Shown: one piece after another, positions 1 to 64,000 of the stretch
Position numbering within the stretch: the stretch's first letter is position 1
How the letters are laid out: each line of letters opens with the position of its first letter
Assembly: GCF_003265705.1 (NCBI RefSeq)
Contig: NW_020312903.1
Span: 22,756,194-22,820,193, forward strand
Direction of reading: 5' to 3'
Length of the DNA stretch: 64,000 nt
From: Callorhinus ursinus
Taxonomy: Eukaryota; Chordata; Mammalia; Carnivora; Otariidae
Notes under the pieces: generated by a model
The model's database searches: none
What the model saw: only the letters and a program-made list of their open reading frames with translations
What the model was told of the DNA's origin: nothing
Program-made: the position numbers and the translations under genes

Positions 1-67
1 ATAAAATGGAAACAAATGGTACTGGGGCAAAAAAAAATACATTAAAATAAATTTTGCCATTATGTAG

Positions 68-284
68 CGTGCCTGGATGGCTCAGTTGGTTGAGCATATG
101 ACCCTTGGTTTCGGCTCAGGTCCCAAACTCAGGGCCATGATCTCAGGGTTGTGAGATCGAGCCCTGTGTTAGGCTCTGTGCTCAGCGGGGAGTCTGCTTA
201 TGGTTCTCTCTCTCTCCCTCTGCCCCTTCCCTGGCTCTCTCTCTCTCTCTCTCTCAAGTAAATAAATCTTTTTAAAAATAAAAT
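68..284 (+). mobile_element. Can-SINE (tRNA-derived)
   Basis: tRNA-like head CGTGCCTGGATGGCTCAG, B-box-like GAGATCGAGCC, CT-rich middle and A-rich tail. It is flanked by near-identical target duplications (AAATAAATTTTGCCATT). Confidence 0.9.
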
Positions 285-330
285 AAAATAAATTTTGCCA
301 TTGTCTAGCAAATTAAACTAATGTATTAAA

Positions 331-508
331 TTTTTTTAAAGATTTTATTTGTCGGAGAGAGAGAGCACAAGCAGAGGAAGCAGCAGGCAGAGGGAGAAGA
401 GGCTCCCTACTGAGCAAAGAGCCCGATGTGGGACTTGATCCCAGGACTCTGGGATCATGACCTGAGCTGAAGGCAGATGCTTAACCAACTGAGCCACCCA
501 GGCATCCC
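331..508 (-). mobile_element. Can-SINE, reverse
   Basis: Reverse complement of the same SINE, from AAAGATTTTATTTGTCGGAG to GAGCCACCCAGGCATCCC. The short flanking duplication resembles TATTAAATTTT. Confidence 0.88.
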
Positions 509-1194
509 TAATTTATTAAATTTTAATTAAATTAAATTAATTTTGAAAAAAATCTATTGACAAAAGTCATTGAGAACCCTGAAAAGTTGAGTCTCTCAGT
601 GATTTCCCTACAAAAGATTTTTCTATTTGCAGAAAGTAGCAAGTTGAAGGACAAAAGTCTTCACTTCCATAGTCTGTTTATGGAAGAATAAATATGGATT
701 TCAATACTCTGCTTTTAAGAAATTATGTTAACCTTCTTATGAGATATTTGATACTAGTGACAGAAAAGTTATTAGGGGATATTGAAGTAACAAAGTTTTA
801 CTTAAGATTTGTTTAACCCCCCATGCAAATAATAAGGAAATGCTGGTGCCTATGTTATATACAATAGCACTGTCTCATTTTACGATAGGCAGCTCCATGA
901 CACTTTGTAACACTGGAAATTATTAAATTATCATTGTTTTCCAAAACCATCTCTTCTTCATACCTATGTGGAAATCTGTTCAGTAAAATATTAACGCATA
1001 CATGGGAATCTTATGAAATGTATAGGAATACTGCCATAACAACATGATGTTGATTTTCAGTGATGATCAAAGTAGGCTATGGACCATAACATCCTTAGTG
1101 TTAATGAAATCAGCCCTGTATTACCATAGTAGCATATAACACTGTCGATAAGAGGTCAATTCAAGATTTTTCTATGAATATCTGTAGATTTGTT

Positions 1195-1259
1195 AGAACA
1201 CCAGTTGTTCTAACATAACATAATAAAATAAAATTTAATAAAAAAGAACACCAGTTGTT
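1195..1259 (+). mobile_element. Tail-only L1 insertion with 15-bp target duplication
   Basis: AGAACACCAGTTGTT occurs perfectly at 1195-1209 and 1245-1259. The 35 bp between read CTAACATAACATAATAAAA and onward, like the extreme 3' end of the carnivore L1 seen elsewhere in this window (GATTAACATAACAATAAAAA type). It is read as a severely 5'-truncated L1. Confidence 0.6.
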
Positions 1260-2065
1260 TTAAAAGAACATTAATTTAAAAATTGGTCCTAGTGTAGTTT
1301 TGAATAGACTATAGTCTACTTTTAAATACGGAGAAGAAAATAAATTGGGTAGCCTTAATTAGAATACAAAGAACCTTGCTGTATTAATAAATGAAAAAGA
1401 ATAGTCTAAAATTAAGATCTCAATTTTAACTGAAAGTATATACTTCTAGTACATTATTAGATTGTTCTCATATAGTTTAAAGATCCCCTATTGCAAAGTT
1501 TTAATTAGCAGGACTAGGACTAATTAGTGTTATCAGAAGTTGAAAAGCTACTGCATTTGCCAGAGCATTTCACTGAAGCCCTTCCTAAGTCTGAACTACC
1601 CCAAGAGAACTCCATGGAGGAAGGTTGGCATGCAGAGATAAGGACCATGCCATTTCTGCCCTTAGTGGAGCCCACCTGCTGCCAATGGAACCCCCTGAGA
1701 GCAACCTGGATATGGTCAGGAGGGTAGTAAGATAAAACTCAGGATAAGTTGCTTATTACATAAGGCAAAGAGAGTCATTTGTTCAAATTAATTTTGTGAG
1801 AAAAATAAGCCATGTGAAATATATTGAACAACGTCCTTAAAATTTTATTTATTATTTTGTGAATAAAGAAAAATGCAAAAGTAAAGGGGGATGAACTCTT
1901 TAAATAATGTCCAAAATCAAGAGCATGACATCATATGTGGCAATATATTACCTATTTCCCTATTTTTGTCAAATGCTAGATATTTGAATAATAGAATAAT
2001 GACAATAAAACAATAATCTCAGATGGCAGATTCAGTTTAGGGGTGGCAAAACTGGCTTGATTTTA

Positions 2066-2272
2066 TTTTTTTTAATTTTTTTTAAAGATTTTATTTATTT
2101 ATTTGAGAGAGAGAATGAGATAGAGAGAGAGAGTATGAGAGGGGAGAGGGTCAGAGGGAGGAGCAGACTCCCTGCCGAGCAGGGAGCCCCATGTGGGACC
2201 CGATCCCGGGACTCCAGGATCATGACCTGAGCCGAAGGCAGTTGCTTAACCAACTGAGCCACCCAGGCGCCC
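2066..2272 (-). mobile_element. Can-SINE, reverse
   Basis: Runs from a T-rich tail and AAAGATTTTATTTATTTATT to CACCCAGGCGCCC. It is flanked by the duplication AAAACTGGCTTGATTTTA on both sides. Confidence 0.9.
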
Positions 2273-3591
2273 AAAACTGGCTTGATTTTAAGGAAGACAA
2301 AAATTCTGTATTTATTTAACTGTATAACATAAGAATAAAAATTAGTTGGTCAATCAAGTTGTTTGAGAAAATGCTATTAAAATCAAACTCAAGGACTCTA
2401 ATCTGATGAGGGCCAGGTCACTCTGCTGTTTTTGGTAGCCATTCATAAAGGCTGTCTAGCTTTCTAAGAAATGCTTAAGAGCATTTATTAGGTGAAGGGG
2501 AGATTTAAGGTGTAACGGAAAAGACATGCAAAGCTAAGATTCGTCTGACAGAAATACAATGGAAAAATATTAATATGAAAAAAATGAGAATATTTTTGCT
2601 TGTAAGTATACATCTCTTCCTTAATCTGTGTTTGAAATCATATACACATCAGCATTTTCATTTGAAATTGATATAAAACATAATTTTTTCATTCTTTAAA
2701 CAGCAAAGTATTACCACGGTTTTTTTTTGACGGGGACTACAAAATTCCCTAATAGTTGCTGCCCTCTAATGGTCAAATACTTGAGTGATTTCTCTGATGA
2801 ACGTATGCAGTTGTATGTGCATGTGTGCACTTGCACACATGTGTGTATTTAATTTACAAGTTACTGTATGCTAGCTATCACACAAAATCTGGAAACTTTT
2901 CCAAATGTTAATGTACTTATAATAAAATTGTGATCTTCTCAAATAATTGCAATCCCTAAGTAAAAATGAAGACATTTTAGCAAGTTTGATGTGGGCCAGA
3001 AAAATATGCAGTGAGACAATGAGGGAACATTTTTCAAACATCTATAACTGTGATGTTTAATACATGCAAACAAAAACTTTCTTTAGGAGAGCTATTGTTT
3101 TAATTATTTTGGGATGTGCTGGTAAATTTGTATTATGCACCCTCTAGGAATCCTCACTTGCTTAAAATACCCTTTTGTTTACAAACATATTTTGTTAGAG
3201 GCATTGGGGATATATGGATTCGCCTAAACATCATGGAGTGAGAAAAATCTATTCTACATTGAACAATGTGTGTCAAACGATGTTAAATGTGTTTGTTTCC
3301 TTTGACCTCATGAGGTTTTGCCAGTCTTCACTGTGAGTCACAAACAGACTGATACTACATGTAGTACTTTCTAATCTTGCTTGATCTCCAGTTCCTCTAT
3401 CAAGCATGCTGCTGGGTTTAATGTTCTGAGGAACACATGTTCGGAATGCATTAGGTAGTAATCTGATAAGGAAATAGCATGAATTAAATAAATATAAACC
3501 AAATAGGTTCTAATATAATGTCTAATCAATGCAATAAAATCCACAAGCAGAGTAAAATATCTTATGAACAAACTGAAGAAGATGTTCTAAC

Positions 3592-3738
3592 CTTCTGGAG
3601 GCGTGAATACTGAAATATTTGATTTGGGTCCAATGCCTGCACTGGTCTCAGCTGCAACATATACATCATACACCGTAAATGGTGTTAGGTTAGTGAATGC
3701 AAACTTCAGGTCTTTCGTGCTATTATCCAAAATCCGAC
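3592..3738 (-). CDS. PTPRQ: PTPRQ exon: FN3 domain, second part (last exon in window)
   Basis: 147 nt, phase 1 at both ends. It reads [20 protein letters not shown], then [17 protein letters not shown], and ends [23 protein letters not shown] is the FN3 E-F turn. The acceptor is TTTCTGCAG and the donor GAAG|GTTAGA. The next known exon (VPGAVFDLQ... in human) is not found between here and position 1, so it lies off the window. Confidence 0.93.
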
Positions 3739-6700
3739 CTGCAGAAACCAAAAGATACCACAGATTATTTTCTCATTAGGCATGCAATCATTCTCACATT
3801 TAAGTAGAGAGCCAAGAATAGCAATTAATGTTTGTTATTACAATTTTAAAACATTATAATTACAATTATTACAAGTTTCAAACATTTACCTTAGTGGTAC
3901 ATTGATATCAGGTTAATTAAAACAATGGAAACAACATGAAAATCTTCTAGTATTCAAAATAATTTATTAAATCATAAAGCCCTATCCCATTACCACGTTA
4001 TTTTTTGACATTTTTTAAAAAGAAAACATTAGATTTTGGCTAATATTAAAATAGTGACAGTATTTTATACATAAATTTAGTTAATTAAAATGCTAAATAT
4101 TTTCATTATCTTCTATAAAAAGACATATTCAGAAAATATTTGTAGTTCAGCTTCTGAGCAAAACTCCTTAAATAGTCCATCATCAAAATTCTTTTAATCC
4201 TCAACTTTACCTCTGAATACTTCTTTCTTTCTTTGCTGTAGCTGAAACCTGGCTCTCCCCCAAAAAAACACGGCTTCTGTTCCCTGCGGCCACCCCAAAT
4301 GATCTAATTTTTCCCACTGTCATCAAGTGATGAGGCCTTCGGGTATAGTATGTGTTCCAACCCACCTCCTTCCTTACAAAAGCTCACAGCTTTCAATCTC
4401 ATGTCATGGATGGCTTCCACCAGTCCTCCTTGTTGCTGTAATTGATCTTCTAGGCCCATGGTCACTCACCCTCATTCTGGATGATTTAGTGCCTGCTTCA
4501 ATGTCACTGTCTTCAGTGCTACCATCTTAATTTGTGGTGATTTCAGGATCCCTAGACTTGATCCTTAAAACACTCCCAGCTCTCCTCAAATAATCTAATC
4601 CACCACCCTATCTCAGCCACTCCCATAGACATCATTATTACCAGTAACTGCGAATCTTCCATGACCTCAATTTTGTGAAACTCTGACTATTCCTTCTTAT
4701 CTCCTGTTCACTTATTCTAGAACCCTGAAGCAACAATTCTTTAAGTTCATTGGGATCTCTAATCTGTTGATCTTATTATGAACTATTTTATTCTGCTTGG
4801 TTTGGTCCCTCACCACTCGGTTTCCACTCCTTATCCAGCCTCAATGGCACTGTCAATTATAATCACTACATTTACGTAAGCCTTCCATTCCACTGCCCTC
4901 CTCTTGTTGAAGGGAGCTGGAGAAAAACACAAATCCACTTTGATTGATATCACTTTATTCAATACAACACCTAAAAGGAGCCCCAAATTTTGCCTAGCCC
5001 CATACTCAACTTCCGTGACCCAATCACTCTCTACTCTTCTGGCTGATTTTTTTTTCATAGAACCATAGGATCTCAGATTAGGAAAGAATTTTAGAGTTTA
5101 CTTAATTGACATCCAGCAATAATGTTTGAACCCCTCAAAATATCTGGCAAGGGGATGTCCAGGTCCTGCTTACTCACAAGGATGGAGAACTTGCTACATT
5201 ATGAAGTTGCCTATATTATTTTTAGAGAGCTCCAATTATTAGAAATGCATTCATTGTTCTAAGCAGAGATTTGATCTAACTGAAGTCCATTGTTCTTCAG
5301 AAATATATTTGCAATTAGGTAGGTCAAGGTCCACCTGTTCAAACATCTGAAGACACGTATGTGCTCTAACACTTTTCTTCTCAGGAGTCATCTCATTCTT
5401 TCAGCTTCTCCTCAGGTAAATACGGAACATGGACAATGTTTTGCCACCCGTATATTTATTTATGATTTTAAACAAAAAGTCCAAAGAGTCTCACCTCCCT
5501 TATTGCTTTTCTACTATCTGCTTCAATTGTAGGATCTTATAAAAAAAAAAAAAGAGCATGGTATTTTTAAGGCGTTTGATAATACTATCATATTTTGCAT
5601 AATTCTTACTCCAAAAGGTAAACACAAAACTGATTGAGACTTACCTGATGGTCCATATAATTCAACTCTGTAACTAAATTTCCCTGTTACTACAGTAGGT
5701 GGGTCCCATGAAATTGAAAAGGACTTCCCTGTAATGTTGCCTGTTATGCAGTTTTGTGGTGGTCCTTCAGGCACTAAAATGGTTATTAAAAAAAAATGAA
5801 TAAATAATATATACTTAAAATAAATGAGCATCTTATTAAATACACACAATAAAACACAAAGTCAGAAAGAAAATAAAATATCACACTATGAGCAAAGGGT
5901 TTTTTAATTTTACAAAAAAGGAAAAATGAACGAATTGAAGAATTTAAATAAGACATGCTGGATCATCAGATGAACTACTTATTTGCAACAGTTACTAATT
6001 TAATTTAATGTTGTATATGACTGCACAGGGTGTTTCATTTCATTCCAGTATTGTTCCTCACACAGTTACATTGTCTTGATAACACACATATATTGAATTC
6101 AACCAGGCCTGGGCATCTGACTTGAAAAACACTCTCCCCCTGGTGGACACAGGTAGAAGGGTCAGGGAATTAACTTGACCTACATTACCTTATTGGCAAA
6201 GATCTTCACTTTCTGCATCAATATTTGTATTTGGTTCTGAGAGGAAATTTATAACCTATAGTTAGAAGATTCTAAGGTAACATTGGTAACATATAAAAAT
6301 AATGACATTTTTGCTGTAATGTATGGTGATTAACATAATAAAAATTTAAAAAAAACGGCATGCTAAAAAAAAATGACATTTAAAAATAGTCTACTTTTCA
6401 CAAGTGTGTTCCTGCATTTTACTTTCTTTTGATTGAAATGAAATATTCCAAATATTTTTCTCAAGCCAAAGTTCTTGTCTACTAAATTTCACTTTGTAAA
6501 TGTATAAGAAGTATTGAAGGAGGAAATGGTATGATTCAAAGATGACTATTTAAATCAAGAAAAAACTTCAAACGTAATGTGATGAAATGATAAAAGCTGA
6601 CAGCTATGTCATCAGAAAAAAAAAAATACTGTGCTTTAGGGAAATTACCCTACCAGTAATAATTTCCAGTAACTTCAAAAATTACCAATCACAAGTGACT

Positions 6701-9700
6701 GTCTGATACTACATATTTAATATGGTATTGTGTCAGTAACTACATAAATTTACATGTATATATAATACTATAATCCCATAATTAAATATATAAACACTCA
6801 TAGCTAGAAATGTGTAGTCTTCAAATTTAGTCGTAATAATATCTAATTATACTCAATGAATCCTAACACCACCACCATAAGGGAGGTACTATTGCTGTCT
6901 CCATTTTTCACATAGGGAAACCCAGTGCAAAGAGGAGATAAATAGGTATATTTTTTAAGTACTATTTTTGTCTAATATTGAAATGTGAATCACATATTTC
7001 TGCCACTAAGGGTGTTACTTCCACATTTGGTTATAACAGTATCAGTGAGAGGAGGCTGTAGATGATTATAGGATAAGGATAAGGGCAGAGATGATTAAGA
7101 AAAATTGCTCAGATCAAAGAACAATAAAAGCTGTTCATAGGATCATGGTTATTAGCTCAAGAATCCATTCTTTCAAATCTCCTTTCTCTTTTTAGATGTT
7201 TATGTTAGTATTGTAAAAGAGTACTGAAATTAAAGATGCTCCAGATGATATGCCCATGATCTATTATTGGGGGGAAATGTTATTGGAAGGGAAAGAAAGT
7301 TTTAACAAAAATATCTACATGGAAAAAATGAAAGATTATTATATAACTAATTTAATTCTTTGTTTTTTCGACCTATACAAAAAATGAAACCATACCTGAT
7401 TCTGGTGTTCTGACAATTGTACTATCAATATAACCTGCTTCAGTTGTAACAGCAGAAACTTCAAAAAGATACGTTGTATAAGGTCTCAAATGTGTCACTA
7501 CAAAACTGATAGGCTCTTTCCACACAGAGCTTATCTTACTCCTCGCCAACGTGCTTGACGAATATGTCGTACGTGATGGAGGCGTAACTCTACCAAGGGT
7601 TGGAGAAGGGCTGGTTGTACTCCATAAAAAAGATTCATTATTCTCCTAGTAAATAAAATAAATAGCAATAGAAAAATAATGTGGTATCTCTTGATGAACA
7701 TGAGAAGTGTAATTCATTTATTTTTCCTTTATAGCATAAATATTATTCTTAAATTTATGTGTATGTGTATGATTCATTAAGATTTTAATAGATTATTATC
7801 TATTCAAGTTATGGACAAATTTGCTGTAACTTAATTATACCCATTTATGTTTACAGTGTTAGAACAGAATATATTTATTGCTTTCTTTATACCTTCATAT
7901 TTCTTATGAATAGGACTTCAGAAGGCTTAGAATAAAGGTAAAGCGACAGCAAAATCATTGGTAAGAATTTTTAAAATTCATTTTAAAAGTGCAAGAACCA
8001 AAGAGATAAACTATTTTCCCTTTTGTGAAATTTCAAGCATAAGTCACTTTCTCACTGGTACTATCATTTTTTTCCTCATAAATACTCAAATGATAAAGCC
8101 AATTGTACATACATGCAAGTATGTATGTTAGTGTGTATATTAAAAATACAGCCTAATTTTAAAAAGAAGGTTTTAAGACTTTTATAACTTACCATATTTA
8201 AAACAAAAGTAATATTCTTTGTTTTTCCATCAATAATATCACAAAGATCATCTAGATTATTTTTGGAAAAGCATTATTATGGTACTTCCAGGGATTTCCC
8301 ATAAATGATTAGAGTCATAAATTCTTCACCAAAAATATGTACAACAAAAACAATCTACTTCCACAAACATAACTTTGACTGTTGCCTTCCCTACTCCTCC
8401 TGTCATGTGGAAATATTATCTTTTTTCCAGTGATATTCTATACTTTCCTATTTCAGGTCTTTTTATAAAATATCTTCCACCCAAAATACTCCCCTTACAT
8501 GATCTGCCCTGTCGTTACACCAAGGCCAATCCAACGTCCATTAACAAATGCTACTCCTTTCATGAAGTCTCTTCAGAGCTCCCTGTGAGATTTTTCTATC
8601 TCTTGAATTCTCAAACCCTTACCTTATTCTACCTTGAATACAGTCAATTGTGTATAACATGATACTATAACTGAACACTATAAGGAATGAAACAGCTAAT
8701 AACCACTGAGGTTAAAAAAGTTTCCAGATACTGGAAACTTCAAGTTATAAGCTCACAACTAAAATTTCTGAGACACAGAAAGTGTTCCACAATACTTACA
8801 TTACATTCTGGCATTTTCCCAGTCAAAATGTCTTCTACTCTGATGGAGACATCTTTCACTACTGTTCCACTTCTGGCATGTTTCACACTAATCTTGAAGC
8901 TGGTAATTTTGCCATTTGGTTGCCGAGGTAAATACCAAATCAGGTTTACTGCCGAATAGTTAAAGGCCTCAACTGTGAGATTCACCACTTTTCCTGGAGC
9001 TGGGGAAGTGACAGAGATTGAAGGAAAGGAAAAAACACTGATATAAAATTTAGAATGGCACTTATATAATGTTGAGATGTTATATTTCTCATGTCATATA
9101 AAATTAAATATACTCTGTTAGAAAAAAATCTACTTGGGTGAGACTTTTTGAAATATATTTAATTAATTTTACCTAAGATAAAAAACTGGAATTTGAGCCC
9201 ACAGAGTTGTGTTTAAGAGGGAAATAAGTTTTACTTTAGGATTATTTGTCTAAGGGATCCATTGGTGAACTATTTCAAATAAGTCTGAAAAATATCCAAT
9301 CAACAGTTATTTGTGAATATACAAACAAATTTGAATAACAAATCCTCTAAAATATTTTGGAATTATGTAGATTGCTTAGATAATGAAGAAGTGGCAAACT
9401 GAAACAATTATCCAACCAACGTAAATATCTAGTGTCTAATATAAAGTGAATAGCACCCAGCTGGTTGTGGTTATTATATTTTGAGTTTTATACAACCTCA
9501 AAATCAACTTTCATCAGAATTCATGATACTTTATTATCAATTATTGATAAACCACAATAACAATCTATATGCTGGGTGTACCCGGGTGGCTCAGTTGGGT
9601 GGGGATCTGCCTTCGACTCAGGTCATGATCCCAGGGTCCTAGGATGGAGCCCCATTGTAGGGCTCCCTGCTCATCAGGGGAGTCTGCCTCTTACTCTGAG

Positions 9701-12700
9701 AGAATGTGCTCATTCTCTCTCTTTCTTTCTCTTTCTCTTAAATAAATAAAATTTTTTAAAAAAAATCTATATGCTATTTTAGCTGAGATGAGACAAACAT
9801 GAAGCCAGAATGAAAATTATGCCCACTAATTTCAAGGTAAGTTATGCAAAACTGACAAAGTAGAGCAAGTAATCAAGATCCTTCAGAATATAGAACATGA
9901 CAAATCACTATTGAGAGAAATAAAAACAAAACAGCATGTCTGTGGTAAAACAAAATAAGTGATAACAGAGGTGCCTACTATTAAGATACTGAATAATTAG
10001 AGTTTAAATGCACATTGTAGGGAAGAATACCAAAATATGATTTGTAAATGAAAGCCATATAAGTTACATAAGGTACTTAGGTTGTGGGAAAGAGGTTGTA
10101 TATGAGTGATATGAGTTAAACCAGAGAAACTAGGAAACTTAAAGACAGCTGCATTTTAATGGGAAAAAATAAAACAATTTGGAAGGATGATTAATCATTA
10201 ATAATGGATAGAGTGATGGATGGAACTTTTTTTCTCCAAGGAAAACTCATCAACGTAATTAATTAAAGCTTAAGAAGGACAATGACAATATAACTGTCTG
10301 ACACTGAAGATTTAATATTTGAATTTCTTTTGGATGGATAAAATATAATAAAGCAAAATATTAAAATGTTAAATATATGATGCTATGAAATTATGAGTTA
10401 AAACTTTTATCATGAATCTCTTTTTAAAACTGAATATATTTGGCATATAACTGTATAAATTTAATGTGTGGGGCGCCTGGGTGGCTCAGTCAGTTAAGCA
10501 TCAGTCAGTTAAGCGTCTGCCTTCGGCTCAGGTCATGATCCGGGAGTCCTGGGATCGAGTCCCGCATAGGGCTTCCTGCTCAGTGGAGAGTCTGCTTCTC
10601 CCTCTGCCCCTCATCCTGCTCATACTCTCTCTCTCAAATAAATAAAATATTTAAAAATAAAATAAAATAAATTTAAGATGTATGAGGTGTGAATTTGATA
10701 CATTTCCATATTGTATTATGACCGCTATTGTAGTAATATTTAGTACTTCTATCATATTACATAATTATAATATCACATAACTATAATATTGCATTGTTAT
10801 CTATATTCATTATACTGTGCACCAGATCTATGCTTATTTATTACTTGAGGCAAGTTTGTACCCATAAACAACATCGGTCTTATTCTCCGTCCTCTATCCT
10901 CTGGTGACCAACATTTTACTCTCTTCATGAATCCCAATCACTCTTTTAAATTTCTTATTTGTGTAAACTATACAAATCTTTTTAAATATGTCTGATACAC
11001 ACACACACACACACACACACAAATTAAATATATACATATAAAAAAACAAATGCAATTTGTTTTCTAAACATTTTCAAATGAGCCTCAATAATAGTCACGG
11101 GGAACTCAAGTATAGAGAAATTTGAATTTATAAGGTAACCAAAACTTTATTAAATACATGATCTCAAAATATTTAAAAAGTGACCAGAAATATTAAATAC
11201 ATAGAAAGTAATTAAATATGCTGGGGTACCTGGGTGGCTCAGTCAGTTAGTTAAAGCATCTGCCTTCAGCTCAGGTCATGATCCCAGTATCCTGGGATCA
11301 GATCGAGCCCTGCTCCTGGGATTGAGCTCCTCTGGAGCCCCCTGTAGAGCCCCCTGTCGGTCTCCCTGCTCAGCAGTCTGCTTCTCCCTCTCTGCCCCTA
11401 CCCCTGCTCATGCTCTCTGTCTCAGATAAATGAATAAAATATTTTTTAAAAAGAAAGTAATTAAATATGTTAAATAACATTTAGTGAAAAAATGGTATTT
11501 TATTAACTTGCTTTAATAATTTTTGTCTCAATTAAATATTTCTGCTTTTATTTTCCGTTTATGACTTCATTATGTCTGAAGAATAATCCTGGCTCTTTTC
11601 TGTAGTTGGAAGGTCTTTCCCTACTTTAAATATTCTATTTTCTACTACTGGCGTTTTATGTACCAAAACCCATTATTTGTTGATGTTCATAGAGTGAACT
11701 TATCCATCTTGATCCAAGTAAAGGTTTGACACTGTGGTATCAAAAATTTCTGTTTATAAAGTCATTTCATCTTTCAGATAAGTGTCTTCCAACACTTTGA
11801 GGATATATCTAGACTAGTGACATGCATAAATTTGTATAGGTATGTGAAGGTGTCTACGACTTTTCAAAGTGTACACTCTGCAAAGTATATATTTATTGAG
11901 CCAGAAAGAAACTTCATAAATCCAATATAGAGACTTTTCCTACATTTCTAAAGATCCATCAAGTTGAAAATGGAGGTGCATTCTAAGATCTTAAAGCCAA
12001 AATAAATTCTATGTTTACCTGAAATAATGCTGCATGGGAAGTTAAGAAGTTGAGATCTTTGTGCCTGTGGATGCAACATCAACTCAGTATGGCATAAATA
12101 GTTAACCTGTATACTCTTCCCAAGAGTATTTTTATTCATGGGAAAAGAAATTCCTTCTGATTTAACAATAAAAAATGCAGCTTATTTATTCCATTGAACT
12201 ATTCCTTAAATTTGTGTTTTTTATAGCATAAGTAATAAAAAGGGGCACTTGGGTAAAAACTGCAGAACACTGACACAATTAAATTTATATTTACATTATG
12301 TTTTTACCTCTTTACATTTACCAAAAAAAAAAAAAAGTCAATATAGGGGCAAGAGAAATTATATAATTATCTGATATGCCCAAAAACACACAATAAATGA
12401 GAAGACAAAACTTTTCATGTCATTCAAAAGTTATTCCAATTAACTTCCCTAAAACTTAAAAACATAAGTAATAAATTTTTATTTTATACCCTAATGAATA
12501 TTTAATTTTCAAATGATAATTTTCCCACTTGAATTTTAGTGGGATTATTTAGTTGTACAAATAATTTGAAAGTCAATATGCTCAAAATCAAAAAGAGTAA
12601 TTTAAACCTCATAAATCATTAATTTCTAATTTTAAATAAACTCCTGAATTTTCTCTAACTTCTTATGGAATAGAGCATGTTTTCATATGATTCTCTAAAG

Positions 12701-15700
12701 TCTCAAATAGAAACTAGGCCACAAAGCTTGATGCATGTTTTTTAACATGAGCCATTACATTATCCTCTCTAGATACACAGGGCCCATTTCAATTTATCCC
12801 TTTGGCATAAAGTGGTTCACTGGAAGATTTTTATCTTTTAAATATGTAAAACATTTATAGTTGCAAAAAATTATGAAAATTCTTTTTATAGCAGTTATCA
12901 GTAACCTGACATATTACTTAGTAACTCATGTATCTTAGCTCACAAGAATGTAAGTTCCACAGAAAATACCTGTTGTTGAATGGAGATCCCATTATTTATT
13001 TAATCATACTGCATTTATTGGTTCTAACTTTTTGCTATTATAAGTAAATAGAGGAATTATTAAATAAATAAAAGCACCTCCAATCACTAACTTATTTTTA
13101 TCATAAAGCTTATGTTCTACTAGGCTGATATATACAATAAAAAATAAGCAAGTAAATATGTAACATATCAGGCTGGTCCAATGAAGAAAAATAATTTGTT
13201 AGGACTAGAGATGGACAGGAGGAAATAGAGGCTATTTTACAAGGTGTAGTTAGGAAAGTAATGTGAGATTTGAATTAACTAGGGGAGAGAGACATGCGGA
13301 TATTTAGTGAAAGAGTATTCCAGTTAGAGGAAACAGCAAGTGCAAAGGTCCTTTGATGGAAGATAGGTATGGATGGTGTATTTGGAGGGAGGGGAGAATG
13401 TCAGAGATGGATCAGAGAGGGAAAAGAACATCCAGAGTGCTATGGACCACGGGAAGGACTTACGGTCTTATTCTAAGTAAGACAGGAGCCCTATTAGGAA
13501 GAGAGAAGCAGGGGCGCCTGGGGGGCTCAGTCATTAAGCATCTGCCTTCGGCTCAGGTCATGGTCCCAGGGTCATGGGATCGAGCCCCATATTGGGCTCC
13601 CTGCTCCGCAGGAAGCCTGCTTCTCCCTCTCCCACTCCCCCTGCTTGTGTTCCCTCTCTCGCTGTGTCTCTCTCTCTGTCAAATAAATAAATAAAATCTT
13701 AAAAAAAAAAAAAAAAAGCAAAGAGAGAAGCAATATGGTCTGGCTTATGTTTCAAAAGATGATGTTTCTTATATGGAGAAAGGGAACTGTAGGCAGGTAA
13801 GCTGGAAACAGGAAAACCAGTAAGGAGACTTTCAATTGTTCAGGCAAGAAGTGATAATAGATTAGAGTGATTTGCAATTAGGGTGAGATTCAGGATGCAT
13901 TCTGATGTAGTGCTGGCACAATTTGCTGGTAGAGTATACTATGAGAGGCATCAATGGTACATCAGGCTCTTTCCTCTCCACCACTGAAAGAAGGGAGGTA
14001 TCTTAAATTGGTTTGATAACGACTATATGTTATGGAATAATATAACTATAAAATCTATATTTCCAAAAGTCTAATGTCATAAAAGTGTGTATGATTTGGT
14101 ATTAACAGGAAAAAGTAGGCTATAAACTTGCATAATTGGCATAAGGCTACTTTCATGAATATATAGTCATACAGACACATATTCATGGGAGAAAAAAAGG
14201 ACCAGCCAGGAGTGCACCAAAATGGTAAAAGAGTTTTTATATGACAAGGCCATGGATAATTTTTACTGTCTGTTTCTTATTTTTTCAAAGTTTTTTTTAA
14301 GATAACACCTACTGCTTTCATAATCATAGAGAAAAATATATAATTTTAATGAATAACTATTCAAGAAGACTCTAAAAGTAACTGAATGGCCATGCTTTTG
14401 AAGATTCTATGGATTTTAACACCATTATCTGGTTTATATGCCTATTTATTTTAAATGACAAAAACTCATAATTAAGTTAAGTTGGAACAAATGATTTAGG
14501 CAAATTACCACTTTCTGCAGTTTGGAAAAGAAATGGGTCACTAAACACTCCAATACCAGCGCTGTTTTCAGCCGCAACCTAAAACAGACCAAAAGAATTA
14601 CGTTCAAACTTTTTACTCTCTAATTAAACAGAATCTGAAATAATAAAATTTTGACTTGTTGATAAGTCAAATGATAAAGACACTTTTCCCTTAATTCCTG
14701 CAATACTCCCAAAGTAGAAAGCACACATGTAGCTATTCCTTATTTCCATTATCCCTAAGGGTATATTTGCAGCCTTTTGATTCAACAGATTTCTTCAATT
14801 CCTAATGGAAAAATTAATAGTCAAGTTTTATAGTCAATTAGTAGTATTAATAGTAACAGTTATTATTTATGGGCAACTTTTACGTACCAGGAAATCTCCT
14901 AGAAATTTTATGTATCTCATTTTATCCACATTATCAAAGCATAAAGTGTTTTGATCAGAATTTTATAGATGAGGAAACTCATAGAGTGAAGTCAAGTAAC
15001 TTGCCTGAGTCATACAGGAATTCCAGAATTCCACTGAAGTCATGCTTATTTCTAAAGCTCAACCTCTTTCCATTATATTCACTTCATGCCAGACACTATG
15101 ACTATTTCTGTAACAAATACGAAACCATATATATGGTATCTGGCTTTAGAGTTTACAATCTAATCAGTCAAATACATACTCAAGAAAACAATTTTAAAAA
15201 TAAGCTTAATCAGTTAGACTAAGTATTCTGAATTTAAAAGATAGAAAAATTATTTTTGACTCAGATAGCCTAGCCAAATAGACTAGAATAGGCAGAGAAA
15301 TGTCATTATTGAGATTAAGACTCTTAATGCTCTTCCAAATGCCGTAACTGGCGTCTGAAAACCTTAGTTTAAATAGAACTCCACCAACTCCTAAATGAGT
15401 AGTTGTAGGCAATTTACTGGTCCTAGTTTAAGTCACCTTTTCCTTCTCTTTAAAATGCGAAAAATGATACAACTATGTCATAGAATTGTTCTAAGGACAA
15501 AATGAAATAACACATGTAAAGTACTTTTTTTCCCCAGATTATGTAGATTAGATTCTACATTTGAAGATATCAAATGTACTGCACGAAATACCCTTTGGAA
15601 TTCTGCAATGGCTAACATTTATTTGAACAGCGTAAAGGTCACAACAATGATTTATAAAGTGTGGGATTAAAAGAAGAATAAGGGCTTCCCAACAGGCCTG

Positions 15701-18366
15701 AAATAAGAGAATTCAAAGGAATAAAAATTCAAACTCCATAAAAATAGATCTAAGCAGAACTAGGTTAGCTAAATTACCTTTCTGTCTGTAACAGCTTCTT
15801 ATCACATTAAAATTTAATCTTTACATATTAACTTCAATGGTATATTTTAACATATAAACTAATCTAAATATGGGCTGTTGACAGAAAATAAGTATACTAT
15901 GCCATTTTTATGTGTCAGTTAGAAAATGTCTCCTACTCTTTACCCATGTTTCTGCAATGAAATAGCCATCACGAATCTTTGACTTTGACTTTTGCATCAG
16001 TAAAAATTTCCTTTTAACTGTTCTCATATGGGGGATCCCTACTATAGGGAAGCTCTCTAATTCTTACTGTGTGCTTTGCTTTCACAAATAGGCATGCTTC
16101 CAATAAGGAAACCCCCACACCAGGCAAATTCTCTCTTTCCCATCATTTCTTACCATCCAGAAAGCCATCTCAGTTATGTCTTATCACATATTTATACAGC
16201 TTTTATAGATTTTTTTCTCCATATTCAATTATCTTAAAAGCTCAAAGAACATATTGATGTTATGTTGAAAATAGAAAGGATCAAAAAGATATCTGTATCT
16301 TTTACTATACTCTGGAAATATCACAAATATATCTTAATTGTAAACATTTTCATATGGCCTAATTTAGGATTGCTTTTTATATGCTCTTCTTTAATTTCTA
16401 AATAAGATGTTTAATTTTGCATATTAAACATTGTAAAGAACTAAAAATTTTTATAAACACAAAAGACACAATAAATGTTCAGGAAACACTTATTGAATGG
16501 AACTGAATTGAATTCATTGTTCTCCCAAAAAGCTGGCTCAATAGAAACTTTCATACCATTATTCAAATTTTGATAACAGACACACAAATACAATAGGATT
16601 AAGAGAAAAATAACAAAGATAACTTAAAGGTTAATGAAAAAGTAGAATATTTTTACTCTTAAGCCTAAATTATGTAATTTAAACTTGATTTATTATTTGA
16701 AAAAGTTGCTGTTAAATGTTTTTAAAATAAATAAATTATATAAATACACCTAAAAATGAAAAGCGATTACAACAGTTGTTCAAATTTTAAGAGCCCAGAT
16801 GGGCCCTGAGGTCATGACTCAGATGATCATTCTTCAATCACTTGGCTGTGTTCAGCTTTAAATGCTGGTGGGAAAATCTCCTTCACTTTTAAAATTAATA
16901 CTAAGCATTAATATGAAGTACTTAATACTTAATACTAAATATTAACAAAATATTACCTTGATTTCATATGTTGTTCCAGGATTAAGATTAGTAAGAAGAA
17001 CTTCCAGACCGTCTGGCTTTGTTCTAACTTGTGTGTATTCTGTTTGCATCCATGGACAAACTTCCTTATATTTAACAATGTAAGATATAATCCTTCCATT
17101 TGGATTAGGTGGTGTATTCCAAGACAGAAGAATCCCGGCAGATCCAACTCTTTCTCCTGCTAGGAAGACTGGAGGCCCTGGTTCTATTTAAAAAAAAAAA
17201 AAAAAGTTATTAAAAGGTCAAACAATTATTGTATTTTCACAATCATAAATAAGAAAGTTTTTACAAATGTAGACTTTTGAAGTTCCCAAAGACTAATGGT
17301 ATCTCAAATGTGACTTTATCCTCCCTAGAGCTTTGCTACCAAAAGAAAAAAAAAAAGATTAAATGCTTTGGGGGATACCAGAAACATTCTTTTATAAGAA
17401 TGTAAAAAATGGAATGCTACCACATACTACATGCCAAATACACTTTTGATGCCAGATCATTTTTAAGAGAAACTTATTTGTGCAAAGCTTACACATAAAA
17501 CTAAGAAAGCGGGAACACAGTGTTACAAACTAAATAATTCTTCCTGAGCAAGTATAGTGAGTCCATTTTCATGACTCTGTATTATTTAAATATTACCATT
17601 AGCCATCTCTCTGATCCATTTCACAAACAAGTACAATTATCTACTCTCTGAAAGTCAAGAAAGCTAAAAAACCATTAGAACACAGGTCTTAAAGATATCA
17701 CTTTCTTAAGTTTCCATTTTGCTTTAATTACTAACCTGTTTTCGTGTATATAAGGCACATGGTGCTAATGTAAGTATTTCCATCCAATAGATTTATACTA
17801 GCAAATACTTCATTAAAAATACTTCATAAAAAAAGGAAATATATACTCACTTGTTACATTGGTTGTCACTGTTCTACTAACAGGTGAGCTGTATGTTGTA
17901 GCAGAAATAGAAGAGATGGTTACATCGTACCTAGTACCAGGAACAGCATTGGAAACATCAACCTAGAACACCAAAAACAAATAATTGCCTTAAAACTCTT
18001 TCTGGAAAACAAGAAAGCTAAAACAATAAATCTATCACAACAACAAAATAAAGTAACATCTCACACGATAACTCTGCACTGTTTAAAATATTCCAAGTTC
18101 CATATTATTGCAAAATATAATAAATTTGTTCTATCACATAACTATTTACCAAGTAACAGATAATAAAAACTTATAAAACATACTGTGTTATCAAAAACTA
18201 AATCAGTATTTCAATCGCTCTAGCTTGTTGTCACAAGAAACAACTATTTAAGAGTCTTAAGAAATCTACAGCCCGTTCCTTAACATTCTTAGGAGTATAT
18301 ATGAAATACCTGTGTCTCTGAAGTTCCAATAAAAAGTAAAAGAAAAATGATAAGAAAATCCATCAT
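3592..18366 (-). CDS. PTPRQ: PTPRQ, annotated 5' part: signal-peptide exon plus seven FN3 exons (partial gene)
   Basis: Receptor-type tyrosine/phosphatidylinositol phosphatase Q, a single-pass membrane protein of inner-ear hair-cell stereocilia (shaft connectors) and kidney; loss causes recessive deafness. The window shows only the extracellular N terminus. The exons are 18310-18366 (signal peptide), 17851-17962, 16957-17183, 14509-14578, 8800-8999, 7396-7645, 5645-5773 and 3592-3738. The joined product reads [18 protein letters not shown], then [20 protein letters not shown], and continues through [25 protein letters not shown] and VPEGPPQNC to ISVFTPPE. This matches my memory of human PTPRQ nearly residue for residue. 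The region after the signal peptide covers half an FN3 domain plus three full FN3 domains. All inter-domain introns are phase 1. The last exon ends with one codon base, so the gene continues below position 1 with the other FN3 domains, membrane segment and PTP domain. Confidence 0.92.
4225..5050 (+). repeat. Probable L2 ORF2 (endonuclease-region) remnant
   Basis: Pyrimidine-rich plus-strand sequence with blocks such as GCTGAAACCTGGCTCTCCCC that resemble the L2 endonuclease ORF. It is heavily decayed, so this is a family-level call only. Confidence 0.4.
5060..5480 (+). repeat. Probable CR1/L3 LINE remnant
   Basis: Order and wording of blocks (a TTTGATCTAACTGAAGTCCA region, then CATCTGAAGACACGTATG, then CAGCTTCTCCTCAGG) match the CR1/L3 3' pattern. 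Old and diverged. Confidence 0.45.
5645..5773 (-). CDS. PTPRQ: PTPRQ exon: FN3 domain, first part
   Basis: 129 nt, phase 1 at both ends. It reads [20 protein letters not shown], then [19 protein letters not shown], and ends [18 protein letters not shown] is the FN3 B-C motif. The intron inside this domain is phase 1, unlike the phase-0 splits of the preceding PTPRQ domains. The donor is TCAG|GTAAGT. Confidence 0.93.
5774..7395 (-). other. PTPRQ intron
   Basis: Mostly unique AT-rich sequence. It contains one tail-only L1 insertion (6297-6380) and a short MIR-like piece near 6850-6935 (reverse, GAGGTACTATTGCTGTCTCC). Confidence 0.6.
6297..6380 (+). mobile_element. Tail-only L1 insertion
   Basis: GTAATGTATGGTGATTAACA at about 6317 is the last stretch of the L1 3' end seen in reverse at 19217-19260. 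Flanks share AATGACATTT (6301 and 6372 regions), a likely target duplication. The insert is only about 45-60 bp. Confidence 0.6.
7396..7645 (-). CDS. PTPRQ: PTPRQ exon: FN3 domain, second part, with Ser/Thr/Pro-rich insert
   Basis: 250 nt, phase 0 in, phase 1 out. It starts [20 protein letters not shown]. About 35 residues rich in Ser, Thr and Pro precede the FN3 E-F-G part ([20 protein letters not shown]), and it ends RTPES. The insert is also present in human PTPRQ; it may be O-glycosylated, which is inference. Borders are TTTACTAG| and TCAG|GTATGG. Confidence 0.93.
7646..8799 (-). other. PTPRQ intron
   Basis: AT-rich. About 8370-8650 is pyrimidine-rich and may be an old L2-type remnant, but I cannot assign it firmly. 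Confidence 0.5.
8800..8999 (-). CDS. PTPRQ: PTPRQ exon: FN3 domain, first part
   Basis: 200 nt, phase 1 in, phase 0 out. It reads [20 protein letters not shown], then [17 protein letters not shown], and ends [11 protein letters not shown]. The [12 protein letters not shown] motif is the FN3 B-C region. Borders are CTTCCCCAG| and GTAAT|GTAAGT. Confidence 0.93.
9574..9764 (+). mobile_element. Can-SINE
   Basis: Head GGGTGTACCCGGGTGGCTCA, CT-rich middle, A-rich end. The duplication AATCTATATGCT lies on both sides. Confidence 0.9.
10470..10664 (+). mobile_element. Can-SINE with duplicated head segment
   Basis: Head GGGGCGCCTGGGTGGCTCAG. The segment CAGTCAGTTAAGC occurs twice in a row near 10488-10516. 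Flanks share ATAAATTTAA(T/G). Confidence 0.9.
10997..11021 (+). repeat. (AC)n microsatellite
   Basis: About 12 uninterrupted AC units. Confidence 0.95.
11223..11452 (+). mobile_element. Can-SINE with internal duplication
   Basis: Head GGGGTACCTGGGTGGCTCAG. The middle repeats GATCGAGCCCTG- and GGAGCCCCCTGTAGAG-like blocks, making it longer than its siblings. The duplication GAAAGTAATTAAATATG is on both sides. Confidence 0.9.
13080..13930 (-). repeat. L2 LINE remnant, reverse, split by a Can-SINE
   Basis: Blocks such as GAGGAAACAGCAAGTGCAAA and GGACTTACGGTCTTATTCTA match the reverse complement of the L2 3' region. The match resumes after the SINE (CAATATGGTCTGGCTTATGT), so the SINE is younger. 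Confidence 0.65.
13511..13717 (+). mobile_element. Can-SINE inserted in L2
   Basis: Head GGGGCGCCTGGGGGGCTCAG and a (AAAT)n/poly-A tail. The duplication AGAGAGAAGCA flanks it. It gives rise to a 113-codon open frame that I do not regard as a gene. Confidence 0.9.
14509..14578 (-). CDS. PTPRQ: PTPRQ exon: FN3 strand G and linker
   Basis: 70 nt, phase 0 in, phase 1 out. It reads [20 protein letters not shown] and ends AES. It completes the FN3 domain begun at 17183. The donor GTAATT was chosen over an earlier GT because it gives the split Ala codon that continues as AESAPGKVV. The acceptor is CTGTTTTAG. Confidence 0.92.
14579..16956 (-). other. PTPRQ intron
   Basis: Contains MIR-like pieces: reverse at about 14850-15020 (TAGATGAGGAAACTCATAGA) and forward at about 15420-15530. 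The rest is AT-rich with nothing recognised. Confidence 0.55.
16957..17183 (-). CDS. PTPRQ: PTPRQ exon: next FN3 domain, first part
   Basis: 227 nt, phase 1 in, phase 0 out. It reads [20 protein letters not shown], then [19 protein letters not shown], and ends [10 protein letters not shown]. The [12 protein letters not shown] block is the standard PTPRQ FN3 B-C motif. Borders are TTTAAATAG| and ATCAAG|GTAATA. The match to human PTPRQ is close throughout. Confidence 0.93.
17184..17850 (-). other. PTPRQ intron, 667 bp
   Basis: AT-rich. It holds a 15-A run near 17190 (a poly-T tract on the coding strand, just before the acceptor of the 16957-17183 exon). No repeat recognised. Confidence 0.6.
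17851..17962 (-). CDS. PTPRQ: PTPRQ exon: C-terminal half of the FN3 domain that opens the annotated protein
   Basis: 112 nt, phase 0 in, phase 1 out. It reads [20 protein letters not shown] and ends SRTVTTNVT. This is only the E-F-G part of an FN3 domain. In the annotated transcript it follows the signal peptide directly, leaving half a domain. Spliced to exon 18778-18938 it makes a complete one. Borders are TTCTAG| and ACAA|GTGAGT. Confidence 0.92.
18310..18366 (-). CDS. PTPRQ: PTPRQ signal-peptide exon (alternative first exon)
   Basis: Encodes [18 protein letters not shown], a classic signal peptide with a short n-region, a hydrophobic core [11 protein letters not shown] and a polar end. 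It ends in phase 0 at ACACAG|GTATTT. Two ATGs are adjacent (18364-18366 and 18361-18363). The second has the better Kozak context (A at -3, G at +4) and gives the usual human-like start. An in-frame TGA lies at 18391-18393 and there is no acceptor AG between that stop and the ATGs, so this cannot be an internal coding exon in this frame. It sits inside the 815-bp intron between two halves of one FN3 domain. Confidence 0.9.
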
Positions 18367-18580
18367 TATTACATTTTTCAGGCAGTGGAATCACATTGAT
18401 GGCTCTAGAGAGAAATGTTGCCTGCATTAATGATTTAAAGACAGATCCTCCTGGCAAGTACACAATTAATGAGACTGGATTACTCAATAGCTCTGCCCTT
18501 TCTTTGTTAAACTATTCATGAACCCTTGGATGGCTGGCTGTAGGTTCGGGGTAAGACTTAAGAAAAAAAAAGGCATAGAC

Positions 18581-18594
18581 GTTGCTAAGGTAAC
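18581..18594. promoter_or_regulatory. RFX-type X-box palindrome upstream of PTPRQ signal-peptide exon
   Basis: GTTGCTAAGGTAAC is an imperfect palindrome fitting the RFX1-3 X-box (GTTGCCATGGCAAC type), with both half-sites GTTGC and GGTAAC intact. It lies about 215 bp upstream of the signal-peptide ATG. RFX factors are known regulators of ciliary and hair-cell genes. A promoter role here is inference. I see no clear TATA box or CpG-rich stretch. Confidence 0.5.
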
Positions 18595-18777
18595 AGTCCA
18601 CCCATGCTGAAACTCACACTCATCAATTCAGCATCAGTGTTTTTGTCTTCATTTTATGCTTTTAAAAACTCTCAAAGGAGTAAGTGTTCATGGTGAATGA
18701 TTTTCATAAAGAACTTTCCTATGAGGACCAAATATAAACACAAGTTGGCTCAGCAAGTATGACAATGAAAACTATAC

Positions 18778-18938
18778 CTGATACTCTCCACCTCCAAGAT
18801 CTTTGATAGTAACAAAGCCACTGTCAGGAACAAGATCCACATGAAACCTTTCCACATGGCCAGAGGGCAGGCTCCAGTACAGAGAAAAGGAATGTGTGGA
18901 AATATTGAAGGCTTTAAGTCTCTCGGGTTTTTCTGGTT
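18778..18938 (-). CDS. PTPRQ: Exon 14 in window: FN3 domain 9, first half
   Basis: 161 nt, phase 1 in, phase 0 out. With the split codon it reads [20 protein letters not shown], then [17 protein letters not shown], and ends [10 protein letters not shown]. It is the A-to-D/E part of an FN3 domain that lacks its F and G strands. Those strands ([14 protein letters not shown]) are exactly what the next in-phase exon, 17851-17962, encodes. The donor is TATCAG|GTATAG and the acceptor TTTTCAATATCAG. This exon is the bridge between the extension and annotated PTPRQ. Confidence 0.85.
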
Positions 18939-21900
18939 CTGATATTGAAAAATAGAGGTTTGAAATAGAGTTATTCTCCTAAATATTCAAAGAAAAAATG
19001 AAAATCAATAATCTGTCAGATTTAAATATAACCACATTGTTAAAAAGCACTGAGTCCTTTAAATTATCTCTGGTCACACAATGGTGTTAGGCATCTAAAT
19101 CTTTAATAGTTACTAGTTTTTAAATATAATTATCAGAAATGGTATTTCAATTTATGTATCTGTTTCTGGGATATTCTTTACCTGCTAAAATCTGTTGGTT
19201 GTCCAAATTGTTTTTTTCCTTTAAATTTTTTTATTGTTATGTTAATCACCATACATTACATCATTAGTTTTTGATGTAGTGTTCCATGATTCATTGTTTG
19301 TGCATAACACCCAGTGCTCCACGCAGAACATGCCCTCTTTAATACCCAACACCAGGCTAACCCATCCTCCCACCCCCCTCCCCTCTAGAACCTTCAGTTT
19401 GTTTTTCAGAGTCCATTGTCTCTCATGGTTCATCTCCCCCTCCAATATCCCCCCCTTCATTCTTCCCCTCCTGCTATCTTCTTCTTCTTTTTTTTTTCTT
19501 AACATATATTGCATTATTTGTTTCAGAGGTACAGATCTGTGATTCAACAGTATTGCACAATTCACAGTGCTCACCATAGCAGATACCCTCCCCAATGTCT
19601 ATCACCCAGCCACCCCATCCCTCCCACCCCACCCCCACTCCAGCAACCCTCAGTTTGTTTCCTGAGATTAAGAATTCCTCATATCAGTGAGGTCATACAA
19701 TACATGTCTTTCTCTGATTGACTTATTTCACTCAGCATAACACCCTCCAGGTCCATCCACGTCATTGCAAATGGCAAGATCTCATTCCTTTTGATGGCNN
19801 NNNNNNNNNNNNNNNNNNNNNNNNNNNNNNNNNNNNNNNNNNNNNNNNNNNNNNNNNNNNNNNNNNNNNNNNNNNNNNNNNNNNNNNNNNNNNNNNNNAT
19901 GGACATCTTGGCTCTTTCCACAGTTTGGCTATTGTGGACATTGCTGCTATAAACATTGGGGTGCACGTACCCCTTCAGATCCCTACAGCCCAAATTGTTT
20001 TTTAAAGCTTATGCTCTAATTGAAAACTTGGATCATTTTAAGCAAATTACTTAAGTCCAAACTATTGATCCAATTACCTGGATATTTTAACCAAGCAGAA
20101 GATATTGGAAAAAAAATATTACTATCATCTGCCAAATTTTTTTAAAGGGTAAGCATTTCTGATGAATATTTACTCAGGTGTCTCCTTAAAAGAAAAGCTG
20201 TTTTCATCTAGGAAGTGAACTACGATAGCTTTTAAACAGTAATTTAAGTATTTATTTTAATTGTCCTAGCCACTTCAACCATATTTTTCTACCTTTGCTT
20301 CCACTGCTCCCAGAGTTTTGTTTATGCTGCCTGTACCTCCTTGAAGGGAGTTTTCTACATAAAGTTCTTCTGACTGGTTGCCAACGAGTCAGATTTTCAC
20401 TCTGCCTTATCTTCAGTGCAGATTCCAGAAAAACAATATAGGGGGAGGAAGAAAGATTATGAAGCCAAGCATGCAAAAAAATACCTGATAAAGACCAAAT
20501 CTAATACCATTTCCAAAAAGAAGGACTATGAAGTTAATTATTTAACTCTGCTTATCATTTTCAAGTCCATCTATCAGAGATGATTTCAAATGGATATAAT
20601 AAAAAAAATGAAATACACATTTCCTAGCAAAACTGATAGGGCCATGGCATAAAATAGAAACCTTAAGAGGTCAATTTCTCACATTTGGGCAGGTGAGAGA
20701 TACTTTTAGAATAGTCTTTCTTTATCTTCTTTGAAAATTTCCTTTAATGCTTATAATGCTTCCCTAGTAACTGATCCAGGTATTGATCAATTAATTTCCA
20801 CCATGACATTCTCAAAGATACAACAAACAGTCTCTTGGCATCATCTCCAAACTGTCCATGTAGGGAAAACTGTAGTCTTATAATAACTCTTTAGAATACT
20901 GTAAACCCAGGTGTGCCTGGGTGGCTCAGTCGTTAAGCATCTGCTTCTGGCTCAGGTCATGATCTCAGGATCCTGGGATCGAGCCCCGCATCGGGCTCCC
21001 TGCTCCACGGGAAGCCTGCTTCTCTCTCTCCCATTCCCCCTGCTTGTGTATCTGTTCTCGCTGTGTCTCTCTCTGTCGAATAAATAAATAAAATCTTTAA
21101 AAAATAAAATAAAATAGAATACTGTAAACCCAAGGTAAAAAGATCAGAGGAATACCCAGTTTGCATGGGTAGAATTCCTTTGTTGTGCATAGCTGCTGGC
21201 ATTTTTTCCTCGATCATTCTGCACACAGACCTATGTCCTCTGTATTCCCAAGCTTCAGAGAAAAGAGCTTGGTTCTTCTCACCAGCCCACATTAAAATAG
21301 GCAGAAGTCTAACATGACAAAAGTCCAACCAATTACTACTCAGGCTGACTGATTTATGTGAGGGCTAATACTATGTATTTCCTCAAGGATCCCGGAAAGT
21401 AACTAATATCCATGAAATCTTAGGCAAGAAACTGGAAAAAGACCTGGATGAAACTATGGAAGAGAAAAAAAGATAAGAGAAGTGAAGGTCTGCTTACTGG
21501 GATGGTGGTGAGATAGGATGTAGTTTCCCAGACTGTGGTTTAAGATTACATGCTGAAGGACTCTTGGCTAAGGATGAAGCATGTCTCACCAAGGAGAGGA
21601 AGAATATATTTGTCTGGAAATCTGCCAATCTGATCAAGAGAGAAGGCCTGGAAGCTTCAACACAGTTTGGTAAAGACTTTTCAAAGCAGAGTGAATAGAA
21701 GCCCTGGAAATGGACAGAATTTAGTGTAACTGAGAAAGGCCAGCCTGAGTTTCTGGAATCAAGTAAGAAAGAAGAAGTCTGATGATTATGCAGGCCATAA
21801 TAAAGATGTTAGCTTTTTACCCCGCTAAATACAATGGAAAACTATAGAATTTGAAAAGGAAAACAAAGTGATTTTTAATTATTATTTTAAAAGATTACTT

Positions 21901-24900
21901 TGAAATGGTATATGAATGGCATAAGATTTGAAGAGAAGCAAAAATGGCAATGAGAGGCCAATTAGTAGGATATTGTGGTAGTTTGGACAGAGAGGAAGGA
22001 GGCTTGTCCTTAGAAAAAGGTAGTAGAGATGGAGCAATGCTTATGTCATTGTGGAAGAGGGCAGATTCCTGGATATGAGCTGGAAGATTCAATTAACTGA
22101 AAGTAAATGCCATAATAATATATGATTTGTACCTCATGGAATATAATCTCTCAAAAGGTGGGAAAATATGAAGCAAAAATATTACTCTTAACCAAATTGT
22201 TACTAACCAATAAAAATCAAATTGTGAGATGGATGTGTTTGGAGTTTTAAGAGAATATCACATTGTGTTCAATTTAATTAGGGATAGCAAACAGAATTCT
22301 AGGCTTAGTTACATATTTTTTTTTAAACTAGAATTTCTCAAGCTAGTCCTCAGAACCCTAAATCCTTAGAGTTTAATAGATGTTCTATGATTAAGCCACT
22401 TTGTCAATAACTTCTTTTTTAAGTTAAACAGCTTTCTTTATTGCAGGATATCTCAGAGACTTAAATATGCTTAATTGTCTCGTGATTCTATAAAGCAGCA
22501 GTGTCCAAAAAAAAAATGTGAGCCACATTAAAAAGGTAAAAATAAACATGTAAAATTAATCCAATAATACATTTTAGTTAACCCAATATATCAAAAACAT
22601 CACTTTACATATAGTCAATATAACACCATTAATGAGCTAGTTCCCTGTCTTTCATACTGTCTCTGAAATCCTATGTCTTTCACACTTACAGCACAGCTGA
22701 ATTTGGACTGGCCACATCTTAAAACTCAGTAGTCATAGATTGCTAACCACTACATACTGGACAGTATAGCCTTAAAAAAATCTCTCAACTTTCCCCTTGG
22801 CATTTTGGTAAATTTACCTAAACTGCATTTTGAGAAACCGAAAAAAAAAAACAAATATAATCCAACAATCGATGTCTATAAAGAAAAAAAGTTCAAAAGA
22901 ACTAGGAGGACCTCAAAAACAAAATTCTGATACAAACTACGGTCTATTAACCTTTAAGAAAGAGAGTAAGAAGAGATTCAAAATGGAAGAACAGGCTACA
23001 CAGGGAACTCCTCAGTAGATTCTGACTCAAAAGAGTATACATACACGAAGTGAGAACAAAATGTTACATACCTTGGAATATCCACAAAAAAGCTCCACAT
23101 ACTTATCAAAACACTATCAAGAAAACAAAAACCAGCTATTTTAAAATAAAATGAGAAGACTTAAAAAGTTTCCATTACCACTATTATTAACTTTTATTTA
23201 TACTTCCTACGTACCAACACTGTATATAATAAGCTTTGCCTATCACATTTAAATCCTTCCATGATTAAATCATAGGCTGGGCATAATATATACTATGATT
23301 GAGGAGATACTCATGCATAAGACACACAAAATTATAACTAATACGTACCGAGTTTATGATACCGTATACACTGTGCTAGCACTTTCACACACTGTATTTA
23401 ACAGTCATAACAATTCATCACTACAAACTATTATCACTGCCATTTAAAAATGAGAAAACTGAGAAACAAAGAATTTAGGCAACTTCACCAAGGTCTCAAA
23501 GCTAACAGGTGAACGGAAGAGCCAGGATTTAGACCTAGAAGCAACAGCTTCAAAACTTAAGGTTCAATTATTATACAAAGTGGCTTACAAATAACAGCAG
23601 ATCAAGAAATTCTAAATAAATCAATACTTTATAGAGGATTTAAGCAGTAAGATGATCCATAGTCTTACTGTTAAGTCTAAGATTATTATTTGAATTGGCC
23701 CCCAATTTAAAGGGACTCCATCTAAATATGTCCTGTGTCAAGGCGAAACATATTCATCAAGCCTATAGCTTCCTCTTATTTCAGAAATAGGTATAAACTA
23801 TTAATAAAATAAACATTCTCTAATAAGTCAGCATCTCCTTAGGTACCACAAGAGTCTAAACAAAGAATCATTTTTTTAGTACAGGCATTGGTCATAGGCC
23901 CTGGAACTGGATTACTGGGTTTAAATCCTGGCTTTGCCACATAAATAAGATTGTAGGCAAAATCCTTAACCCCTCTGTACCTCACTGGCCGCGTCAATTT
24001 GGGGATAGGAATACTGCTACTCCACACACTGTTGTGAGAATAAAATTAGTTAATACACATAAAGTGCTTAGAAGAGTGTCTTGAACATAGTAAGAGCTTA
24101 GTAAATGTAAGCCATGATTAGTAGTATTTGTTACTCCTGCTGGATTTCTCTGTAAACCCTGGTCATCTCTCAGTGAAACCATCACATTGCCTCTTTTTTA
24201 TTTCTCAATTTTAGCCCCATCCTCATGTCAGCAGTGCTCTGCATACAACGGGCCCACCTCCATATTGTTCCATTATTACCGTTCTCTTTACAAAAAGCAG
24301 GGCGGCGGGATTCCCGCTCCAGATGAACCCCTCCCCCAATCTGGAAATCTAGATTATTACCCTTCCCTATTTCTGTTCTTATCAACTCACTTCAAATCAC
24401 GCCTCTCCTCTAACAGCAACTTCCATTACCCACCTATAATCTCTCAAACTATCTCCTACACCACCTGTACAACCAGAACATCAGGTTCCTACTATTTCAT
24501 AAAGTGCTTTCTTTAATTAAAATGACCACTGATAGTCTATATCATCCACGAAACTTTTCTGACACTGACATTACTGTCGTTACTTTTTCCTCAGACCAAA
24601 TTCTAAGTAAGCAAACTCTGTCCCATTTACTGCATAATCTTCTTTACCTGTCTATCAGCAAAATATTTATCATACTTTTTCTCAATCTTTGCTCAGAGGT
24701 CTATTTGATCTTTCCGTTCAACCACATGTATCAGTCCTTACCACAGACCATTTGCGATTTTGCCAACTTCTGGATTTCTGGGGATTTCTGGAAATGAAAT
24801 TTGATCATCATGGTTAAGATCTTACTTGTATGTAGTGGGCAGAGGTCAGGGATGCAGCTAAACACCCTACAATGCATAGGACAGATCCACACAAGAGAGA

Positions 24901-27900
24901 ATCACCCAGCCCAAAATGTCAATAGTGCTGAGGTTTAGAAAATCTGCCACAGACAAAAATTTCTTGAGTGGGTCCAATTGTAATATGTTGGATTTTATAC
25001 TTTACTTAGTGTGACATTCTGAAGAAAAGACACTGAATACATGATTGAACATATGTGCTTTTTAAGAAATAATAAAGATGTGTAGTATTTATATATAAAC
25101 AATATTTAAAATGTACAAAGTAGGGGCACCTGGGTGATTCAGTCATTTAAGCATCTGCCTTTGGCTTGGGTCATGATCTCAGGGTCCTGGGATCGAGCCC
25201 CATGAAGGGCTCCCGGCTCAGTGGGGAGTGTGCCTCTCCCTCTCTCTCTCTCTGCCCCTCTCCATCACTCATGTGCTCTCTCTCTCAAATAAATAAACAA
25301 AATCTTTAAAAATTAAAAATTAAAAATTAAAATGTACACAGTGTAATAGAATGTTTAAGAGCCATAAGAAGTCTCAAAGATCATGTACTCCAAATTACAT
25401 TGAAACATAAAGCCAAAGATATTAGATAACAACCCATAATAATTAATAAGTATCAAATCCAGGAGTAAACTGGTGAATGAATCCTAAACACATTGCTTTT
25501 TTTGCATTGTCACATACATATCACATTTAGGAAAACAATAGTGTATTTAGTCTGTAGAATGACACTCCAAGGTGCCCACATGCGAACCCATGAAACATAT
25601 TAATATGTGATGTTATATGTGGCAAAAGGGGTTTTAGATGTAATTAAGATTATGGACTTTAAAACAGAGAAATCAACCTAGATTATCCAGGTAGGCCCGA
25701 TCTAAACACACAGCCCCTTAAAAGTGAAAGAGGAAGAATAGTCACATGTGACAGGAAAAAAGGTAGGAGAGAGTTTAAGCATGAGTGCAATTCAACCTTC
25801 TTTGTTGGCTTTGGAGATTGAAGAAGAGGATTACAAGCCAAGGAATGAGGCTTCCTCTAGAGCTGGGATCAATTCTCAGCTGACAGCTAGCAAGGAAATG
25901 GTTACCTCAGTCCTACAACTGCAAGGAACTGAATTTTGCAAACAATTTAAATGAGCAAAGAATTGGGTTTCCCCTGGAACCTCCAAAAAGAACACAATCC
26001 TCCAAATACCTTGATTTTAGACTGGTAAGATCTGTGTTGAACGTATAACCTACAGAATTAGGACATAATAAATTTTTTGTTGGTTCATGCCACTAAGCTT
26101 ATGGCAATTTGTCAAAACAGCAATTAGAGGCAAATACTGTATGTTAAGAGACACATAACAAATCCGTAGACTAGGTTACCATTACATGTCTGCTTTGGAT
26201 CATGTTGAAACCACAGTCTTAAAGATTACTTAAGAGAAATCTCATGAGATATTACAGTGATCATGTTCTTTTTTCAAAAATTTAAAATATTGATAGGTTT
26301 CACAGCTTCATCTGGATTTTAAAATGATGCTTTAAGTTATTCAGAATAAGATTTTGTTCTCTTCTCATATACAAACAACAAAGTCTTACAATATTGAAAT
26401 ACTTATAATTCCACAAATACACCATTATTCATTTATACCTCCATAATTTTGTTATTTCCTCTCTCTGTGAGTCCTCCTTTCCTCACACCCCACACCTCCT
26501 CTAGTCTAATTAGAAACTCCTTATCCTTTACAGTCATTACCAGGCTCAAAGAACCTTATCCAACCATGCCATGGACTAGTCATTTCCTTTTCTGTGCAAC
26601 CAGAATAAGTTTGAATTTACTTACATTACTTCACCTATTAATTTGACTTATACTATATGTGCTTCTATGCTTCCATTTTTTACTACTCTCTGCACATTCT
26701 AAGACTGCTTTTTCATGTGTATAGCAAATAGTAGGACATAAAAAGGCAATGAATAAGTTTTTAGGAGGATGGATGATCTCCATGTCATCCACCTAATTTC
26801 ACTAGCTGGACCTCTAATTTAATGTGACACTCAAGTATAATATTAGCTACATTTCATGAGCACTGACTAGAAACTATTTTATCTGATTTGCATTTTACAT
26901 ATATTATGTAAAGAATCCACAGAATATCCCAATAAAATGAATATTTTTACCCTCTTTTTATAAAGTTTAAATTTTCAAATTTCAAAAAAAATTCATTGAA
27001 ATTTCAACTTGAACAGTATGATATGCAACACAAATGTGAATTTTTAAAATATCAAAAAGAATTTGTATACCTGCAATAACTCTAATAAATGTGCCCGGTC
27101 CTTCAACATTGTCTCTCACTCTACATACTGTGATGTTATATATTCCACCAGGAGTCAGATCTGTAACTGTGTGCTCTGTAATAATTCCCCAAATAAGGTA
27201 TTCTTCTGTAAATGTTCTGTTTGATATATAAATCTTGTAATGAGTGAAGTTAGTCTCTGTTGGATTCCACATTAAATTTGCAGAAGTAGTATTCACAGCT
27301 TTTAATGTTAAGCCACATATCCTGGATGGTTCTATTGAAAAGGTAAATTTATACAAATTAAAATCGCACATAGATATGTAAAAACAAAGCAAACATGAAT
27401 AATATAATTTAACCATCTGTGTACTAATCCTTAAATTTATTCATGTATAACATCCTCTATGTTCAGCTCTGCAAACAGAGAAATAGGACATTATATATAT
27501 TTGAGTTTCAACTTAAGTAGCTCATTAACATCCTCCCTAGTTCCCAAATGTCTTTCCTTAATCAATCATAAGTCATTAGTCATTCCTGTACAAGACTTGC
27601 GCCTCCTGAGTGCTTGTAACAAGAAGTATCCTTATACCATATAATCCCAGGTTTGTTAGCTACTACTTAGCAGTTAGCTAGATGTTGAATAAAAATGAAA
27701 CAGAACAATGGGGCGCCTGGGTGGTTCAGTCAGTTAAAGCATCTGACCCTGGGTTTCAGCTCAGGTCATGGTCCTAGGGTCTTGAGATCAAGCTCTATGT
27801 TGGGCTCCGTGCTGCGCATGGAGCCTGCTTAAGATTCTCTCCCTCTCATGCTTGCTCTCTCTCTCTAAAAAAAAAAAAGAAAAAAGGAAAGAAAGCGAGG

Positions 27901-30900
27901 GAGGGAAGGAGGAAGGAAAAGAAAGAAAAGAGAGAAAGAAAGAAAAAAAACAGAATAAAGAAGTTAGAGAGTAAGTAAGGGCCAGAAGTAAGGGTACTTT
28001 CGAATGTGGTTCTGGTTACATCAAAGTTTTTAGCATTCCCATATTGCTGCATTTTTAATATATCTGTCAATGGAGGCAATGTTGTTTCTTGCACTACTAA
28101 TTGGTTTCCACTGAGAAGGGATCCTGTAGACCTCACAAACTTTCATAAGAATTATTGGTAAGATATTATTATTCCACCCCACCCAAAATATTATGAAACT
28201 GATATACAGTAAATTTACAAACATCAGGGAAGAGAAAAGTCTGTTTATCAAACCCCTTCCTCAGTAGAAAATGAATTGTGTTTATATTATTATGGCATCT
28301 ACATATAGTGTTTGTGTGTATATACAAACATATATATCCATGTGTGCACACATGTATATTCCATATATGTGACATACAATACACACTTATACATATATGT
28401 TGGCTTCAGATTATTAAGAAAAAACTCTAGGTACTTCCCAATACATTTAGTCATACAAAGATTTTTTTGTTGTTCATATAGTTTTTGAGAATTATCTTAA
28501 TCATATTTTTATGGTCATAATTATCCTTTATTATCAGGCTTTACATATTAAAATAGCTTTATTTATGCTAAGCAAAAATACTTTAAGTTCTTATAAGACT
28601 ATAAGGCAAAGAATTTATTTATGATATACCCTTACTTGTAGCCACTTTCTTCATTACAGATACACTGTAATCTCTGCCTCTAACTGTCTTCACGTCCAAC
28701 ATGTAGTCCACACCTGGAGTCAAATTCTTTACTTTGGCTTTGTTGCCATACACAATTACTTTAAATATCTTTTCCCTTCTAGATGTCATACAATAAGATA
28801 TCTAGAGAAGGAGAGAGAGAAATTTATGCTTTTAATTGTTTAAAAATAATTTACTTAGCACTAACTCTGTACCAAATTCACAGACATTAATACTGAAAGG
28901 AAGGCGTTGTAATTCTTCCTGTCTCCACCAAGGAGTAATTTGGGGCCAGCTGATATTGAATAACTTAGTGAAGTTCACATAGTTAATAAGCATAGTGGAC
29001 TGACCCAGAAGTTTATGCACTAAAACAGCAATAGTCTCAAATTGTTTTCAAATTTCATTTATATATATATACACACATACATACATATATACACATACAT
29101 GGATATATACATATATACAAATATATATAAATGAAATATTTAAAGTATATATTTGTGTACATATGTGTGTATATATGTATATTCTCTGACTTATATGTGG
29201 ATATGTGTATAATAGATGTACTGCATAATGAACTGGACTTTTCATGTTGGTCACCTGAAAACAAAAAAGTATTGTATAAAATTGCTGTGTAAAATTCCAC
29301 TCTCCCAACTCCATGTAAGTAGAAAATTGGAGGAGGAGAAAGCAGGAATCGTTCGAGTCCCAAGTTTCTGACCTAGTGAAGAATACCATGGCTTTTCCCT
29401 GGCTTCCCAAGGTATGGTAAACGGTAATTCTGCCCACACCCCACAAGGCAGGTAAATGAGAGACTGACATGTTATCACTCCTGTAAATTGAGGAGTGTGT
29501 GCCTCAGGAGAGAGCCAGTATTTGGAGGACTGTTAAACAGATTGGAACACATTCAGCGTTAGTTAGAGGAGTCAAACAAAAACAAAATAGCAAGAGAGAG
29601 AACAAGAAAAATAGATACCTGGAATAGAGAACGCATTCCAATTTTTATTAAATGGATGCATGATAAATGTCACACTCCATGCCAGCCCATCTTTCACTGT
29701 AACCTGAGCCAATCAATTATTCATTAAAGCTCTGAGAACTGGCATTGCTTTTAGAAATTTTCAGTGGAATACCCTGATAGTTCTAATACCTTAGAGATTT
29801 ATCGATTCATTAAAAGCTATAACAATCTTTACTCTTCTTCACTCTATATTTCATGTTTGTAAAACAGAAAGATATATACAAATGAAAATAATGACATGAT
29901 AATTCTATAAGTTATTTAAATGTTATTATGCTTTGAAAAACAATTTTTATGTGGTAGGAATCAGAGAAACAAATTTCCTAGGTAGGCATGTTTACCGCTG
30001 TCTTGTGGGAAGAGTGCTTTGTTACTGAGAAAGGACATCATGCGGTCTAGAAGCGTATCATTGTTTATCGATTTATAAGGTGTCACTGACAATTACCTTG
30101 CTTGTCTGGCAAATGGAAAGGCCAGAGGAGGAGTGAGGAGAATGCTGAGGATTTCCAGTACAAAAAAGGATGGTAGGAGGAAGTAGCTTGTAATAATAGA
30201 ATATAATCTTAATGGAGTACTAAATTTGAACATGTGAAGAGTTATATTAAGGCATTAATGAATGGGTAGAAAGAAAAGAAATAGTCTGTAGTGATCTCAT
30301 GTAAAAATATGTAAATTCTTAAAATCCAATTTGAAGGATAGAGGTTTGTTTGTTTCCCAAAGTATGTGGACTACACTTCTAATAAAAACCAATCAAAAAA
30401 ATGTAATTTTGGCTTTATTTCTACTTTTAAAGCATAGTTTGAAGACCTGGGATGATTAATTTTAAATGATTAGGAAAATGATCCCAATTATGCAATTACA
30501 TTGTGCTAAGCACACAGGATACTGTTCCTCAATTCATTAATATTTAACAAATAATCGCATTGGTTGAGAAAGACTAGGATAACCATTAGTAATACGATAT
30601 AGTTGAAAAAATAATCTGAATCCTAAATATTCACATGATTTCTTAGAATAAGTTTCACTTACTAGTAGATAACATAATTTACAGTCTCTGGTGGGGGAAG
30701 TGTTCATACAAAAATAGGAAAAATTAACTCTAGGGTTACCTGTTTTATCTGACAACAAATGATTTTATGGCCTCAGTTAACCCTAAAGACATTTGCCTTG
30801 AAATGAGAATTAGGGACAGACAAACAAGGGTAAAAAAAACAAGTGAACTTTTTACAATTAACACTAAAAATGTTTAGAATTTTCACTAGAGAACACCTAC

Positions 30901-33900
30901 ACTGAATATAAAAATGAATCGAATCATTTCAGAAAGGATAGAATTTTTAATGAATGATTTATTAGGAGGCCCCTATCATTGAATGACATTTAGAAATAAA
31001 TAGAATGCTCACTCCTGACTTTGTGAACTTGCTAGTGTAGAATAACTTCTTTTCCATGAGTATGAACCCTACTAAAAGTGCATCTCAAGTTCTACCCTTC
31101 CCTGATAACTATATTCAGTATTGATATCTTCCCTCCATAATTACCCTAATCATACAGGGGAAAACATTGTTATGTAAGGTTTTATTTATTTATCACACAT
31201 TTATTGAGATTCTAATTCAGGGCAAGCATTAGGACAGGCACAAGGTATATTGTGATAAAGAAGACAGAAAAGGCATCTGATTGTAGGGAAGTTACCTTCT
31301 AGTGATAGCACCTAACAACAAGCAACTCAATAAATAAATGAATGAGATAACTCAGCTACAACAGGGGTTGAATGGAAAGAGCAGTTTTATTTAGATTAAT
31401 CAGAAAAGGAGATGAGAAGATAATATTTGAGATTAGAATATAATAATAGGAAAAAGACAACCAAAACTGAAAGCTAGATATCCATGCAAAATGAATGTCA
31501 AGAGAAAAACTTTGTAATGAAGATGTTTTTGGTATGCTAGAGGAACAGAAAAAAGAGTCACATATGGTTGTAGTGTAGTAACTAAGTAGACAGGATATCT
31601 AGATGAAGGTCCAATCAGATGAGGTCTTGGAGACCATGGCAAGGAGTTTAGATTTTATTTGAAGGAAAATGGAAATCAACTGGAAGATGTTAAACTAATG
31701 AGAGACACTATGTTTTTAATAGCTCTCTTTCCTTCTCTGGCTGTTATATGGAAAGTAGATTGTAAGGAAATCAGGAATGGAAACAGAGACAGCCGGGATC
31801 TAAGAAGCTTCCATCTGTCACCTAGGCTGCTGCTCTTAGTAAGAAATGATAGTGACAAGGACAAGAGAGGTGGAGGATGGAGAGAAATAGATACATTGAC
31901 AATCTGTTTTAGAGGTATAAGTGGCAGAACGAGCTGATGGATTGAGGGAGGAGAGGATGGGAAGAATTGGGCAGTGATTTAAAGACAGTATCCTTTCCTG
32001 AGTTGGGAGAGACTGGAAGGAGCAGGGGTGGGGATCACAAGAGAAAGGCACAGCCTTGTAAGCCATGGCAGGAGTCTTTAAACCCAAGAATGATAGATAT
32101 TTTTTACTTCTAGGGAAGAGCATTCTGATTGTTGTGTGGCAAGGGAGGGGGTAGAGAGATTCACATTAAAATTAAGCTCCCTCGGTTGTGAAATGTGAAC
32201 CATGTAACTTAAAAAAAATGAAAACTAATAATTCAGTCCTTCACTCATCAAAATATTTATTGTCTCCTATTATATGTCAGACACTGGTCTCAGTAGTGGG
32301 TACCAAATGGTGATCAAAGCAGACAAAAGACCTGCTCCCATGTAATTTGTATGTCAGAGCATTTGCTAAACACATTATCTCATTAAATTCCTTCAACAAT
32401 TCTATAGAATAACAATATTATCTTCATTGCCAGATGAGGAAATAGGGCCAAAGAGTATAAAAACTTGCCCAAGATCTAACAGTAGAGGTGAAGATGGGAT
32501 TCAAAGCAAAAAATTCCAGGGCCTTGATTCTTCCATTCCACCATAATGCCTACCACACCTTGTAAAATCACAGAAAACTAAACATAGGTGTGTATATCAA
32601 AGTTGCATCAGCCCAGAAATAAACTCATGTTTACATGATCAATTAATCTATGACAAAGGGGCAAGAATACATGGAGAAAAGACAGTTATCTTCAATAAAT
32701 GGTGCTGGATAAACTGGACAGCTAAATGCAAACAAACAAACAAAAAGAACTGGACCACTTTCTTACACCATACACAAAAATAAACTCAAAATGGATTAAA
32801 AACCTAAATATGAAACCTGAAACTATAAAACTCCTAGAAGAAAACATGGGTAGTATTTTCTTTGACATCAGCCATAGAAGCATCTTTCTAGATATGTCTC
32901 CTCAGGCAAGGGACACAAAAGCAAAAACAGACTACTGGGACTACAGCTAAAGATCTCAAAGTATTTTTGATTTCTCCTTTGATTTCTTCATTGACCCATT
33001 GATTGTTCAGTAGCATGTTGTTTAATCTCTACATATTTGTGACTTTTCCAACTTTCCTCTTACAATTGATTTATAGTTTCATACCACTGTGGTCAGAAAA
33101 GATGCTTGATGTAATTTCAATCTTCTTATATTTATAGAGATTTGTTTTGTGGCCAACATGTGATCTATCCTGGAGAATATTTCATGTGCACTTGAGATGA
33201 ATGTATATTCTACTGTTTTTGGATGGGATATTCTGTATTTATCTTTTAAGTCTATCTGGTCCAATGTGTCATTTAAGGCTGATTTTTCCTTACTGATTTT
33301 CTGTCTGTTACATTGATGTAAGTGTGGTATTAAAGTCCCCTAGTATTATTGTACTGATGTCTATTTCGTCCTTTAGGTCTATTAATATTTGTTTTACGTA
33401 TTTAGACGCTCCTCTGTTGGGTACATAAACACTTACAAATGTTGTATACTTTTGTTGGACTGAGCCCTTTACCATTATGTAATTCTCTTCCTTGTCTTTT
33501 ATTACAGCCTTTTTTTTAAGATTTAGTTATTTATTTGAGAGAGACAGAGAGAGAGAGATAGAAAGAGAGAGAGAGAGGGAGGGAAAGCATGTGAGTGGGA
33601 GGAGCAGAGGGAGAAAATCTTCAGACTCACCACTAAGCACGAAGCCTGATGAAGAGCTCGATCCCATGACCCATGAGATCAAGACCTGAGCTGAAACCAA
33701 GAGTCAGATGCTTAACTGAGCCACCCAGATACCCCATTACAGCCTTTGTTTTAAAGTATATTTTTTCTGATGTTAATATAGCTACCACAGCTTTCTTTTG
33801 GCTTTCACTTTCATGGAACATATGTTTCCTTCCTTTCACTTTCAGCCTGTGTGTGTCCTTACACCTGAAGTAAGTCTCTTATAGACAGCATATAGATGTG

Positions 33901-36900
33901 TCTTCTTTTTTTATCCATTCAGCCACTCCTTGTTTTTGGTTTGAAGAATTTAGTACATTCACAATAATTATTTTATTTATTTATTTATTTATTTATTTAT
34001 TATTTATGCAATCTCTACAACCAACATGGGGCTCAAACTCATGACCCTGAGGTCAAGAGTCACATACTCCTCCAACTGAGCCAGAAGGGCACCCCTCACA
34101 GTAATTATTGGTAGGTATGTACTTATTGGCATTTTGATAATCGCTTTCTGGCTTTCTTCTCTGTTCCTTTCTTCTTCACTTGCTTTCTTCCCTTGCAGTT
34201 TGATGACTTTCTTTAGTGTTATAGTTAGATTCCTTTATCATTATCTTTTGAGTATCTACTATAGGTTTTTGCTTTGTGGTTATCATGAGCCTCACATATA
34301 ACATTTTATGTATAGTCTATTTTAAGTTGATTGCACTAAGTTCAAATGAATTGTAAAACTCTACATTTTTACTCTTCTTGCCCACATTTTATGTTTTTGT
34401 TGTCATATTTCACATCTTTTTATTTTGTGTATCCCTTACAAATTATTGTAGTTATAGTTATTTTTATTACTTTTGTTTTTTTTAGCCTTCATACTAGCTT
34501 TATAAGTGATTAATCCACTACCTGTACTATATATTTATCTTTACCAATGAGATTTATACTTTCATATGTTTTCTTGTTATGAATAAATGCTCTTTATTTT
34601 CAGGTCAAAGAAGTCCCTTGAATATTTCTTGTAAGTCTGGTTTAGTAATGATGAACTCCTTTACTTTTGCTTGTCTGTAAAACTCTTTATCTTTCCTCAA
34701 TTCTGAATGATAATTTTGCTGGGTAGAGTTTTTTTGGTTGGAAAACTCCTGAATGGTTGGAAGCCATTCTCTTCTGGCCTGCAAAATTCCTCCTAAAAAA
34801 GTCTCCAAAGTCTAACAAGGATTCCCCTGTAAATCACAAAATAATGTTTTCTTCTATCTGCTTTTAAAATTCTCCAACTTTTGATATATTAATTGTAATG
34901 TGTCTTGGTGTGGATCTCTTTGGGTTTGTCTTATTTGAAATTTTCTGAACTTCCTGGATCTGGATGTCTGTTTCCCTACATAGGTTAAAGCCGTTTTCAG
35001 CATTGCTTCTTCACATAAGTTTTCTGCCTCTCTCTCTCTTCTGGGAGCCCTATAATGTGAATGTTATTCCACTTGACATTGTGCTGTAAGTCCCTTAAGC
35101 TATTTAGAATTTAAAAATTCTTTTTTTTCTTTTTGTTGCTCTATTCGAGTGAGTTCCACTATCCTGTCTTCTAGATCATTGATCTTTTCTTCTGTTTCAT
35201 CTAATCTGCTGTTGAACCCCTTTAGTTTTTTGTTTTGTTTGTTGTTGTTTTAGTTTTTTTTTTTTAGCTCAGCTACTATATTCTTCAGCTCATTGGTACT
35301 CTCTTCTATGTTTTGGTTTTTTTTTTTTTTTTTTAGTTCAGCTACTATATTCTTCAGCTCTGTGAGTTAGTTTGGTACTCTCTTCTATGTTCTATCTTGT
35401 TGAAGTTCTCACTGTGTTCATCCATTCTTCTAAGTTTGGTGAGCATCTTATTGATGATTACTTTTAACTTTTATCAAGATAAATTACTTATCTCCGTTTC
35501 ATTATGGTCTTTTTCTGAGGTTTTATCTTCTTCTTTCATTTAAAACAGATTCCTTTGTTCCCTCATCTTGCTGCTCTCTCTGTGTTTGTTTCCATATATT
35601 AGGCAAAAAAACTACCTCTCCCACTCCTGAAGGACAGGCCTCATATAGGAGATAAACCTTATTGTTCAACCTTGCCCCAACTCTTGGCTGTCTCTCAAAC
35701 CTTTGTGATTGTCCAAAAAGTCTGATTTATTCTTGATAGGTGCCAGTTGAAGAGGTGTACCAAGACCTGCTAGTGTTCCAAAGGAAGAGATCTCAGTCAT
35801 TACCTAGTTTCAGACTGATAGGAATGCAGACCCCCAGGAAGCGGTTTTAATGTATGCAAATATATATAGTCCTATGGGATCACAATCATAAATCTTGCTG
35901 GCCTCCAGACCATGTGGTCTGGAGATGTCCCCTGGGCAAAAGTCGTAAAAATCAGGGCTCCAAATGAGTGTAAAAGTTCCTTTCTGGGAGGTACCCACAA
36001 GCTTAGTGAGACCAAGGGAAAGCACAAAGATGGTTTCCCCCAGCAAATGTTCCCTGAGAATACTTACATAGCCTCTAAATGTGTGGCAAACCTGAGGTCT
36101 GCCCTCTAGGCTGAAGCTTCATGACAAGTAAACGGGCCTTTTACACAGCAAGACTGAGGGCGTGCTTTGCTCTGCTATCTGTGAAGTGCCCTAGGGGTGG
36201 TGGTCTTCTAAAACTGTCTCTCTAATTGTTACTATCCCATGGAACCCAGGAACATAAGCCCCCATGGCCACAAGAACCAGTATCAAGGAGCATTCCCTGT
36301 GTGGACTATGTGCCTATGCCTATGGCTTTAGCTAGGGAGCAAGAGAGGTCAGGGCTGGGGCATACCTACTGGTTTTACCAGGCCAGTGGGTGAATACAGG
36401 GACTACACATGCCCACCATGCTAGCAAGTTAGAGGAAAAGCACAAAAATGGCTCCTGCTAAGTCCTCTGTCACTGGACAACATCCCAAGAGGCCACTGCC
36501 TTTCCAGCAGAAACTTTAAGATAAGCAAATGAATCTCTTTCACATATAGTCTAGAAGCTTTTCAAACTGCTGCTTTCAGCTGGGCCCCAGGGAGAATGAG
36601 TCTGTGTGAGAGCCCTTAGAGCAGTATCTCAATATTTTACAGCCCTCTGGATCCCCTAGACATAAACCCCATTGGTTTTCAAAGCCACATGTTTTGGGAG
36701 TTCATCATTCTGGTACAGGTCTTCAGGGTTGTGGTGCCTGATGTGGGGTATGAACGCTCTGCTTCTCAGGGAGAAGGTCCAGGTTTGTGATATCCCTTTC
36801 TATTGTGGGTTACTGTGGCAGGAATGGGGTTTTTCCTGCATCTCAGCCTCTCATACCCATCTCAATATGACCCTTTTATTGTTTATTGGAAAGGAGCTAT

Positions 36901-39900
36901 TCATTTGGTCTTCAGGTCTTTCTCAGAAGGAACTGTTCCATCTGTAGCTATTGTGTCTGTGGGAGAAGGTGAGTTCAGGATCTTCCTATGCTGCCATCTT
37001 GGACTGCCCCCTTACTTGTGTCTTTTTACTTTTTTAATGTCTCTATTAGACAATTTAAAATTACACATATGGTTCTCATTCATGCTTTCCATTATATTTC
37101 TATTGGACAGTGCTAGTCTATAACATAATTCAGAGTACAAAAAAAACAGTTGAAAGGTGTTAAGAAGGAAAATGGCAAACTTCCATTGATGTCCTATATC
37201 AACTATTTGATTTTTTTCTAAGTTCACACTGAATTCTTTTAGGTCTTAAATGTGTGAGCCAATGTTTATTTTCATGCTTGGGATAGATTATACCTTCAGT
37301 TCCATTACAGTTATGAGATTCTTTTAAAGGATATAAATCTTTTTGCATTCCCAGTACTCACGAAAAGAAAGCCAGCAATCTAATAGTTTCAGAGGATTAC
37401 TCACTAGAACAAATATTTGGTGTTCAAATGAATTTCACAGTTTGTCCATACTAATAAATGTTCTTTATATTTTGAATGTTCAGAACGCAGGGCAAAACAA
37501 AACAAGGATTTCTGTTTTATAAAGAAACTTCTACTATGAAATTTATTACAGAATATTCTGCATAACTGTATCACTATGAGCTTAATTCCTCTGAAAAAAA
37601 GGCAGAATTAATTGAAGTTGATGTCCACTAATATCATGAGAAATATCACATGTGTTTTCTTATGTTATCTGTGACAAAGACTCTAGTGACCTTGTATGCC
37701 ATGCAGACTCCATCATTTCACATTGGTAGAGAACTTTTAGATGGTTTGGTTTTTCTGAGAACTCATTAAAAGCCAACTGGAATTTATATTGCAGTAATAG
37801 AATTGATCATACTTGGTGACTGAGAGTGAAAATTTCATTTAAGATAGTTCATTTTAAAATTTGCCTTGGTTAATCAACCAGACTTTTAACACATAATTCC
37901 CTCTTTCCTTTTGATTTTAGAGGATTTTATGCTTGATCTTACCTCCTCCGGGCTTTTTTTGAGCCATTCTAGTCACTATCCTTCTCATATCTGCAGTTCT
38001 TCTAGAATGTTAGCACCATAAAGATAAGAATTTGTTGTTGAAGGAATAATTTTTTTTTTAATGCTGAATGTTGGATTTGTTGAATGAATGAAATTGTTTC
38101 TGTTCCAGGAATCTTTCAACTCAGCCTGAAGGCATGCACTACATGCCTTTAAAATATAACTCCCTTTTACCTAATTTCTTCTAATCTTATATAATTAATT
38201 AAAGTACTATAATATAAAGAGTTTAACTCCATTTTTTTATTTGACTATTAACAACTGTTAGATCCCCACCCCTCTTCCCAGTCTACCCTGCCTCTGGGCC
38301 TCAAGATAAGAAAGGCTTAGATCATTTTGCCTCTGAGAGTAGGAAATTTTCAAACCTCACAGCTTCTATTCCTCCAGGAAGCCCCTACTCCAGCTCTCCT
38401 CTAATCACAGTAAAAACCAAAAGTCAACCCCTCTTCCTTTCTATTTGCTCCCCTCCTCATTGGACCCTTATATGAGCCTATCCCCTTCTGGGAATCCTCA
38501 ATTTGTTGTGAATACTAATGACTGTTGTTGTGTCATCTGCCTTGGCATCCAAAGAAATTCCTGGTGGGCAATCATGTCTGCTACTAAGCAGACATCAAAA
38601 CAAGTATGTGGTAAACATCTGAAACTAATATAATGTTGTGTGTCAACTATACTCAAAAATTTTTTTAAAACAAATATATTGTATAAAGGCTGTGACAAAG
38701 ACATAAACACAAAGTTGCATGGATCACAGAAGAGAAAAAATAATTATTTTAGAAGTAGCTGGGGAAGCCATCCCCCAAAATATGGTGACAGTAAAAAATA
38801 TGTCAATAAACACTTCGGAGAGAAACAACTTACAGGGATGAGTCTCAAAGAGGTGTGTACTACTGAGGAAAGAAAGAGTAAGATGTTTAATGTATTTACA
38901 ATATGAGCCTGAAATTTAAGATGAGTGCAGGAAAAATGATGATGTTTCAATAGCTTTAGAAGGATTGTCCTGGGGGTCAGTTTGATCCTTGGAGCACAAG
39001 GGAGCCAAGAATGATGGTAAGAGCCTGAACAGAGGCAAAGAAAAAGGAAATGGAAAGGAAAAGAAGAATTTTCCCAATAATTCTAAGTTGGAATCATCAG
39101 GATTCAGTAAACAAGTACATATGGACATGAAAGAAAAAGGAGTCAAAGATTATGCAAAATTTCTAGTATGGGAAACTGATAACTGGTGTTCAAGGGAGCT
39201 TTCACAGAGAGAATATATCTGAGCAGTGCCTTAAAGAACTGCCAAAGAAAAATGGGAGAGAATGTACTCTGGTTAAAAGAACATGACTAAATAGAATTAG
39301 GGAAACACAAAATATGTGGACAATGGTAGGCAATATAATTCTGCTGAAATATGGAATCTAGAGAAAATAGATTAAGACAGGTTGTTAGAGTCTGACTCTG
39401 AAGATCACACTAAGTAATGTGCACATTAGATGGACAGTGGAGAACCACTAAAAGACTCTATATTTTATACAAGCCCATTATCTTGTTTCTCTTAATGACC
39501 TTAGTTGTCAAGAAATTCATACTCAAATATAAAACCCAGATATACTAATCTGTTCATATCAAGTATCTGGTAATTGTATTGCTCTGGTTCCTTTTAGATT
39601 GCACTGATTTTATAAATTATTAAATTTTGTATTATTTTTTATTTATAGGAAACATCTTTTGTTGTATTTGCCCTAAATCTAATGATTGTTTTTATAACCT
39701 CTATCCCCCACAGACCTGTGGTCACCATTTTTTACATGATTTGGGACCTATAAGCACAGTTAACTGGAATGGTACTAGGTATCTAATCCAATTTGGAATA
39801 ATCACAGTCCTTCCCATGGGAATTTAAGGAGAATCTGTCTCTCTGTGGCTGGTAATGCACCATTTGTACTTGGAAGTTGTATACAGCATTCTTTCCCTCA

Positions 39901-42900
39901 CCACATGGATTGCTTAGCAAAGAAAACTGGTCATCAGAAAAAAAAAATAAGGCAGATGAGTAGAAGTAGACAGAAAAAAAAATAATCTCTGGATTCTCCA
40001 CAGCCATAAAATATCTGATTGTAGGTCTTCCTAACACCCAGTTATACCCTTTTCCTTGGTCTCCATGAAGCACTCCTGTATTAATAAAACATTTTTTTCT
40101 TTATTGCTTAAACTATTTCAGGTTGTTTTCTATTATTTGTTACTCAAATTACTATCTCCTACTGCTATGAAAGTATGGAAAAGTTTACTCTGTAAACCAA
40201 AAAACATAGGATGCAGGGTGGATATATTTCTTCATGTGATGCCAGGTTACATTATTAATGACAAAAGACAACAAAAACATACATGTTTACTACAAATAAT
40301 AATAGATACAGTTGAAAAGTGGCTTCTCCATATATCTTACTCTCCTACTCTCTTGGCGAGAAGTCTCCACTCAACTAAATCTCTAGGATAAGGTTGAAAG
40401 GGAGCCTATAACAGCTCGAATTTTTGTTCTGGCCAGTGCTGTCACAGAAGCATTACTCTTTGGCACCATTGTCCCTTTATTCACTTCCTTGTACTATGTG
40501 TGCACATGTCTACCTCTGTTGAAAACCAAACTCTTTTAAAGTATCATCTTTGATTCATATTTGAACTCTTCCCGTGATAAACCTTGTACTTTTAAAGCAG
40601 TAAATAGAAAACTTACTTTGGAGGAAAATCTTATGTTGAAAGTAGAATAGTTTCTAAAACCATTATGCAAAAGAAAGGATAAAAACAAAGAGTGAAATAA
40701 AGACCCCACTAAACATCAGGGGTGTATGATAGCAGCACTGTTCTTTACCTGAAATTTTTCAAAGCCTCCTTGTGGAAATTTCCAAGACAAATATATTGTG
40801 TTTTCTTCCTGCCCCAAAATCATCAAATCTGATGGTGGGTCTGGATCTATGCGCAATGAAATAAGACATTGGAATGATATCTTTTAAAAAAATCTATAAA
40901 GAACTTATCAAACTCAACACCCAAAACACAAAAAATCCAGATAAGAAATGGGCAGAAGACATGAACAGACATTTCTCCAAAGAAGATATACAAATGGCAA
41001 CAGACACATGAAAAATGCTCAACATCACTCGGCATCAGGGAAATACAGATCAAAACCACAATGAGATACCACTTCACATTGGTCAGAATGGCTAAAATTA
41101 ACATCTCAGGAAATAACAGATATTGGTGAGGATGCAGAGAAAGAGGAATCCTCTTATACTTGGTGGGAATGCAAACTGGTGCAGTCACTCTGAGTAACAG
41201 TATGGAGGTTCCTCAAAAAGTTAAAAATAGAGCTACCCTATGGCCCAGCAATTGCACTACTAGGTATTCATCCAAAGGATTAAAACATAGTGGTTTGAAA
41301 GGACACCTGTACCCCAATGCTTATAACAGCAATGTCCACAATAGCCAAGCTATGGAAAGAGCCCAGGTGTCCGTAAACAGATGAATGGATAAAGAACATG
41401 CGGTATGTGTGCACATATATATATATATATAATACATATATATAATATATATAGGAATATTCCTCTGCCATCAAAAAGAATGAAATCTTGCCATTTGCAA
41501 TGACGTGGATGGAACTAGAGGGTATTATGCTGAGTGAAATAAGTCAGTCAGAGAAAGACAAATACCATATGATTTCACTTATATGTGGAATTTAAGAAAC
41601 AAAACAGATGAACATAGGAGAAGAGAAGGAAAAATGAAATAAGATGAAAATAGAGAGGGAAGCAAACAAAAAGAGACGCTGAACTCTAGGAAACAAACTG
41701 AGGGTTGCTGGAGAGAAGGTCGGTGGAAGGAAGGGGTAATTGTGTGATGGGCATTAAGGAGGGACCTTGAGGTAATGAGCACTGGGTGTTATATGCAACT
41801 GATGAATCACTTAATTCAATCCCTGAAACTAATAAGATGGTATATGTTAACTAAACTGAATTTAAATAAATGTTAAAAAAAAAAAAAGGCCCTTGACTGT
41901 CACACTAGGGAAGAGTCCTAGGATACAGAGGTTTTTCCAGTCCAGTTTAGCACTATGTGATCTTGTGCAAGCTAACTACCCTGAATTTCAGTCTCCCCAG
42001 CTCTGCAATGGAAGGGAAAAAAGAATTTTCTAGAAAGCCTCTTCCCACAATAAAATTATATAAACTATGGATTTTAACATTTCTTTTTTCTTATAGCAGA
42101 ACTCAGTATGAAGTTACTACAATTGGGATTTTTAACTTACGATTTTATGCACTACATAAAGAGATTGATCTATCCTTGCCTTAAATTCACAAACTCTTTT
42201 TCCCTTTAAATGTTGTAACTGAGAAGATTCTTGAATCTTAGTCTTCAAATTGATAACATGACTCTTTCTAATTTATATTAAAAAGTGACATATTGCATTG
42301 CTTTTTTTAACTGAGGGAAACAAAACATTAACATTTTATCGGAATAATTTCATCTCTAAAATTCAAATTTTGCATGAGATTTTTTTTGTCCCTACTTACA
42401 TATTGATTTAAGTTTATTAGAATTTAGCTCAGTGGTAGAATTAAACCTGAGTCACTGATTCACTATCTTTTTTATTTTTCTGTGGTGCATATTCCCTTCT
42501 AACTGGAATTAATTTATTATGCTTCCAAATTCCCATAATATATTTTAGCTTTATTTTAAACATTTATTAACAGTCCATCTACCTCCAAATGGAGTTGAGG
42601 TGGCTTGCAGAAAAGGGAGGTACAGAAAGATAAAAAATTATTAATATATACAGTAGAAGATAAAAGTCAAATAGTAAAGTAGAAAAGATTGGGGGGAAAA
42701 GTTACTAGCCTTGTCTTGGAAAACACAGCCAAAGCAACATCATGAAATTTGAAAGTAGAAATGAAGATCTTGAAGTCCAAACAGAATCAGGATTCGTACA
42801 AAGTCACAGAGCCAAGAATGGGTAGTGTCCTTCCTATGACAGACATAGTGGCCTTTCTAGTGAAGCACAGTGGTTACAAGGGCAAAATTTGATGTCAGGG

Positions 42901-45900
42901 AAACCCAAAGTCAAATCTTTGTTATCTTGTATAAGCTACAAGAATTCTCCAAGCATCGGTGTCCTCATTTATAAAAAATGTAAAACTATGTATCTCATTA
43001 TGATCGACAGAATAAAAATCTGTCATTCAGAATTAAGTGATAAAAAGCATAGAAAATACTAAGCAAAGTCTCTACAACAAGTGCTCAATTTGATGATGAC
43101 AGTGACGGTGATGGTAACAGTGATAATGGCACAGCTCTGATCAAAGCAGCAAAGAAACTTGCACTGATAAAAAATTTTAAATAAAATATATAAAAATGAA
43201 GCTGTTTCTCATCTATTTCTGCTATTTCTTAGGATGGTCTTTGTGAAAAGCAGCCAAGTTCATTTCAGTTTTGGATTTAGATAACTGGGTTAAAAATCTC
43301 ACCTTCCATGATGAGTAATGAACACCTCTGAGCCTTAACCTACATTTGAGGTGGACTGGGTAGATCCAATATGGTGACTTAAGCACATAACACCATGCTC
43401 GTGAATCATAACTGCTCAAATGTTTTAGTGTATTTTCCAGGAATTGATTTGACTGTTGCTCATCTTCCAGTGCTTTCTATTCCTCCACACTGCAAATTCT
43501 GAGATTAAGCCTCCTCTCACACTGATAGGGCACTGGTACCTGAGCACAGGTGCATGTGACTGGGCCCCACAAGTGAAAGGGCTTTTTGGAACACTGCACA
43601 TGTTCAGGGCAGGCATACATGGAAGTGATGCTAATAAGGTCAGAAGAGGCAAATTGAACCCAAATAATGCAATTAAAAAGACAGTGCCGGGGCACCTGGA
43701 TGGCTCAGTTGGTTAAGCATCTCCCTTCAGCTCAGGTCATGATCCCAGGATCCTGGGATTGAGCCCCGTGTCAGGCTCCCTGCTCAGCAAGGAGCCTGCT
43801 TCTCCCTCTCCCTCCGCCTGCTGCTCCCCCTGCTTGTGCTCTCTCTGCCGAATAAATAAATAAAATCTTTTTAAAAAAATAAGTAAATAAATAAAAAGTG
43901 CCATTTATTTTTTCACACTCCAGGTTTTGTTTTGTGTTTCATAAAATGTTAAATATAGTCAAAATATTAGAAAAAAATATTGAGTATTTCATGACAATAA
44001 TAGCTTGAGGTTTAGAGTACTTTGCACTTGCACAAAGAGCTTTGTGCTTGAATCTTAGTAACAAGATTTTGTACCTAGGCAGGAATAATTATTCTCATTT
44101 TCCAAGTGAAAACAATAGTTTTGCCCAAGGTCACATAACTAGTAAGTGATGGAGACAGGAATATAACTCCAGCGTTCTCCAAATAAATGCAGTGCTCCTT
44201 CTCGTCAAGCATGCCATAAACCACTTCCATTTTCATTTATTTTTAATTAGATATTGGCTTAAACAGTCATTTCCATTATTTTTTTACTCATGAAAAGTCA
44301 ATTAAATATAAAATAAACTTACAAGTGCTAACCATGAGGACAGTAGGATGGCTTCTCTTCAATCCCTTGGTAGTTATAATGCCAATTAAAAAGTCGGTCC
44401 CTGAAGAAAGGCTATTAAATGTGAAGGTCCTACACATTAAAAAAAAAAACACACATATTAAAACAGCTCAGAAACATTTGGAAAACTCCCATTTTCTCAC
44501 ACCGTCTACAGAAAGAACTTTATATAAGTCTTGTGGTATTTTTACTGCCTATCATGGAAACAATCTGCTACAGTTAAGCACAAATAGTTAATGAGAAATC
44601 ATAGCTTCTTACAGAGTAATTCAATTAAGTCAAAAAGTGTGTATTATATACACAAGCATGAGATATCCTGAATTGATTTAAAATTATTTATTTGCAGAAA
44701 GGATTTGTTACTGTATATCTGATTCAGTTATTCTAATCACACTGTAGTCAGGAAAGTTGTCTTAAGTTTTCTAATTTCTGTTTATATTAAGCCACTAATA
44801 GAGCTTTTCAAAAATATACATAAAATGTTAATCTCGTGTTCCATGTAACTTGACACAATTTCTTTTCAATACTTTCATACCTTTTTGTGGAAGGCAGGAT
44901 TTCTTCTTTCATTAAGCTTTCGCTGGATATTGAAATAATGTATCCATCCAGAAGACTTCTAGCTGAAGGCCAGCTAAGAGTTATTGCATTGGAGTTTCTA
45001 CTATGGTTCATAAATTCAATGGCACTTGGGGCTATATCATTAAAACATACACATAAAATAACATTTTCTACCCCACAAACATCTGCTCTAAAACAGCCTT
45101 CAAACACTCTCAAGATTTGTTTTACTTTCTGCAAACTTGGGGGTAAGCAAGACATTCTTTTTATTCTTCCTGGTACATATGAAAAGTTAACAGTCAAAAA
45201 AGAGAAAAAAAAACCCAGCAAGAATCACTTTAAACCTTAAAATAGAGCCAATATGTATTATTGTAGTACTGTAACCAATATTTCTCTTACTCAAAAATGT
45301 AGGGAAAGATTATATCTTGGTCCTGTGCAACCACTGAAGAGGAGCAGAATATGCCACCCCAAAATATTCCTCTTTGCCGTAAGGATTATTTTGAGCTGGT
45401 TATTTATTTATTTATTTTTTGAGCTGGTTATTTTTAAGAAACAGCAGACACAGGAGAAACTCTGAAAACTGAGTAAAAGTTACCCTTTGTAAAAGACATT
45501 TACATTTATAAGGGAAATCTCCATTCATAAGAATGTCTCCCTTTATGAGGGAGAGAAGTCTGACTAAATCTCTAGAAACTCTTATCAATGGAGAAGACAG
45601 ACCTAAATCTGCATAACAACCTTTCATTTGTTTACTGTGCTTTTTCTGGTAGCCCTCCCATAACTGACTCCCTTACCCCCTCCCTCACCCTCAACATTTT
45701 CTTTTGTCTTTAGCTGGAGATGGTGTTTAAGGTGGTGGTTTAAGCCATTTCAGGCAGTTACTCAGATTCCCTGGGTCCCATGTATGCAGGGAAGTATACA
45801 TGTTATTAAATTTCTGTTTATTTCTCTCCTGTTGATCTGTTTTAGAGGAGTTGGGGGTGGGGTCTCAGTCAAGGACCTAGAAGGGCAGAGAGAAAATTAT

Positions 45901-48900
45901 TTTTCTTCCCAACACCATGAATCTCAGAAATATTTAATGATTTTTCGGACTCATCCTAATTAAATACCAAATAGTAACAAGGTTAATCAGCAGGAAAGTT
46001 CATTGAAATCTAAATATGAAATGCTTCCCTGTTTCCTAAGGAAAAAAAGCTAAATGAAATAGTTTACAATATGTATTTTGTTTTGTCTCTTAAATTCTTC
46101 CATGTATAAGAAAGGAACAAAAATGCCAAGATATTCTTTCCCAATTCCAATCTGTGTTATTATAGTAAAGGAATATCAGACATGACCAGTTTCTAAACAC
46201 ATAAATCAATGTTCCCATAATATCAGTGTCAAGAATCACTAAAATAGCTATTTTAGTAGAATTGAAAGTTTTACTTCATCTAGATATGAAAATGTATACA
46301 TTTTACATACATCCTTCCCAATCATCCCTTATTTCATGTGACTAGCATGGAATAATCGCCATCTGCCATGGGGAGTAAGTTGCTAACACTGGGTAAATGT
46401 CACTTCATTGACTGCTTAACTGAGCAATGAAGAAATTAAATCGCAAATGGAAAATCTGGCCAGACCCCAGGCAATTAGCCACTCTCCTGCCTGGCAATAC
46501 ATATACAAAAGAGGTTATTTTAACCCATATAAGGGGAAACAGAAAGAAAGACAAGAGATGACAACTGCCTGCCCATAAAGGAAATCTGGGAAGAATAAAC
46601 TATTTACTAAATCTTCCCTAAAGAATGAAATAAATATCTGAACATTGAATAATACCTAAAGTGCTTACACAGGCTGTACCTGTCTGTATTTCTTTGATAT
46701 TAGGAATGCTGTCTTTAAAACCTTCTTTTTCAGTGCGAATTGAAAAAGTGTACACTGTGGCAGGATCCAGGTTAGAGAACGTTGCTGCTTCTGGAACTAC
46801 CTTCTGGACCTATCAATCCAAAAGAATAAATTAGCACATGTTCATTTAAAAAATGTTCCACAATTCAACACAACCAAATAAGCATGGGGTTATTTAGTTT
46901 CACTACTATCTAATGTAAGGATGTAGTAATATTGGATTCAGCATGAAAGATTCAAGTTTAATGCCTCCCAGAGTGGCCTGTAACATACCATGAAAGCAGC
47001 AGTACAGTTCATGCATGTGATTTCATAATGCTGAAAATTACCATCAGCTCGATTCCAGAGAATTTCTATGGAAGAGTCTGTCACTTTGCCCTCATGGATA
47101 TTTGATGGTGCTTCCAGACCTACCCAAAACACACAACACATTTAAATTCTTCTTGTATGTTTTCTAATTGGGTTTTTCTTTTAATTTATCCCTTTAAAGG
47201 GAAAAAAAAAACACAACGTGAATAAAAAACAATAAAACTTATTAATCAACCATCTCTATATTCTAATTTAAAATAGTTTATACATCCATGACCGTTCATT
47301 AAATATAATAATCAGTTGCAATACTCAGAGTCATTGCAAACACCATAACAAGCAGCTAATTTTGGTTTTGCAGCAAAAACTACATAGCAGCAAATTCACG
47401 GTACAAACTGCATAATATTCAAAAGAAGAAAAAGAGATTAGAGCTTTCTGAATCTATTACCATAAGCTAAAAAGACAACAGAGAGAAAAATGTGAAGTCC
47501 AGACAAAGGAGTAAAAGAATCCTCTTTGTATCAGATATTGGCAAAAGCTAAAATCAAATTTTATCTGATGAGTTTTAATGGTTATATTTTCCATTTTAAA
47601 GACCCCATTCAGCGTACAGAAAAAGAAATTTTCAGAAAAATTTAAAAAATTGAAGCTTTAGATTATCATCTTACATATTGATATATTTTGCCACTTACAT
47701 CACAAAATTGATATATTTAGATGATCAAGTACTAATTATTTTTAAAGACAAGAACTGTCAAATATAACGCTGCCCATAATGATTTATAATATAAAGCAGA
47801 AACAGAGAATACAGATATGATAATAAAAAGTATATAAAAATTGTAAACAAAAATAAAATATAAACATATACTGAGCTGATTATGAATATGCTATTCATGC
47901 TATGTTACAGTAATGTGATTGGTGATCAGTTTGGGAGTATTTTACGAAAACTTGTGTTTAAACAGTAATGGAAAGATTACAATTCAAGAGGAAGAAGAGA
48001 CATAGTGGTATAATGATATATGTGTAGATTTAAAGACCAAAAGAGCAAAACATGAAGAACCTGGATATGTTATAGTCAAAATTATAATATTTTTAGGATT
48101 ACATATGATTTTTGTATGGCATTTATTACTCTGTGCCATTCATTTCTATATCTACTGGGTCAATATCTTAGATAAATTTCATGGGTCTCAAATGTTCAAA
48201 ATGAGTATTTGTAGAATTTGTGAGTGGCTTAAAGAAAAGATAAATCAAAATTGATATGAAATTCAAAATGTAAGTACTGGTATGAACAAATATAATACAT
48301 ACTAATTTTAAATATTCAAAGTAGTAGGGAAAATATATACTAGTTCTTTCCAGACAAAGGGCAGCATGGAGAGAGCAAACACATGCTAAGATTATGTGCT
48401 TTGAGAAACACTATTAAGTGTCTCTAGACTCAAAAAATATAACCTAGTTCTTATAATCTGCCTAAAATTATTCACATTCCTCACTCTTGAAATAAGTCAT
48501 CATAAGTTCTGATTAATATGCACATACATTTTTTGTTAATGGATAGATTTAAAAAATTTGTGACCTCAATTTTACATAAAGTTAGCTCTTTCTCTATACT
48601 CAAGCAATGAAAGATCAGGCTCAGTATAAGACTTTTGCGATTATTTTAAAAGATCTTTGAAAATAACTGCATTGAAGTGAATGTAGCCTACTAATATGAA
48701 ATGGTACACAAAATCAAAATCAAGAAAAAACTTATATAAGTCCGCAAATACTTACATGTTTTTACTGCAGGCACATAATACATATTACTTAATTTAGTCC
48801 CACTGATGATGGAAATTAAAAAATTGTATTCTGTGCCTGGGATTAAATTGCCAACAGTTATTTTATTGCCATGTTTCAAAGGCTTAGTAACATTTGGCCC

Positions 48901-49652
48901 TCCTTCAATTACAATATGTATGCCATCAAACACTCCAAGATCAGGCATTTGAACAGATAAAATTACAGAGGTACTATGACTTTCATATGGGATGACAATT
49001 TGGACTGGTTTGGGCTCTGAAAAACAAAAAGAGAGATTTATAATTAGTGGTTTTTTTTAAATTTCAAATACATTTCTCTCTATTTTGTCTGGCATATTCT
49101 AGAATATGCAAAAATACTAAATGCCTGTGCAAAGTTATGTTTACTATGTCATTATTAAACAGAAAAACAAGGTGGACATTCTGAGAGAGTGTATGTACAT
49201 ATATATTGGAAGTACCTGATTAACTTTTGATTTTGATTCTCAATAATAGTCTCCAAAACCTAAGAATCTGAGATTTTCTGATTTTTTTTACCTTTTTATC
49301 TATTTATTAAGCCAATGATTTTGAAAACCTAAATACTAGGAGGAATGCTTAAATAAAGTAAATAAGCCCAGATTCCTGCGTTTCAGAGTTCCCAATCTCA
49401 AGAAAGAGATACACAAATCACTTACTAGAATCCCAAATGGATAGAGCTGAGCTGATAACATGAACAAAAAGCTATTGAGAAGAGAGGAAGAAAACAAATC
49501 TAGCAGAGATCATTGGAGAAGGCTTCCAGAGTCTAAGATGTTTTATCTGAATCTTAAAGGGTAGTACAAGTTTACCAGAGAGAGCATGTGGTGGGCAGAG
49601 GTGGTAAGGAGGGAATTCCAGACAAAGAGAAAACCATGGAAACCAAAAAGGA

Positions 49653-49692
<40 letters not shown>

Positions 49693-51278
49693 GTGTATTC
49701 AGGGAATACCAAGTTCTTTCTGCTGTTTACCAGCAGGGCAAATTACTAATCGCTAGTCTTTGACAATTAGTTACTAATCTTTGGCAAGTTACTAAATCAC
49801 TCTGTGCCTTGGTTTCCTAATCCCTAAAATGGGAAGGAGACTAGTATCTACTTTGCAAGGTCACTGTGATGATTCAATGTGAGACTGTATTTATATACAA
49901 AGAGCTTAGTTCCCAGCACATGCCAGGCTCTCAGGGTGGTTAAAGCCTGGGGTATGTGAGGAACAGGGATCAGGCATGGAAGGCCACCGCTGAGGCTGGA
50001 TGTTGTCTGCGAGGGGCTTTGCATGCCATGCTAAGGAGGTCAGACTTTATCCTGTAGGCACAGGGATTTTGAACAGACATTTCATTTTTAGGAGCACAGT
50101 CCTGGCAACAGTTTAGAGGAAGGATTCGCTTACATTTCACACTCTTGCTGACCTCTACGTAAGAGCTTTCTTGTACTGTAATCCTCTACTGTATCATTTA
50201 GAGCAGATTTGAAATTTTAGATTGTTTCTATTCACATTATTTTTTCCCTTGGGTCAATTTTAATTTCAACTCTATTTGTGGATTATTGAAATACTATCCA
50301 GTATATCCTTAGATCTGTCTTTCTTCTAAGTAGATATCTTCTCCTAAGATATACATTCTGAGGAAATATTCTTTCTTCCAGAGAATAATTGGACAGACTT
50401 TGCTTTTCAGTTTTCTTTTTAACATCTGGTTTGATGCAATGGAACTTGTTCTAAGTCAATGATACTGTATTTGATAATGTGATTATGCCAGTTTACCCAG
50501 AGCCAGTACTGTGTAAAAGGATTTAAACACATACCTATAATTAGCATTCTAGAACACAAAATCTGTGCAATATCTCCATCAATTCATTCATTTGTGACAT
50601 ATAACTTTCTTGCCTTTTTCAGTCTGGGTAGTTATGAGGAAATGTTCAATACATTAACCATAACAGATACCATATGGTATATTACTGGGTTTCAAAGCAC
50701 TTTTTCCATGTTTTTCTTTTTCCAGTTATATTAACTTCCCTTTTTCTGTCATCACTAATGTTTTTTGTGGGTTTCTTCTTTAAATTCCTTACAGCTCTCT
50801 TCAGTTACAAAGCTCTTACATTAAATATGGTTTTTCCAAGGCTAGTATGACATCCCACAAGTATCCAATCCATTTAAATGTGTAGGCAATAATCTGGAAG
50901 TTTCTAAATCTGCCTTGAGCAGAAATTAAATATCTGGAGATTGGAAATAAGTGGCCAATATAGTCATGGAAACAGTTCACTTCCGTGTTCCTAGGTGCTG
51001 AAGATATTTTCTAAGGAGAGACAATGCTTTAAATAGGCATTATCTAATTTAGTTTCTAAAAGCGTATAGAGTCTGTGACATTCTCTATAGTGCGTAAATG
51101 TGGGTTTTTAAATCAGTTCCACTTGTTCAGGGAAATGGGACCAATGGCATCAATAAATGACATATTAAGGCAGATGGACACCAAGGCTGGAAAAGTGTAC
51201 AACAGGACAAAGTTCTTTCTTCTCTTCAAAACTGTACCCTAAACCTCTGGAAACTCAAATGAGAGAAAGCATCACCTA

Positions 51279-51325
<47 letters not shown>

Positions 51326-54300
51326 ATAGTATTGCCATATTCTGGAAACTTCTAGGTGTCTCCACTTTTGTGACTGTGACCTTTATCCTTACCCATTTTC
51401 CTGAAAAAGATTTTTCAAAAGAAGTGATAGCATTGGGGGCTGTACGAGGTTTTTCCAGTATAAGATAAATGGAACAAGGCTAAATTCAAAGGCTTTTATT
51501 ATAGACAAGAATGAATGAGGTCTCAGAAATTTCCAGTCTTTCTTAAAATTTATTCTTCTATACTGAGAGGGAATAAAGGAGACTCAAATACCAGCTCTCC
51601 TTCCCTCAAGAAAAGGAGTACAGTTAATTCCTCCAACAATGAGAGACTACATAGACAAATGACTTTAATGTGGTTGAAACACTAGGGATGCTCTTCACTC
51701 CACAAAGCCACCAGTCCAGTCCTATGGAGAAATAAAAATCATCACAACAATAAACGTTCTCATAGTGCTTGCTTGGTGTCTGAGCCCTTAAATTTTATTA
51801 ATTTCATACAGTAGATAAGATTATTATTATTCCCATTTTAGAGAGAAGGAAGCTGAGGGTCATTAAATGTTGAGGGACTTCCCAGTGGATATAAGCTGAT
51901 AATTGTGGAGTTGGAATTCCAACCGAGGCAATCCAGTTCCAAGGTCTGTGCTCCTAAGCACTGCCTTCTCCCAAAGGTCACATGTTACGGTTCAGGTGCA
52001 TCACAATAACTGGAAATCAAGTTTTGCTAGTTATTTTCAGGATAATTTAGAGACATGGACAAATATGTCTCAAAAGGAAAAGGAAAGTCAAGGAACATGT
52101 AAGTTTTATTTTCTTCTACATGTCTACAAAAGGTCCTTAAAAGGTAAATGTCCCTCTATGCTTAACTGTCTCAAAGTGTATGGAAGAAAGAGAAATGGGA
52201 CATGGTAAATAATAATTATCAACAAACGTTTGTTGAATGAATTCATACAGAGAATTAATTTCTATTTATGCACCTTGGGATAGGTTAATATTTATCATCT
52301 GAGACAAAAAAAAAGATGAATGATAAATAATCTGATGATGCCAGTTGTGCTTACCAAGGTTAAGAACTGAATAGAAAAGCCAACAGAATTATAAGAAATA
52401 GTAATATGCTTGAAGAAACTAAAGATAATTCACCAGAAAGGAAGAAACTGTAGAAACCATGAACACCTAATGGCTATTCCCAAACAACTGATGTCCTTTC
52501 ATGTGAATCAGGGAGTAGATTTGCTCTGTCTGTGATACTTCTGGAAAACAGACATGGCCCTATAATAGAGGAAAATTACAGGTGTGCATTACAAAATAAT
52601 GAGAGGCTCTATGCTAGGAATTGCATCAGGTGAGGCACTGGCAAGATCTCTGTCCTAACTTAAAACCCCCAAATTCTATCATTTTTCCTAGGATTTATAT
52701 ATGTTAATCATGTTTCAGCTTCCATGCTGGAGAGCAGTTTACAAATGTGTTTGAGTTAAACAGAGTCAAGAACTGTGCTTATACCTGGAGATACAAGGCT
52801 GAGTAAGATTTCAAAGAAGCTCACTTTCTAGAAAGGGAGACAAAATTTTTATATTTTAGATGGCAGAGATGTTGAAATCTGGGGAGTTCCTTGGACTCAA
52901 AGGAAAAATAGGACTTTCGAGCTGGAAGTCAATTTAAAAATATATTCAATGATCTAAATTTTTAGAGAGAAAACTTAGGCACCAAGACACTGTGGGGACA
53001 CTCTAACCTCATACTGCTAATCATTGGTTACAGTTCATTTCCCATCTATGAATTTTAATTTTAGTACTTCCATTCTGCCAATAAAAATTTTTGGGTTGTT
53101 TGATGGTCATGAAATAATTCTTTTTAGTAGTATCTTTTTTTCAGGTGTTTTCTTTTTTCCTAACTTCCTATGATAATTATCTTCAGGCACATTTTCTCAG
53201 AAGTTTAAGTATGAAAGTGCTATACACAAATTTAGTTTTAGTATTTTTTTTATTATGTTCAGTTAGCCAGCATATAGTACATCATTAGTTTTTGATGTAG
53301 CATTCAGTGATTCATTAGTTTTACTCTTTGGAGGACAAAATGAGAAGATTCGATGTTGGTTGAGTGTGGACACTACTGGTACATAGTTTTTTGGACCAAG
53401 GCATTTTTTCCTTCAGGCTGCCCTACTGTTAGCCAAAAAGGCCTGTGAGGTCCAATGTTCTTTCCTTCCTCAGAGTTACCTCTTTCTACCCAAATTAGAT
53501 AGAAGTCAAAACCCTCTTCCTTTATTCCTCACATGCACTCCATCACCAAAGCTGAGACGTCCTACTTTCATACTATAAAATACATCTACTACTTTCCATC
53601 TGCATTTTCCCATCCTTGTCCACCATAATCTTTTGCCTAAATTCCATGACACTCTTACCCAGTTGTCCTACTTCCATCCCTGGCCCTTTACAAATCATTC
53701 TTTGCACATAGTCAGGGGGAAATTTTTGTAACATAGACCACACCATCCCTCTCCTGCATAAAACCCTCAATGGATTCCCACTGCCCTCAAAACAAACTCA
53801 AAAGCACAGCATACAAGCTCTATGTGATCTAACCCCTGAATACCTCTCCAATATCATTTCATATTCCCCTTCTCCTTCTTCATTAGACACATGTTCCAGC
53901 CTTTTTGGTCTCAGATCCCTGTTTTATAGCCTTTGTGCCTTTATGCTAATTGTTCATGCCTAATGTACCCTTCCTCCACCTGATTGTACTGTGGCTCCTT
54001 CTCATCCATTAGGACCTTCAAATGCAACTCCCATTACAGTCTATCTACACTAGAACCACCCACCCCTCTTCCGTTACTCTCTATCACACCACATTGCTTT
54101 TTTCCATCCTAATGTTTAGCACAATTTATAAATAGCCATAAATATTATTATTTACTTTTCATTTTTTTCTTTCTCCCTCCTTAATGGATTGTCAATGATT
54201 ACCTATTGGGTGAATTAAACTTATTTGAGAAAAAACATAGAGATTTGTTGTTGGTTTGGTCCTAAACCTTTTAAATACTGTCAATATTTTATTTCAGTGT

Positions 54301-57300
54301 GCTACAATAGCTTGTCTTTGTTTTGATCAATAATAATTACAAACATTCATATAGTGATTGTGTCAGGCACTGTTCTGAGTCCCTACCTTTATTAAATCAG
54401 CTATTTTCCAGAAAATCCATAAAATATATACCATTATTTTCTCACACTTTACAAATGGGTAAATTGAGGCATAAATAGTTTGAGTACATTGTCCAGGGCC
54501 ACTCAATTAGTTGGGCCCAGATTCAAACCTAGGTGGTATGGCTTTAGGGTCAAGTTTCTAATCATAAACAATACTGCCTTTATTCATGCATTAAGCATTC
54601 TCAGGAGAAGAGGAATGCAAACCGCTCCAGGTCCTGGGCTACCATTCGATAAGCACACCAACAATCTACCTAAAAAGGCAAAACCTACTACCAGAGGGGT
54701 GTGTCAGGGAATATTTCACAATATCCCCAAATCAGCAGATATCTGTTATGAATGAAAAATATTTGATTCTCACTTAGAGTTTGTTGAATAGTTACCAGCT
54801 CACTCAAGTTCCCATTTATCACTGTTGCCATTCCAATGTCATATGTCATCCCAGGGGTTAAATTATCAATCTTGAACCTATTAGCATCCCTTACAAAAAG
54901 CTTCATGACTTCTCTTGTATCTGATGAGGGTTTGATCTGAATGTAGACCTCATGGCCATCTGGTGGGGATTCCCACTGAAGAATTATACTGTCCTCTCCG
55001 ACATCTTCAGGTTTTGTGTGAACCTTCTGAGGAGGACTAATACCTTCAAGAAACGGATAAATAGGTAACACTTATCTTAGTTTATTGTTAGCATTACTCT
55101 TGCTCTGGAGTAAAAATGTCTTCATCCAATATTAGTTCATGTTTAAAGTAAATTTAGCAAATCCCTACAGCACCATGCCTTGAAATGGACTTAATTTTAG
55201 AGAAAAATATGTCTTGTTATTACTATGCAAGATTTGTCAATAAGATTAAGCACATTACACATCAAGGAAAACTAGAGTGTTTGGCAGATTCTTTAGATTT
55301 TTAAGAGTTCCATCAGAATACTGTTCCCATTGCCAAGATTATTCATTTTTTCATCAAAGGTGCATGGGAACCTACTATGTACCAGGTAGTCACCTAGGCA
55401 TGTAGAGTGCTTCAACAGGAAATAACAAAGGTCACTGCCTTCTGCAGTTTATATTGTAATAGGTGGAAATACACAATAAATGATCATATAATAAATGTGT
55501 ATATTATATATTACTTTAGATATGAGAAGGTTAAGGAAAAAAAGAAAAAGTAAGCTAAGGTTAGGGAGGCCAGGAACAAAGTGGCTGTAGGGAGGAAGTT
55601 GTGGTATTAAATAGGGAATTCACTTCCTATCAACATAATAGAACACCACATTTTAAGTTCTCAGGAAAATATCACTCTGGGTCAGACCCATAATCTGTTC
55701 ATCCTATACAACTTCACACAATTGTACCTGGTCTGACTTTAGGCACTGACATTAATTATGTATGTAAAACTATCAGAGAATGCTAGAATAATCCAATTAG
55801 ACAAACTGCCCACAAGATTCCAGGGTGAAACAACTTCAGATCTTTGTTTTTGTATAACTGCTAAACTTACAAACACTTCAGTGGAGGACTTAGATGAAAT
55901 CTACTGAATGCCACACATAAGCAGAAATTGAGGAAAAGATGAGATTTGGTAAGTCTGTGATAGCCCTATTATTACTCACAGAAATTTCTGTGCATGCATG
56001 TGTATTTTTATGGCAGAGGGTCCATTAATTTTTCCACATTCTCAAAAGACTTCATGACCCCCCCAAAAGTTAAATTTTACTGAATAAAATATACTCCTTA
56101 ATATATATGAAGGCTTTTCATGTTCTGTGCCTAGCTTACATTTTCTAGATTCTCTACATGCTCCCGTACTCCAGCCTTGCCAAATTACTTGCAATTTGCT
56201 AATGTTCAAATGTCAGTCCCTAGATACCTCTTCTTTGGTCCCCCCTGCCTGCGCACTTGCTGTTTGCCCTACTTACAGCATCCTCTTGCCTCCCCGCTGC
56301 CCCCTGGCTAACTCCTACTCTTCCTCATGAAGCAGTGCATGACTCCACCAGAAGACTTCTGGGTTAATTGATCCCTCTCTATGCTCCCATAGTCCCCAGA
56401 GCAGAACCCCTATAATTGCAACTATAATGCAGCATTATCACTGTTTTTTAACTTACTTGTCTCACTCTATTTGCACATAAGCCCTTTAAAGTCAGAGGCT
56501 ACGTTTTATTCATCTTTGCGTCTCTAGTATCTATTACGGCTCCTGATACTAGAAAAATAATTTATTGAGTGAATAATGAATGAAAAAAGGATATTGCCTT
56601 AACCTTAAGAGAGTAAAAGAGCACTGGATTACTAATTCCTACATGTGCACTGCTGTGTCAGCTTACAGTTAATATACAGAGCAAATGACCCAAAAATTAA
56701 AAGTGCAGACACACATGTACCTTCATCCTGTCCCTTTAGTAAGTAGGTACATGCCATGGAAGATTTTAATTTGACTTCAAAATGAACAAATCTGTGATAA
56801 ATCCTCCTAGTCTCCCTGTCAGTTAAAAATGGAAGCATCTTACAGAGAAAAGATCTATGGTTACCTGAGAGGATTTGTGTTGGAGAGTGGGCAAAAGGGG
56901 TGAAGGGGGTCAAGGGTAGCATGATGGATGGTAAATAGAATTTTGAGTGATCACTTTGTAGTGTATACAGATGTTGAATGATAATGTGCACATGAAACAT
57001 ATATAATTTAAAAAAAGAAAGCATCTTCATAAGTGTAAAATAGTCAACCAAAAATTTATACATTGAAGGGTGATTTGTCTGCGCTCGAGGAAGAGAAAAC
57101 ATGGCTATCTACCATCCATTTAGAAAAATGCTTTTGCTTAGGATTTACAACACTTAATACATGTATATTAAGCATTGGCATTTAGTTCTCATTAAATAGT
57201 ATCTTTTGTTCTTATTTTCAAAGTATCCCAAGTATTCCCAGTGAGTAAGAGAACGCTAATTAATCTATGGCTGTGCACATTTTTCATTTCTCCTACCTCA

Positions 57301-60300
57301 GCTCTAGAGTGTTTAAATTTCAGTTGGTATGATTTGATTGGGATTTCAGTCAAAGAACTTTGCATGTAGGCATGTTAAATACAATGCACCAACAATACAC
57401 ATATTATACACAGAGGAATATACTCCAAAACATGTTTAGCTATGCATTGTTTCATACAATACTCTTTTATCTTTTCAAAAAACATTGACTTATACTTAAG
57501 GGGGTAAATATATAGCTTAATTAAAATATAGATTACTTTAATGATTATGTTCTAGACAAGAATTCAAAATTGGCATGTGGAGGTGAATGATTAGAAATGC
57601 AATTGCCCAAAGTCCTGGGATGATACTGTCCCCTAGAGGTCAACTCATCACACTGTGTAAGAAAATGAATTTGAGTAAAACTTGAGTGAATATGCAGACC
57701 AATTTGTTGGATCTAGTGTTGTTAAAAAGAACTGGATGAACTAATCTTCATGTTTCATGATAAGTTATTTCCCAGCCAAGGCTATTATAAGAAAGATGTC
57801 TTCTAGGAACTCTGGTAGGAACAACGCAGATGTTTAAAGAGTTCATGCAAATCTAAACGAATTTAGTATAGAATCTATGCTAAATTTTGATTCAACACTC
57901 AAACAAATGTTTAGCTGTTGAGTATTCATACCAATGACGGGTCAACATAATTAATTTTCAGCAAATAAATTTCAAAATATGAAGTTTACATTTTTTATTA
58001 AAAAGCAAAATTGTGCCTGTGCTTACCTGTAATGGCTGAAATAGGTCTCTCAAAGCAGCTTAAAGTTCCTCTTTCTGCTACACTGAATAGATATACCAGA
58101 TAATGACGGAAAGATTTCAGATCTCCGATTTTCACTGATGTGTTGAGTTTTTCAACAAGCACCTCTTGTGATTTATTGTTTTCCACATCCAAAATAGTCA
58201 CAAGGTAATGGTGAAAAGATATAAGATCTGGAGGATTCCAGAGTAAAAATATTTCTGTTGGTGTCACATGAGTAACTGTGACATTTTGAGCTGATAATGG
58301 GCCTAGGAGATTTTAAAAAATCAGAAAAATACATTATATTAGTGATATGGTCTGGCAGAGTACTCTCTCACCTCTCAGTACTTCCATAATAGTCTAGTTT
58401 GGAGAGAAAAGGAAAACTGGATTTGAGTCCTGGCTTTTCCACTGTTTGTCTCTACTCCCTGAGTAAATTATTTACGCTCCCTGAGCCTCCATTGTTTTGA
58501 CCGTAAAGTGGGAATTATAGTAGTAGCTATCTTGGAGAATTATTAAGAAGATTAAATGAGATAAGGAATGGAGAACATTCAGCAAAATGTTTGACCCACG
58601 TTATTGGTTCAATCATTATTTTTATAACAAAACCACCAACAATGGCACTTCTGGCATTCCGTGATTACATCTTCCATGGCTTTTACCTTTTGTGTCTTGT
58701 CAGACTAGAGAGCAGGGACTTCCTATTCCTTATTCTTCATTCCTGTCATCACTAGACCTCGGGCATTCATCCTCTTGCAGAAATCTTTCCCCATTCCAAA
58801 CCATTTCATTCCAATCCCAGTCAGTGGTTTTCCTAATTCATCCTTCCAGATTAATTTTCTTTAAAAAGCACTTTGCACATATCAGTCCTTATCCTTCCAA
58901 CACGCACACACACACACGCACACACACACAGTACACACATTCCTCTTCTTTCTTTAGAAGCAATAGCTCAAGAGTTAAAATGAGATCATATGGGTTCCTG
59001 TGTGGCTTAACAAAGCGTGTTGCTCTAGTCAGTTTAATTAACCTTTCTGAAGCTCAGTTTTTTCATTTCTATATAGCTACTCCCAGGGTTGAGGTACGAC
59101 CTTTGTGAGATTATGTATTAAAAGCGTTTTGTAAAAGATAAAGCGAGTCTTAGAAACTGCAGTCTTAATGGATTTCCAATGCTTCTAAGGTCAAGTCCAA
59201 CCATCTGAGACTCACGTCCCTGGCACTCACAAATCTGGTACCACTTCACCACTCCAACTGATTTTACCGTCATGCCTGAGGAAATTTTTTCCAGTTAACC
59301 TACACTATTCTTTTTCCACAAGCTCCTGTCTCCACACTTTTGCTCACAACATGCTTTTCTTCCTTCAAATTTGAATCTAAACCTCTCCTTTCCATGAATC
59401 TTCCCATCACCCATCTTCTGAATTCTAGAAAGCATTTATTAAATGTACCACTGAATGAGAATTTAGACTCTTATATTTTCCTACACTTTGCTATCTCTTG
59501 TTTGCTTTTACTTTTACTCCTTACTAATTCTCTTCATTGTAAGCCTCCCCAAATTCACAATGCATGTCTATCTCCTGTTCTTAGCACATAACAAAACTTA
59601 AGTTCCACAAAAATGTATTGATTATCCACTGTGGGCAACAGTCTAGTTGGTGTTGTAAAGACAAATAAGATATAGTTCCTGCCCTCATGGGTTTATATTT
59701 TAACAGGAAAGCCAAAGACATAAACAGATTCATCATAAAAAATGGTTAAAGATCTAGGTATGCCAAGAGTGTTATGAGAAAATACCAGACCCTCAGGAAA
59801 AATCTGCTAATTATGATATTCAATAATTGAAAAATCACACTTTCAGAGGTTTTGTAACTTACGTGTTTCAACAAAGAATACTGAACTTAACATAGTTTTT
59901 GCCTCCCATTCGTTTATTGCAAAGAGTAAGAATCTGTAAATATGGCCAGGAAACAATTGGGTAATTGTTTTTTCTGTAGTATTTGGGGATATGCTTTCAA
60001 AATACTGTTCTTCTGTATAATCTAAATAATACTTAATGATAATTTTGTATCCCAGTTTTAGCCACTTATTCAAATTATTCCAAGCATTCAAATTATGCCA
60101 ACCAAATACAACTTCAGTTGTTCCAACATCCTTTATATAGATCAAAAGGTTTTCCTGCAGAGAAAGTGCTGAAAAAAATATAGAGGAGGATTATTGTAAT
60201 TAGAAATCATAATTCTATCTTTAAAATAATAAAAGTGAGATACATGGTATAAGAATATTAATAAAAATAATTACATTCATATTTGCAAATATATGGCAAT

Positions 60301-63300
60301 GGAACAGAGCAGAAAAATCTTGAAAAGAAATAGTTTGATCCAGTTGCATTTTGCTGTAAAATGTAGCAATCTGTTTCATTCTTGGGTAGCAGTGGAAAAG
60401 AAAAGATTTCATTTTTCTTAAGGCCAAAAGATGATCCATCTGTCCATGTGAGATGACCTTCTCTCTGAAATAAGATGTAAAAATTAAGCCAATTTGAAGG
60501 AGAAGTGTCACATCCTCAAATATATGTATGCTTCATGAGTTATTCTGAGATACAGAGTTCACTTTTATTCCCCCATTAGCCATATGTCTTCAAGAAAATT
60601 GCTGAATCTCACATTAAGCTTTTATTTTCTCATGCATAAAATGGATATAATAATAGAACCTACATCCTAAATTAATTAAAGAGGCAGTGCATGTAAAGGC
60701 TCAACACAATGCCAAGTACAGACCCACTATTCATTACAGATTAGTTATTTCAAGTCACCAAATAAGTCATATGCATGTGCATCAGGGGAGGTTGTTGATA
60801 CCTTCCTACTAAGGGATGTCACTGGTGAATATCACCAACCTCAATATAATAAGATATACTTAAACAATCCATTCCAATTCCACCTAACAGAATGGAGGAA
60901 TACTGTTTCCTCGAAAAATCTGCTTGATTGTATATAAGGCACTGCAGCTTTGAAAACAGATAGAGGCTCGAGGCAGCACGCGTAAGTGGTTAGGGCAAAA
61001 AGCACTGGTCAGACAGACACAGATTCAAAGCCTGGCAGGGCCATCTGTTAGCAGTGTGACCAGGAATTTTCTGAGCTCCATTTTCCTTATCTATAAATGA
61101 GAAAAATGATAGTGCCTCCCTATAAAGTTGTTGTGAGATCTAAATGAGAGTTATCTATATAAACTTTCCAGACTGGAACACAGAACTATTAATCTTTCAT
61201 TCACTATGTTCCTGCTGAGTGCCAGGCCCTAGCTAGAAGCTGGGGATGCAATGATGAATAAGACACAGTCTCTATCCTCAAAGTCCAGTAACAAACTCAC
61301 ACTTACTCAGCATGAGTGAATGGGGTGATTGTTTTCTCAACCTGTCACAGGGATTATAACCCAGGAGGTGACTTTGATGTTAACCTCAAGAGACCAGCTT
61401 CACATAGAAGTTATAGAATATAATGGTTAAGAGCAGACTCTGAGGCGTGTCATATGGGAAGGTTAACTTCCCTGTGCTCCTATTTCCTCATATGTCACAC
61501 AAGTAAAGCACATAGCATGGTGCTTAGCCCTTAGGAGACACTATAGGACTCAGCTACTAAAGGAAGTTTCTCTTAATAGTTATTTTGACATTTAATTTAC
61601 CTCCTAAATTATTTTTAAGTATCGTAAAAGCAGAGACTGTATCTTAGACCCCTTTGAATAATTCACAGCAACCATCATGACGCCTTGGGAATCCTCACTC
61701 TGGGTGTCATGACCGTATGACCTGACCCTTATAGCAGAAACCAGTAACCAGACCTACTAGAAGACAGTTTATAACAATCACGCTAACAGCAGGAAACAAC
61801 CGCCTACACACCACCTGGTCTACCTGAAAAGAGACTGGCATGCTGGGGGGCACGCTTGTGAGATGTCTGAGGTCAATGTGGTTCGAGGAACCTTTATTAG
61901 AACCTCATTCCCTGCCCGTGAAAAGCTAAAGGAAGCTCAAAAAGAGAATGATGAAAATGCAGTTAGAGACTGTCGGGAAGGGGCGCCTGGGTGGCTCAGT
62001 CAGTTAAGTGTCCGACTCCCGGTTCCAACTCAGGTAGTGATCTCAGGGTTGTGAGATCGTGAGATCGAGCCTCGAGCTGGGCTTCGCACTCAGTGCAGAG
62101 TCTGCTTAAGACTCTCTTCCTCTGCCCCTCCCCCGCCCATCTCTCTCAAATAAATAAAAAAAAAAAAACTTAAAAAAAAGGAGAAAAGAACTGTCAATAG
62201 CCTACCCCAAGCTGATACAAAGTTCCACAGAAAAAATGGTATCCAACTGATTGGCCTCGGGTCACTACAGGTCAGGCTATCCCATAGATAACAGATTTAT
62301 TTTTGAGTGGCAGGAAATTTTTAAGAAACGGATCATCAAGAAGAAAATACAGACTAGGCAGAGATAACTGTGCTAGGTCTTGGGTTTTCCTACAAAAAGC
62401 TGACCAAAATGAAATTTCATGAGATTATTTCATAAGTGATAGGAATGCTGGAGAAAATGTCACACATTCCTTATTTCACTGGTATTGAATATAAAATCTT
62501 CAGATCTTTCTATAACTCTTTTAGTAAAATTAACTTTCATAAACCTGGATATTTGAAATAAAAGAAATAAAATGAACAAAATTTCTATATTCCATATTTT
62601 CAGGTTCATGTTACTATGTTGTTCACAGAGGTGAGAAATAGAGGAAGTGGAGCAGGTTGGTAGGAAGGAGAGGACAGTCTGGGCAATGCTGAAGTGTCTA
62701 TGGAAAATTCCAAAAGAGATAATCAGAAGAAAATTGGATAGGGGCACCTGGATGGCTCAGTCGGTTAAGTGTCTGCCTTCAGCTCAGGTCATAATTCCAA
62801 GGTCCTGGGATCAAGCCCCTGCATCGGGCTCCCACTCAGCGAGGAGCCTGCTTCTCTCTCTCCCTCTGCCTGCCACTCCCCCTGCTTGTGTGCTCTGTGC
62901 TCTCTCTCTCTCTGTCAAATAAATAAAAAAAAAATCCTAAAAGAAAAGAAGAAAATTAGATGTCTGGAGCTCATAAGAGAAAAGTGGGCTAGCTAAATAC
63001 TTAAGAACAATTGGGCTGGGTGGTAAATAAGTGAAGAAATGGATGAGATCGCCTACCTTTAAGACAGGTCTGAGGAAGACCAAAATTAAAGCAAAATTAC
63101 GGAAAGAAATAGATGCCTACAAAGAGATTGAAGGGCGTGGGAAGAGGTGAATAGGCAGAGAACAGAGGATTTTTAGGGTGATGAAAATATGCTGCATGAT
63201 ACCATAATAATGAATGTATATCGTTATACATTTGTCCAAACCCACAGAATGTACAGCACCAAGAATGAACCATAATGTAAACCATGAACTTTGGGTGATT

Positions 63301-63961
63301 ATGATGTTGCCAATGTAGGTTTCTCAGTTGTAACAACTGTACCACTCTGGTGGGGAATACTGATAAGGGGGGAAGCTATTTATGTGTGGAGACAGGGGAT
63401 ATGTGGGAAATCTCTGGTACCTTCCCCTCAATTTTGTTATGAACCTAAACTGCTCTAAAGAGAGGTGGTGGGGCGGCAGGGAGGGAGGGAAAGATTGAGA
63501 TAGAGAAACAGTGTCTGGGGACATCCGGGTGGCTCAGTCAGTTAGGCATCTGCCTTTGGCTCAGGTCACAATCCCAGGGTCCTGGGAGGGAGCCCCTCAT
63601 CGGGCTCCTTGCTCAGCCTGGAGCCTGCTTCTCCCTCTGCCTGCTTTGCCTGCTCTCCCTGCTTATGCTCTCTCTTTCTCGCTCTCTCTCTCACAAATAA
63701 ATTTAAAAAATATAAAAAAAAAGAAACAGTGTCTGGCTTTTAGGAAGTATTCAATAAATATTTAGTGCATGATGGAGGAAGGAAGGAAGAGGGGGCAGGG
63801 AGGAAAAAGGGAAGGAAAGGGAAAGGAAGAAGAGGGAGGGGGAGGAGCGGGAAGAGAGGAAGGGAGGGAGGAAGGAAACGAAAATAGTTTTGTCATGATA
63901 TACGCATTTACTAACCTTCATATCATTAAGACCAGTCCATATTATCATTTGATCATTTGAC
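18778..63961 (-). CDS. PTPRQ: Upstream N-terminal extension of PTPRQ: CTLD half plus 8.5 FN3 domains in 14 exons
   Basis: Fourteen minus-strand exons, seen directly, with AG acceptors, GT donors and matching phases: 63916-63961, 60275-60464, 59863-60168, 58027-58302, 54774-55043, 48756-49016, 46989-47119, 46680-46809, 44881-45031, 44323-44429, 40749-40846, 28636-28801, 27071-27331 and 18778-18938. They sum to 2554 nt, which is one base finishing an off-window codon plus 851 open codons. The domains in order are the C-terminal half of a C-type-lectin-like domain, FN3 1-4 (one exon each), FN3 5-7 (two exons each), FN3 8 (one exon), and the N-terminal half of FN3 9. The final exon ends in phase 0 and fits the phase-0 start of the PTPRQ exon at 17851-17962, completing FN3 9. 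Inference: a long PTPRQ isoform. Alternative: a neighbouring gene of the PTPRB/PTPRQ family. No start codon or signal peptide for this form lies in the window. Confidence 0.8.
19217..19988 (-). mobile_element. 5'-truncated carnivore L1, reverse, containing the assembly gap
   Basis: Its low end is the L1 3' terminus in reverse (ATTGTTATGTTAATCACCAT), followed by the C/T-rich 3' UTR and then the end of ORF2 (GGACATTGCTGCTATAAACA in reverse). Flanks share CCAAATTGTTTTTT, so both ends are present. Confidence 0.85.
19799..19898. other. Assembly gap (100 N)
   Basis: Exactly 100 N, the usual placeholder length, inside the L1. The missing length is unknown, but L1 sequence continues on both sides. 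Confidence 0.98.
20910..21113 (+). mobile_element. Can-SINE
   Basis: Head GTGTGCCTGGGTGGCTCAG and tail TCGAATAAATAAATAAAATC. The perfect duplication TAGAATACTGTAAACCCA is on both sides. Confidence 0.92.
21600..22100 (-). repeat. L2 LINE remnant, reverse (probable)
   Basis: TGGTAGTTTGGACAGAGAGG and GCAGATTCCTGGATATGAGC resemble the L2 region in reverse. Old. Confidence 0.45.
22495..22775 (+). mobile_element. Non-autonomous hAT-like DNA transposon
   Basis: Inverted-end blocks CAGCAGTGTCCAAA and TACTGGACAGTATAG enclose GTGAGCCACATTAAAAAGGT and TTAACCCAATATATCAAAAA, an arrangement I know from an abundant mammalian MITE. The subfamily name is uncertain. Confidence 0.5.
23335..23560 (-). repeat. 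MIR, reverse
   Basis: AAATGAGAAAACTGAGAAAC, then AGGCAACTTCACCAAGGTCT and AGAGCCAGGATTTAGACCTA, in the order of a reversed MIR. Confidence 0.75.
23880..24110 (+). repeat. MIR
   Basis: GGGTTTAAATCCTGGCTTTG, then CCTTAACCCCTCTGTACCTC and ACACATAAAGTGCTTAGAAG, in MIR order. Confidence 0.8.
25123..25328 (+). mobile_element. Can-SINE
   Basis: Head GGGGCACCTGGGTGATTCAG, CT-rich middle, AAT-rich tail. Duplication AAAATGTACA(A/C)AGT. Confidence 0.9.
25565..26140 (+). repeat. Ancient LTR-retrotransposon-like remnant (MaLR type, uncertain)
   Basis: Contains blocks familiar from old mammalian LTR-type repeats: TGTGGCAAAAGGGGTTTTAG, GATTATCCAGGTAGGCCCGA, CAAGCCAAGGAATGAGGCTT and CACTAAGCTTATGGCAATTT. 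The family name is not certain. The 68-codon frame in it is not a gene. Confidence 0.45.
27071..27331 (-). CDS. PTPRQ: Exon 13 in window: FN3 domain 8 of extension (single exon)
   Basis: 261 nt, phase 1 to phase 1, a whole FN3 domain. It reads [20 protein letters not shown], core [17 protein letters not shown] and F-strand [15 protein letters not shown], ending FIRVIA. Sequons: NTT, NFT, NRT and NIT. Two cysteines (RIC in strand A, TVC in strand F) could pair inside the domain; that is inference. Borders are TTTTCAATAG| and GCAG|GTATAC. The open frame runs through both splice sites, but the phase chain sets the limits. Confidence 0.85.
27332..28635 (-). other. PTPRQ extension intron, 1.3 kb
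   Basis: One Can-SINE with a long purine tail (listed) and a TA/CA-rich stretch at about 28310-28400. Otherwise unrecognised. Confidence 0.6.
27710..27950 (+). mobile_element. Can-SINE with long GA-rich tail
   Basis: Head GGGGCGCCTGGGTGGTTCAG. The tail grew into a GGAAAGAAAG-type purine tract (27870-27950). Flanks share AAACAGAA(C/T)AA. Confidence 0.9.
28636..28801 (-). CDS. PTPRQ: Exon 12 in window: FN3 domain 7, second half
   Basis: 166 nt, phase 0 in, phase 1 out. It reads [20 protein letters not shown], then [20 protein letters not shown], and ends [19 protein letters not shown] is the FN3 E-F turn. The acceptor is CCTTCTCTAG; the donor is ACAA|GTAAGG. The intron before it is almost 12 kb and full of L1 and L2 sequence. 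Together with exon 11 it forms one domain. Confidence 0.8.
29059..29190. repeat. TA/CA-rich simple repeat
   Basis: Interrupted (TA)n, (CA)n and (CATA)n. It produces tyrosine/isoleucine-rich open frames on the minus strand that I reject as genes. Confidence 0.85.
31190..31940 (-). repeat. L2 LINE remnant, reverse
   Basis: CACACATTTATTGAGATTCT, then GACCATGGCAAGGAGTTTAG and GTTATATGGAAAGTAGATTG, follow the reversed L2 3' region in order. Confidence 0.65.
32235..32560 (-). repeat. L2 3' end followed by MIR, both reverse
   Basis: AAATATTTATTGTCTCCTAT to about 32345 is L2-like. From there, AGATGAGGAAATAGGGCCAA and GGTGAAGATGGGATTCAAAG are a reversed MIR. Confidence 0.6.
32605..32950 (+). mobile_element. 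L1 ORF2 fragment, forward
   Basis: A 74-codon frame here reads [20 protein letters not shown], a known L1 ORF2 stretch. It joins directly to L1 sequence of opposite polarity at about 32951. Confidence 0.8.
33511..33735 (-). mobile_element. Can-SINE, reverse, nested in L1
   Basis: T-rich tail, AAGATTTAGTTATTTATTTG, a long GA-rich stretch and TGAGCCACCCAGATACCCC. Duplication ATTACAGCCTTTT. Confidence 0.9.
33971..34096 (-). mobile_element. Can-SINE, reverse, internally shortened, nested in L1
   Basis: (ATTT)n tail, then CATGACCCTGAGGTCAAGAG and CTGAGCCAGAAGGGCACCCC. The CT-rich middle is missing. Flanks share CACA(A/G)TAATTATT. Confidence 0.85.
35265..35395. repeat. Imperfect tandem duplication (~70 bp unit) in L1
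   Basis: CAGCTACTATATTCTTCAGC and GGTACTCTCTTCTATGTT each occur twice, separated by an 18-T run. This looks like a local duplication inside the old L1. Confidence 0.85.
38200..38665 (+). repeat. Probable LTR-like or L1 3'-end sequence
   Basis: The end (CATCTGAAACTAATATAATG, then TTGTGTGTCAACTATACTC and an A-rich tail) is a common L1-type 3' terminus. The part before it (AATCACAGTAAAAACCAAAA and onward) may be an LTR. Weakly supported. Confidence 0.35.
40749..40846 (-). CDS. PTPRQ: Exon 11 in window: FN3 domain 7, first half
   Basis: 98 nt, phase 1 in, phase 0 out. With the split codon it reads [20 protein letters not shown], then [13 protein letters not shown]. The PDPPSDL linker and the [12 protein letters not shown] strand-B/C block are clear FN3 signatures. 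The donor is TCAG|GTAAAG. The acceptor (TTTCATTGCGCATAG) has a poor pyrimidine tract, and a plus-oriented L1 starts only about 25-35 bp further upstream, so the branch-point region may lie at or inside the L1 edge. Confidence 0.8.
40870..41888 (+). mobile_element. 5'-truncated L1, forward, next to an exon acceptor
   Basis: ORF2 3' part (AGAAATGGGCAGAAGACATG, GAGATACCACTTCACATTGG) through ATGACGTGGATGGAACTAGA to a poly-A tail. A (TA)n run sits at 41416-41452. Frames are broken. Confidence 0.9.
43689..43893 (+). mobile_element. Can-SINE
   Basis: Head CGGGGCACCTGGATGGCTCA and tail GCCGAATAAATAAATAAAAT. Flanks share AAAAAG...GTGCC. Confidence 0.9.
44323..44429 (-). CDS. PTPRQ: Exon 10 in window: FN3 domain 6, second half
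   Basis: 107 nt, phase 2 in, phase 1 out. It reads [20 protein letters not shown] and ends [22 protein letters not shown] is the strand E-F turn. The acceptor lies after a long T run (TTTTTTTTTTAATGTGTAG); the donor is ACTT|GTAAGT. The other two frames meet stops or break the phase chain, so the frame is fixed. Confidence 0.8.
44430..44880 (-). other. PTPRQ extension intron, 451 bp
   Basis: AT-rich, no repeat recognised. This phase-2 intron splits FN3 domain 6. Confidence 0.6.
44881..45031 (-). CDS. PTPRQ: Exon 9 in window: FN3 domain 6, first half
   Basis: 151 nt, phase 1 in, phase 2 out. It reads [20 protein letters not shown] with the core [15 protein letters not shown] and ends EEILPSTKR (the Arg codon is split). 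The strand-B Trp and the 'xGYII' strand C are typical of FN3. The phase-2 intron inside the domain differs from the phase-0 splits of the other two-exon repeats. Borders are TGATATAG| and AAAAAG|GTATGA. Confidence 0.82.
45032..46679 (-). other. PTPRQ extension intron, 1.6 kb
   Basis: Holds an LTR remnant (listed) and otherwise unrecognised AT-rich DNA. Confidence 0.6.
45330..45915 (+). repeat. Solo-LTR-like remnant (ERV type, uncertain)
   Basis: Ends with TTTATTTCTCTCCTGTTGAT, GTCTCAGTCAAGGACCTAGA and AGGGCAGAGAGAAAATTATT, a familiar carnivore LTR ending. No internal coding part is seen. It carries the 17-bp duplication TTTTGAGCTGGTTATTT around an (ATTT)n insert (45390-45435). Confidence 0.45.
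46680..46809 (-). CDS. PTPRQ: Exon 8 in window: FN3 domain 5, second half
   Basis: 130 nt, phase 0 in, phase 1 out. It reads [20 protein letters not shown], then [14 protein letters not shown], and ends EIQT. The [14 protein letters not shown] stretch is the FN3 strand E-F-G region. The acceptor is GATTGATAG (weak pyrimidine tract) and the donor ACAG|GTACAG. With the preceding exon it forms one FN3 domain split by a phase-0 intron, as in the known PTPRQ exon pairs downstream. Confidence 0.8.
46989..47119 (-). CDS. PTPRQ: Exon 7 in window: FN3 domain 5, first half
   Basis: 131 nt, phase 1 in, phase 0 out. It reads [20 protein letters not shown], then [15 protein letters not shown] and MNCTAAFM at the end. 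The layout (APxN linker, strand-B Trp, acidic loop, HYE-I strand C) closely resembles PTPRB/PTPRQ-type FN3 repeats. Two cysteines (ITCMNC) are odd for FN3. The donor is CATG|GTATGT. It is followed by a 179-bp intron and the second half of the domain. Confidence 0.82.
47120..48755 (-). other. PTPRQ extension intron, 1.6 kb
   Basis: Very AT-rich. I recognise no repeat and no further exon. Confidence 0.6.
48756..49016 (-). CDS. PTPRQ: Exon 6 in window: FN3 domain 4 of extension (single exon)
   Basis: 261 nt, phase 1 to phase 1. It starts [17 protein letters not shown] and passes [13 protein letters not shown] to the F-strand turn [16 protein letters not shown], ending YVPAVKT. The classic strand-B Trp is not seen ([10 protein letters not shown] occupies that site), so this domain is divergent. 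Borders are a strong TTTTTCAG acceptor and CAT|GTAAGT. The last base T plus the next exon's GT would make a Cys codon in the linker, which is unusual for this array. Confidence 0.8.
49480..50120 (-). repeat. L2 remnant, reverse, interrupted by an ATC repeat and a forward MIR
   Basis: GGAGAAGGCTTCCAGAGTCT and GGCTTTGCATGCCATGCTAA are reversed L2 blocks on both sides of a forward MIR (about 49770-49935, CTGTGCCTTGGTTTCCTAAT). Confidence 0.55.
49654..49692 (+). repeat. (ATC)13 microsatellite
   Basis: Thirteen uninterrupted ATC units. Confidence 0.97.
51278..51328 (+). repeat. (AAAT)n microsatellite
   Basis: About twelve uninterrupted AAAT units. Confidence 0.97.
51740..51970 (-). repeat. MIR, reverse
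   Basis: CATAGTGCTTGCTTGGTGTC, then CATTTTAGAGAGAAGGAAGC and CTGTGCTCCTAAGCACTGCC, follow reversed MIR order. Confidence 0.65.
53243..53320 (-). mobile_element. Short L1 3'-end fragment, reverse
   Basis: TACATCATTAGTTTTTGATG is shared with the L1 at 19260. Only about 75 bp is present. Confidence 0.7.
53540..54215 (+). repeat. L2 LINE 3' region, forward
   Basis: CACACCATCCCTCTCCTGCA, then AACCCTCAATGGATTCCCAC and TCATCCATTAGGACCTTCAA, follow the L2 3' order. Confidence 0.7.
54320..54570 (-). repeat. MIR, reverse
   Basis: GTCAGGCACTGTTCTGAGTC, then TTACAAATGGGTAAATTGAG and GGGCCCAGATTCAAACCTAG. It ends about 200 bp from the donor of the 54774-55043 exon. Confidence 0.75.
54774..55043 (-). 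CDS. PTPRQ: Exon 5 in window: FN3 domain 3 of extension (single exon)
   Basis: 270 nt, phase 1 to phase 1. The product starts [16 protein letters not shown], with core [16 protein letters not shown] and F-strand [15 protein letters not shown], and ends VTIQQTL. The LTPGMTYDI pattern is a textbook FN3 E-F turn. The acceptor is TTTATCCGTTTCTTGAAG|, chosen over a later TTAG because only it gives the phase used at every other inter-domain border. The donor is CTAA|GTGAGA. Confidence 0.83.
56110..56585 (+). repeat. L2 LINE 3' region, forward
   Basis: ACTTGCTGTTTGCCCTACTT, TGGCTAACTCCTACTCTTCC and GAGGCTACGTTTTATTCATC follow L2 3' order. Confidence 0.65.
56830..57015 (+). mobile_element. L1 3' UTR fragment, forward
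   Basis: GGGCAAAAGGGGTGAAGGGG, GATCACTTTGTAGTGTATAC and ATGATAATGTGCACATGAAA belong to a common L1 3' end. It lies antisense to the 156-codon frame at 56632-57102, which is therefore not a gene. Confidence 0.65.
58027..58302 (-). CDS. PTPRQ: Exon 4 in window: FN3 domain 2 of extension (single exon)
   Basis: 276 nt, phase 1 to phase 1, a full FN3 domain. Joined to the previous exon it begins [17 protein letters not shown]. The core is [10 protein letters not shown]; the F-strand region is [17 protein letters not shown], and it ends in FERPISAIT. The expected PGTxY turn is replaced by [10 protein letters not shown], a variant found in other PTPRB-type repeats. Sequons: NVT, NKS and NTS. Borders are CTCCTAG| and ACAG|GTAAGC. 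There is no stop or frameshift. Confidence 0.82.
58303..59862 (-). other. PTPRQ extension intron, 1.6 kb
   Basis: Almost filled by old repeats: MIR forward (about 58420-58620 and 58990-59130), L2 forward (about 59150-59600) and L2 reverse (about 59615-59720). A CA-rich repeat is at 58902-58941. Confidence 0.6.
59863..60168 (-). CDS. PTPRQ: Exon 3 in window: FN3 domain 1 of extension (single exon)
   Basis: 306 nt, phase 1 at both ends, encoding one complete fibronectin type III domain. It runs from [16 protein letters not shown] through the strand-B/C core [11 protein letters not shown] to [16 protein letters not shown] and VFFVET. The Trp in strand B and the PGxxY(R)F pattern in strand F are FN3 marks. 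The acceptor is a strong T8-CAG; the donor is ACAC|GTAAGT. A second AG 14 nt inside the exon would shift the frame, so the first AG is preferred. The domain is somewhat longer than usual, about 102 residues. Confidence 0.8.
60275..60464 (-). CDS. PTPRQ: Exon 2 in window: C-terminal half of C-type-lectin-like domain
   Basis: 190 nt, phase 0 in, phase 1 out. The product starts [17 protein letters not shown] and ends [14 protein letters not shown]. Family marks visible are the WTDGS loop, a Cys in NETDCYIL, a second Cys in RFFCSV and the terminal YIC, which together match the last three conserved CTLD cysteines. The calcium-site motifs (EPN or QPD, and WND) are not visible, so calcium-dependent sugar binding is unlikely; a protein-binding CTLD is the better guess. 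One N-glycosylation sequon (NET) and one NAT are present. The acceptor is TTATTTCAG and the donor GAAT|GTAATT. It is followed by a very short 106-bp intron, then an FN3 exon in matching phase. Confidence 0.8.
61980..62180 (+). mobile_element. Can-SINE
   Basis: Head GGGGCGCCTGGGTGGCTCAG, a duplicated GTGAGATCGTGAGATCGAGC in the middle, and a poly-A end. Confidence 0.92.
62741..62946 (+). mobile_element. Can-SINE
   Basis: Head GGGGCACCTGGATGGCTCAG. The duplication AGAAGAAAATT(G/A)GAT is on both sides. Confidence 0.92.
63518..63721 (+). mobile_element. Can-SINE
   Basis: Head GGGGACATCCGGGTGGCTCA. The perfect duplication AGAAACAGTGTCTGG is on both sides, so this is a fairly young insertion close to the CTLD exon. 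Confidence 0.92.
63769..63880 (+). repeat. Polypurine (GGAA/GGGA) tract
   Basis: About 110 bp of nearly pure A/G on the plus strand, 36 bp inside the intron from the donor of exon 63916-63961. On the transcript it is a long polypyrimidine run. Confidence 0.9.
63916..63961 (-). CDS. PTPRQ: Exon 1 in window: CTLD core strand (WTGLND motif)
   Basis: A short 46-nt exon: one base, then fifteen codons reading [15 protein letters not shown]. The acceptor follows a good pyrimidine run (TTATATTTTCACTTCTCAG); the donor is AAG|GTTAGT. The W-x-G-L-x-D pattern is the hallmark of the C-type lectin fold (the usual 'WIGLND' strand). The next exon continues in frame with an acidic, Trp-rich loop, as in CTLDs. 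The first half of the domain, with its first cysteines, must lie upstream of 64000. A polypurine tract (63769-63880 on the plus strand) lies just inside the following intron. The small size makes this exon less certain on its own than as part of the pair. Confidence 0.7.
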
Positions 63962-64000
63962 CTGAGAAGTGAAAATATAAACTTTTTTTCCTCTTCATTT

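What the first reader, a model, noticed from the sequence alone, without database searches (positions are those of the whole stretch)
18778..63961. PTPRQ appears to have a long, intact N-terminal extension: CTLD plus nine FN3 domains
Fourteen exons upstream of the known signal-peptide exon splice, on paper, into 851 open codons with AG/GT borders and full phase agreement. They end in phase 0, exactly matching the PTPRQ exon at 17851. Neutral DNA of this AT content would not keep fourteen stop-free exons with correct borders and FN3 motifs (PGxxY, strand-B Trp). The human PTPRQ protein I know starts at the signal-peptide exon, so this form seems unannotated or under-described. It would change the size of the ectodomain of a stereocilia protein and the exon list screened in deafness patients. 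I cannot rule out that it is annotated in some genomes.
Basis: partly seen in the sequence, partly recalled or inferred. Interest (0 to 1): 0.9.

Follow-up and report, generated by a model that had tools for sequence, protein, structure and literature searches.

The report
Long N-terminal form of PTPRQ
The upstream exons are real and complete a much longer version of the hearing protein PTPRQ, but gene databases already list that version for dogs, whales, birds, frogs and sharks, so the find is correct rather than new.

Summary
On the minus strand, 14 exons (63999-18778) splice in one open frame (2592 nt, 864 codons; exon a is cut by the window edge) into PTPRQ exon 17962-17851. They encode part of a C-type-lectin-like domain (CTLD) and nine fibronectin type III (FN3) domains, the ninth completed by that exon. 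Dog PTPRQ isoform X2 (3180 aa) matches all 14 in order; shuffled and reversed windows give no match.

"N-terminal extension of PTPRQ" is supported; "unannotated" is not. Predicted long PTPRQ records exist from carnivores and whales to frogs and sharks. Later papers give human PTPRQ 58 exons, citing Schraders 2010.

One correction: the usual signal-peptide exon ([18 protein letters not shown], 18363-18310) lies inside the intron between exons 18778 and 17962. It looks like an alternative first exon that starts PTPRQ halfway through an FN3 domain. It was seen only in placental mammals (27 of 241 fetched records). No fetched primate or rodent record has the full long form, so the deafness-screening claim does not follow for the distal exons. 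Expression was not testable.

The parts
63916..63999 (-). exon a, middle of the CTLD; cut by the window edge at 64000
   Evidence: 75% to dog residues 234-261
60275..60464 (-). exon b, C-terminal part of the CTLD
   Evidence: (Lectin_C 1e-06 for a+b)
59863..60168 (-). exon c, FN3 #1 (weak alone: 18.6 bits, curated cut-off 25)
58027..58302 (-). exon d, FN3 #2
54774..55043 (-). exon e, FN3 #3
   Evidence: not scanned alone
48756..49016 (-). exon f, FN3 #4; phase 1 at both ends; missing from the pig, mink, mole and Tasmanian devil models
   Evidence: not scanned alone
46989..47119 (-). exon g, first half of FN3 #5
46680..46809 (-). exon h, second half of FN3 #5
44881..45031 (-). exon i, first half of FN3 #6 (internal phase-2 intron)
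44323..44429 (-). exon j, second half of FN3 #6
   Evidence: found by phase-constrained search
40749..40846 (-). exon k, first half of FN3 #7
28636..28801 (-). exon l, second half of FN3 #7
27071..27331 (-). exon m, FN3 #8
18778..18938 (-). exon n, first half of FN3 #9, ends in phase 0
18310..18363 (-). signal-peptide coding part of the alternative first exon of short PTPRQ ([18 protein letters not shown]), donor CAG|GTATTT
   Evidence: 18 of 18 residues identical to the recalled human sequence
18310..18404 (-). possible internal 95-nt exon: acceptor-like CTCTCTAG 5' of the signal peptide; reading on from exon n gives SHQCDSTA-stop, the join used in the mole model P0002
17851..17962 (-). exon o, second half of FN3 #9, shared by long and short PTPRQ
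3596..17184 (-). known PTPRQ exons after o (about 17184-16957, 14578-14510, 9003-8797, 7645-7397, 5774-5640, 3742-3596)
   Evidence: tblastn with recalled human PTPRQ; ends read by eye

Best explanation
The 14 exons are the 5' half of the PTPRQ gene of a mammal, probably a carnivoran. PTPRQ has two start routes. The distal route begins outside the window (in dog: signal peptide MEKSIILLLW.., two FN3-like units, CTLD) and runs through exons a-n; n joins o in phase 0, completing FN3 #9 and giving a receptor of about 3180-3380 residues in mammals. The proximal route starts at an alternative first exon inside intron n-o (ATG at 18363), whose signal peptide joins o directly and gives the well-known receptor of about 2300 residues, which begins halfway through FN3 #9. 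Shown here: the exons, frame, splice borders, order and conservation of the long form, and the position of the signal-peptide exon. Inferred: that the long mRNA is made in this species; that the long form is ancestral and the short start a placental addition; that the extra domains lengthen the stereocilia surface coat, with the CTLD as a distal tip that binds without the usual sugar/calcium residues.
For: Open frame with agreeing phases. fn3 x9 and Lectin_C. Order and identity against PTPRQ of dog, whale, cattle, bird, frog, fish and shark; dog 779/864 identical in the extension and 365/376 in the known part. Long records joining n to o (187 of 241). The short start covers only fn3 profile positions 46-79 of 84 (19.2 bits, below the cut-off of 25), whereas n+o covers 2-82 (41.8 bits). 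A signal-peptide-exon N-terminus is in 27 of 241 records, all placental by record name, while sharks, amphibians, reptiles, birds and a marsupial have long records. Five of the 21 split models end by reading into an intron: jaguarundi and mink after j, two yak and pangolin after k.
Against: Everything here is gene models and sequence; no transcript was seen. Several databases split the region off as a separate gene: tenascin-R-like in jaguarundi, uncharacterized LOC in mink, chimp and slow loris. The mole model ends at the signal-peptide exon's acceptor. Records vary in exons f and m. FN3 #1 alone is below Pfam's cut-off. The extension is less conserved than the known part. The placental limit of the signal-peptide exon rests on a text pattern run on records chosen by score (best 120 of 264 and of 278 listed).
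Confidence: 0.9

Rival explanations
1. Exons a-n (with the upstream exons) are a separate gene, a secreted tenascin-like CTLD-FN3 protein next to PTPRQ.
For: Gene models named tenascin-R-like, tenascin-N, fibronectin-like or uncharacterized LOC in jaguarundi, mink, mole, chimp, bats, birds, a monitor lizard and a frog; the mole model ends with a stop at the signal-peptide exon's acceptor.
Against: Exon n holds only the first half of an FN3 domain and its phase fits exon o. 187 of 241 fetched records join n to o, sharks included. The monitor-lizard tenascin-N model itself runs into exon o and beyond. Five of the 21 split models end by reading into the intron after j or k, not at a shared terminal exon.
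Confidence: 0.05
2. The signal-peptide exon also works as an internal switch: when spliced in after exon n it stops the long frame and releases a soluble CTLD-FN3 protein, and the short receptor is read from its own start.
For: An acceptor-like CTCTCTAG ends 41 nt before the ATG, giving a 95-nt exon that reads SHQCDSTA-stop after exon n; the mole model uses this join.
Against: Seen in 1 of 241 protein records; one acceptor-like site is weak evidence; no transcript.
Confidence: 0.12
3. The upstream exons are decaying in this species and no longer translated.
For: The extension is less conserved than the known part (0.902 against 0.971 to dog); primate and rodent records are broken or short; in the neutral simulation some runs stay stop-free at low divergence (70 of 500 at d=0.02, 7 of 500 at d=0.05).
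Against: No stop, frameshift or lost splice border in 14 exons; the frame also stays alignable to cattle (715/864), turtle (513/856) and shark (319/766) proteins.
Confidence: 0.03

Closest known systems
Predicted long PTPRQ isoforms in RefSeq/UniProt (e.g. dog isoform X2, 3180 aa, P0024)
   Same: Same exons in the same order, same n|o join, CTLD and FN3 domains, phosphatase domain; 92% over the scored region of extension plus first PTPRQ exons, 90% over the extension alone
   Different: No structural difference seen; these are predictions, and no description turned up in the paper searches listed under Tried and rejected
Human/mouse/rat PTPRQ of about 2300 aa
   Same: Exon o onward; the signal-peptide exon is present in the window too (recalled human sequence; rat record P0142)
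   Different: Starts halfway through FN3 #9, without CTLD or the upstream FN3 domains
5'-extended human PTPRQ isoforms (Schraders et al. 2010)
   Same: Extra, alternatively spliced 5' exons with a varying number of FN3 domains (abstract recalled, paper not held; 58 exons cited in PMC11349657, PMC9310072, PMC5932988)
   Different: Numbering suggests about 218 extra residues (roughly exons k-n), not the CTLD part (inference)
Other R3 receptor phosphatases (PTPRB, PTPRJ, PTPRH, PTPRO)
   Same: FN3 chains on a single-phosphatase receptor
   Different: Described as having FN3 domains only in the passages read of PMC10815196; the word lectin does not occur in PMC5336234
Tenascin-R/N (names given by some gene models)
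   Same: FN3 arrays
   Different: The hits carry a CTLD, and no fibrinogen or EGF domain is among their listed accessions (accessions judged from recall)

Membership tests
PTPRQ (R3 receptor phosphatase) | Exons contiguous and in frame with the known PTPRQ exons | tested here: met
   phases; downstream exons
PTPRQ (R3 receptor phosphatase) | Orthologous proteins join the upstream part to PTPRQ and its phosphatase domain | tested here: met
   Y_phosphatase in dog P0024 and turtle P0161
PTPRQ (R3 receptor phosphatase) | FN3 domains with phase-1 borders and, in some, an internal intron in phase 0, 1 or 2 (PMC5336234, passages) | tested here: met
   phase-1 borders; internal introns in phase 0 (FN3 #5, #7, #9) and phase 2 (FN3 #6)
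PTPRQ (R3 receptor phosphatase) | Transcript joining exon n and exon o | not testable with these tools
   no RNA data available
C-type lectin-like domain | Sequence match to Lectin_C | tested here: met
   (a+b alone 29.9 bits, within the whole protein 23.6, cut-off 22.6); full domain in dog 45.4 bits
C-type lectin (sugar/calcium binding) | EPN or QPD and WND motifs (recalled) | tested here: not met
   neither motif in 15 aligned rows (14 vertebrate sequences and the window part; camel and devil dropped out of 16 by the start pattern)
Tenascin | EGF repeats and fibrinogen-like domain (recalled) | tested here: not met
   no such Pfam family in the window protein, which is not full length, nor among the accessions of the tenascin-named hits

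The most novel reading that the evidence does not exclude
The CTLD-bearing long receptor is the original vertebrate PTPRQ. Placental mammals gained a first exon inside intron n-o that starts the protein mid-domain, and the primate and rodent lines then lost the distal half. Mouse and human work has thus described a derived short receptor, while dogs, whales, bats, birds and fishes keep a hair-bundle coat protein roughly ten domains longer with a lectin-like tip.
Probability: 0.5. Interest if true: 0.55.

Novelty: already known. Interest (0 to 1): 0.3.

Why it matters
PTPRQ is needed for the shaft connectors of stereocilia and is a deafness gene (PMC11956499, PMC9900141, passages). If most vertebrates carry a receptor with about a thousand more ectodomain residues (1098 before exon o in dog against 18 in the short form), link lengths, knock-out designs and antibody results from mouse may not carry over to other animals. 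For human genetics the practical point is narrower: only the proximal upstream exons (roughly k-n) look usable in the primate records seen, and extra 5' exons were already reported for human.

Tried and rejected
Considered and rejected: chance open frames (nulls of 0); a separate tenascin-like gene (n|o joins; intron read-through ends). In passing, 10 other long frames had no Pfam match and the window had no Rfam match at gathering score.

A disabling change shared by primates was considered, because the chimp P0019, lemur P0011 and loris P0006 models all leave exon f within one codon of the same place. It stays open: exon f is also skipped in the pig, mink, mole and devil models, and no primate DNA was available.

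dN/dS could not be computed (no DNA from other species). The window's own genome could not be searched: the same request did not complete six times. Structure prediction was never accepted because the queue was full. Schraders 2010 and Eisenberger 2018 are not held.

Literature searched for an extended or lectin-bearing PTPRQ. No paper describing the CTLD form showed in those listings, most of which I saw only as titles and abstract starts (one search listed 40 of 340 papers). Passages were read of PMC5336234, PMC10815196, PMC9900141, PMC4065360, PMC6815010, PMC10018040, PMC11349657, PMC9310072, PMC4412678, PMC5932988 and PMC11050587; of PMC11956499 the outline with abstract.

Full report
What is there. 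The minus strand of the window carries the 5' half of PTPRQ. A hand-assembled model with 14 upstream exons has AG and GT borders at every junction inside the window and agreeing phases, 2592 nt without a stop, and enters exon o (17962-17851) in phase 0. Exon j was found only by a phase-constrained search: 24 stop-free candidates, three of which passed the FN3-like and splice filters, one with a strong donor and an FN3-like end. Exon a runs to the window edge; in dog PTPRQ 233 residues precede it.

Domains. The spliced protein has 9 fn3 stretches (7e-70 in all) and a Lectin_C match. Of the nine FN3 domains, seven were also scanned alone: six pass Pfam's cut-off and FN3 #1 does not (18.6 against 25 bits). 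Of the two FN3-like units before the CTLD in dog, one gives a weak fn3 match (22.1 bits in the joint scan, 17.2 alone, both below cut-off) and the other none, so "two FN3-like units" there is my reading by eye. The CTLD resembles mannose-receptor CTLDs (7.7e-10) but lacks the EPN/QPD and WND motifs of sugar-binding C-type lectins in 15 aligned rows from dog to shark (motifs recalled). It may therefore bind protein or nothing; that is inference.

The signal-peptide exon. The coding part of the signal-peptide exon is at 18363-18310, inside the intron between n and o, and encodes [18 protein letters not shown], identical to the recalled human start. Joining it to o leaves only the second half of an FN3 domain (profile 46-79 of 84, 19.2 bits), whereas n+o gives a whole one (2-82 of 84, 41.8 bits). 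That half domain is the simplest sign that the usual start is the derived one.

Not chance. Dog residues 234-1098 hit 14 of 14 exons at E<=1e-3 with no hit elsewhere on either strand; a pigeon and a shark sequence hit 13 of 14; a reversed window and 10 block-shuffled windows gave none. Identity to dog is 779/864 in the extension and 365/376 in the known part; to cattle 715/864 and 359/377; to pigeon 468/855 and 300/377; to shark 319/766 and 179/371. The extension evolves faster than the known part but stays alignable throughout. In the neutral simulation the share of stop-free runs was 70, 7, 1, 0 and 0 of 500 at d = 0.02, 0.05, 0.08, 0.10 and 0.15; a mean amino-acid identity of 0.89 belongs to d=0.05. 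As neutral divergence from dog was not measured, the simulation cannot by itself exclude recent loss of function.

Already annotated. A first protein search (length limit 0.55-1.75 of the query) returned 23 proteins, of which 21 are relatives of this region, mostly split gene models called tenascin-R-like, fibronectin-like or uncharacterized. Five of those 21 end by reading into an intron, after j in jaguarundi and mink and after k in two yak records and pangolin. Two searches with long queries returned 264 and 278 proteins, the best 120 of each listed. These contain long PTPRQ records from dog, wolf, whales, ruminants, camel, bats, Tasmanian devil, turtles, birds, lizards, snakes, frogs, salamanders, a caecilian and sharks. 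Of 241 fetched records (isoforms counted apart, not species), 187 join n to o, and 120 also have the CTLD and at least 9 of the 11 exons c-m. Of these 120, 116 are 2844-3672 residues long; the other four (1031, 1936, 2284 and 2716) are partial or shorter models. By their names none of the 120 is a primate, rodent or rabbit.

Primates and rodents. The two chimp models, lemur and loris stop within or skip around exons e-h; capuchin has part of k plus l-n; macaque has l and n; squirrel monkey, naked mole-rat and squirrel have n only; Damaraland mole-rat has g, h and n. In chimp X2, lemur and loris exon f is left within one codon of the same place. This fits loss of the distal half in that branch but could also be poor gene models.

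Human literature. PMC11349657, PMC9310072 and PMC5932988 (passages) say PTPRQ has 58 exons, citing Schraders et al. 2010; PMC4412678 and PMC11050587 (passages) and PMC11956499 (outline and abstract) say 45. PMC6815010 (passages) says that Eisenberger et al. sequenced alternatively spliced exons and predicted coding regions. I recall, and could not open, the Schraders abstract saying that the human gene was not completely annotated and has additional alternatively spliced 5' exons giving varying numbers of FN3 domains. Residue numbers point the same way. Five residues quoted for Q9UMZ3 in PMC10815196 fit the recalled 2299-residue sequence at one of the 80 offsets tried (42 residues added in front). 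The Arg/Tyr pair implied by the Schraders changes (Table 2 in PMC9310072) fits at two of 300 offsets, 43 and 218; only 218 lands on the arginine that PMC10815196 quotes for the same study. A 218-residue extension would be about exons k-n. The legend of the neighbouring Table 1 in PMC9310072 names NM_001145026.2, which the recalled sequence does not fit at offset 0. This stays an inference.

Mechanism. Most likely the gene has a distal start outside the window for the long receptor and a proximal placental first exon for the short one. An acceptor-like site before the signal peptide, used in the mole model (SHQCDST then the end), leaves open a switch in which that exon also ends the long frame. 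No transcript evidence was available for any of this.

Verdict. It is a predicted, widely annotated long form rather than an unknown one. What remains worth doing is to test its expression and the idea that mouse and human PTPRQ are derived short versions.

Noticed in passing
window 18404-18310: The signal-peptide exon has an acceptor-like CTCTCTAG 41 nt before its ATG; the mole model P0002 splices exon n to it and stops.
   Followed up: partly
exon f, window 49016-48756: FN3 #4 is missing from the pig, mink, mole and Tasmanian devil models and is left within one codon of the same place in chimp, lemur and loris models.
   Followed up: partly
exon m, window 27331-27071: FN3 #8 is absent from the Myotis and macaque records and has no matching domain between l and n in two sharks, so its presence varies.
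   Followed up: no
window 19799-19898: A run of 100 N, an assembly gap or masked stretch, in repeat-like DNA between exons m and n.
   Followed up: no
window 27750-27890, 25120-25320, 20900-21100: Stretches that look like carnivore tRNA-derived SINEs (by eye, family recalled); they fit a carnivoran source.
   Followed up: no
window 49653-49692: A perfect CAT/ATG triplet array (13.3 copies) in an intron.
   Followed up: no
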